From Hexactinellida sp. DTS-2022 (lineage: Eukaryota > Porifera > Hexactinellida): a stretch of DNA of 64,000 bases. The position numbers and the translations under genes were made by a program. The notes beneath the pieces were generated by a model. The model was not told the DNA's origin and did no database searches. It was given only the letters and a program-made list of their open reading frames with translations. This document shows, piece after piece, positions 1 through 64,000 of the stretch; the stretch's first letter is position 1; the number at the start of each line of letters is the position of its first letter. The stretch is taken from positions 806,001 to 870,000 of the forward strand of contig JAPNXP010000013.1 in assembly GCA_028753945.1 (NCBI GenBank), in the 5' to 3' direction.

Positions 1-870
1 AGTCTACCTTTACTAGATTATAAAGATAAAGTGAATACAGTGGTGAGTGTAGAAACAGGTACAAATGCTCGACAGTTAATCACCCATGGGGTGTAGCAGT
101 AGACTACATGGCTGATGATATTTAGGTTGTAAATCAGCTTAACAATAGAATCCAGGTGTTGGATAGCAAATGGTAGATACTTGTTTATGTTTGGGGATCA
201 AGGTAGTGTAGGGTAAATGAACTGTCCATTCTCTTTTGCTATTTCTAAAGAGAATGTGTTTGTGAGTCAGTATGTACATCACTGTCTATTTGTGTATGAT
301 TTGAATGGAACTTTTATTAATCTAATAGGCCAGAAAGGTAGCTGTGAAGGACAATTTATAATTCATTCTGTATTGCTATTGATGGAGTTAATTGAGATGT
401 TCATGTGTGTGATTGAAGGGAAATCGAGTACAAATATTCTCCAAAGATTAGATTACCCATTAATTTCTCAGTTTGAAAATTGTATTGTTGATCAATTCAT
501 CCAAGGGACATTTTTTTGTTTGTAAATTTGTGCTTTGTGAACATTATCACTTTTGTTTACATTGATTACAATCTCACTCAATAAAAACAATATTTCTAAA
601 TCAATTTCTACATACTTCAATCGTCCTTTCTGTATGGTGATTGATGGTGCTGGCAAACTGGTTATTTCTGACTGAAAGAGTGCCTCTGTTTTATTTTAAA
701 TCCAAAAGGCAGATTTTATACAGATTAGCTCATAGTATTTCTGCACCTACTCGTGTTGCACTCGATTCAAAGGGATAATTGTTGTAGTGGGTGATATAAT
801 CCAGTTCTCATTTTCTAATACCTTAATAACTCTAATTATACTAATGTTTTCTGTTGATATTTATCAGTTA
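1..870 (+). pseudogene. decayed NHL-repeat protein gene (remnant 1)
   Basis: Pieces of an NHL beta-propeller protein appear in all three forward frames, broken by stops and frameshifts. Around 90-200 a piece reads like AVDYMADD followed by NQLNNRIQVLD; 217-350 reads AISKENVFVSQY and FVYDLNGTF; around 640-665 there is AGKLVISD; and around 745-800 there is VALDSKG followed, one frame over, by IIVVVGD. These are the usual NHL blade phrases (GVAID..., IYV.D...NRIQVF). The open stretch 217-525 is one surviving fragment. The remnant resembles the intact gene at 4376-5623 and was probably a tandem paralogue. The window starts inside it. Confidence 0.7.
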
Positions 871-1589
871 TCTAGCAGTTCACTTTCTATTACTTTTTGT
901 AGCTCAACTATAAATTTTACTCAATTAATTATTCTATAAACTATTCCCTGATTGCCTTTACTAGTATATTTTGGAAAACTCTAGTAAATGAATTTTTCAC
1001 TGATAACATTAATTAATTGATTAATAAGTTAATGAGAGTTAGTTTAAACTCAAACCAGAACTAAGAAATATTTAACCGAGTGACAAACCACTTCTATTAG
1101 GAATAATTCAATTTAATGTAACGAATCCATAAATTTATTTTCCGCTTAAGTACGTATGTATACAATTATAATATCAATACGGAGAATACGTATATATTTG
1201 GGGATCATCAAAATACCTGTTCTGATTGTATTTACTGATCCATAGAAATTAGTTCTCAACAGAATAGTTATGAAATTCAGAATTGATTTAATAGGTGACC
1301 TTCAAGATAATTTGATTCAGTACTCCCCAAGGATCTAGAACGCTTATCACATATGAACCCTAGATATATTTTAATTCTATTCAATTTAATTCAAAGCAAC
1401 AATGAATAAAATTGTTCCCTTCCTTTGTAAAAACCATTATCAAATTTATATGTTATGCCAGATAATATTTCTGATATAGGTTAATTTGAGACAGTCACAA
1501 GAAAATTCTTTTGAATTCAAACTTAGAAACGTACTTCTCAAATTACCTTAAAACTAAAATGAATATAATATAACTGTTAATACTGTTAA
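871..1589. other. AT-rich intergenic stretch, no gene seen
   Basis: AT-rich sequence with stops in all frames. Nothing recognised. Any 5' exon of the membrane protein beginning near 1669 would have to lie here or further upstream, but I could not identify one. Confidence 0.4.
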
Positions 1590-1668
1590 CTTCACTCCTT
1601 CAAAATATACATTTCAAGTTCCTTCGACAAAACATTAAATGAATACTCATCAATCTCGGGATTTGCAG

Positions 1669-2849
1669 TTCTAAATTGGTCAGTTAATATTTTGAATTCA
1701 TTTGTTGAAAATATTGGGGGAATAATCCTCTATTTCAATTTGATATTTATCGTCATCCTCACCCTTTTATGGTCAGTTTGTATCATTCATCAAATCAACA
1801 AAGAACGTAAGAGTTATGCAATAATTTTGAATACACAATCCAGTTTACCTGCATATATATGCCAAAACAAATTAAGAAATTATTTAACAAAAATCAGAAT
1901 CAAACAATTCTTGCTAGCTATCTGTCTAAACGAATGTGTTTACATATTATCAATATTATTATCTGATAGCGCAGATAAATATATTTCGTTATCCAACAAC
2001 TCAACTCTTATAGTTGCATCGTCTGTCGATTTCATAGAAATTCAATACAAATTTAGTACCGGGTTCGTATTCTACCATTCGTTGAATAATATTTCATTGC
2101 GGGCGGTGAACACGCTGATAACAATACTCCTGTATTCCTTATTTTCACTGATTCGTATTCTAATTCAATTCTTGGTCCACCGATACAGCTATTACCAATA
2201 CGAATTTAAACTAAAGTTTAAGTTGTATACTCTCCTCTGGTTCATTATTGTATTATCCTTTCTTGGGTTATTCCGTCCATTGGTATTACTTCATTATCTG
2301 GGGATAGTTATTGCTGTCGTTTACGAACTCATTAAGATAATAGTTGAAAATAGAAATTTAGGGTCGTTGCTCAAACAACGCCTTGATGATGCAATAAAGC
2401 ACGAGAATCATTCAAAGTCTGTAGTATTCTGCTACCAAACAGTCTATAGAGAACACAAATACTTCTCTGCCATCCTTCTCATAGCGTTTTCCTTCCAAAC
2501 GATAAGCTTTACTATCTATTGTCTGTATCCAATTATTATGTCAATAATAGCTTACCCAGATACTTGGTATACTCTGTTCATTTACGGAGTGAAAGAAGAT
2601 ATGCACATCAACTTAAAATCTCATCCTATTGGGTTAGTTCTGAATTCCTTAGTTTGCACAGCAGAAGAAGCGCTATTAACTATTGGGACATTTCTACAAA
2701 TACTGCCTTCGATCGTCGTACTTGGTGCACGTATCTACCATAAAATGAAAAAAATGAGAAAAGCAAAGAGTGACCAATCTAATTACAACTCAACCTTGAA
2801 ACTTGGGATTGAAAGAAACCAAGCGGCTTATGCACAACTTAATTATTAA
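1669..2849 (+). CDS. multipass membrane protein, family unknown (3' exon)
   Basis: Open frame of about 390 codons with roughly six to seven strongly hydrophobic segments. They begin right at the start (GGIILYFNLIFIVILTLLW), continue near residues 70-90, 130-155, 172-212 and 255-285, and end near 315-345. A basic stretch (KMKKMRKAK) and a short tail ending AAYAQLNY follow, so the C-terminus contains a YxxL tyrosine motif. The frame has no ATG between the upstream stop at 1587 and about codon 280. It does have a good acceptor (atttgcag) ending at 1668, so this is most likely the last exon of a spliced gene whose 5' exon was not identified, or a 5'-truncated gene. I do not recognise the family; a channel or transporter is not supported by any motif. 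It lies between two NHL pseudogenes. Confidence 0.55.
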
Positions 2850-3480
2850 TAATTTAATAATGTATTATGTATGCAATTGTATTATTACTGAATTTAAAGG
2901 CTGTCTTGAAAGATTATACCGTAACACCCTAATAATCTATGGGTGTTTCTGTCATTTGATTAATTAAATATAGTATACTGCTGAACACTGCTTTATATTA
3001 AAAGTATGTCCTTACACTATTTACAAAGCAAACATTCATGGTACATGATAGGGGGTTCTTGTCGCGAAGCGACGAAACGCACGTAAAGATTAATAACAAT
3101 TGTTCAATTAATTTATGTACTTTTGTACTTTGTTAATACGGGCAATTTATAATTGTACCTGAATGAACCTGATACTTGTAATAAGATTATCATTAAATTA
3201 ATTAATATGATAAATAATATATTATTTATGTTACACTTAATAAAAGGATTATTATTATAAACATTCCAGAAATATCATAACGAATATACTATGTATTGTT
3301 TTGACTTCTTTTAAATAAGGTGCAATTATATATTATGCATAAAGTTCACTATACAAATTGACCTCCCTACCTAAAGTAATAACAGTTTATGTAGTATATT
3401 AAATTGCATAATATGTAGAAGTTTATAAGCAAGTTATGTCGCAACAATTTCGATTGAATTCAGAGTGATTTTGTAGATTA
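2850..3480. other. intergenic, AT-rich, with one GC hairpin
   Basis: No coding sequence seen. It contains the perfect inverted repeat GTCGC-GAA-GCGAC at 3061-3073, one of several such islands in the window. Confidence 0.4.
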
Positions 3481-3960
3481 TTGCCATGTTTATTAATTTG
3501 TTTTTCTACAGTGCGTATTCAAAGACGATTGTGGTGTAATCCTTCATTATACAGGACTAGGATTCAAGATTCCTAAGGTCACTAGAGTATGAATTTTGTA
3601 CACCTAAAGGTTAGTTTGTAGTGCTACTACAAAACTAACCGGCATCCAATGTATTACTCAATGGAAAACTTCATATTTCCTAGCTGCAGCAACCACAATA
3701 TTGTATATTCGACAAACAAGGTAGTCTGATTTACAAGATTACTCAGTCTATTTCTATTCCTGTAGGAATCACTCTAGACTCTAAGGGAAAATATTGTTGT
3801 TGGTCACAACAATCGCCTTCTCATATTCTAATTTATAACATTTGTACTTTTTTCCAAGCTATCTAGCTTGTATGTTCATTTTTTGTAGACATTATCAAAT
3901 TCCCTATTGGTTACTTTTTATGAATTACTACAACAGAATGGTTATTTTATTCTATAATTT
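3481..3960 (+). pseudogene. decayed NHL-repeat protein gene (remnant 2)
   Basis: The stretch around 3720-3830 reads SLIYKITQSISIPVGITLDSKGK and, one frame over, IVVVGHNNRLLIF, which is typical of the last NHL blade of this protein family. Upstream, near 3650-3700, a further degraded blade is visible. Stops and frame changes interrupt it. It matches the 3' part of remnant 1 and the intact gene that follows, so the region is a small tandem family of NHL genes with one survivor. Confidence 0.6.
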
Positions 3961-4375
3961 AATCAATATTTGTTTGGCAGATTTTAATTTTAATTGACAT
4001 TTCTATATCTCTTGATTGATCGCTTTGTTAATGCCTCTTTAAAAGTAATCATAACTATAGAATTATTTAACCCAACATTATATTAGTTTATTTTCAAAAA
4101 TGAACCTTCATTGAATTTCATCATAATTATGTCTGACAATAAGTTATTGGCGATTTTTCGGGGCAGAAGGACTCAATTTCTGTCTACGAAATATATATGT
4201 AAGTATTATAATAAATACTGAATACTAAGTAGTATGCTTTGCTATCTGATATAAATACACAAACGTTGTAATATTCAACTATAAATACATATAGCAAGCT
4301 AGTATTTCATTGCTATATAAATACACGAACGTTGTACTATTCCTATAATATACAGAAGAGAACACAGCACACCTA
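3961..4375. other. 5' flank of the NHL gene
   Basis: AT-rich, no ORF. Two near-copies of a short segment (ctagtatttcattgctatataaatacacgaacgttgtactattc and an upstream variant, 4243-4345) form a degenerate ~65-bp direct repeat just upstream of the start codon. It contains tataaata-like sequence and could be core promoter, but this is weak. Confidence 0.3.
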
Positions 4376-5623
4376 ATGGCAGCACGTATAGCAGTGCCTG
4401 GAGATATATCGCGAATAGACAGAGAGTTATCTATTCTCACCAGCTGTGTGCAGCGAGAGAAAGATAGAGTGAGTTGTAACTTCCTACAGCTACACTCTCT
4501 GCTAGCAGTTAAAGAACACAGTCTGCTGCAAGAAATGGATGGTATATTGATGCGGGTGGGACAAGAGTTCACAGAAAAGAAGGAATTACTGTTACAGCTG
4601 GACAAAGCTAGAGAAGGATTGGAGAGAGATTTAACAGAGAATAAACTGAAGGAAGTTCTAGAACAGAATCTCCGTACGCTCGAAGATAAGATCAGAGAGG
4701 AGTTATCTAGAGATGTGAGTGTGGGGTGGGTAGAGTTGGATTGGAAGAAGGAACAGCTGGAACAGTCACCGTTTGAGGTATGTACGGTTGTGACTGTGAA
4801 AGAGAGACCTTTCAGATCCGAGGACTATTCTCTGAAACTGTATCCTGTCTGGTCGTGCGAAGGGACAGGGCCTGGCCAACTTGAATGTCCGAAGCAAATA
4901 GCAATTGACGATACAACTCATAATATATTCGTAGCAGACTCAGCAGCTAATACTATACAGGTTTTCAATGAGATTGGCAAATATCAATACAAGATATCAA
5001 CTGTCCAATCCCCGAATGGTATAGCTCTAACTAAAGAGTTTATATTTGTGAGCGCAAGAGAACAATTAGTTAAGATAAAGAAGTCAAATAATAGAATAGT
5101 TACGTCGGTTAAAACTGAGAATGAAGTTTATGGCATCGATATTGACGAAAATGCAAACATTTATGGATGCGAAAATTGGGGAAAATCGGTCATTGTTTTT
5201 GATACAAATCTCAAATCTCTGTACAGGATCGAACTCAAATCTCCATATTTCAAATCGAAAACACAGACTCACAGCATCAAACTACACAATAACAACATGT
5301 ACATAATGTTTGGAGGATATCCCCCTTTCCATCTACAGATATTATCCCTAGAAAGAGAGCTAGTGAGATGCTTGATTTCTGAAAGTGAGATCGGCCGAAG
5401 TTATCTGTTTTCAGTTGACAAACTGGGGAATATTATTGTAGCAGATTGGAGTAGAAACCAAATAAAGATATTCAGTGATAGCGGAGACGCGATACACACA
5501 ATTAGTGGGGAATCACTATCTGGAGATGATAAGTTCAACTGTCCGAATGGAGTTGCGATTGACAATAAAAATAGGATTATTGTAGCTCAGACTAACAAGA
5601 AATGGTGTCTCCTAGCTTTTTGA
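4376..5623 (+). CDS. coiled-coil / NHL-repeat protein
   Basis: Single open frame of 415 codons from an ATG with no competing upstream start. Residues ~1-145 are highly charged and predicted coiled coil (ELLLQLDKAREGLERDL, then LEQNLRTLEDKI), like the region that follows the B-box in TRIM-NHL proteins; no RING or B-box is present. Residues ~150-415 carry an NHL beta-propeller: blade phrases include GPGQLECPKQIAIDD, HNIFVADSAANTIQVF, SPNGIALTKEFIFVS, YGIDIDENANIYG, NIIVADWSRNQIKIF and CPNGVAIDNKNRIIVAQ. The protein ends WCLLAF, probably the closing strand of the propeller. Such proteins are cytoplasmic scaffolds or E3-like regulators in other animals; without a RING a ligase role cannot be claimed. 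The coiled coil resembles the - strand gene at 43464-44509. Confidence 0.85.
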   Translation: MAARIAVPGDISRIDRELSILTSCVQREKDRVSCNFLQLHSLLAVKEHSLLQEMDGILMRVGQEFTEKKELLLQLDKAREGLERDLTENKLKEVLEQNLRTLEDKIREELSRDVSVGWVELDWKKEQLEQSPFEVCTVVTVKERPFRSEDYSLKLYPVWSCEGTGPGQLECPKQIAIDDTTHNIFVADSAANTIQVFNEIGKYQYKISTVQSPNGIALTKEFIFVSAREQLVKIKKSNNRIVTSVKTENEVYGIDIDENANIYGCENWGKSVIVFDTNLKSLYRIELKSPYFKSKTQTHSIKLHNNNMYIMFGGYPPFHLQILSLERELVRCLISESEIGRSYLFSVDKLGNIIVADWSRNQIKIFSDSGDAIHTISGESLSGDDKFNCPNGVAIDNKNRIIVAQTNKKWCLLAF

Positions 5624-6059
5624 TCCTGAAAAACTTTTCTGTTTTTTTTATTTTACTGTTTTTTGAATTTGTATACAAAATAGATAATAGGGTCCCGGTT
5701 TTTTGTTAAATTTCCTCATACCCAAATTACTCACGATTGTTTTATCGCATTTCTGGCTATCATTGTAAATAGTAATTCACAATATAATCTAAGCAAAATA
5801 TTGTCAACTTTTGGTGGCTAGTGATTTAGGCCCCCACAAGAACACAATAGGTTAGCTATTTCAGCCCCTGGGTCCCTAAACGCCCTTACACCGGTTTGTT
5901 TCAGTTTATCTTGATAATATAGAACATTTAGTACAAAATAGTATATCAGGATACAAGAGTCTATAATAACCAATACCTTGGGGGTCTATCCCGTTCCGTA
6001 ATTTAGGTACTTAAAATTTCCCGGAATGGTACCGTTCAGTAATTTAGGTATGTCCCCCA
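5624..6059. other. intergenic
   Basis: No gene seen. Short similar motifs (gtaatttaggta, ~6000 and ~6035) recur close together. The triplicated unit begins just after this stretch. Confidence 0.35.
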
Positions 6060-6129
6060 ATAGTTCCCAGCTAATTAGTAACCATTTATAAATCATATTA
6101 GTTTTAATACGGACTAATTAGCCTAAGAT

Positions 6130-7540
6130 ATGTCCCATAGCTTTGCCACTACACTTAACCAAATTGACGTAATAAACCCTCCAATCTTAAAGATAGACGG
6201 ACGCAACTACCGCAACCTCCAACTCTCCCAAGCTACTCCATATAACCATGGTACATCCTACTACACAGAGACAGACTCTATTTGCTATGAAGATGAGTGC
6301 TCTGATATTTATGAACTGCCCGATGGGAGCTACCAGCTGTCACTGACTATACCTAAGTCGTATCACCATAGGATTATAGGCCACATGGGGAGCACTCTGA
6401 GGAAACTCGAGTCTGACACTGGCTGTGCTATTGAAATACCTAAATTCCAATCGGACTCTGAGGTAGTTATAGTGAAAGGTGATTCCCAGAGAGGAATAGA
6501 GTCTGTGAAGAATAGAATTGAGATAATCCTAGAGTCGAGTCCCGAGGCGTCGGAAGTAACACACTTTATCTCTATCCCCCTCTCCTCCCCAGAGATAGCA
6601 GCTGCTCTCAGAGAGTTCAAGCATAGAACGCTAGGAGCTTCTGCTCGCGGCATCGAGGAGAGTGTATTCCTGGATCCAGCCAAGCTGCACATCACTGTGT
6701 GTGCATTGAAACTACACTCGAGAGAAGACGTGCTCAGAGCTTGTACTGTGTTCAGTAACAGAGTTCCAGCTGTGATAGAAAGCTGTTTCGATAATAGACC
6801 TGTTTCTGTAGAGTTGAAGGGAGCTAATTGTATGAACGATGATGCCTCTGACGTACACGTAGTGTATGCTGATGTGGAGGTGGTGGAAAGGAAGGGTGCG
6901 TTGCAGATATTCGCTGACCAAGTGAGTAACTATGTTGCTGTCAGATAGGGAAAAATGGTCTATTTGAGAAGAAAAAAAATTAATTTGTGCCCAAACAAGT
7001 TTAATTCCATGTAATATGTTCCTCAGACTACCTTGTAGCAGCACACATTGACCAAATTGTCAATAAATTACATATGTTACAAATTGGCAATTATTATGTT
7101 ATTTAAAAAATTTTAAGCAATACCAATGTCATTAAAAAAATATAAACATCAAAAGTTCAACTTTGCGAAACAAGGTTTGTATATTGAATGAATAGTTGGT
7201 ATACATGTAAATACGCCCATCCTTCATTGTGTTTATAGAACATCTGTTAGGTACATTATCTATCTAGGTAGCAAATATATTCGAGGAGGAAGGCCTCTCA
7301 GAGACACACAAAGGCAGAGTAGGTGTTAAGTTGCATGCTACACTTATGAACTCCAAGAAGAGGACAGCTGGGACTAACAGAACACCACGCGTGTCATTTG
7401 ATGCTCGCTACGTTCTGGGAGAATATTCAAAGGATCACGTGTTTGCCTCTGCTCCTCTCTCCCAAATACACCTTTCTATTATGAAGTCTGTTGACCCAAA
7501 CACCGGGTACTATCAACAGTTACAGATACTCCATATCTAG
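6130..7540 (+). CDS. ASCC1: ASCC1-like protein (KH + 2H phosphoesterase), intact copy
   Basis: Two exons, 6130-6921 and 7268-7540, joined in phase 0 (CAA|GTGAGT ... tctatctag|GTA), giving 354 residues; vertebrate ASCC1 has a similar length. Residues 22-28 are IDGRNYR, a hallmark of the ASCC1 N-terminus. Residues ~68-137 are a KH domain with the GxxG loop at 84-87 (GHMG). The C-terminal half is the AKAP7/2'-5' ligase-like 2H phosphoesterase fold with both catalytic motifs: HITV at 187-190 and HAT at 287-289. In other animals ASCC1 belongs to the activating signal cointegrator complex (with ASCC3/ASCC2) that acts in transcription and alkylation-damage repair in the nucleus. This is the only one of three copies free of inactivating lesions. 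Polyadenylation signal candidate at 7594. Confidence 0.88.
6922..7267 (+). other. ASCC1 copy 1 intron
   Basis: Donor CAA|GTGAGT at 6922 and acceptor tctatctag ending at 7267, phase 0. The same intron is at 19421-19759 in copy 2 and 31407-31730 in copy 3. The frames of both exons meet correctly and the joined residues (FADQ|VANIFEEEGL) align with the ASCC1 family. Confidence 0.75.
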
Positions 7541-7593
7541 ACTGTATTGTGTATTGGGATTAGCTATATTGATTGTTATTTGTAATTTGAAGG

Positions 7594-7599
7594 AATAAA
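7594..7599 (+). promoter_or_regulatory. AATAAA, candidate poly(A) signal of ASCC1 copy 1
   Basis: AATAAA 54 bases after the stop codon. It is conserved in copies 2 (20088-20093) and 3 (32067-32072). Confidence 0.45.
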
Positions 7600-8388
7600 C
7601 AAATACAACCTTAGAATAATATCTATCTAATTAATAGATTATTTATAAAAGGGCTTACTTATGGATAGGCCGACATTTTAACATCAAAATTCTGTTTCTG
7701 AATAGGAATTTGATGTGAAGAAAATGACCTTGCCAGTGCCTGAATTTACACTAGGAAGTAGTTGATCAATATACAATCAAATCTTGAATAATATGACATG
7801 TAGAAGATCATCTTAGGATATAATCACTGTACAGTATAGTAGAGAGTTTAAACATTGTTAAATATGTTTGTCTTAACTCAAAGGTATATCAAATACGAAA
7901 AATAAATGTGGCTAACAACAAGTCTCCCTTGTGAGTCTACTGCCTTGTGAGTCTACTCCAATCATCATTTTGTCATCAGCTTTCTTGTGAAGGAAATTAT
8001 TGTTGTCTTTCGATGCAAAACACGCTAAAATCTTTAATCCTATGTTTCTCCTTCTGAATTACACCAAAGAGCCGTGCTATTCATATTGATTGTCACCTAT
8101 GTTACTGAAGTTCGCTTGGTGTGTGTTTATTTGTCCGGATTGTACTAGAGTGATAGAGGAATATAAAATAATTTCCGAATGTTATAACTAATAATCAGCT
8201 TAATACAAATCTGATATTGTATAATTACAGAGGAGATTATTGTTTAACTAGACAATATTACTAATTTTAATTCTACATATCTGTTTCCCTAAATTGGTAA
8301 TAAGCAATTCGATACTAGAAGTGTAGTCCTAGTGGAAATGAAATTAATTAATAATATATTAGCAGCTAAAGTTACACATTAGTATGTA
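7600..8388 (+). promoter_or_regulatory. conserved spacer / putative receptor promoter (copy 1)
   Basis: Non-coding spacer between the ASCC1 stop and the receptor start, nearly identical to 20094-20882 in unit 2, and conserved but interrupted by an insertion and indels in unit 3. It should hold the receptor promoter and 5' UTR. A TATA-like tataaaag lies at 7644-7651 (740 bp before the start codon), changed in unit 3. At 8384 there is an ATG immediately followed by TAA that overlaps the real start (atgtaATG). Confidence 0.35.
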
Positions 8389-11300
8389 ATGTCTGTTTTA
8401 ACCAACACAACCAAAATGATTATTCTCACTACTATACTGTGTATCTTGCTAGGATCATTTCATACCGCGAATGGTAATTTACAACTTTCTTTCTATAACG
8501 ACATTTCAAATACTCCACAGGAAACCATCGTATTCGAATCTGGTTCCTTGTTTTACACAGGAGCTCTAGAACACATAGACGAGTTTATTTGCACTGCAGA
8601 CAATCCTAGCACTGAGACTGTGTTGTGGTTTGATGCTAGAGGCAATGAGGTTAGTATTGGTAGTGGCAGTGGCACTGAACTGTATTGGACAGGAACTGAT
8701 GGGAACAAAACACTGCACACCTCTACCAATGGAGGTGACAACTTAATTAATGTGAATAATCAGGGGAATAATTTCACTTGTAGAGTGAGTGATATTGTAG
8801 ATGAGAAATCGTTTGGCATATATTGGGTTAGATCAATTTTGGACTCTAGTGGTAATGTAGATAATGATGTGAGAGGAATGCGAATTTATACGAAGGATAC
8901 TCCTCCTGTGATTTCCGAGTACACACTTCAAAGAGGATTTTTCAATTTGGATCCCAATGCACTATACAAGGTACAGTCATTGAAAGGATTGAACATAGAA
9001 TTCCGACCAGCTCCTATGGAACCTTCTCCAGTGCCTGCTCTGTCTATAATAGATAATGTGAGGTTCCTAGGCACTACGACTTGTCAGTCCATTGGCACAA
9101 GTGATAACGACGTTCTATATACAACTCTCTTTAATGGTCCATATCTTAATTTTGGGGCAGATCAAACAACCGACCAGCCTAGTCTAGATACTTCTGAGTG
9201 CATAGCTAATGGAACCACGTCACAAACGGTATTATCTATAGGAAATCCCAGCCCGGACCTAGAATACACTTGTCCACTCGTGTACAACGGTTTATTTATA
9301 GACTTAGAGAATGTGAATATTGATACGCTATCAAACGTTATATTTAGTCTGACTGGGGGAAATGATTTCAATCGAAGGAGAATGTGGGTAGACTTCAATA
9401 TTGGAAATAGAATCTCCCTGAGGTATGATAGGGAATATGTGTGTAGAGATATGTACGGGACAAGTCTATCTTTCAGAGTAATAGTCACAGCAGACAGCAC
9501 TCTAGAAATATTAGAAAGTGATACAGCGACAATAGGTGTAACAGCTTCAAAGGACTATATTTCAACTTCTATTCCAAACACTCTATACTGCATAACTATG
9601 AACGAGAATGCTATAGTCACGTGGCTAAGTGATACAACCGCGAATCGTAGCGCCTATACCATCCCAGTTCCAGTAACCACTAACACGTCTATTTCTCCAT
9701 ATAAAGTTACTCCTCGTGACGGCAGAAGCGATTTGGTTCTTAACAGCGGGGTAGCATTAGACAGAGAAGGTTACTACACATGCAGTGGTAGTTCAATGGA
9801 AATAAGAGTTGGGATATTCTCACAATCTCCTGTGGCGCCTACTGTTACCACCACACCCTCTGAATCATCACAGAGCATCAGCTTCATAAGTCCTATTAAT
9901 ATTACTTGCAGTGCGATTAATAGCCCCCACCCGCCCCCTCTCTTCTACTGGACAGGACCACGTGCCTCCTCTACACACCTCCTCGACACGACTAACTTCC
10001 AAGTAAGCGATTCCGGTGACTACACCTGTCACGGTACGAATGTAGTTGGTGCCAGTAATGTCACAATCAATATTCTGATAGTAGCTCCTCCTCCCATGCT
10101 AGTGGCATACAACACGAGTATTCATGAGTTCTTCTTCGAACAAGACTCCTTCCAGTTATTCTGTACATTCAGTATTGCTACCAACCTAGCATTAATCCCG
10201 AACATTTCTTGGTACCGAAACTCTACCCGCCTCACTGACGGTATTAATGGTTTCCAAATAACACAAATGTCCACAGGTGATCCCTGGTTGTATATTAATG
10301 TGTTGAGTGTGTCCAGTGCAGTCCCTGCTAACTCTGGACAGTTCTACTGCAGTGCTATTGTAGGGAACAGTGGAGCTAACACGTCATCTCTGTTCAGCAT
10401 TGAAGTTGAGCCTGCATACCTCCCTGATGCTGTTTCAGTACAGTTCGATAGAATAGGATATGTATGTGCTCAGATTAGCTGGAATGGTTCGAACAGAGTT
10501 AGACTAACTCCTGAGACGTATCTAGTATCTTACTGCCAGCTGCCTTCTTGTAGTAGCTATGTAAACTCATCTGTTCTGATTACGTATTCTTACTCTATAA
10601 CCCAGCTTATGAGTCTGACTAATTATTCTGTTTTTGTTACAACTACGAACCGTTTTGGATCCATATATGGGGTCTCGCGAAACTTCACAACTATGCTAGA
10701 AAGGGCTTTCTACTTTTTGGACTGGAGCAAAGGTTTTTTAAAAACTTATTTTGCTAGTGGATCCATATTCAGAGGTGGAAGCGGAGTAGCTTTTGAAATT
10801 AGACAATTCTACTGTGTGCCTGATTATGCTACAGATACAATAACGTGGTATGCTCCTAACGGAGACATTATACCAGAAGGCGTAACGGCCAACTCATTCT
10901 ACCACACAATAGATAATACAACTGGGGAAAGTACATTGACTGTGTGGTCTGCTCTGACAGCTGATAACGATGGTTGGAACTTTACCTGTCGTATTAACAC
11001 AAGTGAGTTCATACATGATCATTACTTTGGGATATATTTTATATTAGACGTTGTCACAAATCGGGGTATCGTTGGAATACGATTGTTCAGTAAGAATGAT
11101 CCTCCTATTGTTAAAGCATTCGCGTTACAGAGAGGGGTATTTGACTTTGACTTCACTAAGTTATATGATATAGAATCCGTGCTGATTGAAACTGCAAGTG
11201 ACTTTACCTGGGTGTTTGAACCTGAATTAATTTCTCCAACAAATCCAAATGCTATTTTCCATGTACTTACAGATATTCAGTTCAATAATGGCAACACCAT

Positions 11301-14300
11301 TTGTCAATTAGGATACTCAAGATTTGAAGGAGACTTTTTCAGTATTTCCAACAGACCATTCGTGGTAAAAACAAATGTTGCACTTGATTATTCTGGTGGT
11401 CCACCTTTCACAGGCTCCAGTTGTATTGAAGACGGTAGCACAGCTTATATATTCGTAATCGGTGGAGGAGTTGATATAGCAGTAGTCTGTCCCTTGTTGT
11501 ATGGTGCGAGATTCCTTAATATATCCCCAACGGAGTTCATTCAATACGACTACATATTGAATGCAGGTGGAAATAACCCAAGAAGATTGCTAGTTGATCC
11601 TATGCGGACATTAGCCATGATAGGGCATGATAGAACTTATGTCTGTCAAGACAGGTACGGTGCTAGCTCTTCCTTCAGAGCTAGAGTTGATGCTAGCACT
11701 CCATTGCAAGTATTCAATAGTTCTACGACTATTAATCCCACTGTTAACGGTACTAGCTACATCACGAATCAGACTACTCTCTACTGTCTGTCTGATAGCA
11801 ATCTGCTAGCAGTGGAGTGGTACACAAATAACAATCCAAACCGTTCTATGGTGGCCACATACACACTCGTTACGAATAATACAATTGTTCAACCCTATGT
11901 CTCCAATCCTCGTGTGGGTAGAAGTGATTTGATCGTTAGCACATTACTACCATCCGACAGACAAGGTTATTTCCACTGTAGAGATTCCATGAATATAATC
12001 TTATCATACAGTATATTCTCACAGCTGCCTGTTAGCCCTATCGCTGTTATTACTCCGGATACGACCAGTATAGAGATAACAATTGGGAGTAGTAACTACG
12101 TGTTGATGTGTGGGTTCAGCAACTCACCACATCCCTACACCATCTCGTACTGGGCAGATACCAGTAGTGATTCACTAGACACCAGTCTGCTGTTGGAAGC
12201 TGATACAGGGGTCTACATGTGTGTATCTTCCAACGTAGTCTATAGTTCTACTGATACCATCTCCATTACTGTCATACCACCAGCACCGAATTCAGTTAGC
12301 AGCACACAGCTGCTCACAGAGGGAGATATATTCGTCACAGACACGTTTCAGTTGTCATGTGTATTCTCTACTTTCTCAAACGTGACTTCTCACATCTCAA
12401 TTCTATGGTACCACAATGGGACACTTAATACCGTGTCTACAAACACAACTAGTGTCTCGGGATTCACAACAACGAGTACACTTACCATTAGCAATGCATC
12501 TTTATCTAATGCTGGCCAATACGAGTGTGTAGCCACTGTATGTGCTAGTCTCTCTGCTAACTCCCCAGCAATTAATGTTTTCGTTAATCCAAGCTACCTA
12601 CCTGATGCAATTCCACTAGTTGTAAGCTCAATTACATTCTTTACTGCATTTGCTTCATGGAATGGAACAGACAGGACACCATTTTTGATGGAAAATTATA
12701 CGCTGCTCTACATTACAGGTTCTAACTTTACAATGTACCAACCAATCCCTGATGGATCCACCACGTTTACACTACTCGGACTTCTCCCCAATAGTAATTA
12801 TGCAGTATACATCTACACATCAAACAGATTTGGTAATACAGTGGGTCCTACTGCCTCATTTACCACAGAACTAATTAGACTGTACTTCCTCAAAGGTGCA
12901 ACTGTTGTACCATTCAGAACAGGCTCTATCTTCAGAGGTGGGATACACGCAGAGATATTCGATGTAGTATATGAGTACCACTGTTCTCCTGACAGTCCCG
13001 ATCAAGTCATCACCTGGTATCAGCCCGATGGCACTGTTATTCCTCTAGGCACTCCTGCCAGCACAGGTTTCTACCATACACGTGACAACACCACGGGAGA
13101 GAGTGTGTTCTACACGAATAATGCTGTGAGTGTGGATAATGAGGGGAATAACTTCACTTGTAATTTCATTCAAAATTCTGGTGTTATGCGCCAGTCTTCA
13201 TTCGGTATATATTATGCGAGGAGGGTTATAAGTGCATTTTCTGTTAGGGGTATTAGAATATATGGCGCTGATAATATTCTTTACGAATTTGTTTATCAAA
13301 GAGGAGTATTCAATATTGATTTCGCGCAATCATATACAGTTGAATGTTTGATTGCTTCTATGCCATCACCTACCTTTTGGAAATTTATTCCAGTTCCTTT
13401 ATATCCGACAGACACAGAGACTACTAACACAACTATCTATCAAGTTCTATTCGACTCCAATGCTGATTGTCAGTATATAAGATGTGCTCCATTCGTACAA
13501 TACGTTGTATTCTCAAACAAATCATTTCTGTTAAAAACAGATCCTGTTAATATTGGACAAAACATAGAATGTATTCCGAACGATTACGAGTACTCATTCA
13601 GCCTGGGAGCACCTCTAGATATAGCTCTAACCTGTCCGTTGATATTCGGTGCTAGATTCCTAGACATCGGTAATGACATCACCCTCATACAAAATGAAGT
13701 TTCTACGAACAGTTCGAGAAGACTATTTATTAACTCCACTGCTACCGTAGCCACACTGGATAAAGATAGAACATATGTATGCGAGGACAGGTACGGGGAT
13801 ATAGTGTCATTCAGGATTATCATAAACACAGCTGGTTCTAATCCAATACAGATATTAGCCAATGGGAGTTCTACTGTCCCAATAGTAAATGGTACAAATC
13901 TTATAGGCAGTGCTAACATCCCTGATGCTCTGCTATGTGTCACACAGAGTCCGAGTAATGCTGCCAATTGGTATGTGGATACTAACCCAAACCGTACCAT
14001 AGGACAGTCTCCAGTACTTGTAACCACTGACTCCTCCCTCCTTCCTCACGTGGTTTCACCACGGGATGGGAGAAGCAATCTTGTACTCAATGGGACTATT
14101 GGAGATGCTCAACAAGGCTTTTACTCGTGTGTAACAAACCCAACCCTCGTGCTTGGAATATTCTCACAAACACCAGTGGCTCCTACAGCTGACATCTCTC
14201 CAAACCAAGCATCCATACAAGTTGTTATAGGCACAGACACTCCTACACTGAGCTGTGTTACCTCAAATGCACCCCATCCACTTCCTATATACTTCTGGAC

Positions 14301-16916
14301 AGGATCTGTTAACTCACCAACTGCTGCTCTATACACTGGTCTCTTGTTGGAAGCAGACACAGGAATGTATACATGTACAGCTTCGAATGTTATTGGTGAG
14401 TCTACCGATACAATAATGATCATAGTTGTACCGCCTTCTCCTCAATTTAACTCTATTCAAACAATAACAGCGTCACCTATATACATCGATGATCCATTTA
14501 CATTGGAATGTCAATTCAGTACTTTTCCCAATATCACTTCGCAGATTGCCATACTATGGTATCTGAACAATACGCAAGTAATCCAGACTAGTACCATTAA
14601 TATAAATACAGCTTACAGTAGCACTGAAGGCATTAGCAGTCTGATGGTTTCCATATCTCAAATTGACCAGACAGGAGACTATCAATGTAGTGCCACTGTT
14701 GGTGGGAGTCAACAAGCTATCTCCCCTATACTACCTTTCAGCTTCGATCTACCTCCAAAACCTAACTTTATAAAAATCATCCTCACTGAGGGTACCATTA
14801 TAGTAGGAGATACGTTTATGCTTGCTTGTGAGTTCATGACACTCCAAAGATTCCTTCATGATCTCTCAATCATCTGGTTCTATAACAACGTTATACTGAG
14901 CACCAGTATTGTTGTTGGTGTGTCAGAATCAATCTCGGGTGCTGACAGTTTGAAAAGTGTCCTATCAGTTAACACGGCTGCTCTCTCTCAATCTGGTGCA
15001 TACCATTGTGTCGCTACTGTTTTGAACTCGTTGCCCAGCATCTCCTCACTCCTAAACGTGACTATTCATTCTGCTCCAACTCCTGTATTCCTTGATTTTG
15101 AATTATCTGCAACTCCTGTTTATATCTCAGAATCTTTTTCTCTCTCCTGTCGATTCTCCATTTCTACCCGCTTCGTGTCATCTCTCACAATTTCCTGGTT
15201 TCACAATGATACAGTTCTTTCCATATTATCCAACAGTGCAATATCTTCTACTATTGATGGGAACACTGCCATTAGTACACTGTCGATCTATAATTCAGGC
15301 TATGAAAGATCTGGTACCTATTCATGTAATGCAGGCGTTCCTGGGTCAGGTTTCGTGTCTTCGAATAAGATTAATGTCATCATCCTTCCTATTCCTCCTC
15401 CAACATTTATTTCTATTGGGTCAAGTACACAGCCTATCTATTTGAATGGATCATTTCAACTCTTCTGTTTTTTCAATGTTCTCACCCGTATCCTACCCTT
15501 CACAACAGTAAAGTGGTATCATAATACAACTGAGATATCTCCTTGTCACTCCAGGTACCTGGTTAACCTACAGCATGATGCTGTTAGTAGCATCAGCAGT
15601 ACCCTAGTAACTGTGTCTTCTGAGGGATGTCAAGTAGGGACATATTATTGTGAGGCAATCTTCGAGCAACTAATTTCCATTTCTGATGAATACATCCTGT
15701 CATTTGAGACTGGTGAGTTGTATTGTTTTTCTTTCATAGTTAAAGTTATTCAATGTTGCAAAATTGTTGCGTCTTGAGGCCGTGTGAAATTTGGAACTGC
15801 TCACTGTCTCAATAATAATTAGTCTGGTGGATTTGTTGCCAATTGGATTGAATTATTTTGGTTAACTTAGGGGTAACTTACTTCACTCCGCTACTTAAAG
15901 AATTGCAATTAGCAATATATATTATCAATATTAATAAAGTTAAAAAATGCAATGGTTTGTGCGGTATCCTACATTATGAATTTATTGAAAAAATAAAATT
16001 CATAATGGACCCATGGTTAACTTTTCACGAAATATACTCCTATATCAGACACGCGATAAAACCTATTCGTTTCTAATCTATATAGTCCAATACGAACAAG
16101 ATATCCTATCCCTCGATGTGGTCTCCATTGATGGTAGCAGCTTGTATCTCCAATGGGAATTGTCACATGCACCTGATGCTGATGAACGCTTCAGTGTAAA
16201 GTTCACAATCCAATCGTCGAATGACACTTTGACTGTAAAATTATTTGATTTGAATTGTGATTTGACATGTGACAGGGACCATAGAGTCTCTTATAAGTTG
16301 ACAGATATAGAAACCAATTCACTTTACATAGCAGAAGTTACTGTTATTAACTCATACGGACAGAGTACCAAAATCTATCAATTTTATCCTCAAGCAATCA
16401 TTTCAGAAGCTATAGGTGGTATCCAATGTCCAGACAATAGTGCTACTATTGCGATCCCATTTATCATGATAATACTTTTGTTATTGTCAGGGTATGTCAT
16501 CATATTAGTTATTTTTGTGATTTGGTACCTACGGTACTATAGAACAATGCAAGCTACACTCAAACATAAAATACTGTCGAAACCTGACAAACAGTATGTA
16601 GAAATGTCTCCAAGGGATACTACAACAGATGGCTATTATAATCTGGGCAATCAATCACGTGATAATCCTCAATTCTACGCAGAGAGCAACATAGCTCCTG
16701 CGGAGGCAGTAGCAGAGCCTACCTATGCACACATTGATGAAGATGGTAAGGTAGTTGAGGAGGCGAAGGTAGATAGAGATTATGAAGTGATGAAATCCGA
16801 TGATTCTGCTATTAAAGTTTCCTACGCGAATGTAAGTAGTTTTGTGTATTTTCATTAATCAGTATATTTAACACTTTCCTCTTCTCTTTCTCTACCTTTC
16901 GTAGGAACTCTGTTAA
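8389..16916 (+). CDS. Ig/FN3 super-repeat type I receptor with multi-tyrosine tail, copy 1
   Basis: Three exons: 8389-15712, 16086-16831 and 16905-16916. Joins are ACT G|GTGAGT to tatag|TC (phase 1) and AAT|GTAAGT to gtag|GAA (phase 0), giving 2,693 residues ending ELC. Residues 1-29 are a signal peptide (Met10 may be the real start). Three super-repeats start near residues 30, 770 and 1495. The first two each contain an Ig-like domain, an unclassified Cys-containing domain opening LQRG(F/V)F, three Ig domains (in repeat 1 near 400-463, 506-545 and 592-653) and an FN3. The third lacks the FN3 and is followed by three more Ig domains (~2130-2440), then FN3, TM (~2562-2590) and the tail. Tail tyrosines: Y2612 (YVEM), Y2625/2626 (YYNL), Y2639, Y2655 (YAHI), Y2674 (YEVM), Y2688 (YANE). 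N-glycosylation sequons are very frequent. Probably a cell-surface recognition receptor; ligand unknown. I do not recognise a named family. Confidence 0.85.
15713..16085 (+). other. receptor copy 1 intron 1
   Basis: Phase-1 intron between the ectodomain exon and the FN3-TM-tail exon (G|GTGAGT ... ttctaatctatatag). The equivalent introns are 28221-28916 in copy 2 and 40440-40903 in copy 3. The three differ greatly in length and sequence although the flanking exons are nearly the same, because of separate insertions. Confidence 0.75.
16086..16831 (+). CDS. receptor copy 1, exon 2: FN3, transmembrane segment, tail
   Basis: Reads from V-QYEQDILSLDVV through a membrane-proximal FN3 (WELSHAPDADERF; YIAEVTVINSYG), an acidic linker, one long hydrophobic helix (IAIPFIMIILLLLSGYVIIL and on), a basic stop-transfer (RYYRTMQATLKHK) and the tail. 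Tail motifs in order are YVEM, YYNL, FYAES, TYAHI, DYEVM and SYAN. YxxM is the known consensus for the PI3-kinase p85 SH2 domain and YxN for Grb2-type SH2 domains; binding here is inferred only. Confidence 0.85.
16905..16916 (+). CDS. receptor copy 1, exon 3 (coding ELC-stop)
   Basis: Acceptor ctctacctttcgtag followed by GAA CTC TGT TAA. The same four codons follow an acceptor at 29735 in copy 2 and 41711 in copy 3 (TAG stop), which supports the join. Reading through the intron instead would add VSSFVYFH, so the apparent VxYxxV motif exists only in unspliced RNA. Confidence 0.65.
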   Translation, partial: ELC

Positions 16917-17310
16917 CAGTTGTTTATTCAAGTATCTCGAAAATCTATTATCTTTTGTGTGTATATAATTGAAGTTTTTCCATTGTTTCTATCAAGGTAT
17001 TTTAGATTTTGTTACTAGTGAATTTTTGTTTTTTATCAAGTTATGGATGTTTATGATTGATTATTTACAACGATTGAGATTAGAGAGCCTGTTGACATTT
17101 AAATGGAACATCTTAGCCTCTATAGCAGTGTTCCGCAACCTTTTTGAATCTCGAGGCCAAATTGCTGAACCCACAGCTGTGCCGGACTCAATAAAATGAA
17201 TAGTGACGAAAATATTTCATTGAAATTTTAAAACCTATACGGAACTTCAAATCCAAGAGACATTCTGTATAACAATTTTTGTCTTACAAGAAATCTTCCG
17301 GTAGCAGAAG
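16917..17310 (+). other. receptor copy 1 3' flank
   Basis: 3' untranslated region and flank, conserved in unit 2 (29747-30110). Candidate poly(A) signal AATAAA at 17190-17195. No ORF of interest. Confidence 0.4.
17190..17195 (+). promoter_or_regulatory. AATAAA, candidate poly(A) signal of receptor copy 1
   Basis: AATAAA about 275 bases past the stop codon, conserved at 30021-30026 in unit 2. Confidence 0.4.
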
Positions 17311-17548
17311 CAGGGTTGACAACTTTTTGTAAGCACAAAGCGTGATATTTTGACTAAAAAGCGTGAAAAACAATGTTTCACCTCAAAAAGCAGTATATTC
17401 AGGGTTGGCGTCCACCCCTTAATTTTATGCTATTTCTCAGTCGAGGGACGTCCTTTCTAACATGAGGTTTTGAATGTAAGCGTGAGATCGTGAGATTTTA
17501 AAAAAAAGCGTGAGTTTCACGCCTAAAGCGTGATAGTTGGCAACCCTG
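17311..17548. mobile_element. hAT-like MITE
   Basis: Begins CAGGGTTGACAAC and ends GTTGGCAACCCTG, an imperfect terminal inverted repeat with the CAGGGTTG start seen in many hAT elements. The flanks agCAGAAG (17303-17310) and tgCAGAAG (17549-17556) form an ~8-bp target duplication, (A/T)GCAGAAG. The matching place in unit 2 (gcagaag at ~30110-30117) is a single uninterrupted copy, so the element inserted after the unit was duplicated. The interior repeats the word aagcgtga. No coding capacity. Confidence 0.8.
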
Positions 17549-17580
17549 TGCAGAAGTCACATTTCTGGGCCAGAGTGGAC

Positions 17581-17690
17581 CATGGGTCGATGGGTCATGG
17601 GTCATGGGTCAGATGGGTCACATAAATTGATGGGTCAGATGGGTCATGGGTCACGGCTCTGTGACCCATGACCCATGACCCATTTGGAAT
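17581..17690. repeat. GGGTCA-type minisatellite, left block (inverted on itself)
   Basis: Repeats of atgggtc and its variants, followed at ~17661-17683 by the reverse complement (gacccatgacccatgaccc), so the block can fold back on itself. It lies within the MITE. Confidence 0.75.
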
Positions 17691-17868
17691 TTCGATGTTC
17701 GTCCAGTTATAGTACGAACTAAATTAACCCATAAACTTTACAGGGTATTTCTTTGGTGTTAGAAGTCTACCAAATTAATTGATTGACAAGCATCATACAT
17801 ATATTGTAAGTAGCGTTGTGTTACATAATGTTTAGATATAAAAAATAGATATTTAAAAGGTCAATGGA

Positions 17869-17990
17869 TAACACGATGGGTCAAAGCGTTACTCGATGGG
17901 TCAATGGGTCACTCGATGGGTCATGGGTCAATGGGTCATGGGTCACAAATGCGATGGGTCAGATGGGTCATGGGTCACCAATGTTGACCC
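17869..17990. repeat. GGGTCA-type minisatellite, right block
   Basis: Second block of (g/a)atgggtca words near the right end of the same MITE. Confidence 0.75.
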
Positions 17991-18141
17991 ATGGTCCACT
18001 CTGTTTCTGGCTGCATGCGGCCGGCAAATGAGTTGTTGCGGAACACTGCTCTATATAATCATCCTCTTCATATCTCTTTATAGATATGGTTGTAGATTGT
18101 AGACTACACAACTCCGCTATCTCCAAATTTCAACAAGTATG

Positions 18142-18295
18142 TATAGTTAGGTCTGCTTATTTTGAATTTTCTTTCGCTGTTTAATATAAGGCTTTTTATA
18201 TGCTATGGTCTATCCTATGCTATGGTCTCAATTTACAAATTACATATGGTTTGCAATAAGTTGAGTTAGATTATTATGAAGTCTCTCTATTATGT
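18142..18295. mobile_element. remnant of a TA-flanked MITE
   Basis: tatagttaggtctgcttatt ... aagtctctctattatg. Same family as the better preserved 51454-51605 and the copy at 30251-30398. Degenerate here. Confidence 0.5.
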
Positions 18296-18629
18296 AAACA
18301 AGTTTTTGCTCCCTTGAATGTTCATATTATTGCTCCCTTGCCTGGTGAATACTTGTAGAGTATTTTCTTTTTGCTCATTGACTAACATACAGTATTACCT
18401 CGTTAGTACGAATACCAGTGGACCGTCAAAATGTGTTCGCCTTATTCAGAACTCGTATTAACCGTTAACATTTGTTTTAAAAATGCCTGAAGAGGACTGA
18501 AGACTGACTGTATTATCAGATATAAGATCGCTTGCTAGTCAGCACGGCTGGCAGCCACAAAAGTTCCCAGCTAATTTGTAACCATTTAGAAATCCAATGA
18601 TTATTACAACTGACTAATTAGCCTAAGAT

Positions 18630-20032
18630 ATGTCCCATAACTTTGCAACTACGCTTAACCAAATTGACGTAATAAACCCTCCGACTTAAAGATAGACGGA
18701 CGCAACTACCGCAACCTCCAACTCTCCCAAGCTACTCCATATAACCATGGTACATCCTACTACACAGAGAGAGACTCTATTTGCTATGAAGATGAGTGCT
18801 CTGATATTTATGAACTCCCCGATGGGAGCAACCAGCTGTCACTGACTATACCTAAGTCGTATCACCATAGGATTATAGGCCACATGGGGAGCACTCTAAG
18901 GAAACTCGAGTCTGACACTGGCTGTGCTATTGAAATACCTAAATTCCAATCGGACTCTGAGGTAGTTATAGTGAAAGGTGATTCCCAGAGAGGAATAGAG
19001 TCTGTGAAGAATAGAATTGAGATAATCCTAGAGTCGAGTCCCGAGGCGTCGGAAGTAACACACTTTATCTCTATCCCCCTCTCCTCGCCAGAGATAGCTG
19101 CTGCTCTCAGAGAGTTCAAGCATAGAACGCTAGGCGCATCTGCTCGCGGCATCGAGGAGAGTGTATTCCTGGATCCAGCCAAGCTGCACATCACTGTGTG
19201 TACATTGAAACTACACTCGAGAGAAGACGTGCTCAGAGCTTGTACTGTGTTCAGTAACAGAGTTCCAGCTGTGATAGAAAGCTCTTTCGATAATAGACCT
19301 GTTTCTGTAGAGTTGAAGGGAGCTAATTGTATGAACGATGATGCCTCTGACGTACACGTAGTGTATGCTGATGTGGAGGTGGTGGGAAGGAAGGGTGCGC
19401 TACAGATATTCGCAGACCAAGTGAGTAACTGTAATAACCATATGTTGTTGTCAAACTGAGAATTTGATCTATTTGAGAGAAATCAAATTAATTGGCCCAA
19501 ACAAGTATAATTCCTTGTAATATGTTCCTCAGACTACCTTGTAGCAGCACACATTGACCAAATTGTCAAATAATTACATTTGTTACAAATTGGCAATTCT
19601 TATGTAATTTTAAAGCAGTACCAAATATTATTTTGAACATCAAAAGTTCAACATTGCGAAACAAGGTTTGTATATTGAATGGATTGGTAGGTATTTATGT
19701 AAATACGCCCATTCTTCATTGTGTATATAGAACATCTGTTAGATACATTATCTATCTAGGTAGCAAATATATTCGAGGAAGAAGGCCTTTCAGAGACACA
19801 CAAAGGCAGAGTAGGTGTTAAGTTGCATGCTACACTTATGAACTCCAAGAAGAGGACAGCTGGGACTAACAGAACACCACGAGTGTCATTTGATGCTCGC
19901 TACGTTCTGGGAGAATATTCAAAGGATCACGTGTTTGCCTCTGCTCCTCTCTCCCAAATACACCTTTCTATTATGAAGTCTGTTGACCCAAACACCGGGT
20001 ACTATCAACAGTTACAGATACTCCATATATAG
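18630..20032 (+). pseudogene. ASCC1-like copy 2, frameshifted in exon 1
   Basis: Same two exons as copy 1 (18630-19420 and 19760-20032) with intact splice sites and an intact exon 2. A 1-nt deletion near 18682 (cctccgacttaaag against cctccaatcttaaag) brings TAA into frame at 18687, after 19 codons. The next in-frame ATG (18884) would start inside the KH GxxG loop, so a product from it would lack a working KH domain. HxT motifs remain. Sequencing error cannot be excluded, but copy 3 is also broken, at other places. Confidence 0.75.
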
Positions 20033-20093
20033 ACTGTATTGTGTATTTGGATAGGGTATATTGATTGTTATTTGTAATTTGAAAGGAAATAAA

Positions 20094-20882
20094 CAAATAC
20101 AACCTTAGAATAATAACTATCTAATTAATAGATTATTTATAAAAGGGCTTACTTATGGATAGGCCGACATTTTAACATCAAAATTCTGTTTCTGAATAGG
20201 AATTTGATGTGAAGAAAATTACCTTGCCAGTGCCTGAATTTACACTAGGAAGTAGTTGATCAATATACAATCAAATCTTGAATAATATGACATGTAGAAG
20301 GTCATCTTAGGATATAATCACTGTACAGTATAGTAGCGAGTTTATACATTGTTAAATATGTTTGTCTTAACTCAAAGGTATATCAAATACGAAAAATAAA
20401 TGTGGCTAACAACAAATCTCCCTTGTGAGCCTACTGCCTTGTGAGTCTACTCCAATCATCATTTTGTCATCAGCTTTCTTGTGAAGGAAATTATTGTTGT
20501 CTTTCGATGCAAAACACGCTAAAATCTTTAATCCTATGTTTCTCCTTCTGAATTACACCAAAGAGCCGTGCTATTCATATTGATTGTCACCTATGTTACT
20601 GAAGTTCGCTTGGTGTGTGTTTATTTGTCCGGATTGTACTAGAGTGATAGAGGAATATAAAATAATTTCCGAATGTTATAACTAATAATCAGCTTAATAC
20701 AAATCTGATATTGTATAATTACAGAGGAGATTATAGTTTAACTGGACAATATTACTAATTTTAATTCTACATATCTGTTTCCCTAAATTGGTAATAAGCA
20801 ATTCGATACTAGAAGTGTAGTCCTAGTCGAAATGAAATTAATGAATAATATATTAGCAGCTAAAGTTACACATTAGTATGTA
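20094..20882 (+). promoter_or_regulatory. conserved spacer / putative receptor promoter (copy 2)
   Basis: Nearly the same as 7600-8388. Retains tataaaag and the start-stop atgtaATG (ATG at 20878, TAA at 20881) directly overlapping the receptor start. Confidence 0.35.
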
Positions 20883-23800
20883 ATGTCTGTTTTAACTAAC
20901 ACAACCAAAATGATTATTCTCACTACTATACTGTGTATCTTGCTAGGATCATTTCATACCGCGAATGGTAATTTACAACTTTCTTTCTATAACGTCATTT
21001 CAAATACTCCACAGGAAACCATCGAATTCGAATCTGGTTCCTTGTTTTACACAGGAGCTCTAGAACACATAGACGAGTTTATTTGCACTGCAGACAATCC
21101 TAGCACTGGGACTGTGTTGTGGTTTGATGCTAGAGGAAATGAGGTTAGTGTGGGTGATGGCAGTGGAACTGAACTGTATTGGACAGGAACTGAAGGGAAC
21201 AAAACACTGCACACCTCTAACAGTGGAGGTGGTAACCTAATTGATGTGAATAATCAGGGGAATAACTTCACTTGTAGAGTGAGTGGTACTGCAGATGAGA
21301 AATCGTTTGGCATATATTGGGTTAGGTCAATATTGAAATTTGATGGTAGTGTTGATAATGATGTGAGAGGAATGCGAATATATACAAAGGATACTCCGCC
21401 TGTGATTTCCGAGTACACACTGCAAAGAGGATTCTTCAATTTGGATCCCAATGCACTATACAAGGTGCAGTCATTGAAAGGATTGAACATCGAATTCCGA
21501 CCAGCTCCTATGGAACCTTCTCCAGTGCCTGCTCTGTCTATACTAGAAAATGTAAGGTTCCTAAGCACTACGACTTGTCAGTCTATTGGTACAAGTGATA
21601 AAGACATTCTCTATACAACTCTCTTTATTGGTCCATATCTTAATTTTGGAGCAGATCAGCCAAGCTACGTGCCTAGTCTAGATACTTCTGAGTGCATAGC
21701 TAATGGAACCACGTCACAACCGGTATTATCAATAGGAAATATAAGCCCGGACCTAGAATACACTTGTCCACTCGTGTACAACGGTATATTTATAGACTTA
21801 GAGAATGTGCAAATTGTTACAGGATCAATCGTTATATTTAGTTTGACTGGGGGCACTGATTTCAATCGAAGGAGAATGTTGGTAGATTTCAGTTTTGGTA
21901 ATAGAATCTCTTTGAGGTATGATAGGGAATATGTGTGTAGAGATATGTACGGGACAAGACTATCTTTCAGAGTAATAGTCACAGCAGACAGCACTCTAGA
22001 AATATTAGAAAGTGATACAGCGACAATAGGTGTAACAGCTGCAAAGGACTATATTTCAACTTCTATCCCAAACACTCTCTACTGCTTATCTATGAACGAG
22101 AATGCAATAGTAACGTGGCTAAGTGATACAACTGCGAATCGGAGCGCCTCTACTACCCCAGTTCCAGTAACCACTAACACGTCTATTTCCCCATATAAAG
22201 ATACTCCTCGTGACGGCAGAAGCGATTTGGTTCTCAACAGCGCGATAGCATTAGACAGAGAAGGTTACTACACATGCAGTGGTAGTTCAATGGAGATAAG
22301 AGTTGGGATATTCTCACAATCTCCTGTGGCGCCTACTGTTACCACCACACCTTCTAAATCATCACAGAATATCAGCTTCATAAGTCCTATAAATATTACT
22401 TGCAGTGCGACTAATAGCCCCCACCCGCCCCCTCTCTTCTACTGGACAGGACCACGTGCCTCCTCTACACACCTCCTCGACACGACTAACTTCCAAGTAA
22501 GCGATTCCGGTGACTACACATGTCACGGTACGAATGTAGTTGGAGGCAGTGAAGTCACAATCAGTATTCTGATAGTAGCTCCTCCTCCCATGTTAGTAAC
22601 ATACAACACGAGTATTCCTGAGTTCATCTTCGAACAAGACTCCTTTCAGTTATTCAGCACATTCAGTATTGCTACCAACCTAGCATTAATCCCGAACATT
22701 TCATGGTACCGCAACTTTATCCGCCTCACTGACGGTATTAATGGTTTCCAAATAACACAAATGTCCACAGGAGATCCCTGGTTGTACATTAGTGTGTTAA
22801 GTGTGTCGAGTGCAGTCCCTGCTAACTCTGGACAGTTCTACTGCAGTGCTACTGTAGGGAACAGTGGAGCTAACACATCATCTCTGTTCAGCATTGAAGT
22901 TGAGCCTGCATACCTGCCTGATGCTGTGTCAGTACAGTTCGATAGGATAGGATATCTGTCTGCTCAGATTATCTGGAATGCTACTAACAGAGTTAGACTA
23001 ACTCCTGAGATGTATGTCGTATCTTACTGCCAGCTGCCAGCTTGTAGCAGTTATGTAAACTCATTAGTGTTAACTGGGAATTCTAACACCATAACCCAGC
23101 TTATGAGTGCCACTAATTATTCTGTTTTTGTTACGACTAGGAACCGTTATGGGTCCACAAATGGGGTTTCGCTTTACTTTACAACCATGCTAGAAAGGGC
23201 TTTGTACTTTTACGACAGGAGTAAAAGTAATACAAAAACTTATTTCGCTAGTGGATCCATATTCAGAGGTGGATATGGAGTAGCTTTTGCCATTAAACAA
23301 TTCTACTGTGTGCCTGATTATGTTACAGATACAATAACGTGGTATGCTCCTGACGGAGACATTATACCAGAAGGCGTAACAGCCAACTCATTCTACCACA
23401 CAATAGATGGTACAACTGGGGAAAGTACATTGACTGTGAGTTATGCTCTGACAGCTGATAACGATGGTTGGAACTTTACCTGTCGTATTAACACAAGTGG
23501 ATTCATACATGATCATTACTTTGGAGTATATTTCATGTTAGATGTTATTACAGTTCGAGGTATGGTTGGAATACGATTGTTCAGCAAGAATTATCCTCCA
23601 ATTGTTAAAGAATTCGCGTTACAGAGAGGGATATTTGACTTTGACTTCACTCAGTTATATGATATAGAATCTTTGCAGACTAACACTGCAAGTACCTTTA
23701 CCTGGGAGTTTGAACCTGAATTAATTTCTCCAACAAATCCAGATCCTACTTTGCATGTACTTAAAGATATTCGATTTGACAACTCATTAATCAACAACAA

Positions 23801-26800
23801 CGCCATTTGTCAATTGGGATACTCAATATTTATTGGAGACTTTTTCAGTATTTCCAACAGGCCATTCGTGGTAAGAACCCCTGTTGCATATGATTATACA
23901 GCTGGTCCACCTCTTATTGGCTCCAGTTGTATTGAAGATGGTAGCACAGCTTATTTATTCACAATCGGTGGAGGAGTTGATATAGCAGTAGTCTGTCCTT
24001 TGTTGTATGGTCCGAAATTCCTTAATATATCCCCCACTGAGTTCATCCAATACGACTACATACTGAATGCAGGTGGAAATAACCCAAGAAGATTGCTAGT
24101 TGATCCTACACAGACATTAGCCATGATAGCGCATGATAGAACTTATGTCTGTCAAGACAGGTACGGTGCTAGCTCTTCCTTCAGAGCTAGAGTTGATGCT
24201 AGCACTTCATTGCAAGTATTCAATAGCTCTACCACCATTAATCCCTCAATTAACGGTACTAGTTACATCACGAATCAGACTACTCTCTACTGTCTGTCTG
24301 ATAGCAATCTGCTAGCAGTGGAGTGGTACACAAATAACAACCCTAACCACTCTATGGTGGCCACATATACACTCGTCTCGAATAATACAATTGAACAACC
24401 CTATGTCTCCAATCCTCGTGTGGGTAGAAGTGACTTGATCGTTAGCACAATATTACCATCCGAAAGACAAGGTTATTTCTACTGTAGAGATTCCATGAAC
24501 AGAATATTATCATACAGCATATTCTCACAGCTTCCTGTTAGCCCTATCGCTATTATTATCCCAGATACAACCAGTATAGAGATAACCATTGGGAGTAATA
24601 CCGACGTGTTGATGTGTGGGTTCAGCAACTCACCACATCCCTACACCATCTCGTACTGGGCAGGTACCAGTAGTGAGTCACTAGACACCAGTCTGCTGTT
24701 GGAAGCTGATACAGGGGACTACATCTGTGTATCTTCCAACGTAGTCTATAGTGCCACTGATACCTTCTCCATTACTGTCATACCACCAGCTCCGCAATCA
24801 GTTAACAGCACACAGCTGCTCACTGAGGGAGATATATTCGTCACAGACACGTTTCAGTTGTCATGTATATTCTCTACATTCTCAAACGTTACTTCTTCCA
24901 TCTCAATTCTATGGTATCACAATGGGACACTTAATATCGTATCTACAAACACAACGAGTGTCTCCGAGAACATAGCAACGAGTACAATTACCATCACCAT
25001 TGCATCTTTATCTGATGCTGGCCAATACGAGTGTGTAGCCACTGTAGGTGCTAGTCTTCCCGCAAACTCCCCTGCCATTAATGTCATCATTAATCCCAGC
25101 TACCTGCCTGATGCAATCCCACTTGATGTGAGCTCAATAACATTCTTTACTGCATTTGCTTCATGGAATGGAACAGACAGGAAGCCACTTTTTATGGAAA
25201 ATTATACTCTGGTCTACAGAACAGGTTCTAGCTTTCCAATCTACCAACCAATCCCTGATGGATCCACCACGTTTACTCTGACAGGACTTCTCCCAAATAG
25301 TAATTATACCCTATACATCTACGTATCAAACAGATTTGGTAATACAGTGGGTCCGAATGCCGCATTTACCACAGAACTAATCAGACTGTACTTCCTTAAA
25401 GGTGTAACTGTTGTACCATTCAGAACAGGCTCAATCTTCAGAGGTGGGATACACTCAGATATATTCGATGTAGTATATGAGTACCACTGTTCTCCTGACA
25501 GTCCCGATCAAGTCATCACCTGGTATCAGCCCGATGGCACTGTTATTCCTCCAGGCACTCCTGCCAGCACAGGTTTCTACCATACACGTGATAACACCAC
25601 GGGAGAGAGTGTGTTCAACACGAATAATACTGTGAGTGTGGATAATGAGGGGAATAACTTCACTTGTAGTTTCATTCAAACTTCTGGTCTTATGAGCCGG
25701 TCTTCATTCGGTATATATTATGCGAGGAGGGTTCTAAGTGCATTTCTTGTTATGGGTATTAGAATATATGGCGCTGATAATATTATTTACGAATTTGTTT
25801 ATCAACGAGGAGTATTCAATTTCGATTTTACCCAAACATACAGAGTTGAATGTTTGACTGCTTCTTTGCAATTATCTACCAATTGGAGATTTATTCCATC
25901 TCCCTTATATCCGACAAACACAGCGACTACCAACACAACTATCTATCAAGTTCTATTCGACCCCAATGCTGACTGTCAGTATATAAGATGTGCTCCATTC
26001 GTACAATACGTTGTATTCTCAAACAAATCATTTCTGTTAAAATCAAATCCTGATAATATTGGACAAGCCATCGAATGTATTCCAAACGATTTGACGTACT
26101 CATTCAACCTGGGAGCACCTCTAGATATAGCTCTAACTTGTCCGTTAATATTCGGTGCTAGATTCCTAGACATCGGTACTGACATCACCCTGATACAAAA
26201 TGAAATATCTACAAACAGTCCGAGGAGACTATTTATTGACCCCGCTGCTACCGTAGCCACACTGGATAAAGATAGAACTTATGTATGCGAGGACAGCTAC
26301 GGGGATATGGTCTCATTCAAGATCAACATAAACACAGCTGGTTCTGATCCAATCCAGATACTACCCAATGGGAGTTCTACTCTTCCAATAGTAAATGGTA
26401 CAAATCTTATAGGCAGTGCTAACATCCCTGATGCCCTGCTATGTGTCACACAGAGTCCGAGTAATGCTGCCAATTGGTATGTGGATTCTAACCCAAACCG
26501 TTCCACAGGACAGTCTCCAGTACTTGTAACCACTGACTCGTCCCTCCTTCCGCACTTGGTATCACCACGGGATGGGAGAAGCAATCTGGTAATCAATGGG
26601 ACTATTGGGGATACGGAACAAGGGTTTTACTCATGTGTAACAAACCCATCCCTCATACTTGGAATATTCTCACAAACACCAGTGGCTCCTACAGCAGACA
26701 TCTCTCCAAACCAAGCATCCATACAAGTTGTTATTGGCACAGACACTCCTACACTGAGCTGTGTTACCTCAAATGCACCCCATCCACTTCCTATATACTT

Positions 26801-28220
26801 CTGGACAGGATCTATTAGCTCATCAACTGCTGATCTAAACACTGGTCTCTTGTTGGAAGCAGATACAGGAATGTATACTTGCACAGCTTCGAATGTTATT
26901 GATCTGTCTACCGATACAATAATAATAATTGTTGTACCGCCTTCTCCTCAATTTAACTTTATTCAAGTAGGAACATCGTCATCAATATATCTCCATGATC
27001 CATTTACACTGGAATGTCAATTCAGTACCTATCCCAATGTAACTTCGCAGATTACCATTCAATGGTATCTGAACAATACGCATGTAATCCAGAGTAGTAC
27101 TGTTAATATAAATACAGCCTACAGTAGCATTATAGCCATCAGCAGTCTGACGATTTCCATATCCCAAATTGACCAGACAGGAGAATATCAATGCAGGGCC
27201 ACTGTTGGTGGGAGTCAACAGGCTATCTCTCCTATACTACCTTTCAGCTTCGATCTACCTCCAAAACCTAACTTTATTAAATCATCATCCTCACTGAGGG
27301 TACCATTATAGTAGGAGATACGTTTATGCTTGCTTGTGAGTTCATGACACTCCAAAGATTCGTTCAGGATCTCTCAATCAGCTGGTACTATAACAACGTT
27401 ATACTCAGCACCAGTGTTGTTGTTGTTGTGTCTGAATCAATCTCGGGTGCTGACAGTGTGAAAAGTGTCCTATCAGTTAACACGGCTGCTCTCTCTCAAT
27501 CTGGTGCATACCATTGTGTCGCTACTGTTTTGAACTCGTTGCCCACCATCTCCTCACTCCTAAATGTGACTATTCATTCTGCTCCAACACCTGTATTCGT
27601 TGATTTTGAATTATCTGCACCTCCTATTTATATCTCAGATTCGTTTTCTCTGTCCTGTCGATTCTCCATTTCTACCCGCTTCGTTTCTTCTCTCACAATT
27701 AACTGGTTTCACAATGACACTATTATTTCCATACTATCCAACAGTGCAATATCTTCTACTTTTGATGGCAACACTGCCATTAGTAGACTCTCGATATATA
27801 CTGCCGGTTATGGAAGATCTGGTACTTATTCATGTAGTGCAGGGGTTCCAGGTTCAGGTTTCGTGTCTTCTAATAAGATAAATGTCATTATCCTTCCTAT
27901 TCCTCCTCCAACATTTATTTCTATTGGGTTAGCTACACAGCCTATCTATTTGAATGGATCATTTCAACTCTTCTGTTTTTTCAATGTTCTCCCTCGTATC
28001 CTACCCTTCACAACAGTAAAGTGGTATCATAATACAACTGAGATATCTCCCTGTCACTCCAGATACCTGGTTAACCTACAGCATGATGCTGTTAGTAGCA
28101 TCAGCAGTACCCTAGAAACTGTGTCTTCTGAGGGATGTCAAGTAGGTACATATTATTGCGAAGCAATCTTTGAGCAACTAATTTCTACTTCGGATGAATA
28201 CATCCTGTCATTTCAGACTG

Positions 28221-28916
28221 GTGAGTTGTATTGTTTACATTCATAGTTAAAGTTATTCTATATATAAATGCTGCAAAACTTTCGCTGTCTTGAAGTAATA
28301 AATATTCGGGTTGATTTGTTACCAATTGGATTCAATTGTTTTTTGCTAACATAGGGCTAAGTTGAGTAAAGATTTGTAACACGTATTTATCATTTTTCTA
28401 AAAGCTAAAAATACAATGGTCTAATCGTGTCCCCACACTATGGGTTTCTTAGAATAAAGTACTCACTAACCACTGATCTTGGACTCAGATATGTGCACCT
28501 CCCTCAACCGGGCACCCTTATTGGTGTAAAGCAAAGCTAGTCATGTGTTCATTTATCCAATAATGGAGTTTAATGACAAATTATATGATGAATACATATC
28601 TCAAATTATTTACAACCGTTAAATACATCAGTGTTTGATTTTTGAATGAATCTAAAATATGAATTTGACAATTTGGGATTGCACAATACTTGCCATTGTA
28701 TTTTGAGATCCGGAAAAATTCCCAACTACGGGCACCCTCTGGACGACAGTACCCGGATATGGGAGATTTGAGTGTATTTTATAGTTTCAATTGTTAATAT
28801 TACATCATGGCGGAGTGGACAATGGGTCCATGGGCATGCCTTAATAAAAACTTGTCACGAAATATACTCGTATATCAGACACGCGATTAAATCCTAATCG
28901 TTTCTAATCTATATAG
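28221..28916 (+). other. receptor copy 2 intron 1, enlarged
   Basis: 696 bp against 373 bp in copy 1. Extra sequence about 28440-28850 has no counterpart in the other copies and includes gggcaccc words at ~28524 and ~28730 and a MITE fragment at ~28811-28838 (ggagtggacaatgggtcc). No coding sequence. Confidence 0.55.
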
Positions 28917-29662
28917 TCCCATACGAACAAGATATCCTATCCCTCAATGTGGTCTCTATTGATGGTAGCAGTTTGTATCTCCAATGGGAATTGTTACACG
29001 CACCTGATGCTGATGAACGCTTCAGTGTAAAGTTCACAATCCAATTGTCGAATAACACTGTGACTGTAAAATTAGTTGATATGAACTGTGATTTGACATG
29101 TGACAGGGACCATAGAGTCTCTTATAAGTTGACAGATATAGAAACCAATTCTAATTATTTAGCAGAAGTTACTGTTATTAACTTATACGGACAGAGTACC
29201 AAAATCTATCAATTTTATCCTCAAGCAATCATTTCAGAAGCTATAGGTGGTATCCAATGTCCAGACAATAGTGCTACTTTTGCGATCCCATTTATCATGA
29301 TAATACTTTTGTTATTGTCAGGGTATGTCATCATATTAGTTATTTTTGTGATTTGGTACCTACGGTACTATAGAACAATGCAAGCTACACTCAAACATAA
29401 AATACTGTCGAAACCTGACAAACAGTATGTAGAAATGTCTCCAAGGGATACTACAACAGATGGCTATTATAATCTGGGCAATCAATCACGTGATAATCCT
29501 CAATTCTACGCAGGGAGCAACATAGCTCCTGTGGAGGCAGTAGCAGAGCCTACCTATGCACACATTGATGAAGATGGTAAGGTTGTTGAGGAGGCGAAGG
29601 CAGATAGAGATTATGAAGTGATGAAATCCGATGATTCTGCTATTAAAGTTTCCTACGCCAAT
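28917..29662 (+). CDS. receptor copy 2, exon 2: FN3, TM and tail
   Basis: Open throughout and highly similar to copy 1 exon 2, with the same TM helix and the same tail tyrosine motifs (YVEM, YYNL, FYAGS, TYAHI, DYEVM, SYAN). Preservation of this exon although the upstream frameshift cuts it off argues that the frameshift is young or not real. Exon 3 (ELC-stop) follows at 29735-29746. Confidence 0.7.
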
Positions 29663-29746
29663 GTAAGTAGTTTTGTGTATTTTCATTAATTAGTATGTTA
29701 ACACTTTTCTCCTCTCTTTCTCTAGCTTTCGTAGGAACTCTGTTAA

Positions 29747-30544
29747 CAGTTGTTTGTTCAAGTATCTCGAAATTCTATTATTTTTTGTGTGTATAAAATT
29801 GAAGTTATTTCCATTGTTTCTATCAAGACATTTTTAGATTTTATTACTAGTAAATTTTTGTTTTTTATCAAGTTATGGATGTTCATGATTGATTATTTAC
29901 AACGATTGAGATTAGAGATCATGTGACATTTAAATGGAACATCTTAGCCTCTATAGCAGTGTTCCGAAACCTTTTTGAATCTCGAGGCCAAATTGCTAAA
30001 CCCACAGCTGTGCCGGCCTCAATAAAATGAATAGTGACGAAAATATTTCATTGAAATTTTAAAACCTACATTGTATAACAATTTTTGTCTTTCAAGAAAT
30101 CTGCCGGCCGCAGAAGTCACGTTTCCGGCTGCATGCGGCCGGAAAATGAGTAGTTGCGGAACACTGCTCTATATAATCAGCCTCTTCATATCTCTTTATA
30201 GATATGCTTGTAGATTGTACACAACTCCGCTGTCTCCAAATTTCAACAAGTATAGTCAGGTCTGCTTATTGTGAAATTTTTTCCGTCTGCTTACTATGAA
30301 GACTTTCTATTAAGAACGAGCCATATTGTTTCAATTTTACAAATTACAAAATTTTTATTAAGTTGAGTTCGCTTATATTGAAGTCTCCCTATTATGAATT
30401 TTTTTTTGCTCCCTTGAATGTTCATAATTAAAAATCCCAACGTAGTATGCTCCCTTCCCTGATGAATACTTGTCATGTATTATTGTGTTGCTCATCGACT
30501 AGCATATTTAGATATAAGATCGCTTGCTAGTCAGCACGGCTGGC
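29747..30544 (+). other. receptor copy 2 3' flank
   Basis: Lacks both MITEs present in unit 1, so it gives the empty sites for them (30109-30129). AATAAA at 30021-30026. Contains the TA-flanked MITE remnant at 30251-30398. Confidence 0.5.
30251..30398. mobile_element. remnant of a TA-flanked MITE
   Basis: tatagtcaggtctgcttattgtgaa ... gaagtctccctattatg; same family as 51454-51605. It was part of the unit before duplication, since unit 1 has it at 18142-18295. Confidence 0.55.
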
Positions 30545-30614
30545 ACCCCCTAAGGTTAGTTATTAACCATTTAGAAATCCTATTGGTTACTCTACAGACT
30601 AATTAGCCTAAGAT

Positions 30615-32012
30615 ATGTCCCATAGCTTTGCAGCTACGCTTAACCAAATTGACGTAATAAACCCTCCAATCTTAAAGATAGACGGACGCAACTACCGCAA
30701 CCTCCAACTCTCCCAAGCTGCTCCATATAACCATGGTACATCCTACTACACAGAGAGAGACTCTATTTGCTATGAAGATGAGTGCTCTTATATCTATTAA
30801 CTGCCCGATGGGAGCTACCAGCTGTCACTGACTATACCTAAGTCGTATCACCATAGGATTATAGGCCACATGGGGAGCACTCTAAGGAAACTCGAGTCTG
30901 ACACTGGCTGTGCTATTGAAATACCTAAATTCCAATCGGACTCTGAGGTAGTTATAGTGAAAGGCAATACCCAGAGAGGAATAGAATCTGTGAAGAATAG
31001 AATTGAGATAATCCTAGAGTCGAGTCCCGAGGCGTCGGAAGTAACACACTTTATCTCTATCCCCCTCTCCTCACCATAGGTAGCAGCTGCTCTCAGAGAG
31101 TTCAAGCTTAGAACCCTAGGCGCATCTGCTCGCGGCATCGAGGAGAGTGTATTCCTGGATCCAGCCAAGTTGCACATCACTGTGTGTGCATTGAAACTAC
31201 ACTCGAGAGAAGACGTGCTCAGAGCTAGTACTGTGTTCAGTAATAGAGTTCCAGCTGTGATAGAAAGCTGTTTCGATAATAGACCTGTTTCTGTAGAGTT
31301 GAAGGGAGCTAATTGTATGAACGATGATGCCTCTGACGTACACGTAGTGTATGCTGATGTGGAGGTGGTGGGAAGGAAGGGTGCGTTACAGATATTCGCT
31401 GACCAAGTGAGTAACTATGTTGCTGTCAAATAGGGAAAAATGGTCTATTTGAGAAAAATCAAAAATATTGGCCAAAACAAGTTTATTTTCTTGTAATATG
31501 TTCCTCAGACTACCTGTGGCAGTTACAGATTGAAGGAATTACATATACAAATTATACAATACTACAATTGGCATTTTTGTATAATTTTATGAGCACTGCC
31601 CATGCCATTTCTCATAAAAAGTTCAACATTGCGAAACAAGGTTTGTATATTGAATGGAATGGTAGATACTACAGTAAGCCCATTCTTCATTGTGTATATA
31701 GAACATCAGTTATACACATTATCTATATAGGTATCAAATATATTCGAGGAGGAAGTCCTTTCAGAGACACACAAAGGCAGAGTAGGTGTTAAGTTGCATG
31801 CTACACTTATGAACTCCAAGAAGAGGACAGCTGGGACTAACAGAACACCACGAGTGTCATTTGATGCTCGCTACGTTGGGAGAATATTCAAAGGATCACG
31901 TGTTTGCCTCTGCTCCTCTCTCCCAAATACACCTTTCTATTATGAAGTCTGTTGAGTCAGTGTTGACCCAAACACCGGGTACTATCAACAGTTACAGATA
32001 CTCCATATATAG
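30615..32012 (+). pseudogene. ASCC1-like copy 3, two nonsense codons
   Basis: Exons 30615-31406 and 31731-32012. Exon 1 has TAA at 30798 (GAA in copy 1) and TAG at 31077 (GAG in copy 1), both in frame. Exon 2 has a 2-nt deletion near 31877 and an 11-nt insertion near 31955; together they add nine bases, so the frame is restored after about 26 altered codons. Both HxT motifs are still readable. The lesions differ entirely from those in copy 2, so the copies died separately. Splice sites are kept. Confidence 0.85.
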
Positions 32013-32099
32013 ACTGTATTGTGTATTGGGATTAGCTATATTGATTGTTATTTGTAATTTGATGGAAATAAACAAATACAACCATAGAATAATAAGGTA

Positions 32100-32286
32100 A
32101 TGCGGAAATGGTCGAATTTTTCAAAATAGGAAATAGTTCGAATTTCATTTTGTATTTTTGGACCATGGATTCAAGCCGGGATTTTCTCATATCCATGTTG
32201 CAACAACACTAAAAAATTCGAACAATTTCCCGGTTTTGGTTTTTCGAACAATTTCCAGTTTTGGTTTTTCGAACCATTTCCAGCAT
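32100..32286. mobile_element. insertion with inverted ends, only in unit 3
   Basis: Left atgcGGAAATGGTCGAA and right TTCGAACCATTTCCagcat are near reverse complements. Units 1 and 2 run straight through the matching position in the ASCC1-receptor spacer. The interior repeats ggtttttcgaacaatttcc. Non-autonomous; family unknown. Confidence 0.6.
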
Positions 32287-33112
32287 ACCTATAGTTATAA
32301 TAACTATAGAATAATAAATATCTAATTAATAGATCATTTATAATGGAGCTTACTTATAAATAGGCCAACATTTTTTCACCATCAAAATTCTGTTTCTGAA
32401 TAGGAATTTTGATGTGAAGAAAATGACCTTGCCAGTGCCTGAATTTGCACTAGAAAAGAGTTGACCAATATCACTAAAATCTTGAATAATAAGACATGTA
32501 GAAGGTCAACTCAGGATCTAATCACTGTACACTATATGCAGAAGAGTTTAAATATTTGTAAATAGCAAGTACGTAAATATCATAACTCAAAGGTATATTC
32601 AAATACGAAAAATAAATGTGGCTAACCACAAGTCTCCCTTGTCTTGTGAGTCTACTGCGACTCCAATCATCATTTTGTTATCAGCTTTCTTGTGAAGGAA
32701 ATTGTTGTCTATCGATTATTAGAATTGCATTGATGTCAAAACACGAGAAAATCTTGAATCCTAATGTATCTCCTTCCGATTATACCAAAGAACCATTCAC
32801 TTAATACTTAATTGATCACCTATGTTACTGAAACTCGCTTGGTGTGTGTTTATTTGTCCGGATTGTACAGAATGATAGGGGAATATAAAATAATTTCCAA
32901 ATGTTATAACTTATAATCAGCTTAATACAAATCTGATATTGTATAATTACAGAGGAGATTATAGTTGACTGGACAATATTACAAAATTTTAATTCAATCT
33001 TTTTCCTTAATAATCTAAATGGGTAACAAGCAATTTGATACTAGAAGTGTAGTCCTAGTACAATGAAATTAATGAATAATATATTAGCAGCTAAGTTACA
33101 CATCAGTATTTA
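32287..33112 (+). promoter_or_regulatory. spacer / putative receptor promoter (copy 3)
   Basis: Alignable with the other two spacers but more diverged. The TATA-like word is changed (tataatgg) and the start-stop in front of the receptor ATG is lost (atttaATG). Confidence 0.3.
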
Positions 33113-36100
33113 ATGTCTGTTTTAACTAACACAACCAAAATGATTATTCTCACTACTTCAATACTGTGTATCTTGCTAGGATCATTTATTATCGCGAATG
33201 GTAATGTTCAGCTGTCCTTCTATAACGACATTTCTGATACACCACAGGAAACCATCGTATTCGAATCAGATTCCTTGTTTTACACAGGAGCTCTAGAACA
33301 CATAGACGAGTTTATTTGCACTGCAGACAATCCCAGCACTGAGACTGTGTTGTGGTTTGATGCTAGAGGCAATGAGGTTAGTATTGGTAGTGGCAGTGGC
33401 ACTGAACTGTATTGGACAGGGACTGATGGGAACAAAACACTGCACACCTCTACCAGTGGAGGTAGCAACCTAATTGATGTGAATAATCAGGGGAGTAACT
33501 TCACTTGTAGAGTGAGTGGTACTGCAGATGAGAAATCGTTTGGCATATATTGGGTTAGGTCAATTTTGAATAATGGTGGTAATGTAGATAATGATGTGAG
33601 AGGAATGCGAATATATACGAAAGATACTCCTCCTGTGATTTCCGAGTACACACTGCAAAGAGGATTCTTCAATTTGAATCCCAATGCACTATACAAGGTG
33701 CAGTCATTGAAAGGATTGAACATAGAATTCCGACCAGCTCCTATGGAACCTTCTCCAGTTCCTGCTCTGTCTATAATAGATAACGTGAGGTTCCGAAGCA
33801 CTACGACTTGTCAGTCGATTGGTACAAGTAATGACGACGTTCTCTATACAACTCTCTTTAATGGTCCATATCTTAATTTCGGAGCAGATCAGACAACCGA
33901 CCAACCTAGCCTAGATACTTCTGAGTGTATAGCCAGTGGAACCACGTCACAAACTGTATTATCTATAGGAAATCCCAGCCCGGACCTAGAATACACTTGT
34001 CCACTCGTGTACAACGGTATATTTCTAGACTTAGAGACTGTGAATATTGACACAGAATCAAACGTTATATTTAGTCTGACAGGGGGCACTGATTTCAACA
34101 GAAGGAGAATGTGGGTTGACTTCAATTTGGGAAATAGAATCTCCCTGAGGTATGATAGGGAATATGTGTGTAGAGATATGTACGGGACAAGTCTATCTTT
34201 CAGAGTAATAGTCACAGCAGACAGCACTCTAGAAATATTAGAAAGTGATACAGCGACAGTAGGTGTAACAGCTTCAAAGGACTATATTTCAACTTCTATC
34301 CCGAACACTCTCTACTGCATAACTATGAACGAGAATGCTATAGTCACGTGGCTAAGTGATACAACAGAGAATCGTAGTGCATCTACGACCCCAGTTCCAG
34401 TAACCACTAACAAGTCTATTTCTCCGTATAAAGATACTCCTCGTGACGGCAGAAGCGATTTGGTTCTCAACAGCGGGATAGCATTAGACAGAGAAGGTTA
34501 CTACACATGCAGTGGTAGTTCAATGGAGATAAGAGTTGGGATATTCTCACAAGCTCCTGTGGCACCTACTGTTACTACCACACCCTCTGAATCATCACAG
34601 AGCATTAGCTTCATAAGTCCTATTAGCATCGATTGCAGTGTATCTAATAGCCCCCACCCGCCCCCTCTCTTCTACTGGACAGGACCACGTGCCTCCTCTA
34701 CACACCTTCTCGACACGACTAACTTCCAAGTAAGCGATTCCGGTGACTACACCTGTCACGGTACAAATGTGGTTGGAGGCAGTGAAGTCACAATCAGTAT
34801 TCTGATATTAGCTCCTCCTCCCATGCTAGTGGCATACAACACGAGTATTCCTGAATTCTTCTTCGAACAAGACTCCTTCCAGTTATTCTGTACATTCAGT
34901 ATTGCTACCAACCTAGCATCATCTCCGAACATTTCATGGTACCACAACTCCACCCGCCTCACTGACGGTATTAATGGTTTCCAAATAACACAAATGTCCA
35001 CAGGAGATCCCTCGTTGTACATTAGTGTGTTGAGTGTGTCCAGTGCAGTCCCTGCTAACTCTGGACAGTTCTACTGCAGTGCTACTGTAGGGAACAGTGG
35101 AGCTAGCACGTCATCTCTGTTAAGCATTGAAGTTGAGCCTGCATACCTGCCTGATGCTGTGTCAGTAGAGTTCGATAGGATAGGATATCTGTCTGCTCAG
35201 ATTAGCTGGAATGCTACAATCAGAGTCAGACTAACTTCTGAGATGTATGTCGTATCCTACTGCCAGGTGCCTGCTTGTAGTAGCTATGTAAACTCATCTG
35301 TGCTAACTGGGAATACATACACTATAACCCAGCTGGTGAGTGTGACTAATTATTTTGTTTTTGTCACTGCTACCAATCGTTATGGGTCCACAAATGGGAT
35401 TTCGCGAGACTTCACAACCATGCTAGAAAGGGCTTTGTACTTTTTGGACTGGAGCAAAGGTTTTTTAAAAACATATTTTGCTAGTGGATCCATATTCAGA
35501 GGTGGAAGCGGAGTAGCTTTTGAAATTAGACAATTCTACTGTGTGCCTGATTATGCTACAGATACAATAACGTGGTATGCTCCTAACGGAGACATTATAC
35601 CAGAAGGCGTAACGGCCAACTCATTCTACCACACAATAGATGGTACAACTGGGGAAAGTACATTGACTGTGGGTACTGCTCTGACAGCTGATAACGATGG
35701 TTGCAACTTTACTTGTCGTATCAACACGAGTGGACACGTACATGATCATTACTTTGGAGTATATTTCATATTAGATGTTATCGCAAATCGAGGTATCGTT
35801 GGAATACGATTGTTCAGTAAGAATGATCCTCCAATTGTCAGAGCATTCGCATTACAGAGAGGGATATTTGACTTTGACTTCACTCAGATGTATGATATAG
35901 AATCGGTGATGATTAATACTTATAGTCCATTTACCTGGGGGTTTGAACCAGAATTAATTTCTCCAACAAATCCAGATTCAAATTTACATGTACTTACAGA
36001 TATTAATTTCAATAATTCCAACGATATTTGTCAATTAGGATACTCAAGATTTGAAGGAGACTTTTTCATTATTTCCAACAGACCATTCGTGGTAAGAACC

Positions 36101-39100
36101 CCTGTTGCATATGATTATCTAGCTGGTCCACCTTTCACTGGCTCCAGTTGTATTGAAGACGGTAGCACAGCTTATATATTCATAATCGGTGGAGGAGTTG
36201 ATATAGCAGTAGTCTGTCCCTTGTTGTATGGTGCGAGATTCCTTGATATTTCTCCCACTGAGTTAATTCAATACGACTATATACTGAATGCAGGTGGAAA
36301 TAACTCAAGAAGATTACTAGTTGATCCTACACAGACCTTAGCCATGATAGTGCATGAGAGAACTTATGTCTGCCAAGACAGGTACGGTGCTAGCTCTTCC
36401 TTCAGAGCTAGAGTTGATGCTAGCACTCCATTGCAAGTATTCAATAGTTCTACGACTATTAATCCCACTGTTAACGGAACTAGTTACATCACGAATCAGA
36501 CTACTCTATACTGTCTGTCTGATAGCAATCTGCTGGCAGTGGAGTGGTACACAAATAACAATCCAAATCGTTCTATGGAAGTGACATATACACTCGTCTC
36601 GAATAATACAATTGAACAACCCTATGTCTCCAATCCTCGTGTGGGCAGAATCGACTTGATTGTTGGCACAGTAATACCATCCGACAGACAAGGTTATTTC
36701 TACTGTAGAGATTCCATTAATAGAATCTTATCATACAGTATATTCTCACAGCTGCCTGTTAGCCCCATCGCAATGATTACCCCAGATACGACCAGCATAG
36801 AAATAACCATTGGGAGTAGTACCGACGGGTTGGTCTGTGGGTTCAGCAACTCACCATATCACTACACCATCTCGTACTGGGCAGGTACCAGTAGTGAGTC
36901 ACTAGACACCAGTCTGCTGTTGGAAGTTGATACAGGGGTCTACACCTGTGTATCTTCTAACGTAGTCTATAGTTCTACTGACACCATCTCCATTACTGTT
37001 ATACCACCAGCTCCGCAATCAGTTAGCAGCACACAGCTGCTCACAGAGGGAGATATATTCGACACAGACACGTTTCAGTTATCATGTGCATTCTCTACTA
37101 TCCCAAACGTGACTTCTCCCATCTCAATCCTATGGTACCACAATGGGACACTTAATACCGTGTCTACAAACACAACGAGTTTCTCCGGATTCACAACAAC
37201 GAGTAAACTTACCATTACCAGTGCGACTGTATCTAATGCTGGCCAATACGAGTGTGTAGCCACTGTAGGTGCTAGTCTCTCTGCTAACTCCCCAGCAATT
37301 AATGTTTTCGTTAATCCAAGCTACCTACCTGATGCAATTCCACTAGTTGTAAGCTCAATTACATTCTTTACTGCATTTGCTTCATGGAATGGAACAGACA
37401 GGACACCATTTTTGATGGAAAATTATACTCTGCTCTACATTACAGGTTCTAACTTTACAATGTACCAACCAATCCCTGATGGATCCACCACGTTTACACT
37501 GACGGGACTTCTCCCCAATAGTAATTATGCAGTATACATCTACACATCAAACAGATTTGGTAATACAGTGGGTCCTACTGCCTCATTTACCACAGAACTA
37601 ATCAGACTGTACTTCCTCAAAGGTGCAACTGTTGTACCATTCAGAACAGGCTCTATCTTCAGAGGTGGGATACACGCAGATATATTCGATGTTGTATCGA
37701 AGTACCACTGTTCTCCTGATAGTCCCGATCAAGTCATCACCTGGTATCAGCCCGATGGCACTGTTATTCCTCTAGGCACTCCTGCCAGCACAAGTTTCTA
37801 CCATACACGTGACAACGCCACGGGAGAGAGTGTGTTCTACACGAATAATGCTGTGAGTGTGGATAATGAGGGGAATAACTTCACTTGTAATTTCATTCAA
37901 AATTCTGGTGTTATGAGCCGATCTTCATTCGGTATATATTATGCGAGGAGGGTTATAAGTGCATTTTTTGTTATGGGTATTAGAATATATGGCGCTGATA
38001 ATATTCTTTACGAATTTGTTTATCAACGAGGAGTATTCAATTTCGATTTTACCCAAACATACAGAGTTGAATGTTTGACTGCTTCTTTGCAATTATCTAC
38101 CAATTGGAGATTTATTCCATCTCCCTTATATCCGACAGACACAGAGACTACTAACACAACTATCTATCAAGTTCTATTCGACTCCAATGCTGATTGTCAG
38201 TATATAAGATGTGCTCCATTCGTACAATACGTTGTATTCTCAAACAAATCATTTCTGTTAAAAACAGATCCTGTTAATATTGGACAAAACATAGAATGTA
38301 TTCCGAACGATTACGAGTACTCATTCAGCCTTGGAGCACCTCTAGATATAGCTCTAACCTGTCCGTTGATATTCGGTGCTCGATTCCTAGACATCGGTAC
38401 TGACATCACCCTCGTACAAAATGAAGTTTCTACGAACATTCCGAGAAGACTATTTATTAACCCCGCTGCTACCGTAGCCACACTGGATAAAGATAGAACA
38501 TATGTATGCGAGGACAGGTATGGGGATATGGTATCATTCAGGATTATCATAAACACAGCTGGTTCTGATCCAATCCAGGTATTAGCCAATGGGAGTTCTA
38601 CTGTCCCAATAGTAAATGGTACAAATCTTATAGGCAGTGCTAACATCCCTGATGCCCTGCTATGTGTCACACAGAGTCCGAGTAATGCTGCCAATTGGTA
38701 TGTGGATTCTAACCCAAACCGTACCACAGGACAGTCTCCAGTACTTGTAACCACTGACTCGTTCCTCCTTCCGCACGTGGTATCACCACGGGATGGGAGA
38801 AGCAATCTGGTCCTCAATGGGACTATTGGAGATACGGAACAAGGGTTTTACTCGTGTGTAACAAACCCAACCCTCATAGTTGGAATATTCTCACAAACAC
38901 CAGTGGCTCCAACAGCAGACATCTCTCCAAACCAAGCATCCATACAAGTTGTTATAGGCACAGACACTCCTACACTGAGCTGTGTTACCTCAAATGCACC
39001 CCATCCACTTCCTATATACTTCTGGACAGGATCTGTTAGCTCATCAATTGCTGCTCTAAACACTGGTCTCTTGTTGGAAGCAGACACAGGAATGTATACA

Positions 39101-41722
39101 TGCACATCTTCGAATGTTATTCGTCTCTCCACCGATACAATAATGATCATAGTTGTACCGCCTTCTCCTCAATTTAACTCTATTCAAGTAGGAACATCGT
39201 CACCTATATATCTCCATGATCCATTTACATTGGAATGTCAATTCGGTACCTTTCCCAATATAACTTCGCAGATTGCCATACAATGGTATTTGAATAATAC
39301 GCAAGTAGTCGCGAGTAGTACCATTAATATAAATACAGCTTACAGTGGTACTGTAGCCATTAGCCGTCTGACGATTTCCACATCTCAAATTGACCAGACA
39401 GGAGACTATCAATGCAGGGCTACTGTTGGTGGGAGTCAACAGGCTATCTCCCCTATACTATCTTTCAGCTTCGATCTACCTCCAAAACCTAACTTTATTA
39501 AAATCATCATCCTCACTGAGGGTACCATTGTAGTAGGAGATACGTTTATGATTGCTTGTGAGTTCATGACACTTCAAAGATTCGTTCAGGATCTCTCAAT
39601 CAGCTGGTACTATAACAACGTTATACTCAGCACCAGTGTTGTTGGTGTGTCTGAATCAATTTCGGGTGCTGACACTGTAAAAAGTATCCTATCAGTTGAC
39701 ACGGCTGCTCTCTCTCAATCTGGTGCATACCATTGTTTCGCTACTGTTTTGAACTCGTTGCCCAGCGTCTCCTCACTCCTAAACGTGACTATTCATTCTG
39801 CTTCAACACCTGTATTCGTTGATTTTAAATTATCTGCAACTCCTGTTTATATCTCAGAATCGTTTTCTCTCTCCTGTCGATTCTCCATTTCTACCCGCTT
39901 CGTGTCTTCTCTCACAATTAACTGGTTTCACAATGATACAGTTCTTTCCATATTATCCAACAGTGCAATATCTTCCACTATTGACGCGAACACTGCCATT
40001 AGTACACTGTCGATCTCTAATTCAGGCTATGAAAGATCTGGTACTTATTCTTGTACTGCAGGCGTTCCAGGTTCAGGTTTCGTGTCTTCTAATCAGATCG
40101 ATGTCATTATCCTTCCTATTCCTCCTCCAACATTTATTTCTATTGGGTTAGCTACACAGCCTATCTATTTGAATGGATCATTTCAACTCTTCTGTTTTTT
40201 CAATGTTCTCCCTCGTATCCTACCCTTCACAACAGTAAAGTGGTATCACAATACAACTGAGATATCTCCCTGTCACTCCAGGTACTTGGTTAACCTACAG
40301 CATGATGATGTTAGTAGCATCAGCAGTACCCTAGTAACTGTGTCTTCTGAGGGATGTCAGGTAGGAACATATTATTGTGAGGCAATCTTCGGGCAACTAA
40401 TTTCTATTTCTAATGAATATATCCTGTCATTTGAGACTGGTGAGTTTTATTGTTTGCATTCATATTAATTAAAACTATTGTATTTTCTATAATCTATCTA
40501 TGCCATGTTTACAATTTGTAAAGCGCACAGTCGCAAAACAGTAAGTGTTATGCGGATTTGTTACCACGTACCTCTGCTTAATATCTTGCTGTTGTCGGGA
40601 GTTAGGGTTATATTATCCCATTGGGGATAATTTTATTTTTATGGGGTAACGAGACACATACGGAATAAAGTAGATGAAGAAAAGTTCAATAAATTATAAT
40701 AATATAATATACAGTCAACATCCGTTTATTCGAATACTTCAACGGAAAAATAAATTTGTGCGTTTTTGTGAAAGTTTGAATTAACGGTTGTCGACTGTAG
40801 TATATAGCTTAGAGTACCAGGTGCCACTTTGCTAGTAGGACACTACAAATCTACTCCTATAGCAGGCACTTGATTTGTCACTCATTGTTTCTAATTTATA
40901 TAGTCCAATACGAACAAGATATCCTATCCCTCGATGTGGTCTCTATTGATGGTAGCAGCTTGTATCTCCAATGGGAATTGTCACATGCACCTGATGCTGA
41001 TGAGCGCTTCAGTGTAAAGTTTACAATCCAATCGTCGAATAACACTGTGACTGTAAAATTAGTTGATTTGAACTGTGATTTGACATGTGACAGGGACCAT
41101 AGAGTCTCTTATAAGTTGACAGATATTGAAACCAATTCAATTTACTTGGCAGAAGTTACTGTTATTAATCTGTATGGACAAAGTAGCAAGATATATTTAT
41201 TTGATCCTCAAGCAATCATTTCAGAAGCGATTGGTGGTAGCCAATATACAGACAATAGTGCTACTATTGCGATCCCATTAATCATATTAGTACTTTTGTT
41301 ACTATCTGGATATGTCATCATATTAGTTATTTTTGTGATTTGGTACTTACGGTATTATAGAACAATGCAAGCCACACTCAAATCTAAAATATTGTCGAAA
41401 CCTGACAAACAGTACGTAGAAATGTCTCCAAGGGATACCACAACAGATGTGTATTATAATCTGGGCAATCAATCACGTGATAATCCTCAATTCTATGCAG
41501 AGAGCAACACAGTAGCAGAGCCTACCTATGCACACATTGATGAAGATGGTAAGGTTGTTGAGGAGGCGAAGGTAGATAGAGATTATGAAGTGATGAAATC
41601 CGATGATTCTACTAAAGTTGCCTACGCGAATGTAAGTAGTTTTATAGTATATGTATTTTAATTGATCGAAATATTAACACATTCCTCTTCTCTTTTTCTA
41701 GCTTTCATAGGAACTCTGTTAG
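33113..41722 (+). CDS. Ig/FN3 super-repeat type I receptor with multi-tyrosine tail, copy 3
   Basis: Exons 33113-40439, 40904-41631 and 41711-41722, same splice sites and phases as copy 1, giving 2,688 residues ending ELC. Signal peptide, three super-repeats, three extra Ig domains, FN3, TM and tail are all present. The tail is five residues shorter in the linker after FYAES and keeps YVEM, YYNL, TYAHI, DYEVM and SYAN. The sequence is a mosaic: some blocks match copy 1 almost base for base, others copy 2. One tryptophan of the DGWNFTC motif is Cys here (GCNFTC, ~35704). Intact by every test available, so expected to be functional. Confidence 0.85.
40440..40903 (+). other. receptor copy 3 intron 1
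   Basis: Phase-1 intron, G|GTGAGT ... tttctaatttatatag. It holds a TA-flanked MITE at 40710-40799. Confidence 0.7.
40710..40799. mobile_element. TA-flanked MITE (pogo-like) in receptor intron
   Basis: TACAGTCAACATCCGTT ... AACGGTTGTCGACTGTA, inverted ends with TA at both borders. Absent from the introns of copies 1 and 2. Confidence 0.65.
40904..41631 (+). CDS. receptor copy 3, exon 2: FN3, TM and tail
   Basis: Same content as copy 1 exon 2. The juxtamembrane region differs slightly (SQYTDNSATIAIPLIILVLL against IQCPDNSATIAIPFIMIILL), removing a cysteine just outside the membrane. An 18-base deletion shortens the tail between FYAES and TYAHI. Confidence 0.85.
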
Positions 41723-42441
41723 CAGTTGTTTCCTAGAGGTATCTTGAGTTCTATTATCTTTTGAGTGTTCTTTTGACTTCTTTGACTATCCCCCATATAT
41801 TGTTTGTAGCATTTTTTGTTCATATTTTGGTTCATTACTTTGTAAATATTTAATTTATTTTGTTATAAATTTATTATATTAAAACTCTTTGTTATGTGTT
41901 TGTTTGTCTGGGACTCTGGGTTGTATTAAAGAGTTAGGGGATAGAAACCGCTTTTATAATTGAGTTGGAAACTAACTTCCAAATGTTATAATAGGCATAG
42001 GAGTCATAAACCACCCGGGCACCCGGATATGTCCGGGCAGCCCAGAGGAGCTACCCGGAGTACCCGGAATCCTATTTGAGTAATCCCCCTGTATGCAGCT
42101 CCAATATCCATTGTTGGCAAAATCTCTGTGTACGCCAAAAAATTTCTCGCTCGTCTGGGGAATCGCTATGTGCTTGTACTAAGAGAAATTAAACTAATAC
42201 ATTGCATTCACGTTGTCAATGCAGAAAGCATGGCAAGAAATACAATTAATGCTATTTATGTTTATTAAGGTTGACATAAATCAAAATAATCACTTTGGAA
42301 TGCAGAAAACATTGAATTATATACTAGACTGTACAGGGAATCCCTTTACGCTTGAATAAGAACTGTCATTTACACAAACAAAATGCTACATTTAGAGGGT
42401 GTAGACATTTTCTAGGTATTCTAATTATTAGACTCACATTC

Positions 42442-42963
42442 CAGAGGCGGATCCAGGGGGGCCCAGGGGGCCTGGGCCCCCCCTTCGAAACTGAAATTGA
42501 CTGAAATTTATTTAGGCTGAAATTGACAAAATAATTAAGAAACTTCAATCTCAAGTTTGAATTATGCTCTTTATAAAGAAATTAGCGTTTAAAATTATTC
42601 TGAGTGTATATACCGTATTTCCCCGAATAAGCGACCCGGCGCTTATTGTTTTCGTGGGCCATAATTATCTTGAATCTTTTTTGAAAATTCCAGAATATAA
42701 TATTTAGTTCGGTTCTAATGGTTTCCACAAACAGTATACCTGCCGAAGTTGCCAAAATCAATGGAAATACATTACAGTGATCAACAAATCTGTGTAAATT
42801 GTATCATGCCAATGTAATTTTTCTTGACCCGGCGCTTATTCGGGGAAATACGGTAACTCAAAAAGAATCTGGGGGTTACCCACCAGGCCCCCTTATAAGA
42901 GGCTCGCTACGCTCGCATTATTTCTTGGGCCCCCCCTTTTCAATATGTCTGGATCCGCCACTG
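42442..42963. mobile_element. hAT-like element, middle layer
   Basis: CAGAGGCGGATCCAG at the left and CTGGATCCGCCACTG at the right, followed inward by G/C runs. The direct repeat CATTC flanks both sides. The CAGnGGCGGATCCAG end is common in hAT elements of animals. Confidence 0.75.
42611..42855. mobile_element. TA-flanked MITE, inner layer
   Basis: TACCGTATTTCCCCGAATAAG at 42611 and its reverse complement, ending CGGGGAAATACGGTA, at 42855; inverted ends of more than 20 bp with TA borders, Tc1/mariner-like. Both ends continue into gcgacccggcgcttatt-type sequence. Confidence 0.8.
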
Positions 42964-43164
42964 CATTCAGTAATTTTGTCCAAATTAAAAATCCCTATAC
43001 AGCAAAAATAAACACAACAGCATTAATAGTTAAAATTCCTGTACAGTCGGCAGTTATGAATTTTAATACACTTATATAGAGGTAGTTCGAACTACGGCTC
43101 TGGATTTATGTGTCCGGGCTGCCCAAAAGACATCCCTCGTATTTAAGACTCCTATGATAATCGG

Positions 43165-43463
43165 TAAACAAGTATGCTGATTGTGAATTTCGCATTTGTG
43201 AATTTCTAATATGAATATTATTATTGTTGTTACCGAAGCGACCGGGACCGAAGGGCTCGTGTATTATAAACCTTATTGGAAGTCTATTAAGCAGCTGATA
43301 TTTAATTCAGTATAAACAAGTGCTTTGTCGCGTGACCTGAAATAATATAAAGCAATATTAGCTATTAATAGCAGGTAACAACCTTTCAATAAATAACATT
43401 TCAATACATAGTTATAGCCACTAATAACACATTGACTGTACCAGAGTTTGCTTTGACACTGCA
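43165..43463. other. intergenic with GCGAAGC-type GC island
   Basis: No gene seen. accgaagcgaccgggaccg followed by aagggctcgt (43231-43260) is nearly repeated at 63832-63855. Confidence 0.4.
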
Positions 43464-44509
43464 CTAGTAGTTGAAGCTATTCTTTCTCACAGGGCCAGGG
43501 GTATGAAAACCTAAGTGTGTCGGAGTAGGTGAGTCTCTGGTGTTGTAGAGTGAGGTAGACTGAGAGAGTGTGGATGAGTCAGGTTTGGTGGCACCTCTAG
43601 GTCGAGATGGTGGTGTCAGTGTTGTTGAATGGTATGTAGGTGTTGATACTTGTCTCATAAGCGAGAGATGCTCTGGATCTGGCCACTTACGAGAAACTCT
43701 TGGGGACGCGATGTATCGGGTTGGAAGAGTGTATGAGTGGAACATGTCCTCTTCAAATACTGGAGAATCCTCATTTAAACCATTTCTTACAACGACACCG
43801 AATTTAGAGATACAGTCTTTCAATTGCTCGATCCCAGTGGAAATGAATCTAAAATGCAATTGGTTAATTTCCTATTCATGTAATAGGAAAGTACTTACTT
43901 AGATATCGGCAGCACCTTTTCAATATTAAATCAGGCCGCACAAAGGTGAATTTTACAGCTGTACAGACGATATTTATTTACCACCATTTATAGTTCCTCC
44001 AAAATAAAATTATGTCGGCACAGCTGTAATTTTAGAACATTATGTTAAAAATGAACTTACTAATGACTGAAAATTACATTGGAAAAGTATAGAATTAATT
44101 CCAAACGAAAATTAATGTGTAAATAAATTTTAAAACCGATTTAAATTTCTAGTTCAAATAATTACCTAAAGCCATCCATAGATGAATGTTCATTTTCCTT
44201 CTCCAAACTATCATCAAGTCGAATCAAAAGTTCGTTCCTCAAATTTTTATATTTATTCGTATTTAGCATCTCTTCCAGTGACTCTCTTGCTCTTACAAGC
44301 GTACTCACATCTTCACACCGTTGGTTCTTCTCACGCCTCAATTTAGTTTCAATTATTGACACCTCTTTTATAAGTAAAGTTTTCCTCCTAGCAACAACTG
44401 TTTGTATTCGTTGGAATGTCTCATTTATTTCTCGTATCACTGTTAATGCCATTTGATGTATATGGTCGCTTTGTGCTACATCAATTGCTAAATCTGAGGT
44501 AAACTCCAT
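43464..44509 (-). CDS. two-exon coiled-coil protein related to the NHL-protein N-terminus
   Basis: Exon 1 44509-44166 (ATG at 44509) joins exon 2 43848-43464 in phase 2 (TTTAG|GTAATT ... ttgcattttag|A), giving 242 residues. An ATG-less extension upstream (from 44530) is not used. Residues ~20-125 are coiled coil: REINETFQRIQTVVARRKTLL, then LVRARESLEEMLNTNKYKNL and LLIRLDDSLEKE. The second part lines up with KAREGLERDLTENKLKEVL and LRTLEDKI of the NHL protein at 4376-5623, so both derive from one coiled-coil family. Instead of an NHL propeller, residues ~150-242 are Ser/Thr/Pro-rich and probably disordered (SRPRGATKPDSSTLSQSTS; SPTPTHLGFHTPGP). Function unknown. Confidence 0.7.
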
Positions 44510-44930
44510 CCTACTAGTATATCTGATCAAATTACCATGTCGTACAATAACAACTTGCTTTTATAGTACATCTGTGCATTATTAGTAATAGCAGTGCTAC
44601 GATCCTATCTGTATAATCCTGATATCAGCTTTCATCATGTTGCTTCATTAGGTTGGTAGTCAAAATATACAATTTTATTTATTGCTTGCCTGCATGTGAC
44701 ATGGCCAATCTAATGTACTCGTATTTGATGCAATCTCTCTAATTAATAATATTCAATCTACTCCACTCGTAACATCCTTTATTTTAACTAAATTCCTGAT
44801 TAATAAGATAAAACCTCGTATGGATGTTTACTTGTAAGTAATTTCTGGCTGGAACATTTGTATATCTTTTGTAACCTTGGGGTATTACTGATATATAATT
44901 ACTTCTAATATCATTTATATTTAATATGCA

Positions 44931-45022
44931 CACAGTAGCTCCGCTTAATGGGGTCAAAATTTCATAGGATTTATAGAAACAACCCTGGAACAAACTGACC
45001 CTATTAAGCGGAGTCGACTGTA
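44931..45022. mobile_element. short pogo/Tigger-like MITE
   Basis: ACAGTAGCTCCGCTTAATGGG ... CCCTATTAAGCGGAGTCGACTGTA inverted ends. The same CTCCGCTTAATCGGGT words occur in the element at 62416-62604. Confidence 0.65.
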
Positions 45023-45380
45023 TTAGTATAAATTATTTATTAATAATACTCTCAATCTTTAATTACGAATTAACAAGTTTACTGCAGCTGTAGCTAGATT
45101 TGAGTCATTACGTTATTATATAACAAAAAAATGATTAATCATTGGTAAATACTGAAAAATCATTACAATATAAAATAATTTTTGAATTAACATGCAAATC
45201 ACATAAACTCGTTATTGTTGCATCATATTTGGTTTAATTGGCGTAACTTATATTAATCAATTGAAGTAATCTCTAAATAGTTTCTCCAGGAATTTTATAT
45301 AGTAAGTTGCAACCGTATTTTACATAAGCATTTTTAGTTTAAAAAGATACGATTGCTACTTTTATTACATAAAATATGAT

Positions 45381-45547
45381 TACAGTGGAATTACTGTATT
45401 AGCAACTCGCATTTTGCATGAAATTTGGTTGCTAATAGTAATAGGCGAAGTTGCTAATAGAGGAACAGAAATAACATTAAAAGCTCGCTTGGAACTTAAG
45501 ATAAGTTGCTAATAGAGCAATGTTGCTAATAAAGCAATTCCACTGTA
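45381..45547. mobile_element. TA-flanked MITE
   Basis: TACAGTGGAATTACT ... AAAGCAATTCCACTGTA, inverted ends with TA borders. The interior repeats gttgctaatag several times. Confidence 0.75.
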
Positions 45548-45693
45548 TTTAATTCAGAAAGTGTAACTTACATACTCTAAATAATCGAGAAAAATAGAAT
45601 TATTATCTCGAGTTTACTCTCTTTGATAAAATAGTGATGAACACTACCAAAAATATATTTATCAAAAAGTGCCATTTTAGGATTTTCAAGGGC

Positions 45694-45868
45694 CAGGGTT
45701 TCATTTAGGGGGGGGGCGAGGGAGGGCGTCCCCCCCTCCCGCCCTTGGATCCTATGTGCCCCCCTTGGGATTCGAAATAATACATTGATCAAAGCTGAAG
45801 CCGCCGCCCCTCACATTCCCAAAACTCTACTTTCCCCCCCCTTGCCTAAATGTCTGGATGAAACACTG
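45694..45868. mobile_element. G/C-run element with inverted ends
   Basis: CAGGGTTTCATTTAGG then eight G at the left; long C runs, then CCTAAATGTCTGGATG and AAACACTG at the right (imperfect inverted ends). AGGGC flanks both sides. Several runs of five or more G or C could form quadruplexes. Confidence 0.6.
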
Positions 45869-46058
45869 AGGGCTATTCCTATGAACACCCATTTTAAACG
45901 TTGACATAATAGCAATCATTTCAAACAATCTATACAAATATGAGTTCATTAAACATTAACAAAGTCAACTATTATTTAAAAATTAAAATCGATATTTTTT
46001 TCAAGAAGATATAATAGCTTTAAAATACTTTGTACAAATAAAAATGCTGACAAAAACG

Positions 46059-46067
46059 TTAGTAGAG
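46059..46067 (-). CDS. terminal exon of FN3 receptor (LY-stop)
   Basis: ctctattctatcctttag|CTC TAC TAA. Joined in phase 0 it ends the tail with VDYANLY, which fits the ITIM pattern (V/I/L/S)xYxx(L/V/I). The position is analogous to the ELC exon of the Ig receptors, but the residues differ. Confidence 0.5.
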   Translation of the reverse strand, partial: LY

Positions 46068-49000
46068 CTAAAGGATAGAATAGAGAATGTAAATTAATTA
46101 AATTATACATTAATAAAGGTACTCACATTCGCGTAGTCAACTTCAGTAGAGACATAGGATTTCATCACTTCATAATCTCCATCTGCCTTCGCCTCCTCAA
46201 TAACCTTACCATCTTCATCAATGTGTGCATAAATATGCTCTGCTACTGCCTCCACAGGAGCTGTGTTGATCTCTGCATAGAATTGAGGAATATCACGAGA
46301 TTCATTAGTCAGATTATAATATCCTTCTGTTATGGTATCTCCTGGAGACATTTCCATATATTGTCTTTCTGGTTTCGATAATCTTTCATGTTTGAATTTT
46401 GCTTTCTTCGATCTAAAATACATTATCACATAAATAACAAGATAATGTACCCAGAAATTAAAAAAAGTATCATTATTAATAATAAGGGGTATAGCAATAA
46501 TGTATAATATTATTACATAAAGAAAGCAGAACATATTTCTAACTTACCTTCTTCGCATGAACCAGAAGATCAGTAGAATCAGTGCTACTATGACTCCACC
46601 CAATATCGCAATAATGAGTAGCAAAGCAACAACGATTCCAATAGGGCTACTCGGTTCTATATGATAAGAAAATAATGTTATTCTACGATTGAGTACCGAT
46701 AATTTTTAATAATTACCTTCTGGTATTGTAACTTGGAATGGTATACTTGTAAGGGTAAAAGTTGGACTTGTCATCTAGAAACATAAAGTTTAAATAATAC
46801 TTTACAAACATCCCAATCAACATTTATAGAAATCTCTATTATACAAAATATGAACATACCCCATCTTCATTTAAGAACTGAACATAGTAGTAAGAATAGA
46901 GAGTTGATCCCCTTGTCAAAGGGAGATTATCGAAAGATCTACTTTCAAATCTAGTTTCCGATCTGTCACCAATGATATAAGGAAATGAGTTCTGACCTGG
47001 TAATGCGAAAAAAGTGCTATTCAGCGCTGCCTGTATACGAATATTGGTATTTATTTCATTATCAAAAACAAATCCGTCCATTAATGGAGTGGAAGTAATG
47101 AGCCTATACTGTTCAGCAAATGTTTCATCCTGAAACTTTGGTGGATTGTTATAATCCGTGATTATGTAGATGATCCTATAATTAGCTACAATAATAACGC
47201 GTCATTTGATTCGTTTATATCAATTAATTAACACAAAACACCCATTGATAAATTCAAAATAATTTTTTTAAGGTTTTTATACGTGCTCAGTTCTAATTCC
47301 AGCTTAAATCATTACTCTATAAAATATTAAATTATTTAGAGTTGAATTAACATACGCTATATTTGCTGTCGGGAATATATTTTGCGTTGGCACAACAATA
47401 GTCGTTGTCAAATCAGGTAGAAGTTCACTTGTGGGAACTGGTGTAGTCCCGAGTACAGTAGTTGTGGTTGGAACTAAATAAAATTACAAGTTAATACTGA
47501 AAAGGAATCGGAACATAAAGTAATACAGTAGATACCGGATATAAGAAGATTATATTGGAAATCGGTTTCCATATACCCTGTATAATTTAGCCGGTTATAA
47601 GAACACTATATGCAGTTCCGAACGATGTTCTTATATCCGGCATTCACTGTAGTTTCAAAATGATTTAGAATTCTTAGAATTATTTAATACATTTTTTCGT
47701 GTTCAAACAAGAATGTTAATTATCATATACTTAAAATAGCAAATCTATACTATTAAAACACAAGGCTGGGTGTATATGTGATATATTTGTTTGTATGATA
47801 CGAGTTGATTGAAGAAACTGGACGGTTTCCAAATGTAATTTTTGGCATATAGGGGTAACTTTTGGCACTCGCCAACAAGTGAGGTTTCCACTCAAAATTT
47901 CTAACACTCGACAAGTTATGACGTCATTGTCACATTTCGAGAACCCTGAAAAGTCACTTAATCGCACATAATTCGCGCCCTTTAAGAGAAGAAAAATCTG
48001 AAAATTTAATAGAACATGTACATTAATGATGCGGACACGTTGGTAACACCAGATCACCAATATGCTTACTCATTATCGCACGATGACGTAATCATTAAAA
48101 TTTCACATTGTTAAATTTGACTATTTAGGCCTATTTACGGTTACTAGGCCGCGGAGCGACCTAGCAAGCGAAGCGCGCTAGTTAGTCTATTAAAATAGGA
48201 AGCAGTTTCGTACAAATCTGACTTGCTATTACATGAACACCACTGTATTTATAAAAGATGAATTGATAAAGTTTCTTGAAATTCACTTTGTACAAAAGAA
48301 TATTCTTAATTTTAACTTACGACTCGGATCTGTAGTGGCACTAATTACAGCTGATCTAGGACCTTCTCCATTTTCATTTCGCACACTGACCGAAATTAAA
48401 TATACCTTGTTCGCTACTAAGTTTATTATTGACACTTGGTATGGACCAATATTAGGTGGTATAAACGGTTGTATGGTTTCTGTGATAGTCCCTAGTTCTT
48501 TGTAGAAGATACTGAAGCTCAATAACATCCCATTTAATGTGAAAAAATCAAGTGCAAAATTGAATTGGAGCGAAGTATCAGAAGTTGCTTCTGCTCTTAA
48601 GCTGAGGGGAGGACCAGTAGGAGCTAAACAAATAAAGTAAAATCAATAAGTTCTTCACTAGATTTGCCTTAAGAATCTTGATATCTACTATACTACCTGT
48701 TGGAACTAGACTTGGAGTCGTTACAGTAACGAAAGGAGTCTGCCCAGTGCCAGTATGAATGGAAATATTCACTACATACACATAGTTGGGTAAAAGATCT
48801 CCTAAATTAATAGTGCGTGCAGAATTTATTGCAATTATTATAGTAAATATTTTTGTCATTGCTATTGCATCCATCTGTCTCTTCCTTCTTCTCGTGGGTA
48901 ATATATCGTCTGTAAACAGAAATCCCTGATAGAATACCTCATAAAATTCAGGTTCATCATTCAATAAGGATACGGGAATGTCGGGTATGGTCAAGGTAAG

Positions 49001-52000
49001 ACTTCTAGGAATGTTGATAACTGTAAGGACATCTGATTCTTTGAATGGTGGGACATCCGGAGGAGGTACTAAAACAAACTCAAATAAAACCACAGTGTAA
49101 TATCTTTCATGATACATGTATATTCAATATTAAATTATTCTTGATTTTGGTGGTGGTTTATTGATACTTTGATAGTGCCTCCAATGGAACATGCTGTCGA
49201 CACAGGCTACAATTTTGGATTTTTTTCGCCATATCATGATTCATGAACGTCACATGGTGTTTAGAATAAAAAAAGTTGTTACGGGACAAAGGAACGATTG
49301 TTGAATTTGAAGTTTATTTCTATTTTGAACCATCTTGAGTTTAATGCCATTCATTCATTATTGTATTGATAATAAATTATACTATTAGTTATTTATTTTA
49401 GCAATGTTATCCACGGTGAGTGAGTTAAGTCAACAAATCCTTATATTATATTATTTTATTTAATCCATTGTATAGTAATACTACATTTAAATAGAAGCCA
49501 GCTGGAATTTATAAGTTAAACTTAAATCAATATATTTATCGCAAGTCAAATAATAGAGTAGGATTTAACAAGTTAAATCAATATTCATTAGATTTGTAAC
49601 AATGGAATTAGATTTCACAGTTTTACTGAAATTGAAGTGTGAGTAAACAAAGAAATTTCAACCCCAATTTATGGCAAAAATTAAACACATTATTGAAAGT
49701 TTTCTTCTGTTACTCCTAATCCATTTCTCATCACCACTTGTTAAATTTTATTAGAAAACATTGATTTAAATTTAGCTAAATCATGAAATGTATCTGTTAA
49801 TATACTTATGCGGTTTTGTTTATATATCTGAGTCTGATTCTGTAGTAAATCAAATTTTATAAAGGATTTATTTGTATTGAGTAGGATGGGCGGTTAACCG
49901 GTTAACTGTGACGAGAAATCGAATTGTAACCGCAGGCTAAGAACGGTTAACCAACCCATCCTTGTCGTGTTCAAACAAGAATGTTAATTATCATATACTA
50001 AAGCAAATTACTCTATTAAATAGGAAGCACTTTCGTACAAATCTGACTTGCTAATTACATGAACGCCATTGTATTTTAAACATAAATTGATAACGTTTCT
50101 TGAAATTCACTTTATACAAAACGAATTTCTGAATTTTAACTTACCACTCGGATTTGTAGTGGCATTAATTTCAGCTGATCTAGGACCTTCTCCATTTTCA
50201 TTTCTTACATTGACCGAAATTAAATATACCTTGTTCGCTACTAAGTTTATTACTGACACTTGGTATGGACCAATATTAGCTGGTATAAATGGTTGTATGG
50301 TTTCTGTGATAGTCCCTAGTTCTTTGTAGAAGATACTGAAGCTCAATAACATCCCATTTAATGTGAAAAAATCAAGTGCAAAATTGAATTGGAGCGATGT
50401 ATCAGAAGTTGCTTCTGCTCTTAAGCTGAGGGGAGGACCAGTAGGAACTAAACAAATAAAGTAAAATCAATAAGCTCTTCACTAGATTTGCCTTAAGAAT
50501 CTTGATATCTACTATACTACCTGTTGGAACTAGACTTGGAGACGTTACAGTAACGAAAGGAGTCTGTCCAGTGCCAGTTCGAATGGAAATATTCACCACA
50601 TACACATAGTTGGGTAAAAGATCTCCTAAATTAATAGTGCGTCCTGAATTTATTGCAATAGTTATAGTTAATATTTCTGTAATTGCTATTGCATCCATCT
50701 GTCTCTTCCTTCTTCTCGAGGGTAATATATTGCCTATAAACAGAAATCCCTGATAGAATACCTCATAAGATTCAGGTTCACCGTTCAATAAGGATACGGG
50801 AATGTCGGGTATGGTCAAAGAAAGACTTCTAAGAATGGTAGTAACTATTGGGACATCTGATTCTTTGAATGGTGGGACATCCGGAGGAGGTACTAAAACA
50901 AACTCAAATAAAAACTACAATGTAATATCTTTCATAATATATTCAATATTACATTAATCTTGATTTTAACCTATACCAAATTGTTTTTCGGCATATTAAA
51001 AAAATATTCATCAAGGAATATTCATTTATAAAATATTTCAAGATGGAATCTGTCCTAAGAACTATGAACACAGATGAGTTACTTAATATTAACCTGATAC
51101 AGTGTTAACATCAATGGTATTGCTAGAAGCCCCCAATCCTGCTCCATTTCCTGCCCTGATACTAACAGTGTAGTTCGTTCCTTCCTCTACGTCTGAGAAG
51201 CAAATTGATATATCCAATATTTCTGCTGGATACTGTGTGTCCGATATATTGATAGTTCTGTTGAGCGGTCCATCTATTGCTCTTGATAGATTCACAAAAT
51301 ATTGTACAATCAATCCATTCTGATCTATCGGCTCTGGCACTCCAAATATTACACAAACTGTAGTTGGATTAGGAGAAATAGCACTGATAAGTAACGGAGC
51401 TATAGATACTAAAGTAAATGAAAAAGCTAATAAATAACAAATAAACACCAAAATACAGTCAGGTCTGCTTATTGTGAACAATTTTTCGTCTGCATAATAT
51501 GAAGAACTTTTGTTATGAACAAGCCCTATGGTCCCAATTTAACAACTTACATAGGGTTTGTAATAAGTTGAGTACGCTTTTTATGAAGTCTCTCTATTGA
51601 CTGTAATAATTTTATATTTACAAATGATTGATTTAAGCCGGGAAACGAGCCCCACGGTCCCTGCATAAGAAACCCACAAACCAAAGGTGTAACAAGATTT
51701 TCATAAACAATAGCTATAAAGTTTTAAATATTTTTTGAATAATCTCAAAAAAATATAAACACATTTCCTACATGCTGTTCAACTGAACTATTGGTTTATA
51801 CATTGTTGAGTAAAGTAATGTTAACAATATATTTAAAAACGATTTGAATTTTTTTATTTCCCTAGGTCCCTCACGTCCTAATAGTGCTTACAATGGTTAA
51901 GTTGGAGAGCACTTATTCGATTATAACATAACCTATAAATATTAACTATACCTTCTTGTAGAGTCTCTACTACTATCGCTGGGCTGTTGGTCCCAATAGC

Positions 52001-55000
52001 TACTGTAGTAGCAACTATTGTTATTGTATAGTTCACATACTGTTGTAGGCCGGTTAACACCTCCGTCCTGTTAGTAACATATGGATACTCTCTGTCTGTT
52101 ATATTAACAAATGTTATGTTAGGAGTGACAGATTGGAATACACTAGCTGTGTAGAAAATAGTGTATAGTATGATTAACCCATTTTGATCGATCTGTGTGG
52201 GAGGCACATAAGTTACTTCTATACTAGTAGCTCCAGCAGTGATTGAAGTTATTGTAGGAGGGCTGGATGGAGCTATTGGGAGAGAAATAATTAGTAATAA
52301 CACAACAAAATGATAAATATTATTAATACAGTGGACTGGGCCGTAGAAAAACAAACAAAGTTTATCAAAAAATATTCAATTTTAATTTATTCAGGAGAAT
52401 CTACCGAAACCAATTTGTCCCAATAGCTGAAGTTGATTGTTCTACATTATTATGTACATACCTGATTGATCAGTTGTTTGCTGTACAATACTACTGAATA
52501 CAGAAGGCCCAGCTATTGTATAAGCTCTCACGATTATATTATACTCTACAAACTCCTGAAGAGAAGATACATTGAATGTAACATTGAGAGTCAGAGGATA
52601 GCCATTTGGTATCTCTGTGGTGTTCCTCAGTTCAGGTGCTATGCTAAACCTGAATGTAGTAATGCTAATCTCGTAAGCAACAATAGGTCCATTCTGTTCT
52701 ATGGAAGCAGGAGGAGATATGAGCAACTGTATGTATGTTGTGGAGACAGATTGTACTGCAACTGATGGACTCTCAGATGGAACTATATCAATAAATTAAT
52801 AATTAGAATGTTAAGTTGGCCCAAAATAGAAAAATTAATCTAATTACCATACCTGCAAAATCTGTGATCTGTATAATCCCATCTGTGAATGGACTCGTCC
52901 CTATCTGGTTGATAGCACTCACTCTAACAGTGTAGTTATTGTATTCCTGTAATCCAGTTAGATTAACAGAGAGAGTCTCTAATGTAGCGGGATAAATAGG
53001 ATTTGACACACTGACAATCACAAATTGAATTGTAGTATCAAACGTCTGTCCAATGTAAGCAACGTTGTAGCTGATAACCAATCCATTCTGATTAATAGCA
53101 AGAGGAGGTATGAAGGTAACTCCAATAGAAGTAGGGCTCAATGTTTGTGTGCTTACACTCAATGGTGGACTGCTAGGTGCTATAGGGAATAAGAATACAT
53201 ATTATACATTATGTGGCTATATTTGATAACCTTTCTTAAACGTAAACTGGGTCCAAACTAAGTTTTTATCAAAACTTATTCCCAAACATACTTTTTTAAT
53301 AGATTCTTACTCAAACTAAGCATGAACTTAATTGGGATATGTGTACTACATATTGTATTTCGGATATATTGGAATGAAAGATTCAAAACACAATTTCATT
53401 AGTAGAAAGTTAACATATAATACGAATTATACCAGGGACGGTGACTTTTTTAATCAGGCAATTATTACTATTCGGGTTCACTGGCATACACTTGCACAAT
53501 CTTGGCAAATTAAAACTTGCCTGACCGATATTTCACCTTATCTTTCTTCATATTAACCAAAGTATGTTGCATATTATAGTGAGAAATTCAGTTAATTAAT
53601 TAATTGATTGAGTCTAGTTAGAACAAGATTTTAGCTTCCTTATTTTTCAAGATAAATTATCAAAAACTAAGCAAAAAATATGTAATACGTACTTCCAAAC
53701 TAAACAAACACTAAGTTAAAACTAATTTTGGATTTAGTTTGTACTTTGTTACTGTTTCATTATATATTTGATACTACAAGGGTAATAAAAGTCACCTCGC
53801 ATTAGTATTAACTGTATATAAATTTTAAAAGTTAAACTAATTCATTTTTACTAATTTTTTGAGCTATAATAAGGGAATAACCAATGTTAATTATGTCAGA
53901 TGGGATACAATGATACAAACCTGTTGCTATAGTTGTTTGCTGTACAATGCCACTGAATACAGAAGGCCCAGCTATTGAATAAGCTCTCACGCTTATATTA
54001 TACTCTACAAACTCCTGAAGAGAAGATACATTGAATGTAACATTGAGAGTCAGAGGATAGCCATTTGGTATCTCTGTGGTGTTCCTCAGTTCAGGTGCTA
54101 TGCTAAACCTGAATGTAGTAATGCTAATCTCGTAAGCAATAATAGGTCCATTCTGTTCTATGGAAGCAGGAGGAGATATGAGCAACTGTATGTATGTTGT
54201 GGAGACAGATTGTACTGCAACTAATGGGCTCTCAGATGGAACTAAACAAAGTATGATTAGTTATTAACTAAATTTGCTGCAAACAGAGTTCTACTTTACT
54301 ATCCAACCTGCAATATCAGTTATTTGTATTACTCCAGTAGTGAATTGACTCGGTCCTTCTACAGTACTAGCACTCACTCTAATAGTGTAGTTATTGTATT
54401 CCTCCAATCCGATTATTATAACAGATACAGATGCTGTAGCTGGGTAGATGGGATTTGATACATTAACAGTTTGAAACTGGGAGACAGTTTCGAAAGTCTG
54501 CCCAGTATAGCTGACATTATACACAAGATTGGGTCCATTCTGATTGATACTAAGAGGAGGTATGAATGTAACCATTATAGAAGTAGGGCTTAGTGCTACT
54601 GTAATGACATTCTGTGGCGGGCTGCTTGGTGCTACAGGAAATAAATATTTGTTTAAATACACTAAAAATCACAAGCATACAATATACTCTCTAAGTGAGT
54701 TCGATATTTGTACTTATTAGTCTACATAAGCAATGTTTTATATTTACTTGTCTGTGCAGTTCAAGATTTTACTCACTAACTGGAGTAGCTGTAGCCATGG
54801 TCATACAAAAGAAATAATTGTCTAGCGGACTCAACAATTTCTGTCATTTAAATTAGGTGAATGAGTGAATTAACAAATTTATTAATACTCCATTCAAATT
54901 TATTGTTTAACCTAATGTAATAAAATAACTAATTAAACGAGCAATACGTAGTCGCGTCTTTAGTATGAAAGAGTTTAATAACAAACCTGCAATATTTGTA

Positions 55001-58000
55001 ATCTGTATAATCCCATCTGTGAATGGACTCGCCCCTATCTGGTTAATAGCACTCACTCTAACAGTGTAGTTATTGTATTCCTGTAATCCAGTTAGATTAA
55101 CAGAGAGCGTCTCTACTGTAGCGGGATAAATAGCATTTGACACATTAATAATCACAAATTGAGTTGTAGTATCAGACATCTGTCCAATGTAAGTAACGTT
55201 GTAGCTGATAACCAGTCCATTCTGATTAATAGCAAGAGGAGGTATGAATGTAACTCCAATATAAGTAGGGCTCAATGCTTGTGTGCTTACACTCAATGGT
55301 GGACTGCTAGGTGCTATATGGAATAAGAATACGTATTATACATTATGTGGCTATATTTGATAACCTTTCTTAAACGTAAACTGGGTCCAAACTAAGTTTT
55401 TATCAAAACTTATTCCCAAACATACTTTTTTAATAGATTCTTACTCAAACTAAGCATGAACTTAATTGGGATATGTGTACTACATATTGTATTTCGGATA
55501 TATTGGAATGAAAGATTCAAAACACAATTTCATTAGTAGAAAGTTAACATATAATACGAATTATACCAGGGACGGTGACTTTTTTAATCAGGCAATTATT
55601 ACTATTCGGGTTCACTGGCATACACTTGCACAATCTTGGCAAATTAAAACTTGCCTGACCGATATTTCACCCTATCTTTCTTCCTATTAACGAAAGTATG
55701 TTGCATATTATAGTGAGAAATTCAGTTAATTAATTAATTGATTGAGTCTAGTTAGAACAAGATTTTAGCTTCCTTATTTTTCAAGATAAATTATCAAAAA
55801 CTAAGCAAAAAATATGTAATACGTACTTCCAAACTAAACAAACACTAAGTTAAAACTAATTTTGGATTTAGTTTGTACTTTGTTACTGTTTCATTATATA
55901 TTTGATACTACAAGGGTAATAAAAGTCACCTCGCATTAGTATTAACTGTATATAAATTTTTAAAGTTAAACTAATTCATATTTGCTAATTTTTTGAGCTA
56001 TAATAAGGGAATAACCAATGTTAATTATGTCAGATGGGATACAATGATACAAACCTGTTGCTATAGTTGTTTGCTGTACAATACTACTGAATACAGAAGG
56101 CCCAGCTATTGAATAAGCTCTCACGCTTATGGTATACTCTACAAACTCCTGAAGAGAAGATACATTGAATGTAACATTGAGAGTCAGAGGATAGCCATTT
56201 GGTATCTCTGTGGTGTTCCTCAGTTCAGGTGCTATGCTAAACCTGAATGTAGTAATGCTAATCTCGTAAGCAACAATAGGTCCATTCTGTTCTATGGAAG
56301 CAGGAGGAGATATGAGCAACTGTATGTATGTTGTGGAGACAGATTGTACTGCAACTGATGGACTCTCAGATGGAACTAAATCAATAAATTAATAATTAGA
56401 ATGTTAAGTTGGCCCAAAATAGAAAAATTAATCTAATTACCATACCTGCAATATCTGTGATCCGTATAATCCCATCTGAGAATGGACTCGCCCCTATCTG
56501 GTTAATAGCACTCACTCTAACAGTGTAGTTATTGTATTCCTGTAATCCAGTCAGATTAACAGAGAGCGTCTCTACTGTAGCGGGATAAATAGCATTTGAC
56601 ACATTAACAATCACAAATTGAATTGTAGTATCAAACGTCTGTCCAATGTACGTAACATAGTAGCTGTTAACCAATCCATTTTGATTAATAGCAACAGGAG
56701 GTCTGAAGGTAACTCCAATATAACTAGGGCTCAATGCTTGTGTTACTACATTCTGTGGAGGACTGCTAGGTGCTAGAATTAACAAATAGAGTTAAACAGC
56801 ACATTATAAATCAATATTTATCTAAATTGATTCAAACTTACCAGTCTGCAAAGTAGACTCAAACACTGGATCGCTGAGTGGACTTATCCCTGCTCCATTC
56901 CTGACGCTTAAAATTACAGAATAATTAACAAATTCTTCAAGGCCCGTGATAATGTAAAATTGGATCGAAGTATCAGTTGAGTATTTAATTGCGACAACAA
57001 TAACTCTTTCTGTAGTGTCTAGATTTATTCCTTGTACTTGAAACTCTACTTGTAATAGTAACCCATTGTGTTCATCTATATCAGGTACTCTCCAGGTAGT
57101 ATTTAAAGCCGTTGAGTTGACAACAGTGACAGTTATGTTAATTGGAGGTGAGGCAGGGGCTGTTAAAATACAATAGTATTAAAAATATTACGAATAATTT
57201 GCAAAAGGAGATTATGTATACATTTGGTAACATCCAAAAAGAAAAAACTGGCACACCTGTCAAATGAGGTGAACCTCTAATTTAGTCCATAAACTGAACA
57301 AATACGTGTATGTGACTTCGTCATAAACAATAATTAGCGATAGTTGGGATATATGATGGGGATATTCTGTAATTTAAACTTACGTGCGGTTTGAGTAGAT
57401 GCAACCAAAGGCTGAGTAAAAGGACCTTGTCCGACATTTGTGCTTGCTGCTATTCTAAAGCTATAAGTTGTATCTTCCTCTAATTCTGTAATAGTAACAC
57501 TGAACTGATCTGGATGTACTGTGATAGTACGAATAGCAGAATCTCTGTCAACTCCAAAGTATACAATCGTGTAATTAGTTATAATTCCATTCTGATCGAC
57601 AGCAAGAGGAGCCACAAATAAAAGAGTTATATTTATTCCACTGAGAGCTGTAAAGTTCTGAGGAGCAGCACTCGGAGCTAAAAAGTACAGTATTTAATAA
57701 TATAGTTAAATCTATCTGCATAACATTGTACTAACCAGCTTCATCTGTTAATGCAGTTAAACCAACACTTGCTATTCCAGTCCCAATTCCATTAACTGCT
57801 GCAACTGATATATGGTAAGTATTGAATTCTTCTAAGCCAACCAGGGTCCTGCATATCATGCCTGTTAGAGGATACAACTGTGGTGTAACAGGTGCAGTAT
57901 CATTCTGTTCTGCTGAGTCAAATAAACTCCCAGAGTACGTTATAGCGAATGAGGTAATTATTCCGTTTTGTGAGGCATCTTGAGGAGGAAAGAAACATAC

Positions 58001-61000
58001 ACGAATAGCTGTGGCATTTATAGTAAGAACTGTGACAGTCTGAGGAGCTTGGCAAGGAACTAAATGAGTACATTAGGTAAATGAGAACATTTATATATTG
58101 GAAACATTTCTATATTAATTGAGTTCATTTATATATTTTGTGAACATTTAATTATGCAAACCTGATTCTAATGTCCTGAACACGTCTGTAATAGCAGCCC
58201 CTACTCCAGCTCCATTAACAGCTGATACTGCTACCGTATAGTTGTTAAACTCTTCTAATCCATAAATACACACACTACTTGATGCAGTCAGTGGATAGGG
58301 AGCAACCACTGATACAGACACAATAACCTGAGTCGTATTGAATAACTCTCCTTGATAGCTCACAGTGTAAGACTGAATAACTCCATTCTGTGTGACATTA
58401 GCAGGAGGATAGATAGTTATACAAAAGGATGTAGATGTTGTGTTTGAGACTGCTAGCTGAGTAGGAGCTTCGGATACTAAATAGGAATTGTTAGTCAAAT
58501 ATTGAATATATTCCATAAATATGTTGGAATTTAAGTAGGCGGTGGTTTAATGGTGATATTTCTATTATGACAAATTCTAAAACTTTGCACTATGTCCAGA
58601 CTCCAGTTAATATACGTTTTAAAATGTTGGAGAAAGGTAAGTCTCCCCAAAATAAGTCGGCAAAAATACTTGACCACGGTATTTCAATTGTTGATGAGTG
58701 GAGTTACTTATAATTACTGTAACTACCTGCTTGATCAGTCAGTGCTACCACTCCTGCACTGGAGTCACTGGATACTATTGAATTGATAGCTTGTACAGTG
58801 ACTGTATAGTTGTTAAACTCTTGCAGTCCATTCAGAGTAGCATTAATACAAGCTATTGCTGGATACGATAACGATACGTTAACTGTGTTAGACTGAGTAA
58901 ATGTATCAAATGGATCTCCAGTGTATGAAACAGTGTATCCAAGTATCAATCCGTTCTGGTTTATGCTAGCAGGTGGGCATATTGTAACTTGGATAGATTG
59001 TGGACCAAGAGTCCGTAATACAATATTAGTTGGAGCAGCAGCTGGAGCTATATAGAGACATAGTGCTTAATATTGGCAATATAATTAGGAGATTGCAGGA
59101 TATGTTTACATAATTTTCTGATTGAACTAGCAAGAATGGATAAAAATAGACTAGAAAACGAGGAACATGGCAAATACTGCATACCTGTTTCAAGAGTTAA
59201 TGCAGTGATATCTGTACTAGCTGGTCCTGATCCAGCACTATTGATTAACCGTATTGAGATAGTGTAGATGTTGTTTTCTTCTAAGTTAGGTAGATCAGCA
59301 CACACAATCCTCGTTAATGGATACTCAGTAGCTGTCACATTTACACTAGCAACCACTTGTGTTGTTTGGAATGGAGATCCAGTATATATGACATCGAATG
59401 AAGTGATTATACCATTCTGACTGCTACCAGTAGGAGGATCGAAACATACAGTGATTGAGGTAGCAGTTATACTTGTAGCTGATACGGTCTGAGGAGCAGT
59501 GATGGGAGCTAAATGGAGTAAATTATTCAGTAGAGTTCATAGCTGTAGGATCCGTGTGGGAAGTAGGGATAAAGCTCCACCTCAGTTTATCTTGGTAGGG
59601 CTAAGTCCCACCACTTTGACAAGTTTCCATTTTGATTGTCAAAGTAAATATTCATACATAATGATCGTACACATAGAGAAAATACATAATTTATAGATTC
59701 ATGCTTTATTCTTCTTCCATCTCTACCTTATACTATTTGCATTTACCCTTCAGCTCATTGGCCTAGCCTTGATTAATAAGAATGCAACAATCGCTAAATC
59801 TTTAGTCCGGCTACTAAAAAGTAACTTGCTAAGGAATTTATTAATTTTAATTCAAATCGCATATCTTTTTTGCAAATTTTGATTTTATATATTTAGTTTA
59901 ATGTTTCAAAGTGTTAGCCCTACTAGTAAAATCTCGTTCCTACGCGCCTGGTCGAGTTTATATATAGTTGTGTATTAACAGTGTCAAGATATCTCTTCAT
60001 ACTAAACGAGTTGAATTTACCAAATTAATGAATTCTAATTATATCAGATAACATTTTTGGCAAATCTAGGGGTGTTAGTTTAAATCTATCATTACAAACC
60101 TGATTGTAAAGTCCTGAACACATCTGAGATAGCAGCCCCTACTCCAGCCCCATTAACAGCTGACACTGCTATCGTATAGTTGTTAAACTCTTCTAATCCA
60201 TAAATACACACACGACTTGATGCAGTCAGTGGATAGGTAGCAACCACTGATACAGACACAATAACCTGAGTCGTATTGAATAACTCCCCTTGATAGCTCA
60301 CAGTGTAAGACTGAATAACTCCATTCTGTGTGACATTAGCAGGAGGATAGATAGTTATACAGAAGGATGTAGATGTTGTGTTTGAGACTGCTAGCTGAGT
60401 GGGAGCTTCAGATACTAAAAGGAATTGGTTTTGATATTCAAATTCCAGCAAAAAGTATACATAGCATTTCGAATGCTGTTCATTGTTTGGAGTGTATTAA
60501 TCCATTAGATACTTATATGAATATCTGTTTGATATAATTGTTTGCTGTTTGAGTTACATCATTTGATTGACTCCTTCTGGAAGAATTTTCCGTTTATTCA
60601 CATTTTTGAGGGATTAATACCAACCGAATAGGAATTGAAAACTTTTTCATGTTGCTATGGTGTTGTAGTATTAAATATGCATGATGATAAGTAAAGAAGT
60701 GCCACAATGAAAATTATATCCTCACTATGTCAAATAGGTATAATAAGTTGCTTATTTAGTTCAAATATTGTGCTCAAATTATTGGATAACTTTTAGGACT
60801 GTTAAGTAATTATTGATTATCATAATCTCCATTATATACAATATGAATGCCTTCACGGAATGTTCATAAACAAAAATATAAAATTCTGAATAATACTCTC
60901 CATTAATAAAACAATGTTACTCACCTGTTTCAAGAGTTAATGCAGTGATATCTGTACTAGCTGGTCCTGATCCAGCACTATTGATTAACCGTATTGAGAT

Positions 61001-62155
61001 AGTGTAGATGTTGTTTTCTTCTAAGTTAGGTAGATCAGCACACACAATCCTCGTTAATGGATACTCAGTAGCTGTCACATTTACACTAGCAACCACTTGT
61101 GATGTTTGGAATGGAGATCCAGTATATAAGACATCGAATGAAGTGATTATTCCATTCTGACTGCTGCCAGTAGGAGGATCGAAACATACAGTGATTGTAG
61201 TAGCAGTTATACTAGCAGCAGCTACGGTCTGAGGAGCAGTGATGGGAGCTAAAGAGAGTAAATTATTCAGTAGAGTTCATAGCTGAGGATCCGTGTGGGA
61301 AGTGAGGGCTAAAGCTCCACCTCAGTTTATTTTGGTAGGGCTAAGTCCCACCACTTTGACAAGTTTCCATTTTGATTGTCAAAGTAAATATTCATACATA
61401 ATGATCGTACACATAGAGAAAATACATAATTTAAAGATTCATGCTTTATTCTTATTCCATCTCTACCTTATACTATTTGCATTTACCCTTCAGCTCATTG
61501 ACCTAGCCTTGATTAATAAGAATGCAACAATCGCTAAATCTTTAGTCCAGCTACTAAAAAAAAACTTGCTAAGGAATTTATTAATTTTAATTCAAATCGT
61601 ATATCTTTTTTGCAAATTTTGATTTTATATATTTAGTTTAATGTTTCAAAGTGTTAGCCCTACTAGTAAAATCTCGTTCCTACGCGCCTGGTCGAGTTTA
61701 TATATAGTTGTGTATTAACAGTGTCAAGATATCTCTTCATACTAAACGAGTTGAATTTTACCAAATTAATGAATTCTAATTATATCAGATAACATTTTTG
61801 GCAAATCTAGGGGTGTTAGTTTAAATCTATCATTACAAACCTGATGCTAATGTTCTGAACACATCTGAGATAGCAGCCCCTACTCCAGCTCCATTAACAG
61901 CTGACACTGCTATCGCATAGTTGTTAAACTCTTCTAATCCATAAATACACACACTACTTGATGCAGTCAGTGGATAGGGAGCAACCACTGATACAGACAC
62001 AATAACCTGAGTCGTATTGAATAACTCTCCTTGATAGCTCACAGTGTAAGACTGAATAGTTCCATTCTGTGTGACATTAACAGGAGGATAGATAGTTATA
62101 CAGAAGGATGTAGAAGTTATGTTTGAAACTGCTAGCTGAGTGGGAGCTCCAGGTA
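46059..62155 (-). CDS. FN3-array type I receptor sharing the Ig-receptor tail (5' end outside window)
   Basis: At least 28 exons on the minus strand totalling about 7,990 coding bases. In order: 22 FN3-type exons (62155 down to 48321), each a whole domain with phase 1 at both ends and a length divisible by three; a Thr/Pro-rich stalk (47473-47356); an unclassified membrane-proximal domain (47175-46860); a short linker exon (46774-46717); a TM exon (46656-46548); a tail exon (46412-46127); and a terminal exon coding LY-stop (46067-46059). All joins keep the frame. No signal peptide is in the window, so the gene starts beyond it or in an unrecognised exon. Tail motifs YMEM, YYNL, FYAEI, IYAHI, DYEVM and DYANL correspond one by one to those of the Ig receptors. 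There is no kinase or phosphatase domain. Likely a surface receptor using SH2 adaptors; ligand unknown. Confidence 0.8.
46127..46412 (-). CDS. cytoplasmic tail exon of FN3 receptor
   Basis: gtattttag|A TCG AAG to GCG AAT|GTGAGT. Motifs in order: YMEM, YYNL, FYAEI, IYAHI, DYEVM and DYAN. Co-linear with the Ig-receptor tail, sharing phrases such as PQFYAE, AHIDEDGKV and DYEVMKS. This is the tail of a different ectodomain type on the opposite strand. Confidence 0.85.
46548..46656 (-). CDS. transmembrane exon of FN3 receptor
   Basis: atatag|AA CCG AGT to AGA AG|GTAAGT. EPSSPIG then a helix (IVVALLLIIAILGGVIVALI and on) closed by WFMRRR, a clear single-pass TM with basic stop-transfer. Confidence 0.85.
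46717..46774 (-). CDS. short linker exon
   Basis: tttctag|ATG ACA AGT to GAA G|GTAATT; codes MTSPTFTLTSIPFQVTIPE. Phase 0 in, phase 1 out, which fits the neighbouring exons. Confidence 0.6.
46860..47175 (-). CDS. membrane-proximal domain exon, unclassified
   Basis: 105 codons: IIYIITDYNNPPKFQDETF ... FDNEINTNIRIQAALNSTFF ... FDNLPLTRGSTLYSYYYVQF. The LxRGSxYxYxxxxF phrase recalls the last strand of membrane-proximal domains in receptor tyrosine phosphatases, but similarity is too slight for a call. The acceptor (attatag|G) is weak; a nearer one upstream would create a stop. Confidence 0.6.
47356..47473 (-). CDS. Thr/Pro-rich stalk exon
   Basis: tatttag|TT CCA ACC to ATA GC|GTATGT, phase 1 in and phase 2 out. 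VPTTTTVLGTTPVPTSELLP ... an extended, probably O-glycosylated stalk between the FN3 array and the membrane-proximal domain. The join to the next exon depends on the phase-2 donor. Confidence 0.6.
47524..47651. mobile_element. TA-flanked MITE in intron
   Basis: TACAGTAGATACCGGATATAAG ... CTTATATCCGGCATTCACTGTA, inverted ends with TA borders; pogo/Tc1-like size and termini. Confidence 0.75.
47744..48181 (+). mobile_element. non-autonomous Helitron-like element
   Basis: Starts TCTATACTATTAAAAC and ends GCGCGCTAG, i.e. 5'-TC and 3'-CTAG. A hairpin (AGGcCGC-GGA-GCGaCCT, 48146-48162) lies 15 bases before the CTAG. It sits exactly between A and T (gcaaa|TC...CTAG|ttag) with no target duplication. 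The duplicated segment around 50004 (gcaaattactctatt) shows the empty A-T site. All four Helitron hallmarks are met. No Rep/helicase coding. Confidence 0.8.
48321..48623 (-). CDS. FN3 exon 22
   Basis: APTGPPLSLRAEATSDTS ... SIFYKELGTITETIQPF ... NKVYLISVSVRNENGEG, donor AGT C|GTAAGT. A Helitron-like insertion lies 140 bp downstream. Confidence 0.8.
48697..49068 (-). CDS. FN3-like exon 21, long, with RRRKR site
   Basis: Second copy of exon 19: PPPDVPPFKESDVLTVI ... TRRRKRQMDAIA (RRRKR coded at 48892-48878) ... LLPNYVYVVNISIHTGTGQ. The basic site is kept in both copies although nearby residues differ. Confidence 0.75.
49069..50144. other. long intron between exons 20 and 21
   Basis: AT-rich. 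Contains an inverted repeat at 49883-49961; otherwise nothing recognised. Confidence 0.45.
49883..49961. mobile_element. small inverted-repeat element
   Basis: GGATGGGCGGTTAACCG ... CGGTTAACCAACCCATCC. About 80 bp, absent from the matching intron flank of the other copy near 47690. Confidence 0.6.
50145..50447 (-). CDS. FN3 exon 20
   Basis: VPTGPPLSLRAEATSDTS ... SFSIFYKELGTITETIQ ... NKVYLISVNVRNENGEG. Duplicate of exon 22. Confidence 0.8.
50521..50892 (-). CDS. FN3-like exon 19, long, with RRRKR site
   Basis: 124 codons against about 105 for other FN3 exons. VPPPDVPPFKESDV ... SYEVFYQGFLF, then an inserted loop SRRRKRQMDA (RRRKR coded at 50716-50702), then LLPNYVYVVNISIRTGTGQ. Matches the R-x-K/R-R furin consensus. 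Duplicated as exon 21. Confidence 0.75.
51094..51399 (-). CDS. FN3 exon 18
   Basis: APLLISAISPNPTTVCVIF ... PEPIDQNGLIVQYFVNL ... VEEGTNYTVSIRAGNGAGLG. The upstream intron holds the MITE 51454-51605. Confidence 0.8.
51454..51605. mobile_element. TA-flanked MITE, best copy of its family
   Basis: TACAGTCAGGTCTGCTTATT ... CTCTCTATTGACTGTA with TA borders. Degraded relatives are at 18142-18295 and 30251-30398 in the receptor units. Confidence 0.75.
51606..51951. other. intron between FN3 exons 17 and 18
   Basis: AT-rich; no further feature seen. Confidence 0.4.
51952..52272 (-). CDS. FN3 exon 17
   Basis: APSSPPTITSITAGATS ... VPPTQIDQNGLIILYTIFY ... LQQYVNYTITIVATTVAIG, donor GAA G|GTATAG. Confidence 0.8.
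52462..52782 (-). CDS. FN3 exon 16 (type Q)
   Basis: Near copy of exons 11 and 14 (ASIEQNGPIVAYEIS; LQEFVEYNIIVRAYTIAG). Donor CAG G|GTATGT-like (plus-strand ataccTG). Confidence 0.8.
52853..53179 (-). CDS. FN3 exon 15 (type P)
   Basis: LSVSTQTLSPTSIGVTF ... LAINQNGLVISYNVAY ... LQEYNNYTVRVSAINQIGTS. Duplicate of exon 12, offset 2,134 bp. Confidence 0.8.
53921..54241 (-). CDS. FN3 exon 14 (type Q)
   Basis: Near copy of exon 11. The following intron (53180-53920) is 741 bp, the same length as 55314-56054 and nearly the same in sequence. Confidence 0.8.
54308..54631 (-). CDS. FN3 exon 13 (type P, diverged)
   Basis: APSSPPQNVITVALSPTS ... IPPLSINQNGPNLVYNVSY ... LEEYNNYTIRVSASTVEG. Phase 1-1. 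Confidence 0.8.
54987..55313 (-). CDS. FN3 exon 12 (type P)
   Basis: APSSPPLSVSTQALSPTY ... IPPLAINQNGLVISYNVTY ... LQEYNNYTVRVSAINQIGAS. Acceptor catatag. Duplicate of exon 15. Confidence 0.8.
56055..56375 (-). CDS. FN3 exon 11 (type Q)
   Basis: VPSESPSVAVQSVSTTY ... SPPASIEQNGPIVAYEI ... LQEFVEYTISVRAYSIAG. Almost the same as exons 14 and 16. Confidence 0.8.
56446..56772 (-). CDS. FN3 exon 10 (type P)
   Basis: APSSPPQNVVTQALSPSY ... RPPVAINQNGLVNSYYV ... LQEYNNYTVRVSAINQIGAS. Related to exons 12 and 15. Confidence 0.8.
56842..57159 (-). CDS. FN3 exon 9
   Basis: ttttaacag|CC CCT GCC to ACT G|GTAAGT. APASPPINITVTVVNSTAL ... WRVPDIDEHNGLLLQVEF ... LEEFVNYSVILSVRNGAG. Diverged from its neighbours. 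Confidence 0.75.
57384..57677 (-). CDS. FN3 exon 8
   Basis: APSAAPQNFTALSG ... APLAVDQNGIITNYTIVY ... LEEDTTYSFRIAASTNVGQG, donor GCA C|GTAAGT. Confidence 0.8.
57736..58059 (-). CDS. FN3 exon 7
   Basis: tttag|TT CCT TGC to GCT G|GTTAGT. VPCQAPQTVTVLTINATA ... FFPPQDASQNGIITSFAI ... LEEFNTYHISVAAVNGIG. The frame is open through the whole exon. Confidence 0.75.
58162..58476 (-). CDS. FN3 exon 6 (type X)
   Basis: VSEAPTQLAVSNTTSTSF ... LEEFNNYTVAVSAVNGAG, third X-type domain. Phase 1-1. Confidence 0.8.
58727..59047 (-). CDS. FN3 exon 5
   Basis: atatag|CT CCA to GCA G|GTAGTT. APAAAPTNIVLRTLGPQ ... ICPPASINQNGLILGYTVSY ... LQEFNNYTVTVQAINS. Confidence 0.8.
59185..59508 (-). CDS. FN3 exon 4 (type Y)
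   Basis: Near-identical to exon 2. The ~600-bp intron to exon 3 is also near-identical to 61249-61840, so exons 1-2 and 3-4 are recent duplicates. Confidence 0.8.
60100..60414 (-). CDS. FN3 exon 3 (type X)
   Basis: tttag|TA TCT GAA to TCA G|GTTTGT. VSEAPTQLAVSN ... LEEFNNYTIAVSAVNGAG. Part of the duplicated X-Y pair. Confidence 0.8.
60415..60924. other. intron between FN3 exons 2 and 3
   Basis: AT-rich, no feature seen. It marks the break between the two duplicate blocks. Confidence 0.4.
60925..61248 (-). CDS. FN3 exon 2 (type Y)
   Basis: tttag|CT CCC ATC to ACA G|GTGAGT, 108 codons. APITAPQTVAA ... VCFDPPTGSSQNGIITSF ... EENNIYTISIRLINSAG. Near copy of exon 4 (59508-59185). Confidence 0.8.
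61841..62155 (-). CDS. FN3 exon 1 in window (type X)
   Basis: ag|TA CCT GGA to TCA G|GTTTGT, phase 1-1, 105 codons. PGAPTQLAVSN ... TYPP-like core ... LEEFNNYAIAVSAVNGAG. Near copy of exons 3 (60414) and 6 (58476). Confidence 0.8.
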
Positions 62156-62415
62156 CTATAACTAACGTGTTTAAATATTTCACAACAATTATTTCGTCAA
62201 TGTATTTTGTGACGCATTAATATACATAGGATAGGACATTTATCTTTCCAACACTTTAATGACCTTAGTAAATCTGAATAACTAGTCATATAATCAAACT
62301 TTTAACTGGACAACTTTTCCCTGGGCAAATAATTTTAAAATATGTGGATTCTATTTTAGAAATTGCAATCAAAAATAACTTTTCTCCATTTATAATTCTA
62401 CAATAATTTCTTAAG
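62156..62415. other. upstream flank or intron of the FN3 receptor
   Basis: No exon recognised. The next 5' exon must lie beyond the transposon nest or outside the window. Confidence 0.4.
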
Positions 62416-62604
62416 TATAGTCAACTCCGCTTTATAGAGCCACCGATTAATCTGTTTCTCCGCTTAATCGGGTCAATATTTTACAGGATTTATAGGACAG
62501 AATTGCAGTTTGGCTTACAATATTTTCGGTTAATCGGTTTCTCCGCATAATCGGGTCAAAACAACCTGGTCCCGAGGTGGCTCTACTAAGTGGAGTCTAC
62601 TGTA
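62416..62604. mobile_element. pogo/Tigger-like MITE
   Basis: tatagtcaactccgcttta ... taagtggagtctactgta inverted ends; inner words ctccgcttaatcgggtca and ctccgcataatcgggtca. Related to 44931-45022. Confidence 0.65.
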
Positions 62605-62997
62605 TTAGGGATAATTTGGATTGTATATACGTATTACACATCGATTTCTTTATACAGTGGAGTCTCCGAATAACGGACACATTGGGGCCATGGTTTGTCC
62701 GTTGTAGAGAGATGTCCGTTCTCAGTGTCTGGTCCTTAACTATTACATGCATAGAAAATTCATTCCGTTCCATGAGGTTTGTCCGTTATAGAGGGGTTGT
62801 CCGCAGTAGCTGATTAACCATGGCGCACTTGGCGCACATGCGCCAGGCACATGAATTCTAGGGGGCCCAACAAAAAATATCAGAATCGTCACATATGCGA
62901 CAATTCTGATATACTATATTTTCATTGATTTTGCATACATTTGAAGCAAAATTATATACAATCTATCTATCTATATATTAAAAGAGCAATTGTTGTT

Positions 62998-63020
62998 TGT
63001 GTGTTTGTGTGTGTGTGTGT
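62998..63020. repeat. GT microsatellite
   Basis: tgtgtgtttgtgtgtgtgtgtgt, short and impure. Confidence 0.8.
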
Positions 63021-63734
63021 CCAGAATTAATTGGAAAGACTACGAGTCCTAGAAAGCTGAAAATTTGTATTTTACAGGTGTAATTTTGTACTGCGACAAC
63101 GATCTATTGGTTTTTGAAACAAAATAACGGGTTTATGACGTCACAGTTTCGAAAAACAGATATTTTGTACTAGCTTCCCAATTTTGCTCCGATCTGTAGA
63201 AAATTCAAAGCATTAGACGTACACTAAACTTCTACACCTGATAGCAGTTCACGAATTCCCATTTTTCCTGATTGTGACACAGTTAATTAATTAGTCCCTA
63301 CACTAATCAACCATAAATAGTGTATCGTACCAACACAGGTATAGCAAAGTGCAAGTGTTAATTCCGAAATTGCAGATTTGAATAATCCAGCTTGGCTTCT
63401 ATTTTATTGGTGATTGATGTATTATTTGCTTACATCAATCACATAAGTATGCATAATATTACTATCAAAGTAATTCAACTATTTACTACTATATCTTTTG
63501 CATAATAAATTACATATTGATGATGCAGCGAATTAATAATTTAATTAAACAATTTACTATGCAGTAAATGGGTTAGTAAATAACATGTATGAATTAATTA
63601 ATTAGTTGAAATACTTGGCTCCCAAATAGCAGCATACTGAATTGAGTACGTGTAATTTACAAGTCACAGGTTTAACTTATTTAATATGAGCATATTGAGT
63701 CATCTATGATATGAGTTATATTTGAGGAGAGTAA

Positions 63735-63837
63735 GGCCGCGAAGCGGCCATTATTAATTGTTTTGCATAGTGTCTAACACGAACGAACAAAAGTCGCGAA
63801 GCGACTTTCGTGAGAGAGTGATCCGTCGCGAAGCGAC
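63735..63837. repeat. cluster of GCGAAGC mini-hairpins
   Basis: Three perfect inverted repeats with a GAA loop: GGCCGC-GAA-GCGGCC (63735-63749), AAAGTCGC-GAA-GCGACTTT (63790-63808) and GTCGC-GAA-GCGAC (63825-63837). A fourth is at 3061-3073. Confidence 0.85.
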
Positions 63838-64000
63838 TGAGACCGAAGGGCTCGTATTTTAAATTCATGCTCGCAATTTAAATATGTTTTATCTATTCCT
63901 AAATTATTTTCACTCAACATGGGGCCCAAAATCCCGGCTTGCGTCAGGGCCCGCTCATAGTTAATCCGGCACTGGTAACTTGTCCGCTTCTCGGAGTGTC

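Follow-up and report, generated by a model that had tools for sequence, protein, structure and literature searches.

Two receptor ectodomains, each joined to a tyrosine tail and to a receptor phosphatase, on one contig of a glass sponge genome

Paired receptors have been described from vertebrate immune families (PMC5112662), and, according to passages of PMC5112662 and PMC5701461, CEACAM1/CEACAM3, Siglec-11/-16, SIRP and KIR combine near-identical ectodomains, differing cytoplasmic parts, linked genes and gene conversion. The sponge genes that we describe here have highly similar ectodomains on differing cytoplasmic parts and, for the Ig pair, a signature of conversion; they lie on one contig, 340-430 kb apart. 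In the CEACAM and Siglec pairs the conversion affects the ligand-binding region, and the same passages have the authors of the CEACAM work state that opposite gene orientation is needed for such conversion (PMC5112662, PMC5701461). The sponge genes differ from these vertebrate pairs in that one arm is itself a receptor-type phosphatase and not an ITIM protein, in that the other arm has a tail with YxxM and YxN motifs and no ITAM, and in that the shared ectodomain comprises about 2,100 residues in one exon; the likeness is one of architecture, and we claim no relation in sequence.

Receptor-type protein tyrosine phosphatases (RPTPs) of the LAR/sigma type, with an ectodomain of Ig and FN3 domains and tandem PTP domains, resemble the Ig phosphatase gene described below, whose first PTP domain is nearest to PTPRS, PTPRA and LAR among solved structures, and RPTPs with an FN3 array and two PTP domains resemble the FN3 phosphatase gene. 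The Ig super-repeat is unlike LAR, and the genes of the window differ from RPTPs in having a docking tail and no phosphatase. Co-stimulatory tails of the CD28/ICOS/CD19 type and the docking segments of IRS and RTK proteins are non-catalytic and present YxxM to p85 and YxN to Grb2-type adaptors; the sponge tail resembles them at the level of motifs only. In sponges themselves, aggregation factors form a recognition system of secreted proteoglycan core proteins with Calx-beta repeats, whereas the genes of the window are predicted membrane receptors. The terms phosphatase and allorecognition are absent from the main text of the two glass sponge genome papers, and the available portions of the open-licence literature on sponge allorecognition, glass sponge RPTPs, invertebrate paired receptors and chimeric receptor phosphatases yielded no description of this system.

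The window, by which we mean the whole stretch of 64,000 nucleotides that was analysed (C5:806001-870000, contig JAPNXP010000013.1), belongs to a genome of 112.4 Mb in 18 contigs, all of which were searched and which represent one haplotype. We propose, with a probability of roughly 0.6, that its receptors form the non-catalytic side of a system of paired receptors, in which each of two ectodomains is combined with either a phosphatase or a docking tail.

Gene structures and receptor phosphatase partners

Three Ig receptors (T1, T2 and T3) lie on the + strand of the window and one FN3 receptor (F) on the - strand. T1-T3 share a gene plan in which an ectodomain exon of ~7.3 kb is followed by an exon for FN3, transmembrane segment and tail, and then by a tiny last exon. 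The giant ectodomain exon of T1 (8389..15712, +) lies within an open frame at 8383-15777, has Ig and fn3 matches in Pfam, and ends in the donor ACTG|GTGAG with the spliced frame open; it encodes a signal-peptide-like start, three super-repeats and then additional Ig domains, each super-repeat consisting of Ig, an uncharacterised part of ~230 residues, Ig and FN3. Exon 2 of T1 (16086..16831, +) encodes a membrane-proximal FN3 domain (Pfam fn3 at E 3e-4, below the curated cut-off), the transmembrane segment and the tyrosine tail (16544-16831), and a predicted terminal mini-exon GAACTCTGTTAA (16905..16916, +; ELC and stop) is placed by the signal at its acceptor site and because T2 and T3 conserve it. 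The corresponding exons are at 20883..28220, 28917..29662 (tail 29375-29662) and 29735-29746 in T2 and at 33113..40439, 40904..41631 (tail 41362-41631) and 41711-41722 in T3, all on the + strand. Read from the DNA, the predicted splice form of T1 encodes 2,693 and that of T3 2,688 amino acids, each as one open frame with GT-AG introns. The ectodomain exon of T2 has a one-base frameshift near 27262, which may be real or an assembly error. In all three + genes the super-repeats start ~725-740 residues apart and are followed by more Ig domains and one FN3. Their uncharacterised part gave no useful PDB match by sequence, and AlphaFold2 modelling of the 450-residue start of the super-repeat (9 rows, from the window sequence only) reached a mean pLDDT of 36. 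T1-T3 sit in tandem units that also carry an ASCC1-like gene (KH plus AKAP7_NLS); identity between the units of T1 and T2 is 92.6% across 9.7 kb.

The ectodomain of F is encoded by an array of 22 FN3-type open frames (48286..62216, -), with exon ends not individually fixed, followed by a membrane-proximal frame (46842..47201, -). Twenty of the 22 match Pfam fn3, one of them under the curated cut-off; the membrane-proximal frame has no Pfam family at E<=0.01 and is 91% identical to a copy in the FN3 receptor phosphatase (C5:447760-448083). A signal-peptide exon was looked for 5' of the array and none was identified.

Both kinds of ectodomain recur on receptor tyrosine phosphatases of the same contig, 340-430 kb away, where a set at C5:~417-470 kb comprises two Ig genes and one FN3-array gene. 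The FN3-array phosphatase has two PTP domains, with PF00102 matches in six of the ten frames scanned, one of the six lying just under the cut-off and two of the ten frames being extracellular. It is about 88-93% identical to F in the main collinear blocks, which end at 46499, and 35 of the 36 open frames of at least 90 aa at its locus match the array region of F. Directly downstream on the same strand lies the nearer Ig phosphatase, an open frame of 2,788 residues. Over its first ~2,100 residues (~6.3 kb) its nucleotide identity is 90.3% to T1, 89.9% to T2 and 90.5% to T3; it then diverges and ends in a transmembrane segment and a PTP domain containing HCSAGVGRTG (PF00102, 2e-83). The second Ig phosphatase gene (C5:~417-426 kb) is without its first ~450 residues, and the part of its ectodomain that is present has 85% protein identity to T1-T3.

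A genome-wide search with the Ig ectodomain returned eight matches (19 of 22 candidates scored), which represent five genes, T2 being found in two pieces, and two short matches, of which one is a fragment (C5:875667-875891) and the other, on contig C18, is weak (29%). Three of the five large copies are tail-type and two phosphatase-type, and the ectodomain frame is open in all but the frameshifted T2. None of the 106 PF00102 matches in the genome falls in the window, so that T1-T3 and F are without a phosphatase domain. The Ig tail genes are on the + strand and the Ig phosphatase genes on the - strand, but in the FN3 pair the tail gene and the phosphatase gene have the same orientation (-).

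These partners alter the picture given by the preliminary description, which had one signalling output linked to different recognition modules and looked towards a receptor system with many ectodomains. One tail does occur on two unrelated ectodomains, but two types are all that we find here, and both are also present on receptor phosphatases elsewhere on the contig; the system therefore looks like two ectodomains combined with two cytoplasmic halves. Two ectodomains with two opposed outputs would fit the data better than one tail with many recognition modules, and the putative immune or allorecognition role suggested for the receptors is compatible with the data.

A multi-tyrosine tail on two unlike receptors

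A tail of ~96 residues is common to T1-T3 and F. That two unlike receptor types within one locus share a multi-tyrosine tail, as the preliminary description claimed, is confirmed by our sequence comparison of the predicted proteins. The co-linear order Y(V/M)EM, YYNL, FYAE, YAHI, DYEVM, YAN is present in all four tails, except that T2 has FYAG for FYAE; the spacer phrases AHIDEDGKV and DYEVMKS are found in all four; and the tail of F is 67-70% identical to those of the three + genes, although these tails follow unlike ectodomains, Ig/FN3 super-repeats in T1-T3 and an FN3 array in F. A search of the whole genome with the F tail recovered the + tails at E 1e-30 to 1e-36 and no fifth copy (4 candidates, 4 scored), and thus places the tail in this locus alone. 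The tail has no sequence match in Pfam (searched with the T1 exon) or in the PDB (searched with the F tail).

The tail is also found outside this genome. At least 18 relatives of the + type tail exon were found in other assemblies among the best 7,999 candidates, which were scored, and the YxxM and YxN positions are conserved in them. An independent gene model, P0036 (Titin isoform X20 in its source record), also has an Ig ectodomain of this kind that ends in a tail of this kind; it comes from the glass sponge Oopsacas minuta, which supplies the nearest named protein relative. When the F tail frame was used as a separate query, only relatives of the + type were recovered from other assemblies (2 matches of 8 candidates).

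Conservation was scored over 23 rows (our 4 tails, the 18 relatives and P0036). Tyrosine is kept at YxEM and YAHI in 23/23, at the two positions of YYNL in 23/23 and 22/23, at FYAE in 17/23, and at YEVM and YAN in 20/21 each. Within the two YxxM sites the methionine at +3 is kept in 22/23 and 21/22 (43 of 45 cells), while the variable positions, +1 of the first and +2 of the second, are conserved in 13/23 and 15/22; the asparagine at +2 of the two YxN sites is kept in 21/23 and 19/20 (40 of 43 cells). As a whole the tail is no better conserved than its neighbours, with a mean column conservation of 0.74 against 0.75 for the transmembrane segment and 0.78 for the FN3 part. YxxM recruits PI3K p85, and YxN recruits Grb2-type SH2 domains; the conservation of Met at +3 and of Asn at +2 matches the requirements for recognition by these SH2 domains. 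The genome contains a p85-like gene on contig C11, in which an iSH2 match just at the cut-off is flanked by SH2 matches, and two arrangements on contig C17 in which a pair of SH2 matches is followed by PTP matches. The tail might instead recruit phosphatases of the SHP type, and the outputs would then not be opposed.

Clustered receptors of the immunoglobulin superfamily with tyrosine motifs in their tails are also described for Hydractinia Alr and Botryllus fester/FcoR; according to passages of PMC12065747, however, these have a canonical ITIM or hemITAM, whereas the ITIM pattern (S/I/V/L)xYxx(I/V/L) has no match in the tails of T1-T3 and F has one ITIM-like hexapeptide, which spans the last splice joint. 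The ITAM pattern, two Yxx(I/L) spaced 6-12 residues apart, is not found either, the gap between YYNL and YAHI in T1 being 26 residues as counted by eye.

The terminus of the tail is on a tiny separate exon, reading YAN|ELC and stop in the + genes and YAN|LY and stop in F. Continuation of the tail into a kinase is ruled out, because only 2-3 codons follow YAN before the stop of the spliced frame. A match on contig C3 to a DNA pattern for DYEVMKS (L015, ~4328-4344) was dropped as a chance match, lying outside the listed frames of at least 80 aa; the reversed control pattern matched twice, and the C3 site is absent from the result of the protein search.

Ectodomains matched within lineages

We aligned the Ig ectodomains of 17 relatives and our five genes (22 rows, residues 60-2100); two of the 19 relatives, the hemicentins P0041 and P0042, were omitted before alignment. 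Lineages were defined from the tree, the 422144/447452 group joining two contigs by similarity alone. A gene was called tail-type if it was without a PTP domain and ended like T1-T3, so that the types of P0035, which is incomplete, and P0039, which ends differently, are unsure.

Between phosphatase-type and tail-type genes, protein identity of the ectodomain is 85-86% in this genome. It is 88-91% in the 2097362/30243 group and 87-89% in the 594846/812689/1118058 group; the 422144/447452 group has 92%, or 85% with the chimeric P0038. Full-length pairs of different type within a lineage are thus 85-92% identical, and genes of the same type in different ones of these lineages 70-85%. Set against its nearest relative, this genome shows a modest signal of lineage, the 85-86% between its own types comparing with 84% to the phosphatase of that relative and 82-85% across types and lineages. 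The tree (LG+G4, no mixture) groups the genes by lineage, with full support for four lineages; its long-branch rows are P0034, P0039, P0040 and P0036, and the tool warned of their joining. A single clade of phosphatase-type genes is rejected (AU P = 2.2e-6 with 8 rows, and 2.8e-12 with the 6 rows of the four near lineages), and the cytoplasmic type changes at least 6 times on the ectodomain tree. Within lineages the types can separate, as T1 groups with T3, our two phosphatase genes with each other, and P0030 with P0032; since our phosphatase genes pair together, as do T1 and T3, the homogenisation is not recent everywhere.

To locate the agreement along the ectodomain, we compared quartets in overlapping windows of 100 residues with a step of 50; the five quartets share rows and are not independent. 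In four of them the grouping follows lineage in 41 of the 44 scored windows and type in the final three, which start at residue 2100. In the fifth (our genes against 2097362), 36 of 45 group by lineage, five at the end by type, and in the interior three (residues 200-400) by type and one in neither way. The switch from lineage to type lies at residue ~2050-2100 in all five quartets, and past residue ~2100 identity falls to 22-49% between types, compared with 51-92% within a type across lineages.

The DNA of our own genes gives a dS of 0.17-0.21 between types, close to the 0.135-0.18 within types. Per window, dS between types ranges from 0.10 to 0.42. It rises to ~0.4 at residues 260-460, a stretch in which the T genes differ from one another by 0.16-0.20, and to 0.25-0.42 at the boundary; the homogenisation is patchy, a pattern typical of gene conversion. 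The sum-of-squares test finds matching sites clustered in 6 of 6 pairs and the longest-run test in 4 of 6 (P < 0.05, uncorrected), to which rate variation among sites can also contribute. The dN/dS of the ectodomain is moderate, 0.35-0.50. For the Ig pair, these comparisons establish at the sequence level that the ectodomains of phosphatase-type and tail-type genes have been homogenised by lineage, with a signature of gene conversion.

Homogenisation of this kind could also arise from random exchange between highly similar exons of one contig, the two types of gene having separate functions, adhesive or developmental, in the syncytium. In this genome the genes lie on a common contig, and phosphatase-type and tail-type genes apparently do so in two other assemblies (2097362 and 1118058), and the homogenisation is patchy and ends where similarity ends, all of which such neutral concerted evolution would produce. 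It would not need both types to be retained with homogenised ectodomains in four lineages, nor a second ectodomain, the FN3 array, to be brought onto the same tail, nor four of the five Ig ectodomain frames to be open, and we regard it as the less probable account, with perhaps one chance in a few of being right.

Under the paired-receptor reading, the phosphatase-type and tail-type versions of each ectodomain would be expressed together and would bind the same ligand, a common ligand being suggested by the matched ectodomains in analogy with the CEACAM and Siglec pairs. Engagement of the tail-type receptor would lead to phosphorylation of its tail, with two YxxM and two YxN sites, by cytoplasmic tyrosine kinases, and the phosphorylated tail would recruit PI3K p85 and Grb2-type SH2 proteins. 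Engagement of the matching phosphatase receptor would remove phosphate from several substrates, the tail included, and the ratio of tail-type to phosphatase-type receptors would set the output. More tentatively, and with odds that we place clearly below even, glass sponges may possess a recognition system of paired receptors that is independent of the vertebrate ones, in which the phosphatase restrains, the PI3K/Grb2 tail drives, conversion keeps the ectodomains matched, and the FN3 class was recruited through capture of the tail. If so, the locus would be a candidate for a self/non-self or microbe-sensing switch in a syncytial animal, and a logic of matched outsides and opposed insides would have had a separate origin on a very early branch of the animals, in a form where one partner is itself the phosphatase. 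Candidate recognition genes in hexactinellids can in any case now be named.

Origin of the FN3 receptor

The 3' end of F consists of a transmembrane exon (46548..46656, -), homologous to that of the FN3 receptor phosphatase, a chimeric intron (46413..46547, -) with its breakpoint at ~46499, a captured tail exon (46127..46412, -), recognised by its motifs, the genome search and the splice frame, and a predicted terminal mini-exon CTCTACTAA (46059..46067, -; LY and stop), placed by its acceptor signal. With these predicted joins it reads as an open frame with GT-AG introns. The tail thus has an exon to itself in F, whereas in T1-T3 a single exon encodes the last FN3, the transmembrane segment and the tail. 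Read from 46700 toward 44000, F matches the FN3 phosphatase gene at query positions 1-202 (90.6% identity, blastn) and the transmembrane-tail exon of T3 at 202-608 (76%), with T1 and T2 matching from position 225 (79-80%). Within the intron, receptor phosphatase intron extends from 46547 to ~46499; the remainder, down to 46413, is still recognisable as the transmembrane-coding part of a tail-type Ig gene, though decayed. Not one of 2000 mononucleotide shuffles reached the score of this decayed part against any of T1-T3 under two scoring schemes, the margin being narrow under the second (216 against 202 for T3).

Judged from these alignments, F is a chimera joined at one point, inside the intron after the transmembrane exon. 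We suggest that F began as a copy of the FN3 receptor phosphatase, from which the phosphatase half was lost and to which a tail-type Ig gene contributed its end with transmembrane segment and tail; F would then illustrate cleanly how recombination inside an intron turns a receptor phosphatase gene into a docking receptor. Judging by its tail sequence and by a 9-base gap, the donor resembled the subtype represented by P0014 and P0021 of a related assembly, to which the F tail is 73 and 74% identical, on a weakly supported joining branch; this subtype was not found as an Ig gene in the present genome.

It might be held that F and T2 are decaying by-products and that only T1, T3 and the phosphatases function. 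T2 is frameshifted, and between F and the FN3 phosphatase dN (0.046-0.147) is close to dS (0.072-0.199) in some exons, although these seven frame comparisons include some intron-flank codons. A stop occurs within the matched stretch in 2 of 23 frames of F and in 6 of 35 of the phosphatase locus, which we do not read as damage because the frames run beyond the exon ends, these not being fixed singly. F retains its splice signals, an open 3' end and every motif of the tail, and each of its 23 frames, FN3-type and membrane-proximal alike, has a counterpart at the phosphatase locus, albeit among frames chosen for being open; we therefore consider decay unlikely as the explanation for F and T2. Still less likely is that tail-type genes have been made anew in each lineage, by fusion of the local phosphatase-type ectodomain to a tail. 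F shows that such fusions occur, and P0038, in another assembly, joins a unit of the FN3-array kind to an Ig ectodomain; however, the switch at residue ~2050-2100 in all five quartets, which share rows, is what one old junction followed by conversion would be expected to leave. That F is an artefact in which the assembly wrongly joined a phosphatase gene to a tail gene, as might happen where similar repeated exons assemble poorly, can be set aside as highly improbable, because neither half of F copies a locus found here, its tail being only 67-70% identical to those of T1-T3 and its FN3 part about 88-93% identical to the phosphatase gene, and because the decay of transmembrane coding in the intron makes the joint look old.

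In the chimera, a Tyr-Arg codon pair of the old transmembrane frame seems, from the sequence at the 3' end of the intron, to have become the new acceptor of F (TTTTAG|A).

The duplicated unit of the Ig receptors

Each of the three tandem Ig receptors T1, T2 and T3 is accompanied upstream by one copy of an ASCC1-like gene with KH and AKAP7_NLS domains, and these three tandem copies (window 6127-7537, 18668-20029 and 30612-32009, all + strand) belong to the duplicated unit of the receptors.

Genes at the edges of the receptor cluster

At the edge of the cluster lies a gene for an NHL-repeat protein (window 4349-5623, + strand), possibly a TRIM-NHL relative. A frame resembling a coiled coil was observed at window 44165-44560 (- strand), and may represent a second protein of the NHL-repeat/TRIM-NHL type. 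Immediately outside the window we find a FERM-domain tyrosine phosphatase gene (C5:804285-805001; L021 6186-9050, + strand), the product of which is presumably cytosolic. A caspase-domain gene adjoins the cluster (L019 3558-4715, C5:~873.6-874.7 kb, - strand), and a small Ig ectodomain fragment beyond the window (L019 5649-6140, C5:875667-875891, - strand) is probably a gene remnant.

Related receptors on the contig and in other assemblies

The FN3 receptors at L014 (C5:198000-206999) carry a membrane-proximal domain distantly related (32%) to that of F, the FN3-array receptor of the window, and their tails are short and not like the tyrosine tail. In another sponge assembly, the open frame of P0038 begins with FN3 of the FN3-array kind, followed by a tail-type Ig ectodomain, and is a chimera of a second kind. 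The ectodomains of P0039 and P0040, both from more distant assemblies, are 86% identical, with a PTP domain in one protein and a transmembrane segment and a different tail in the other.
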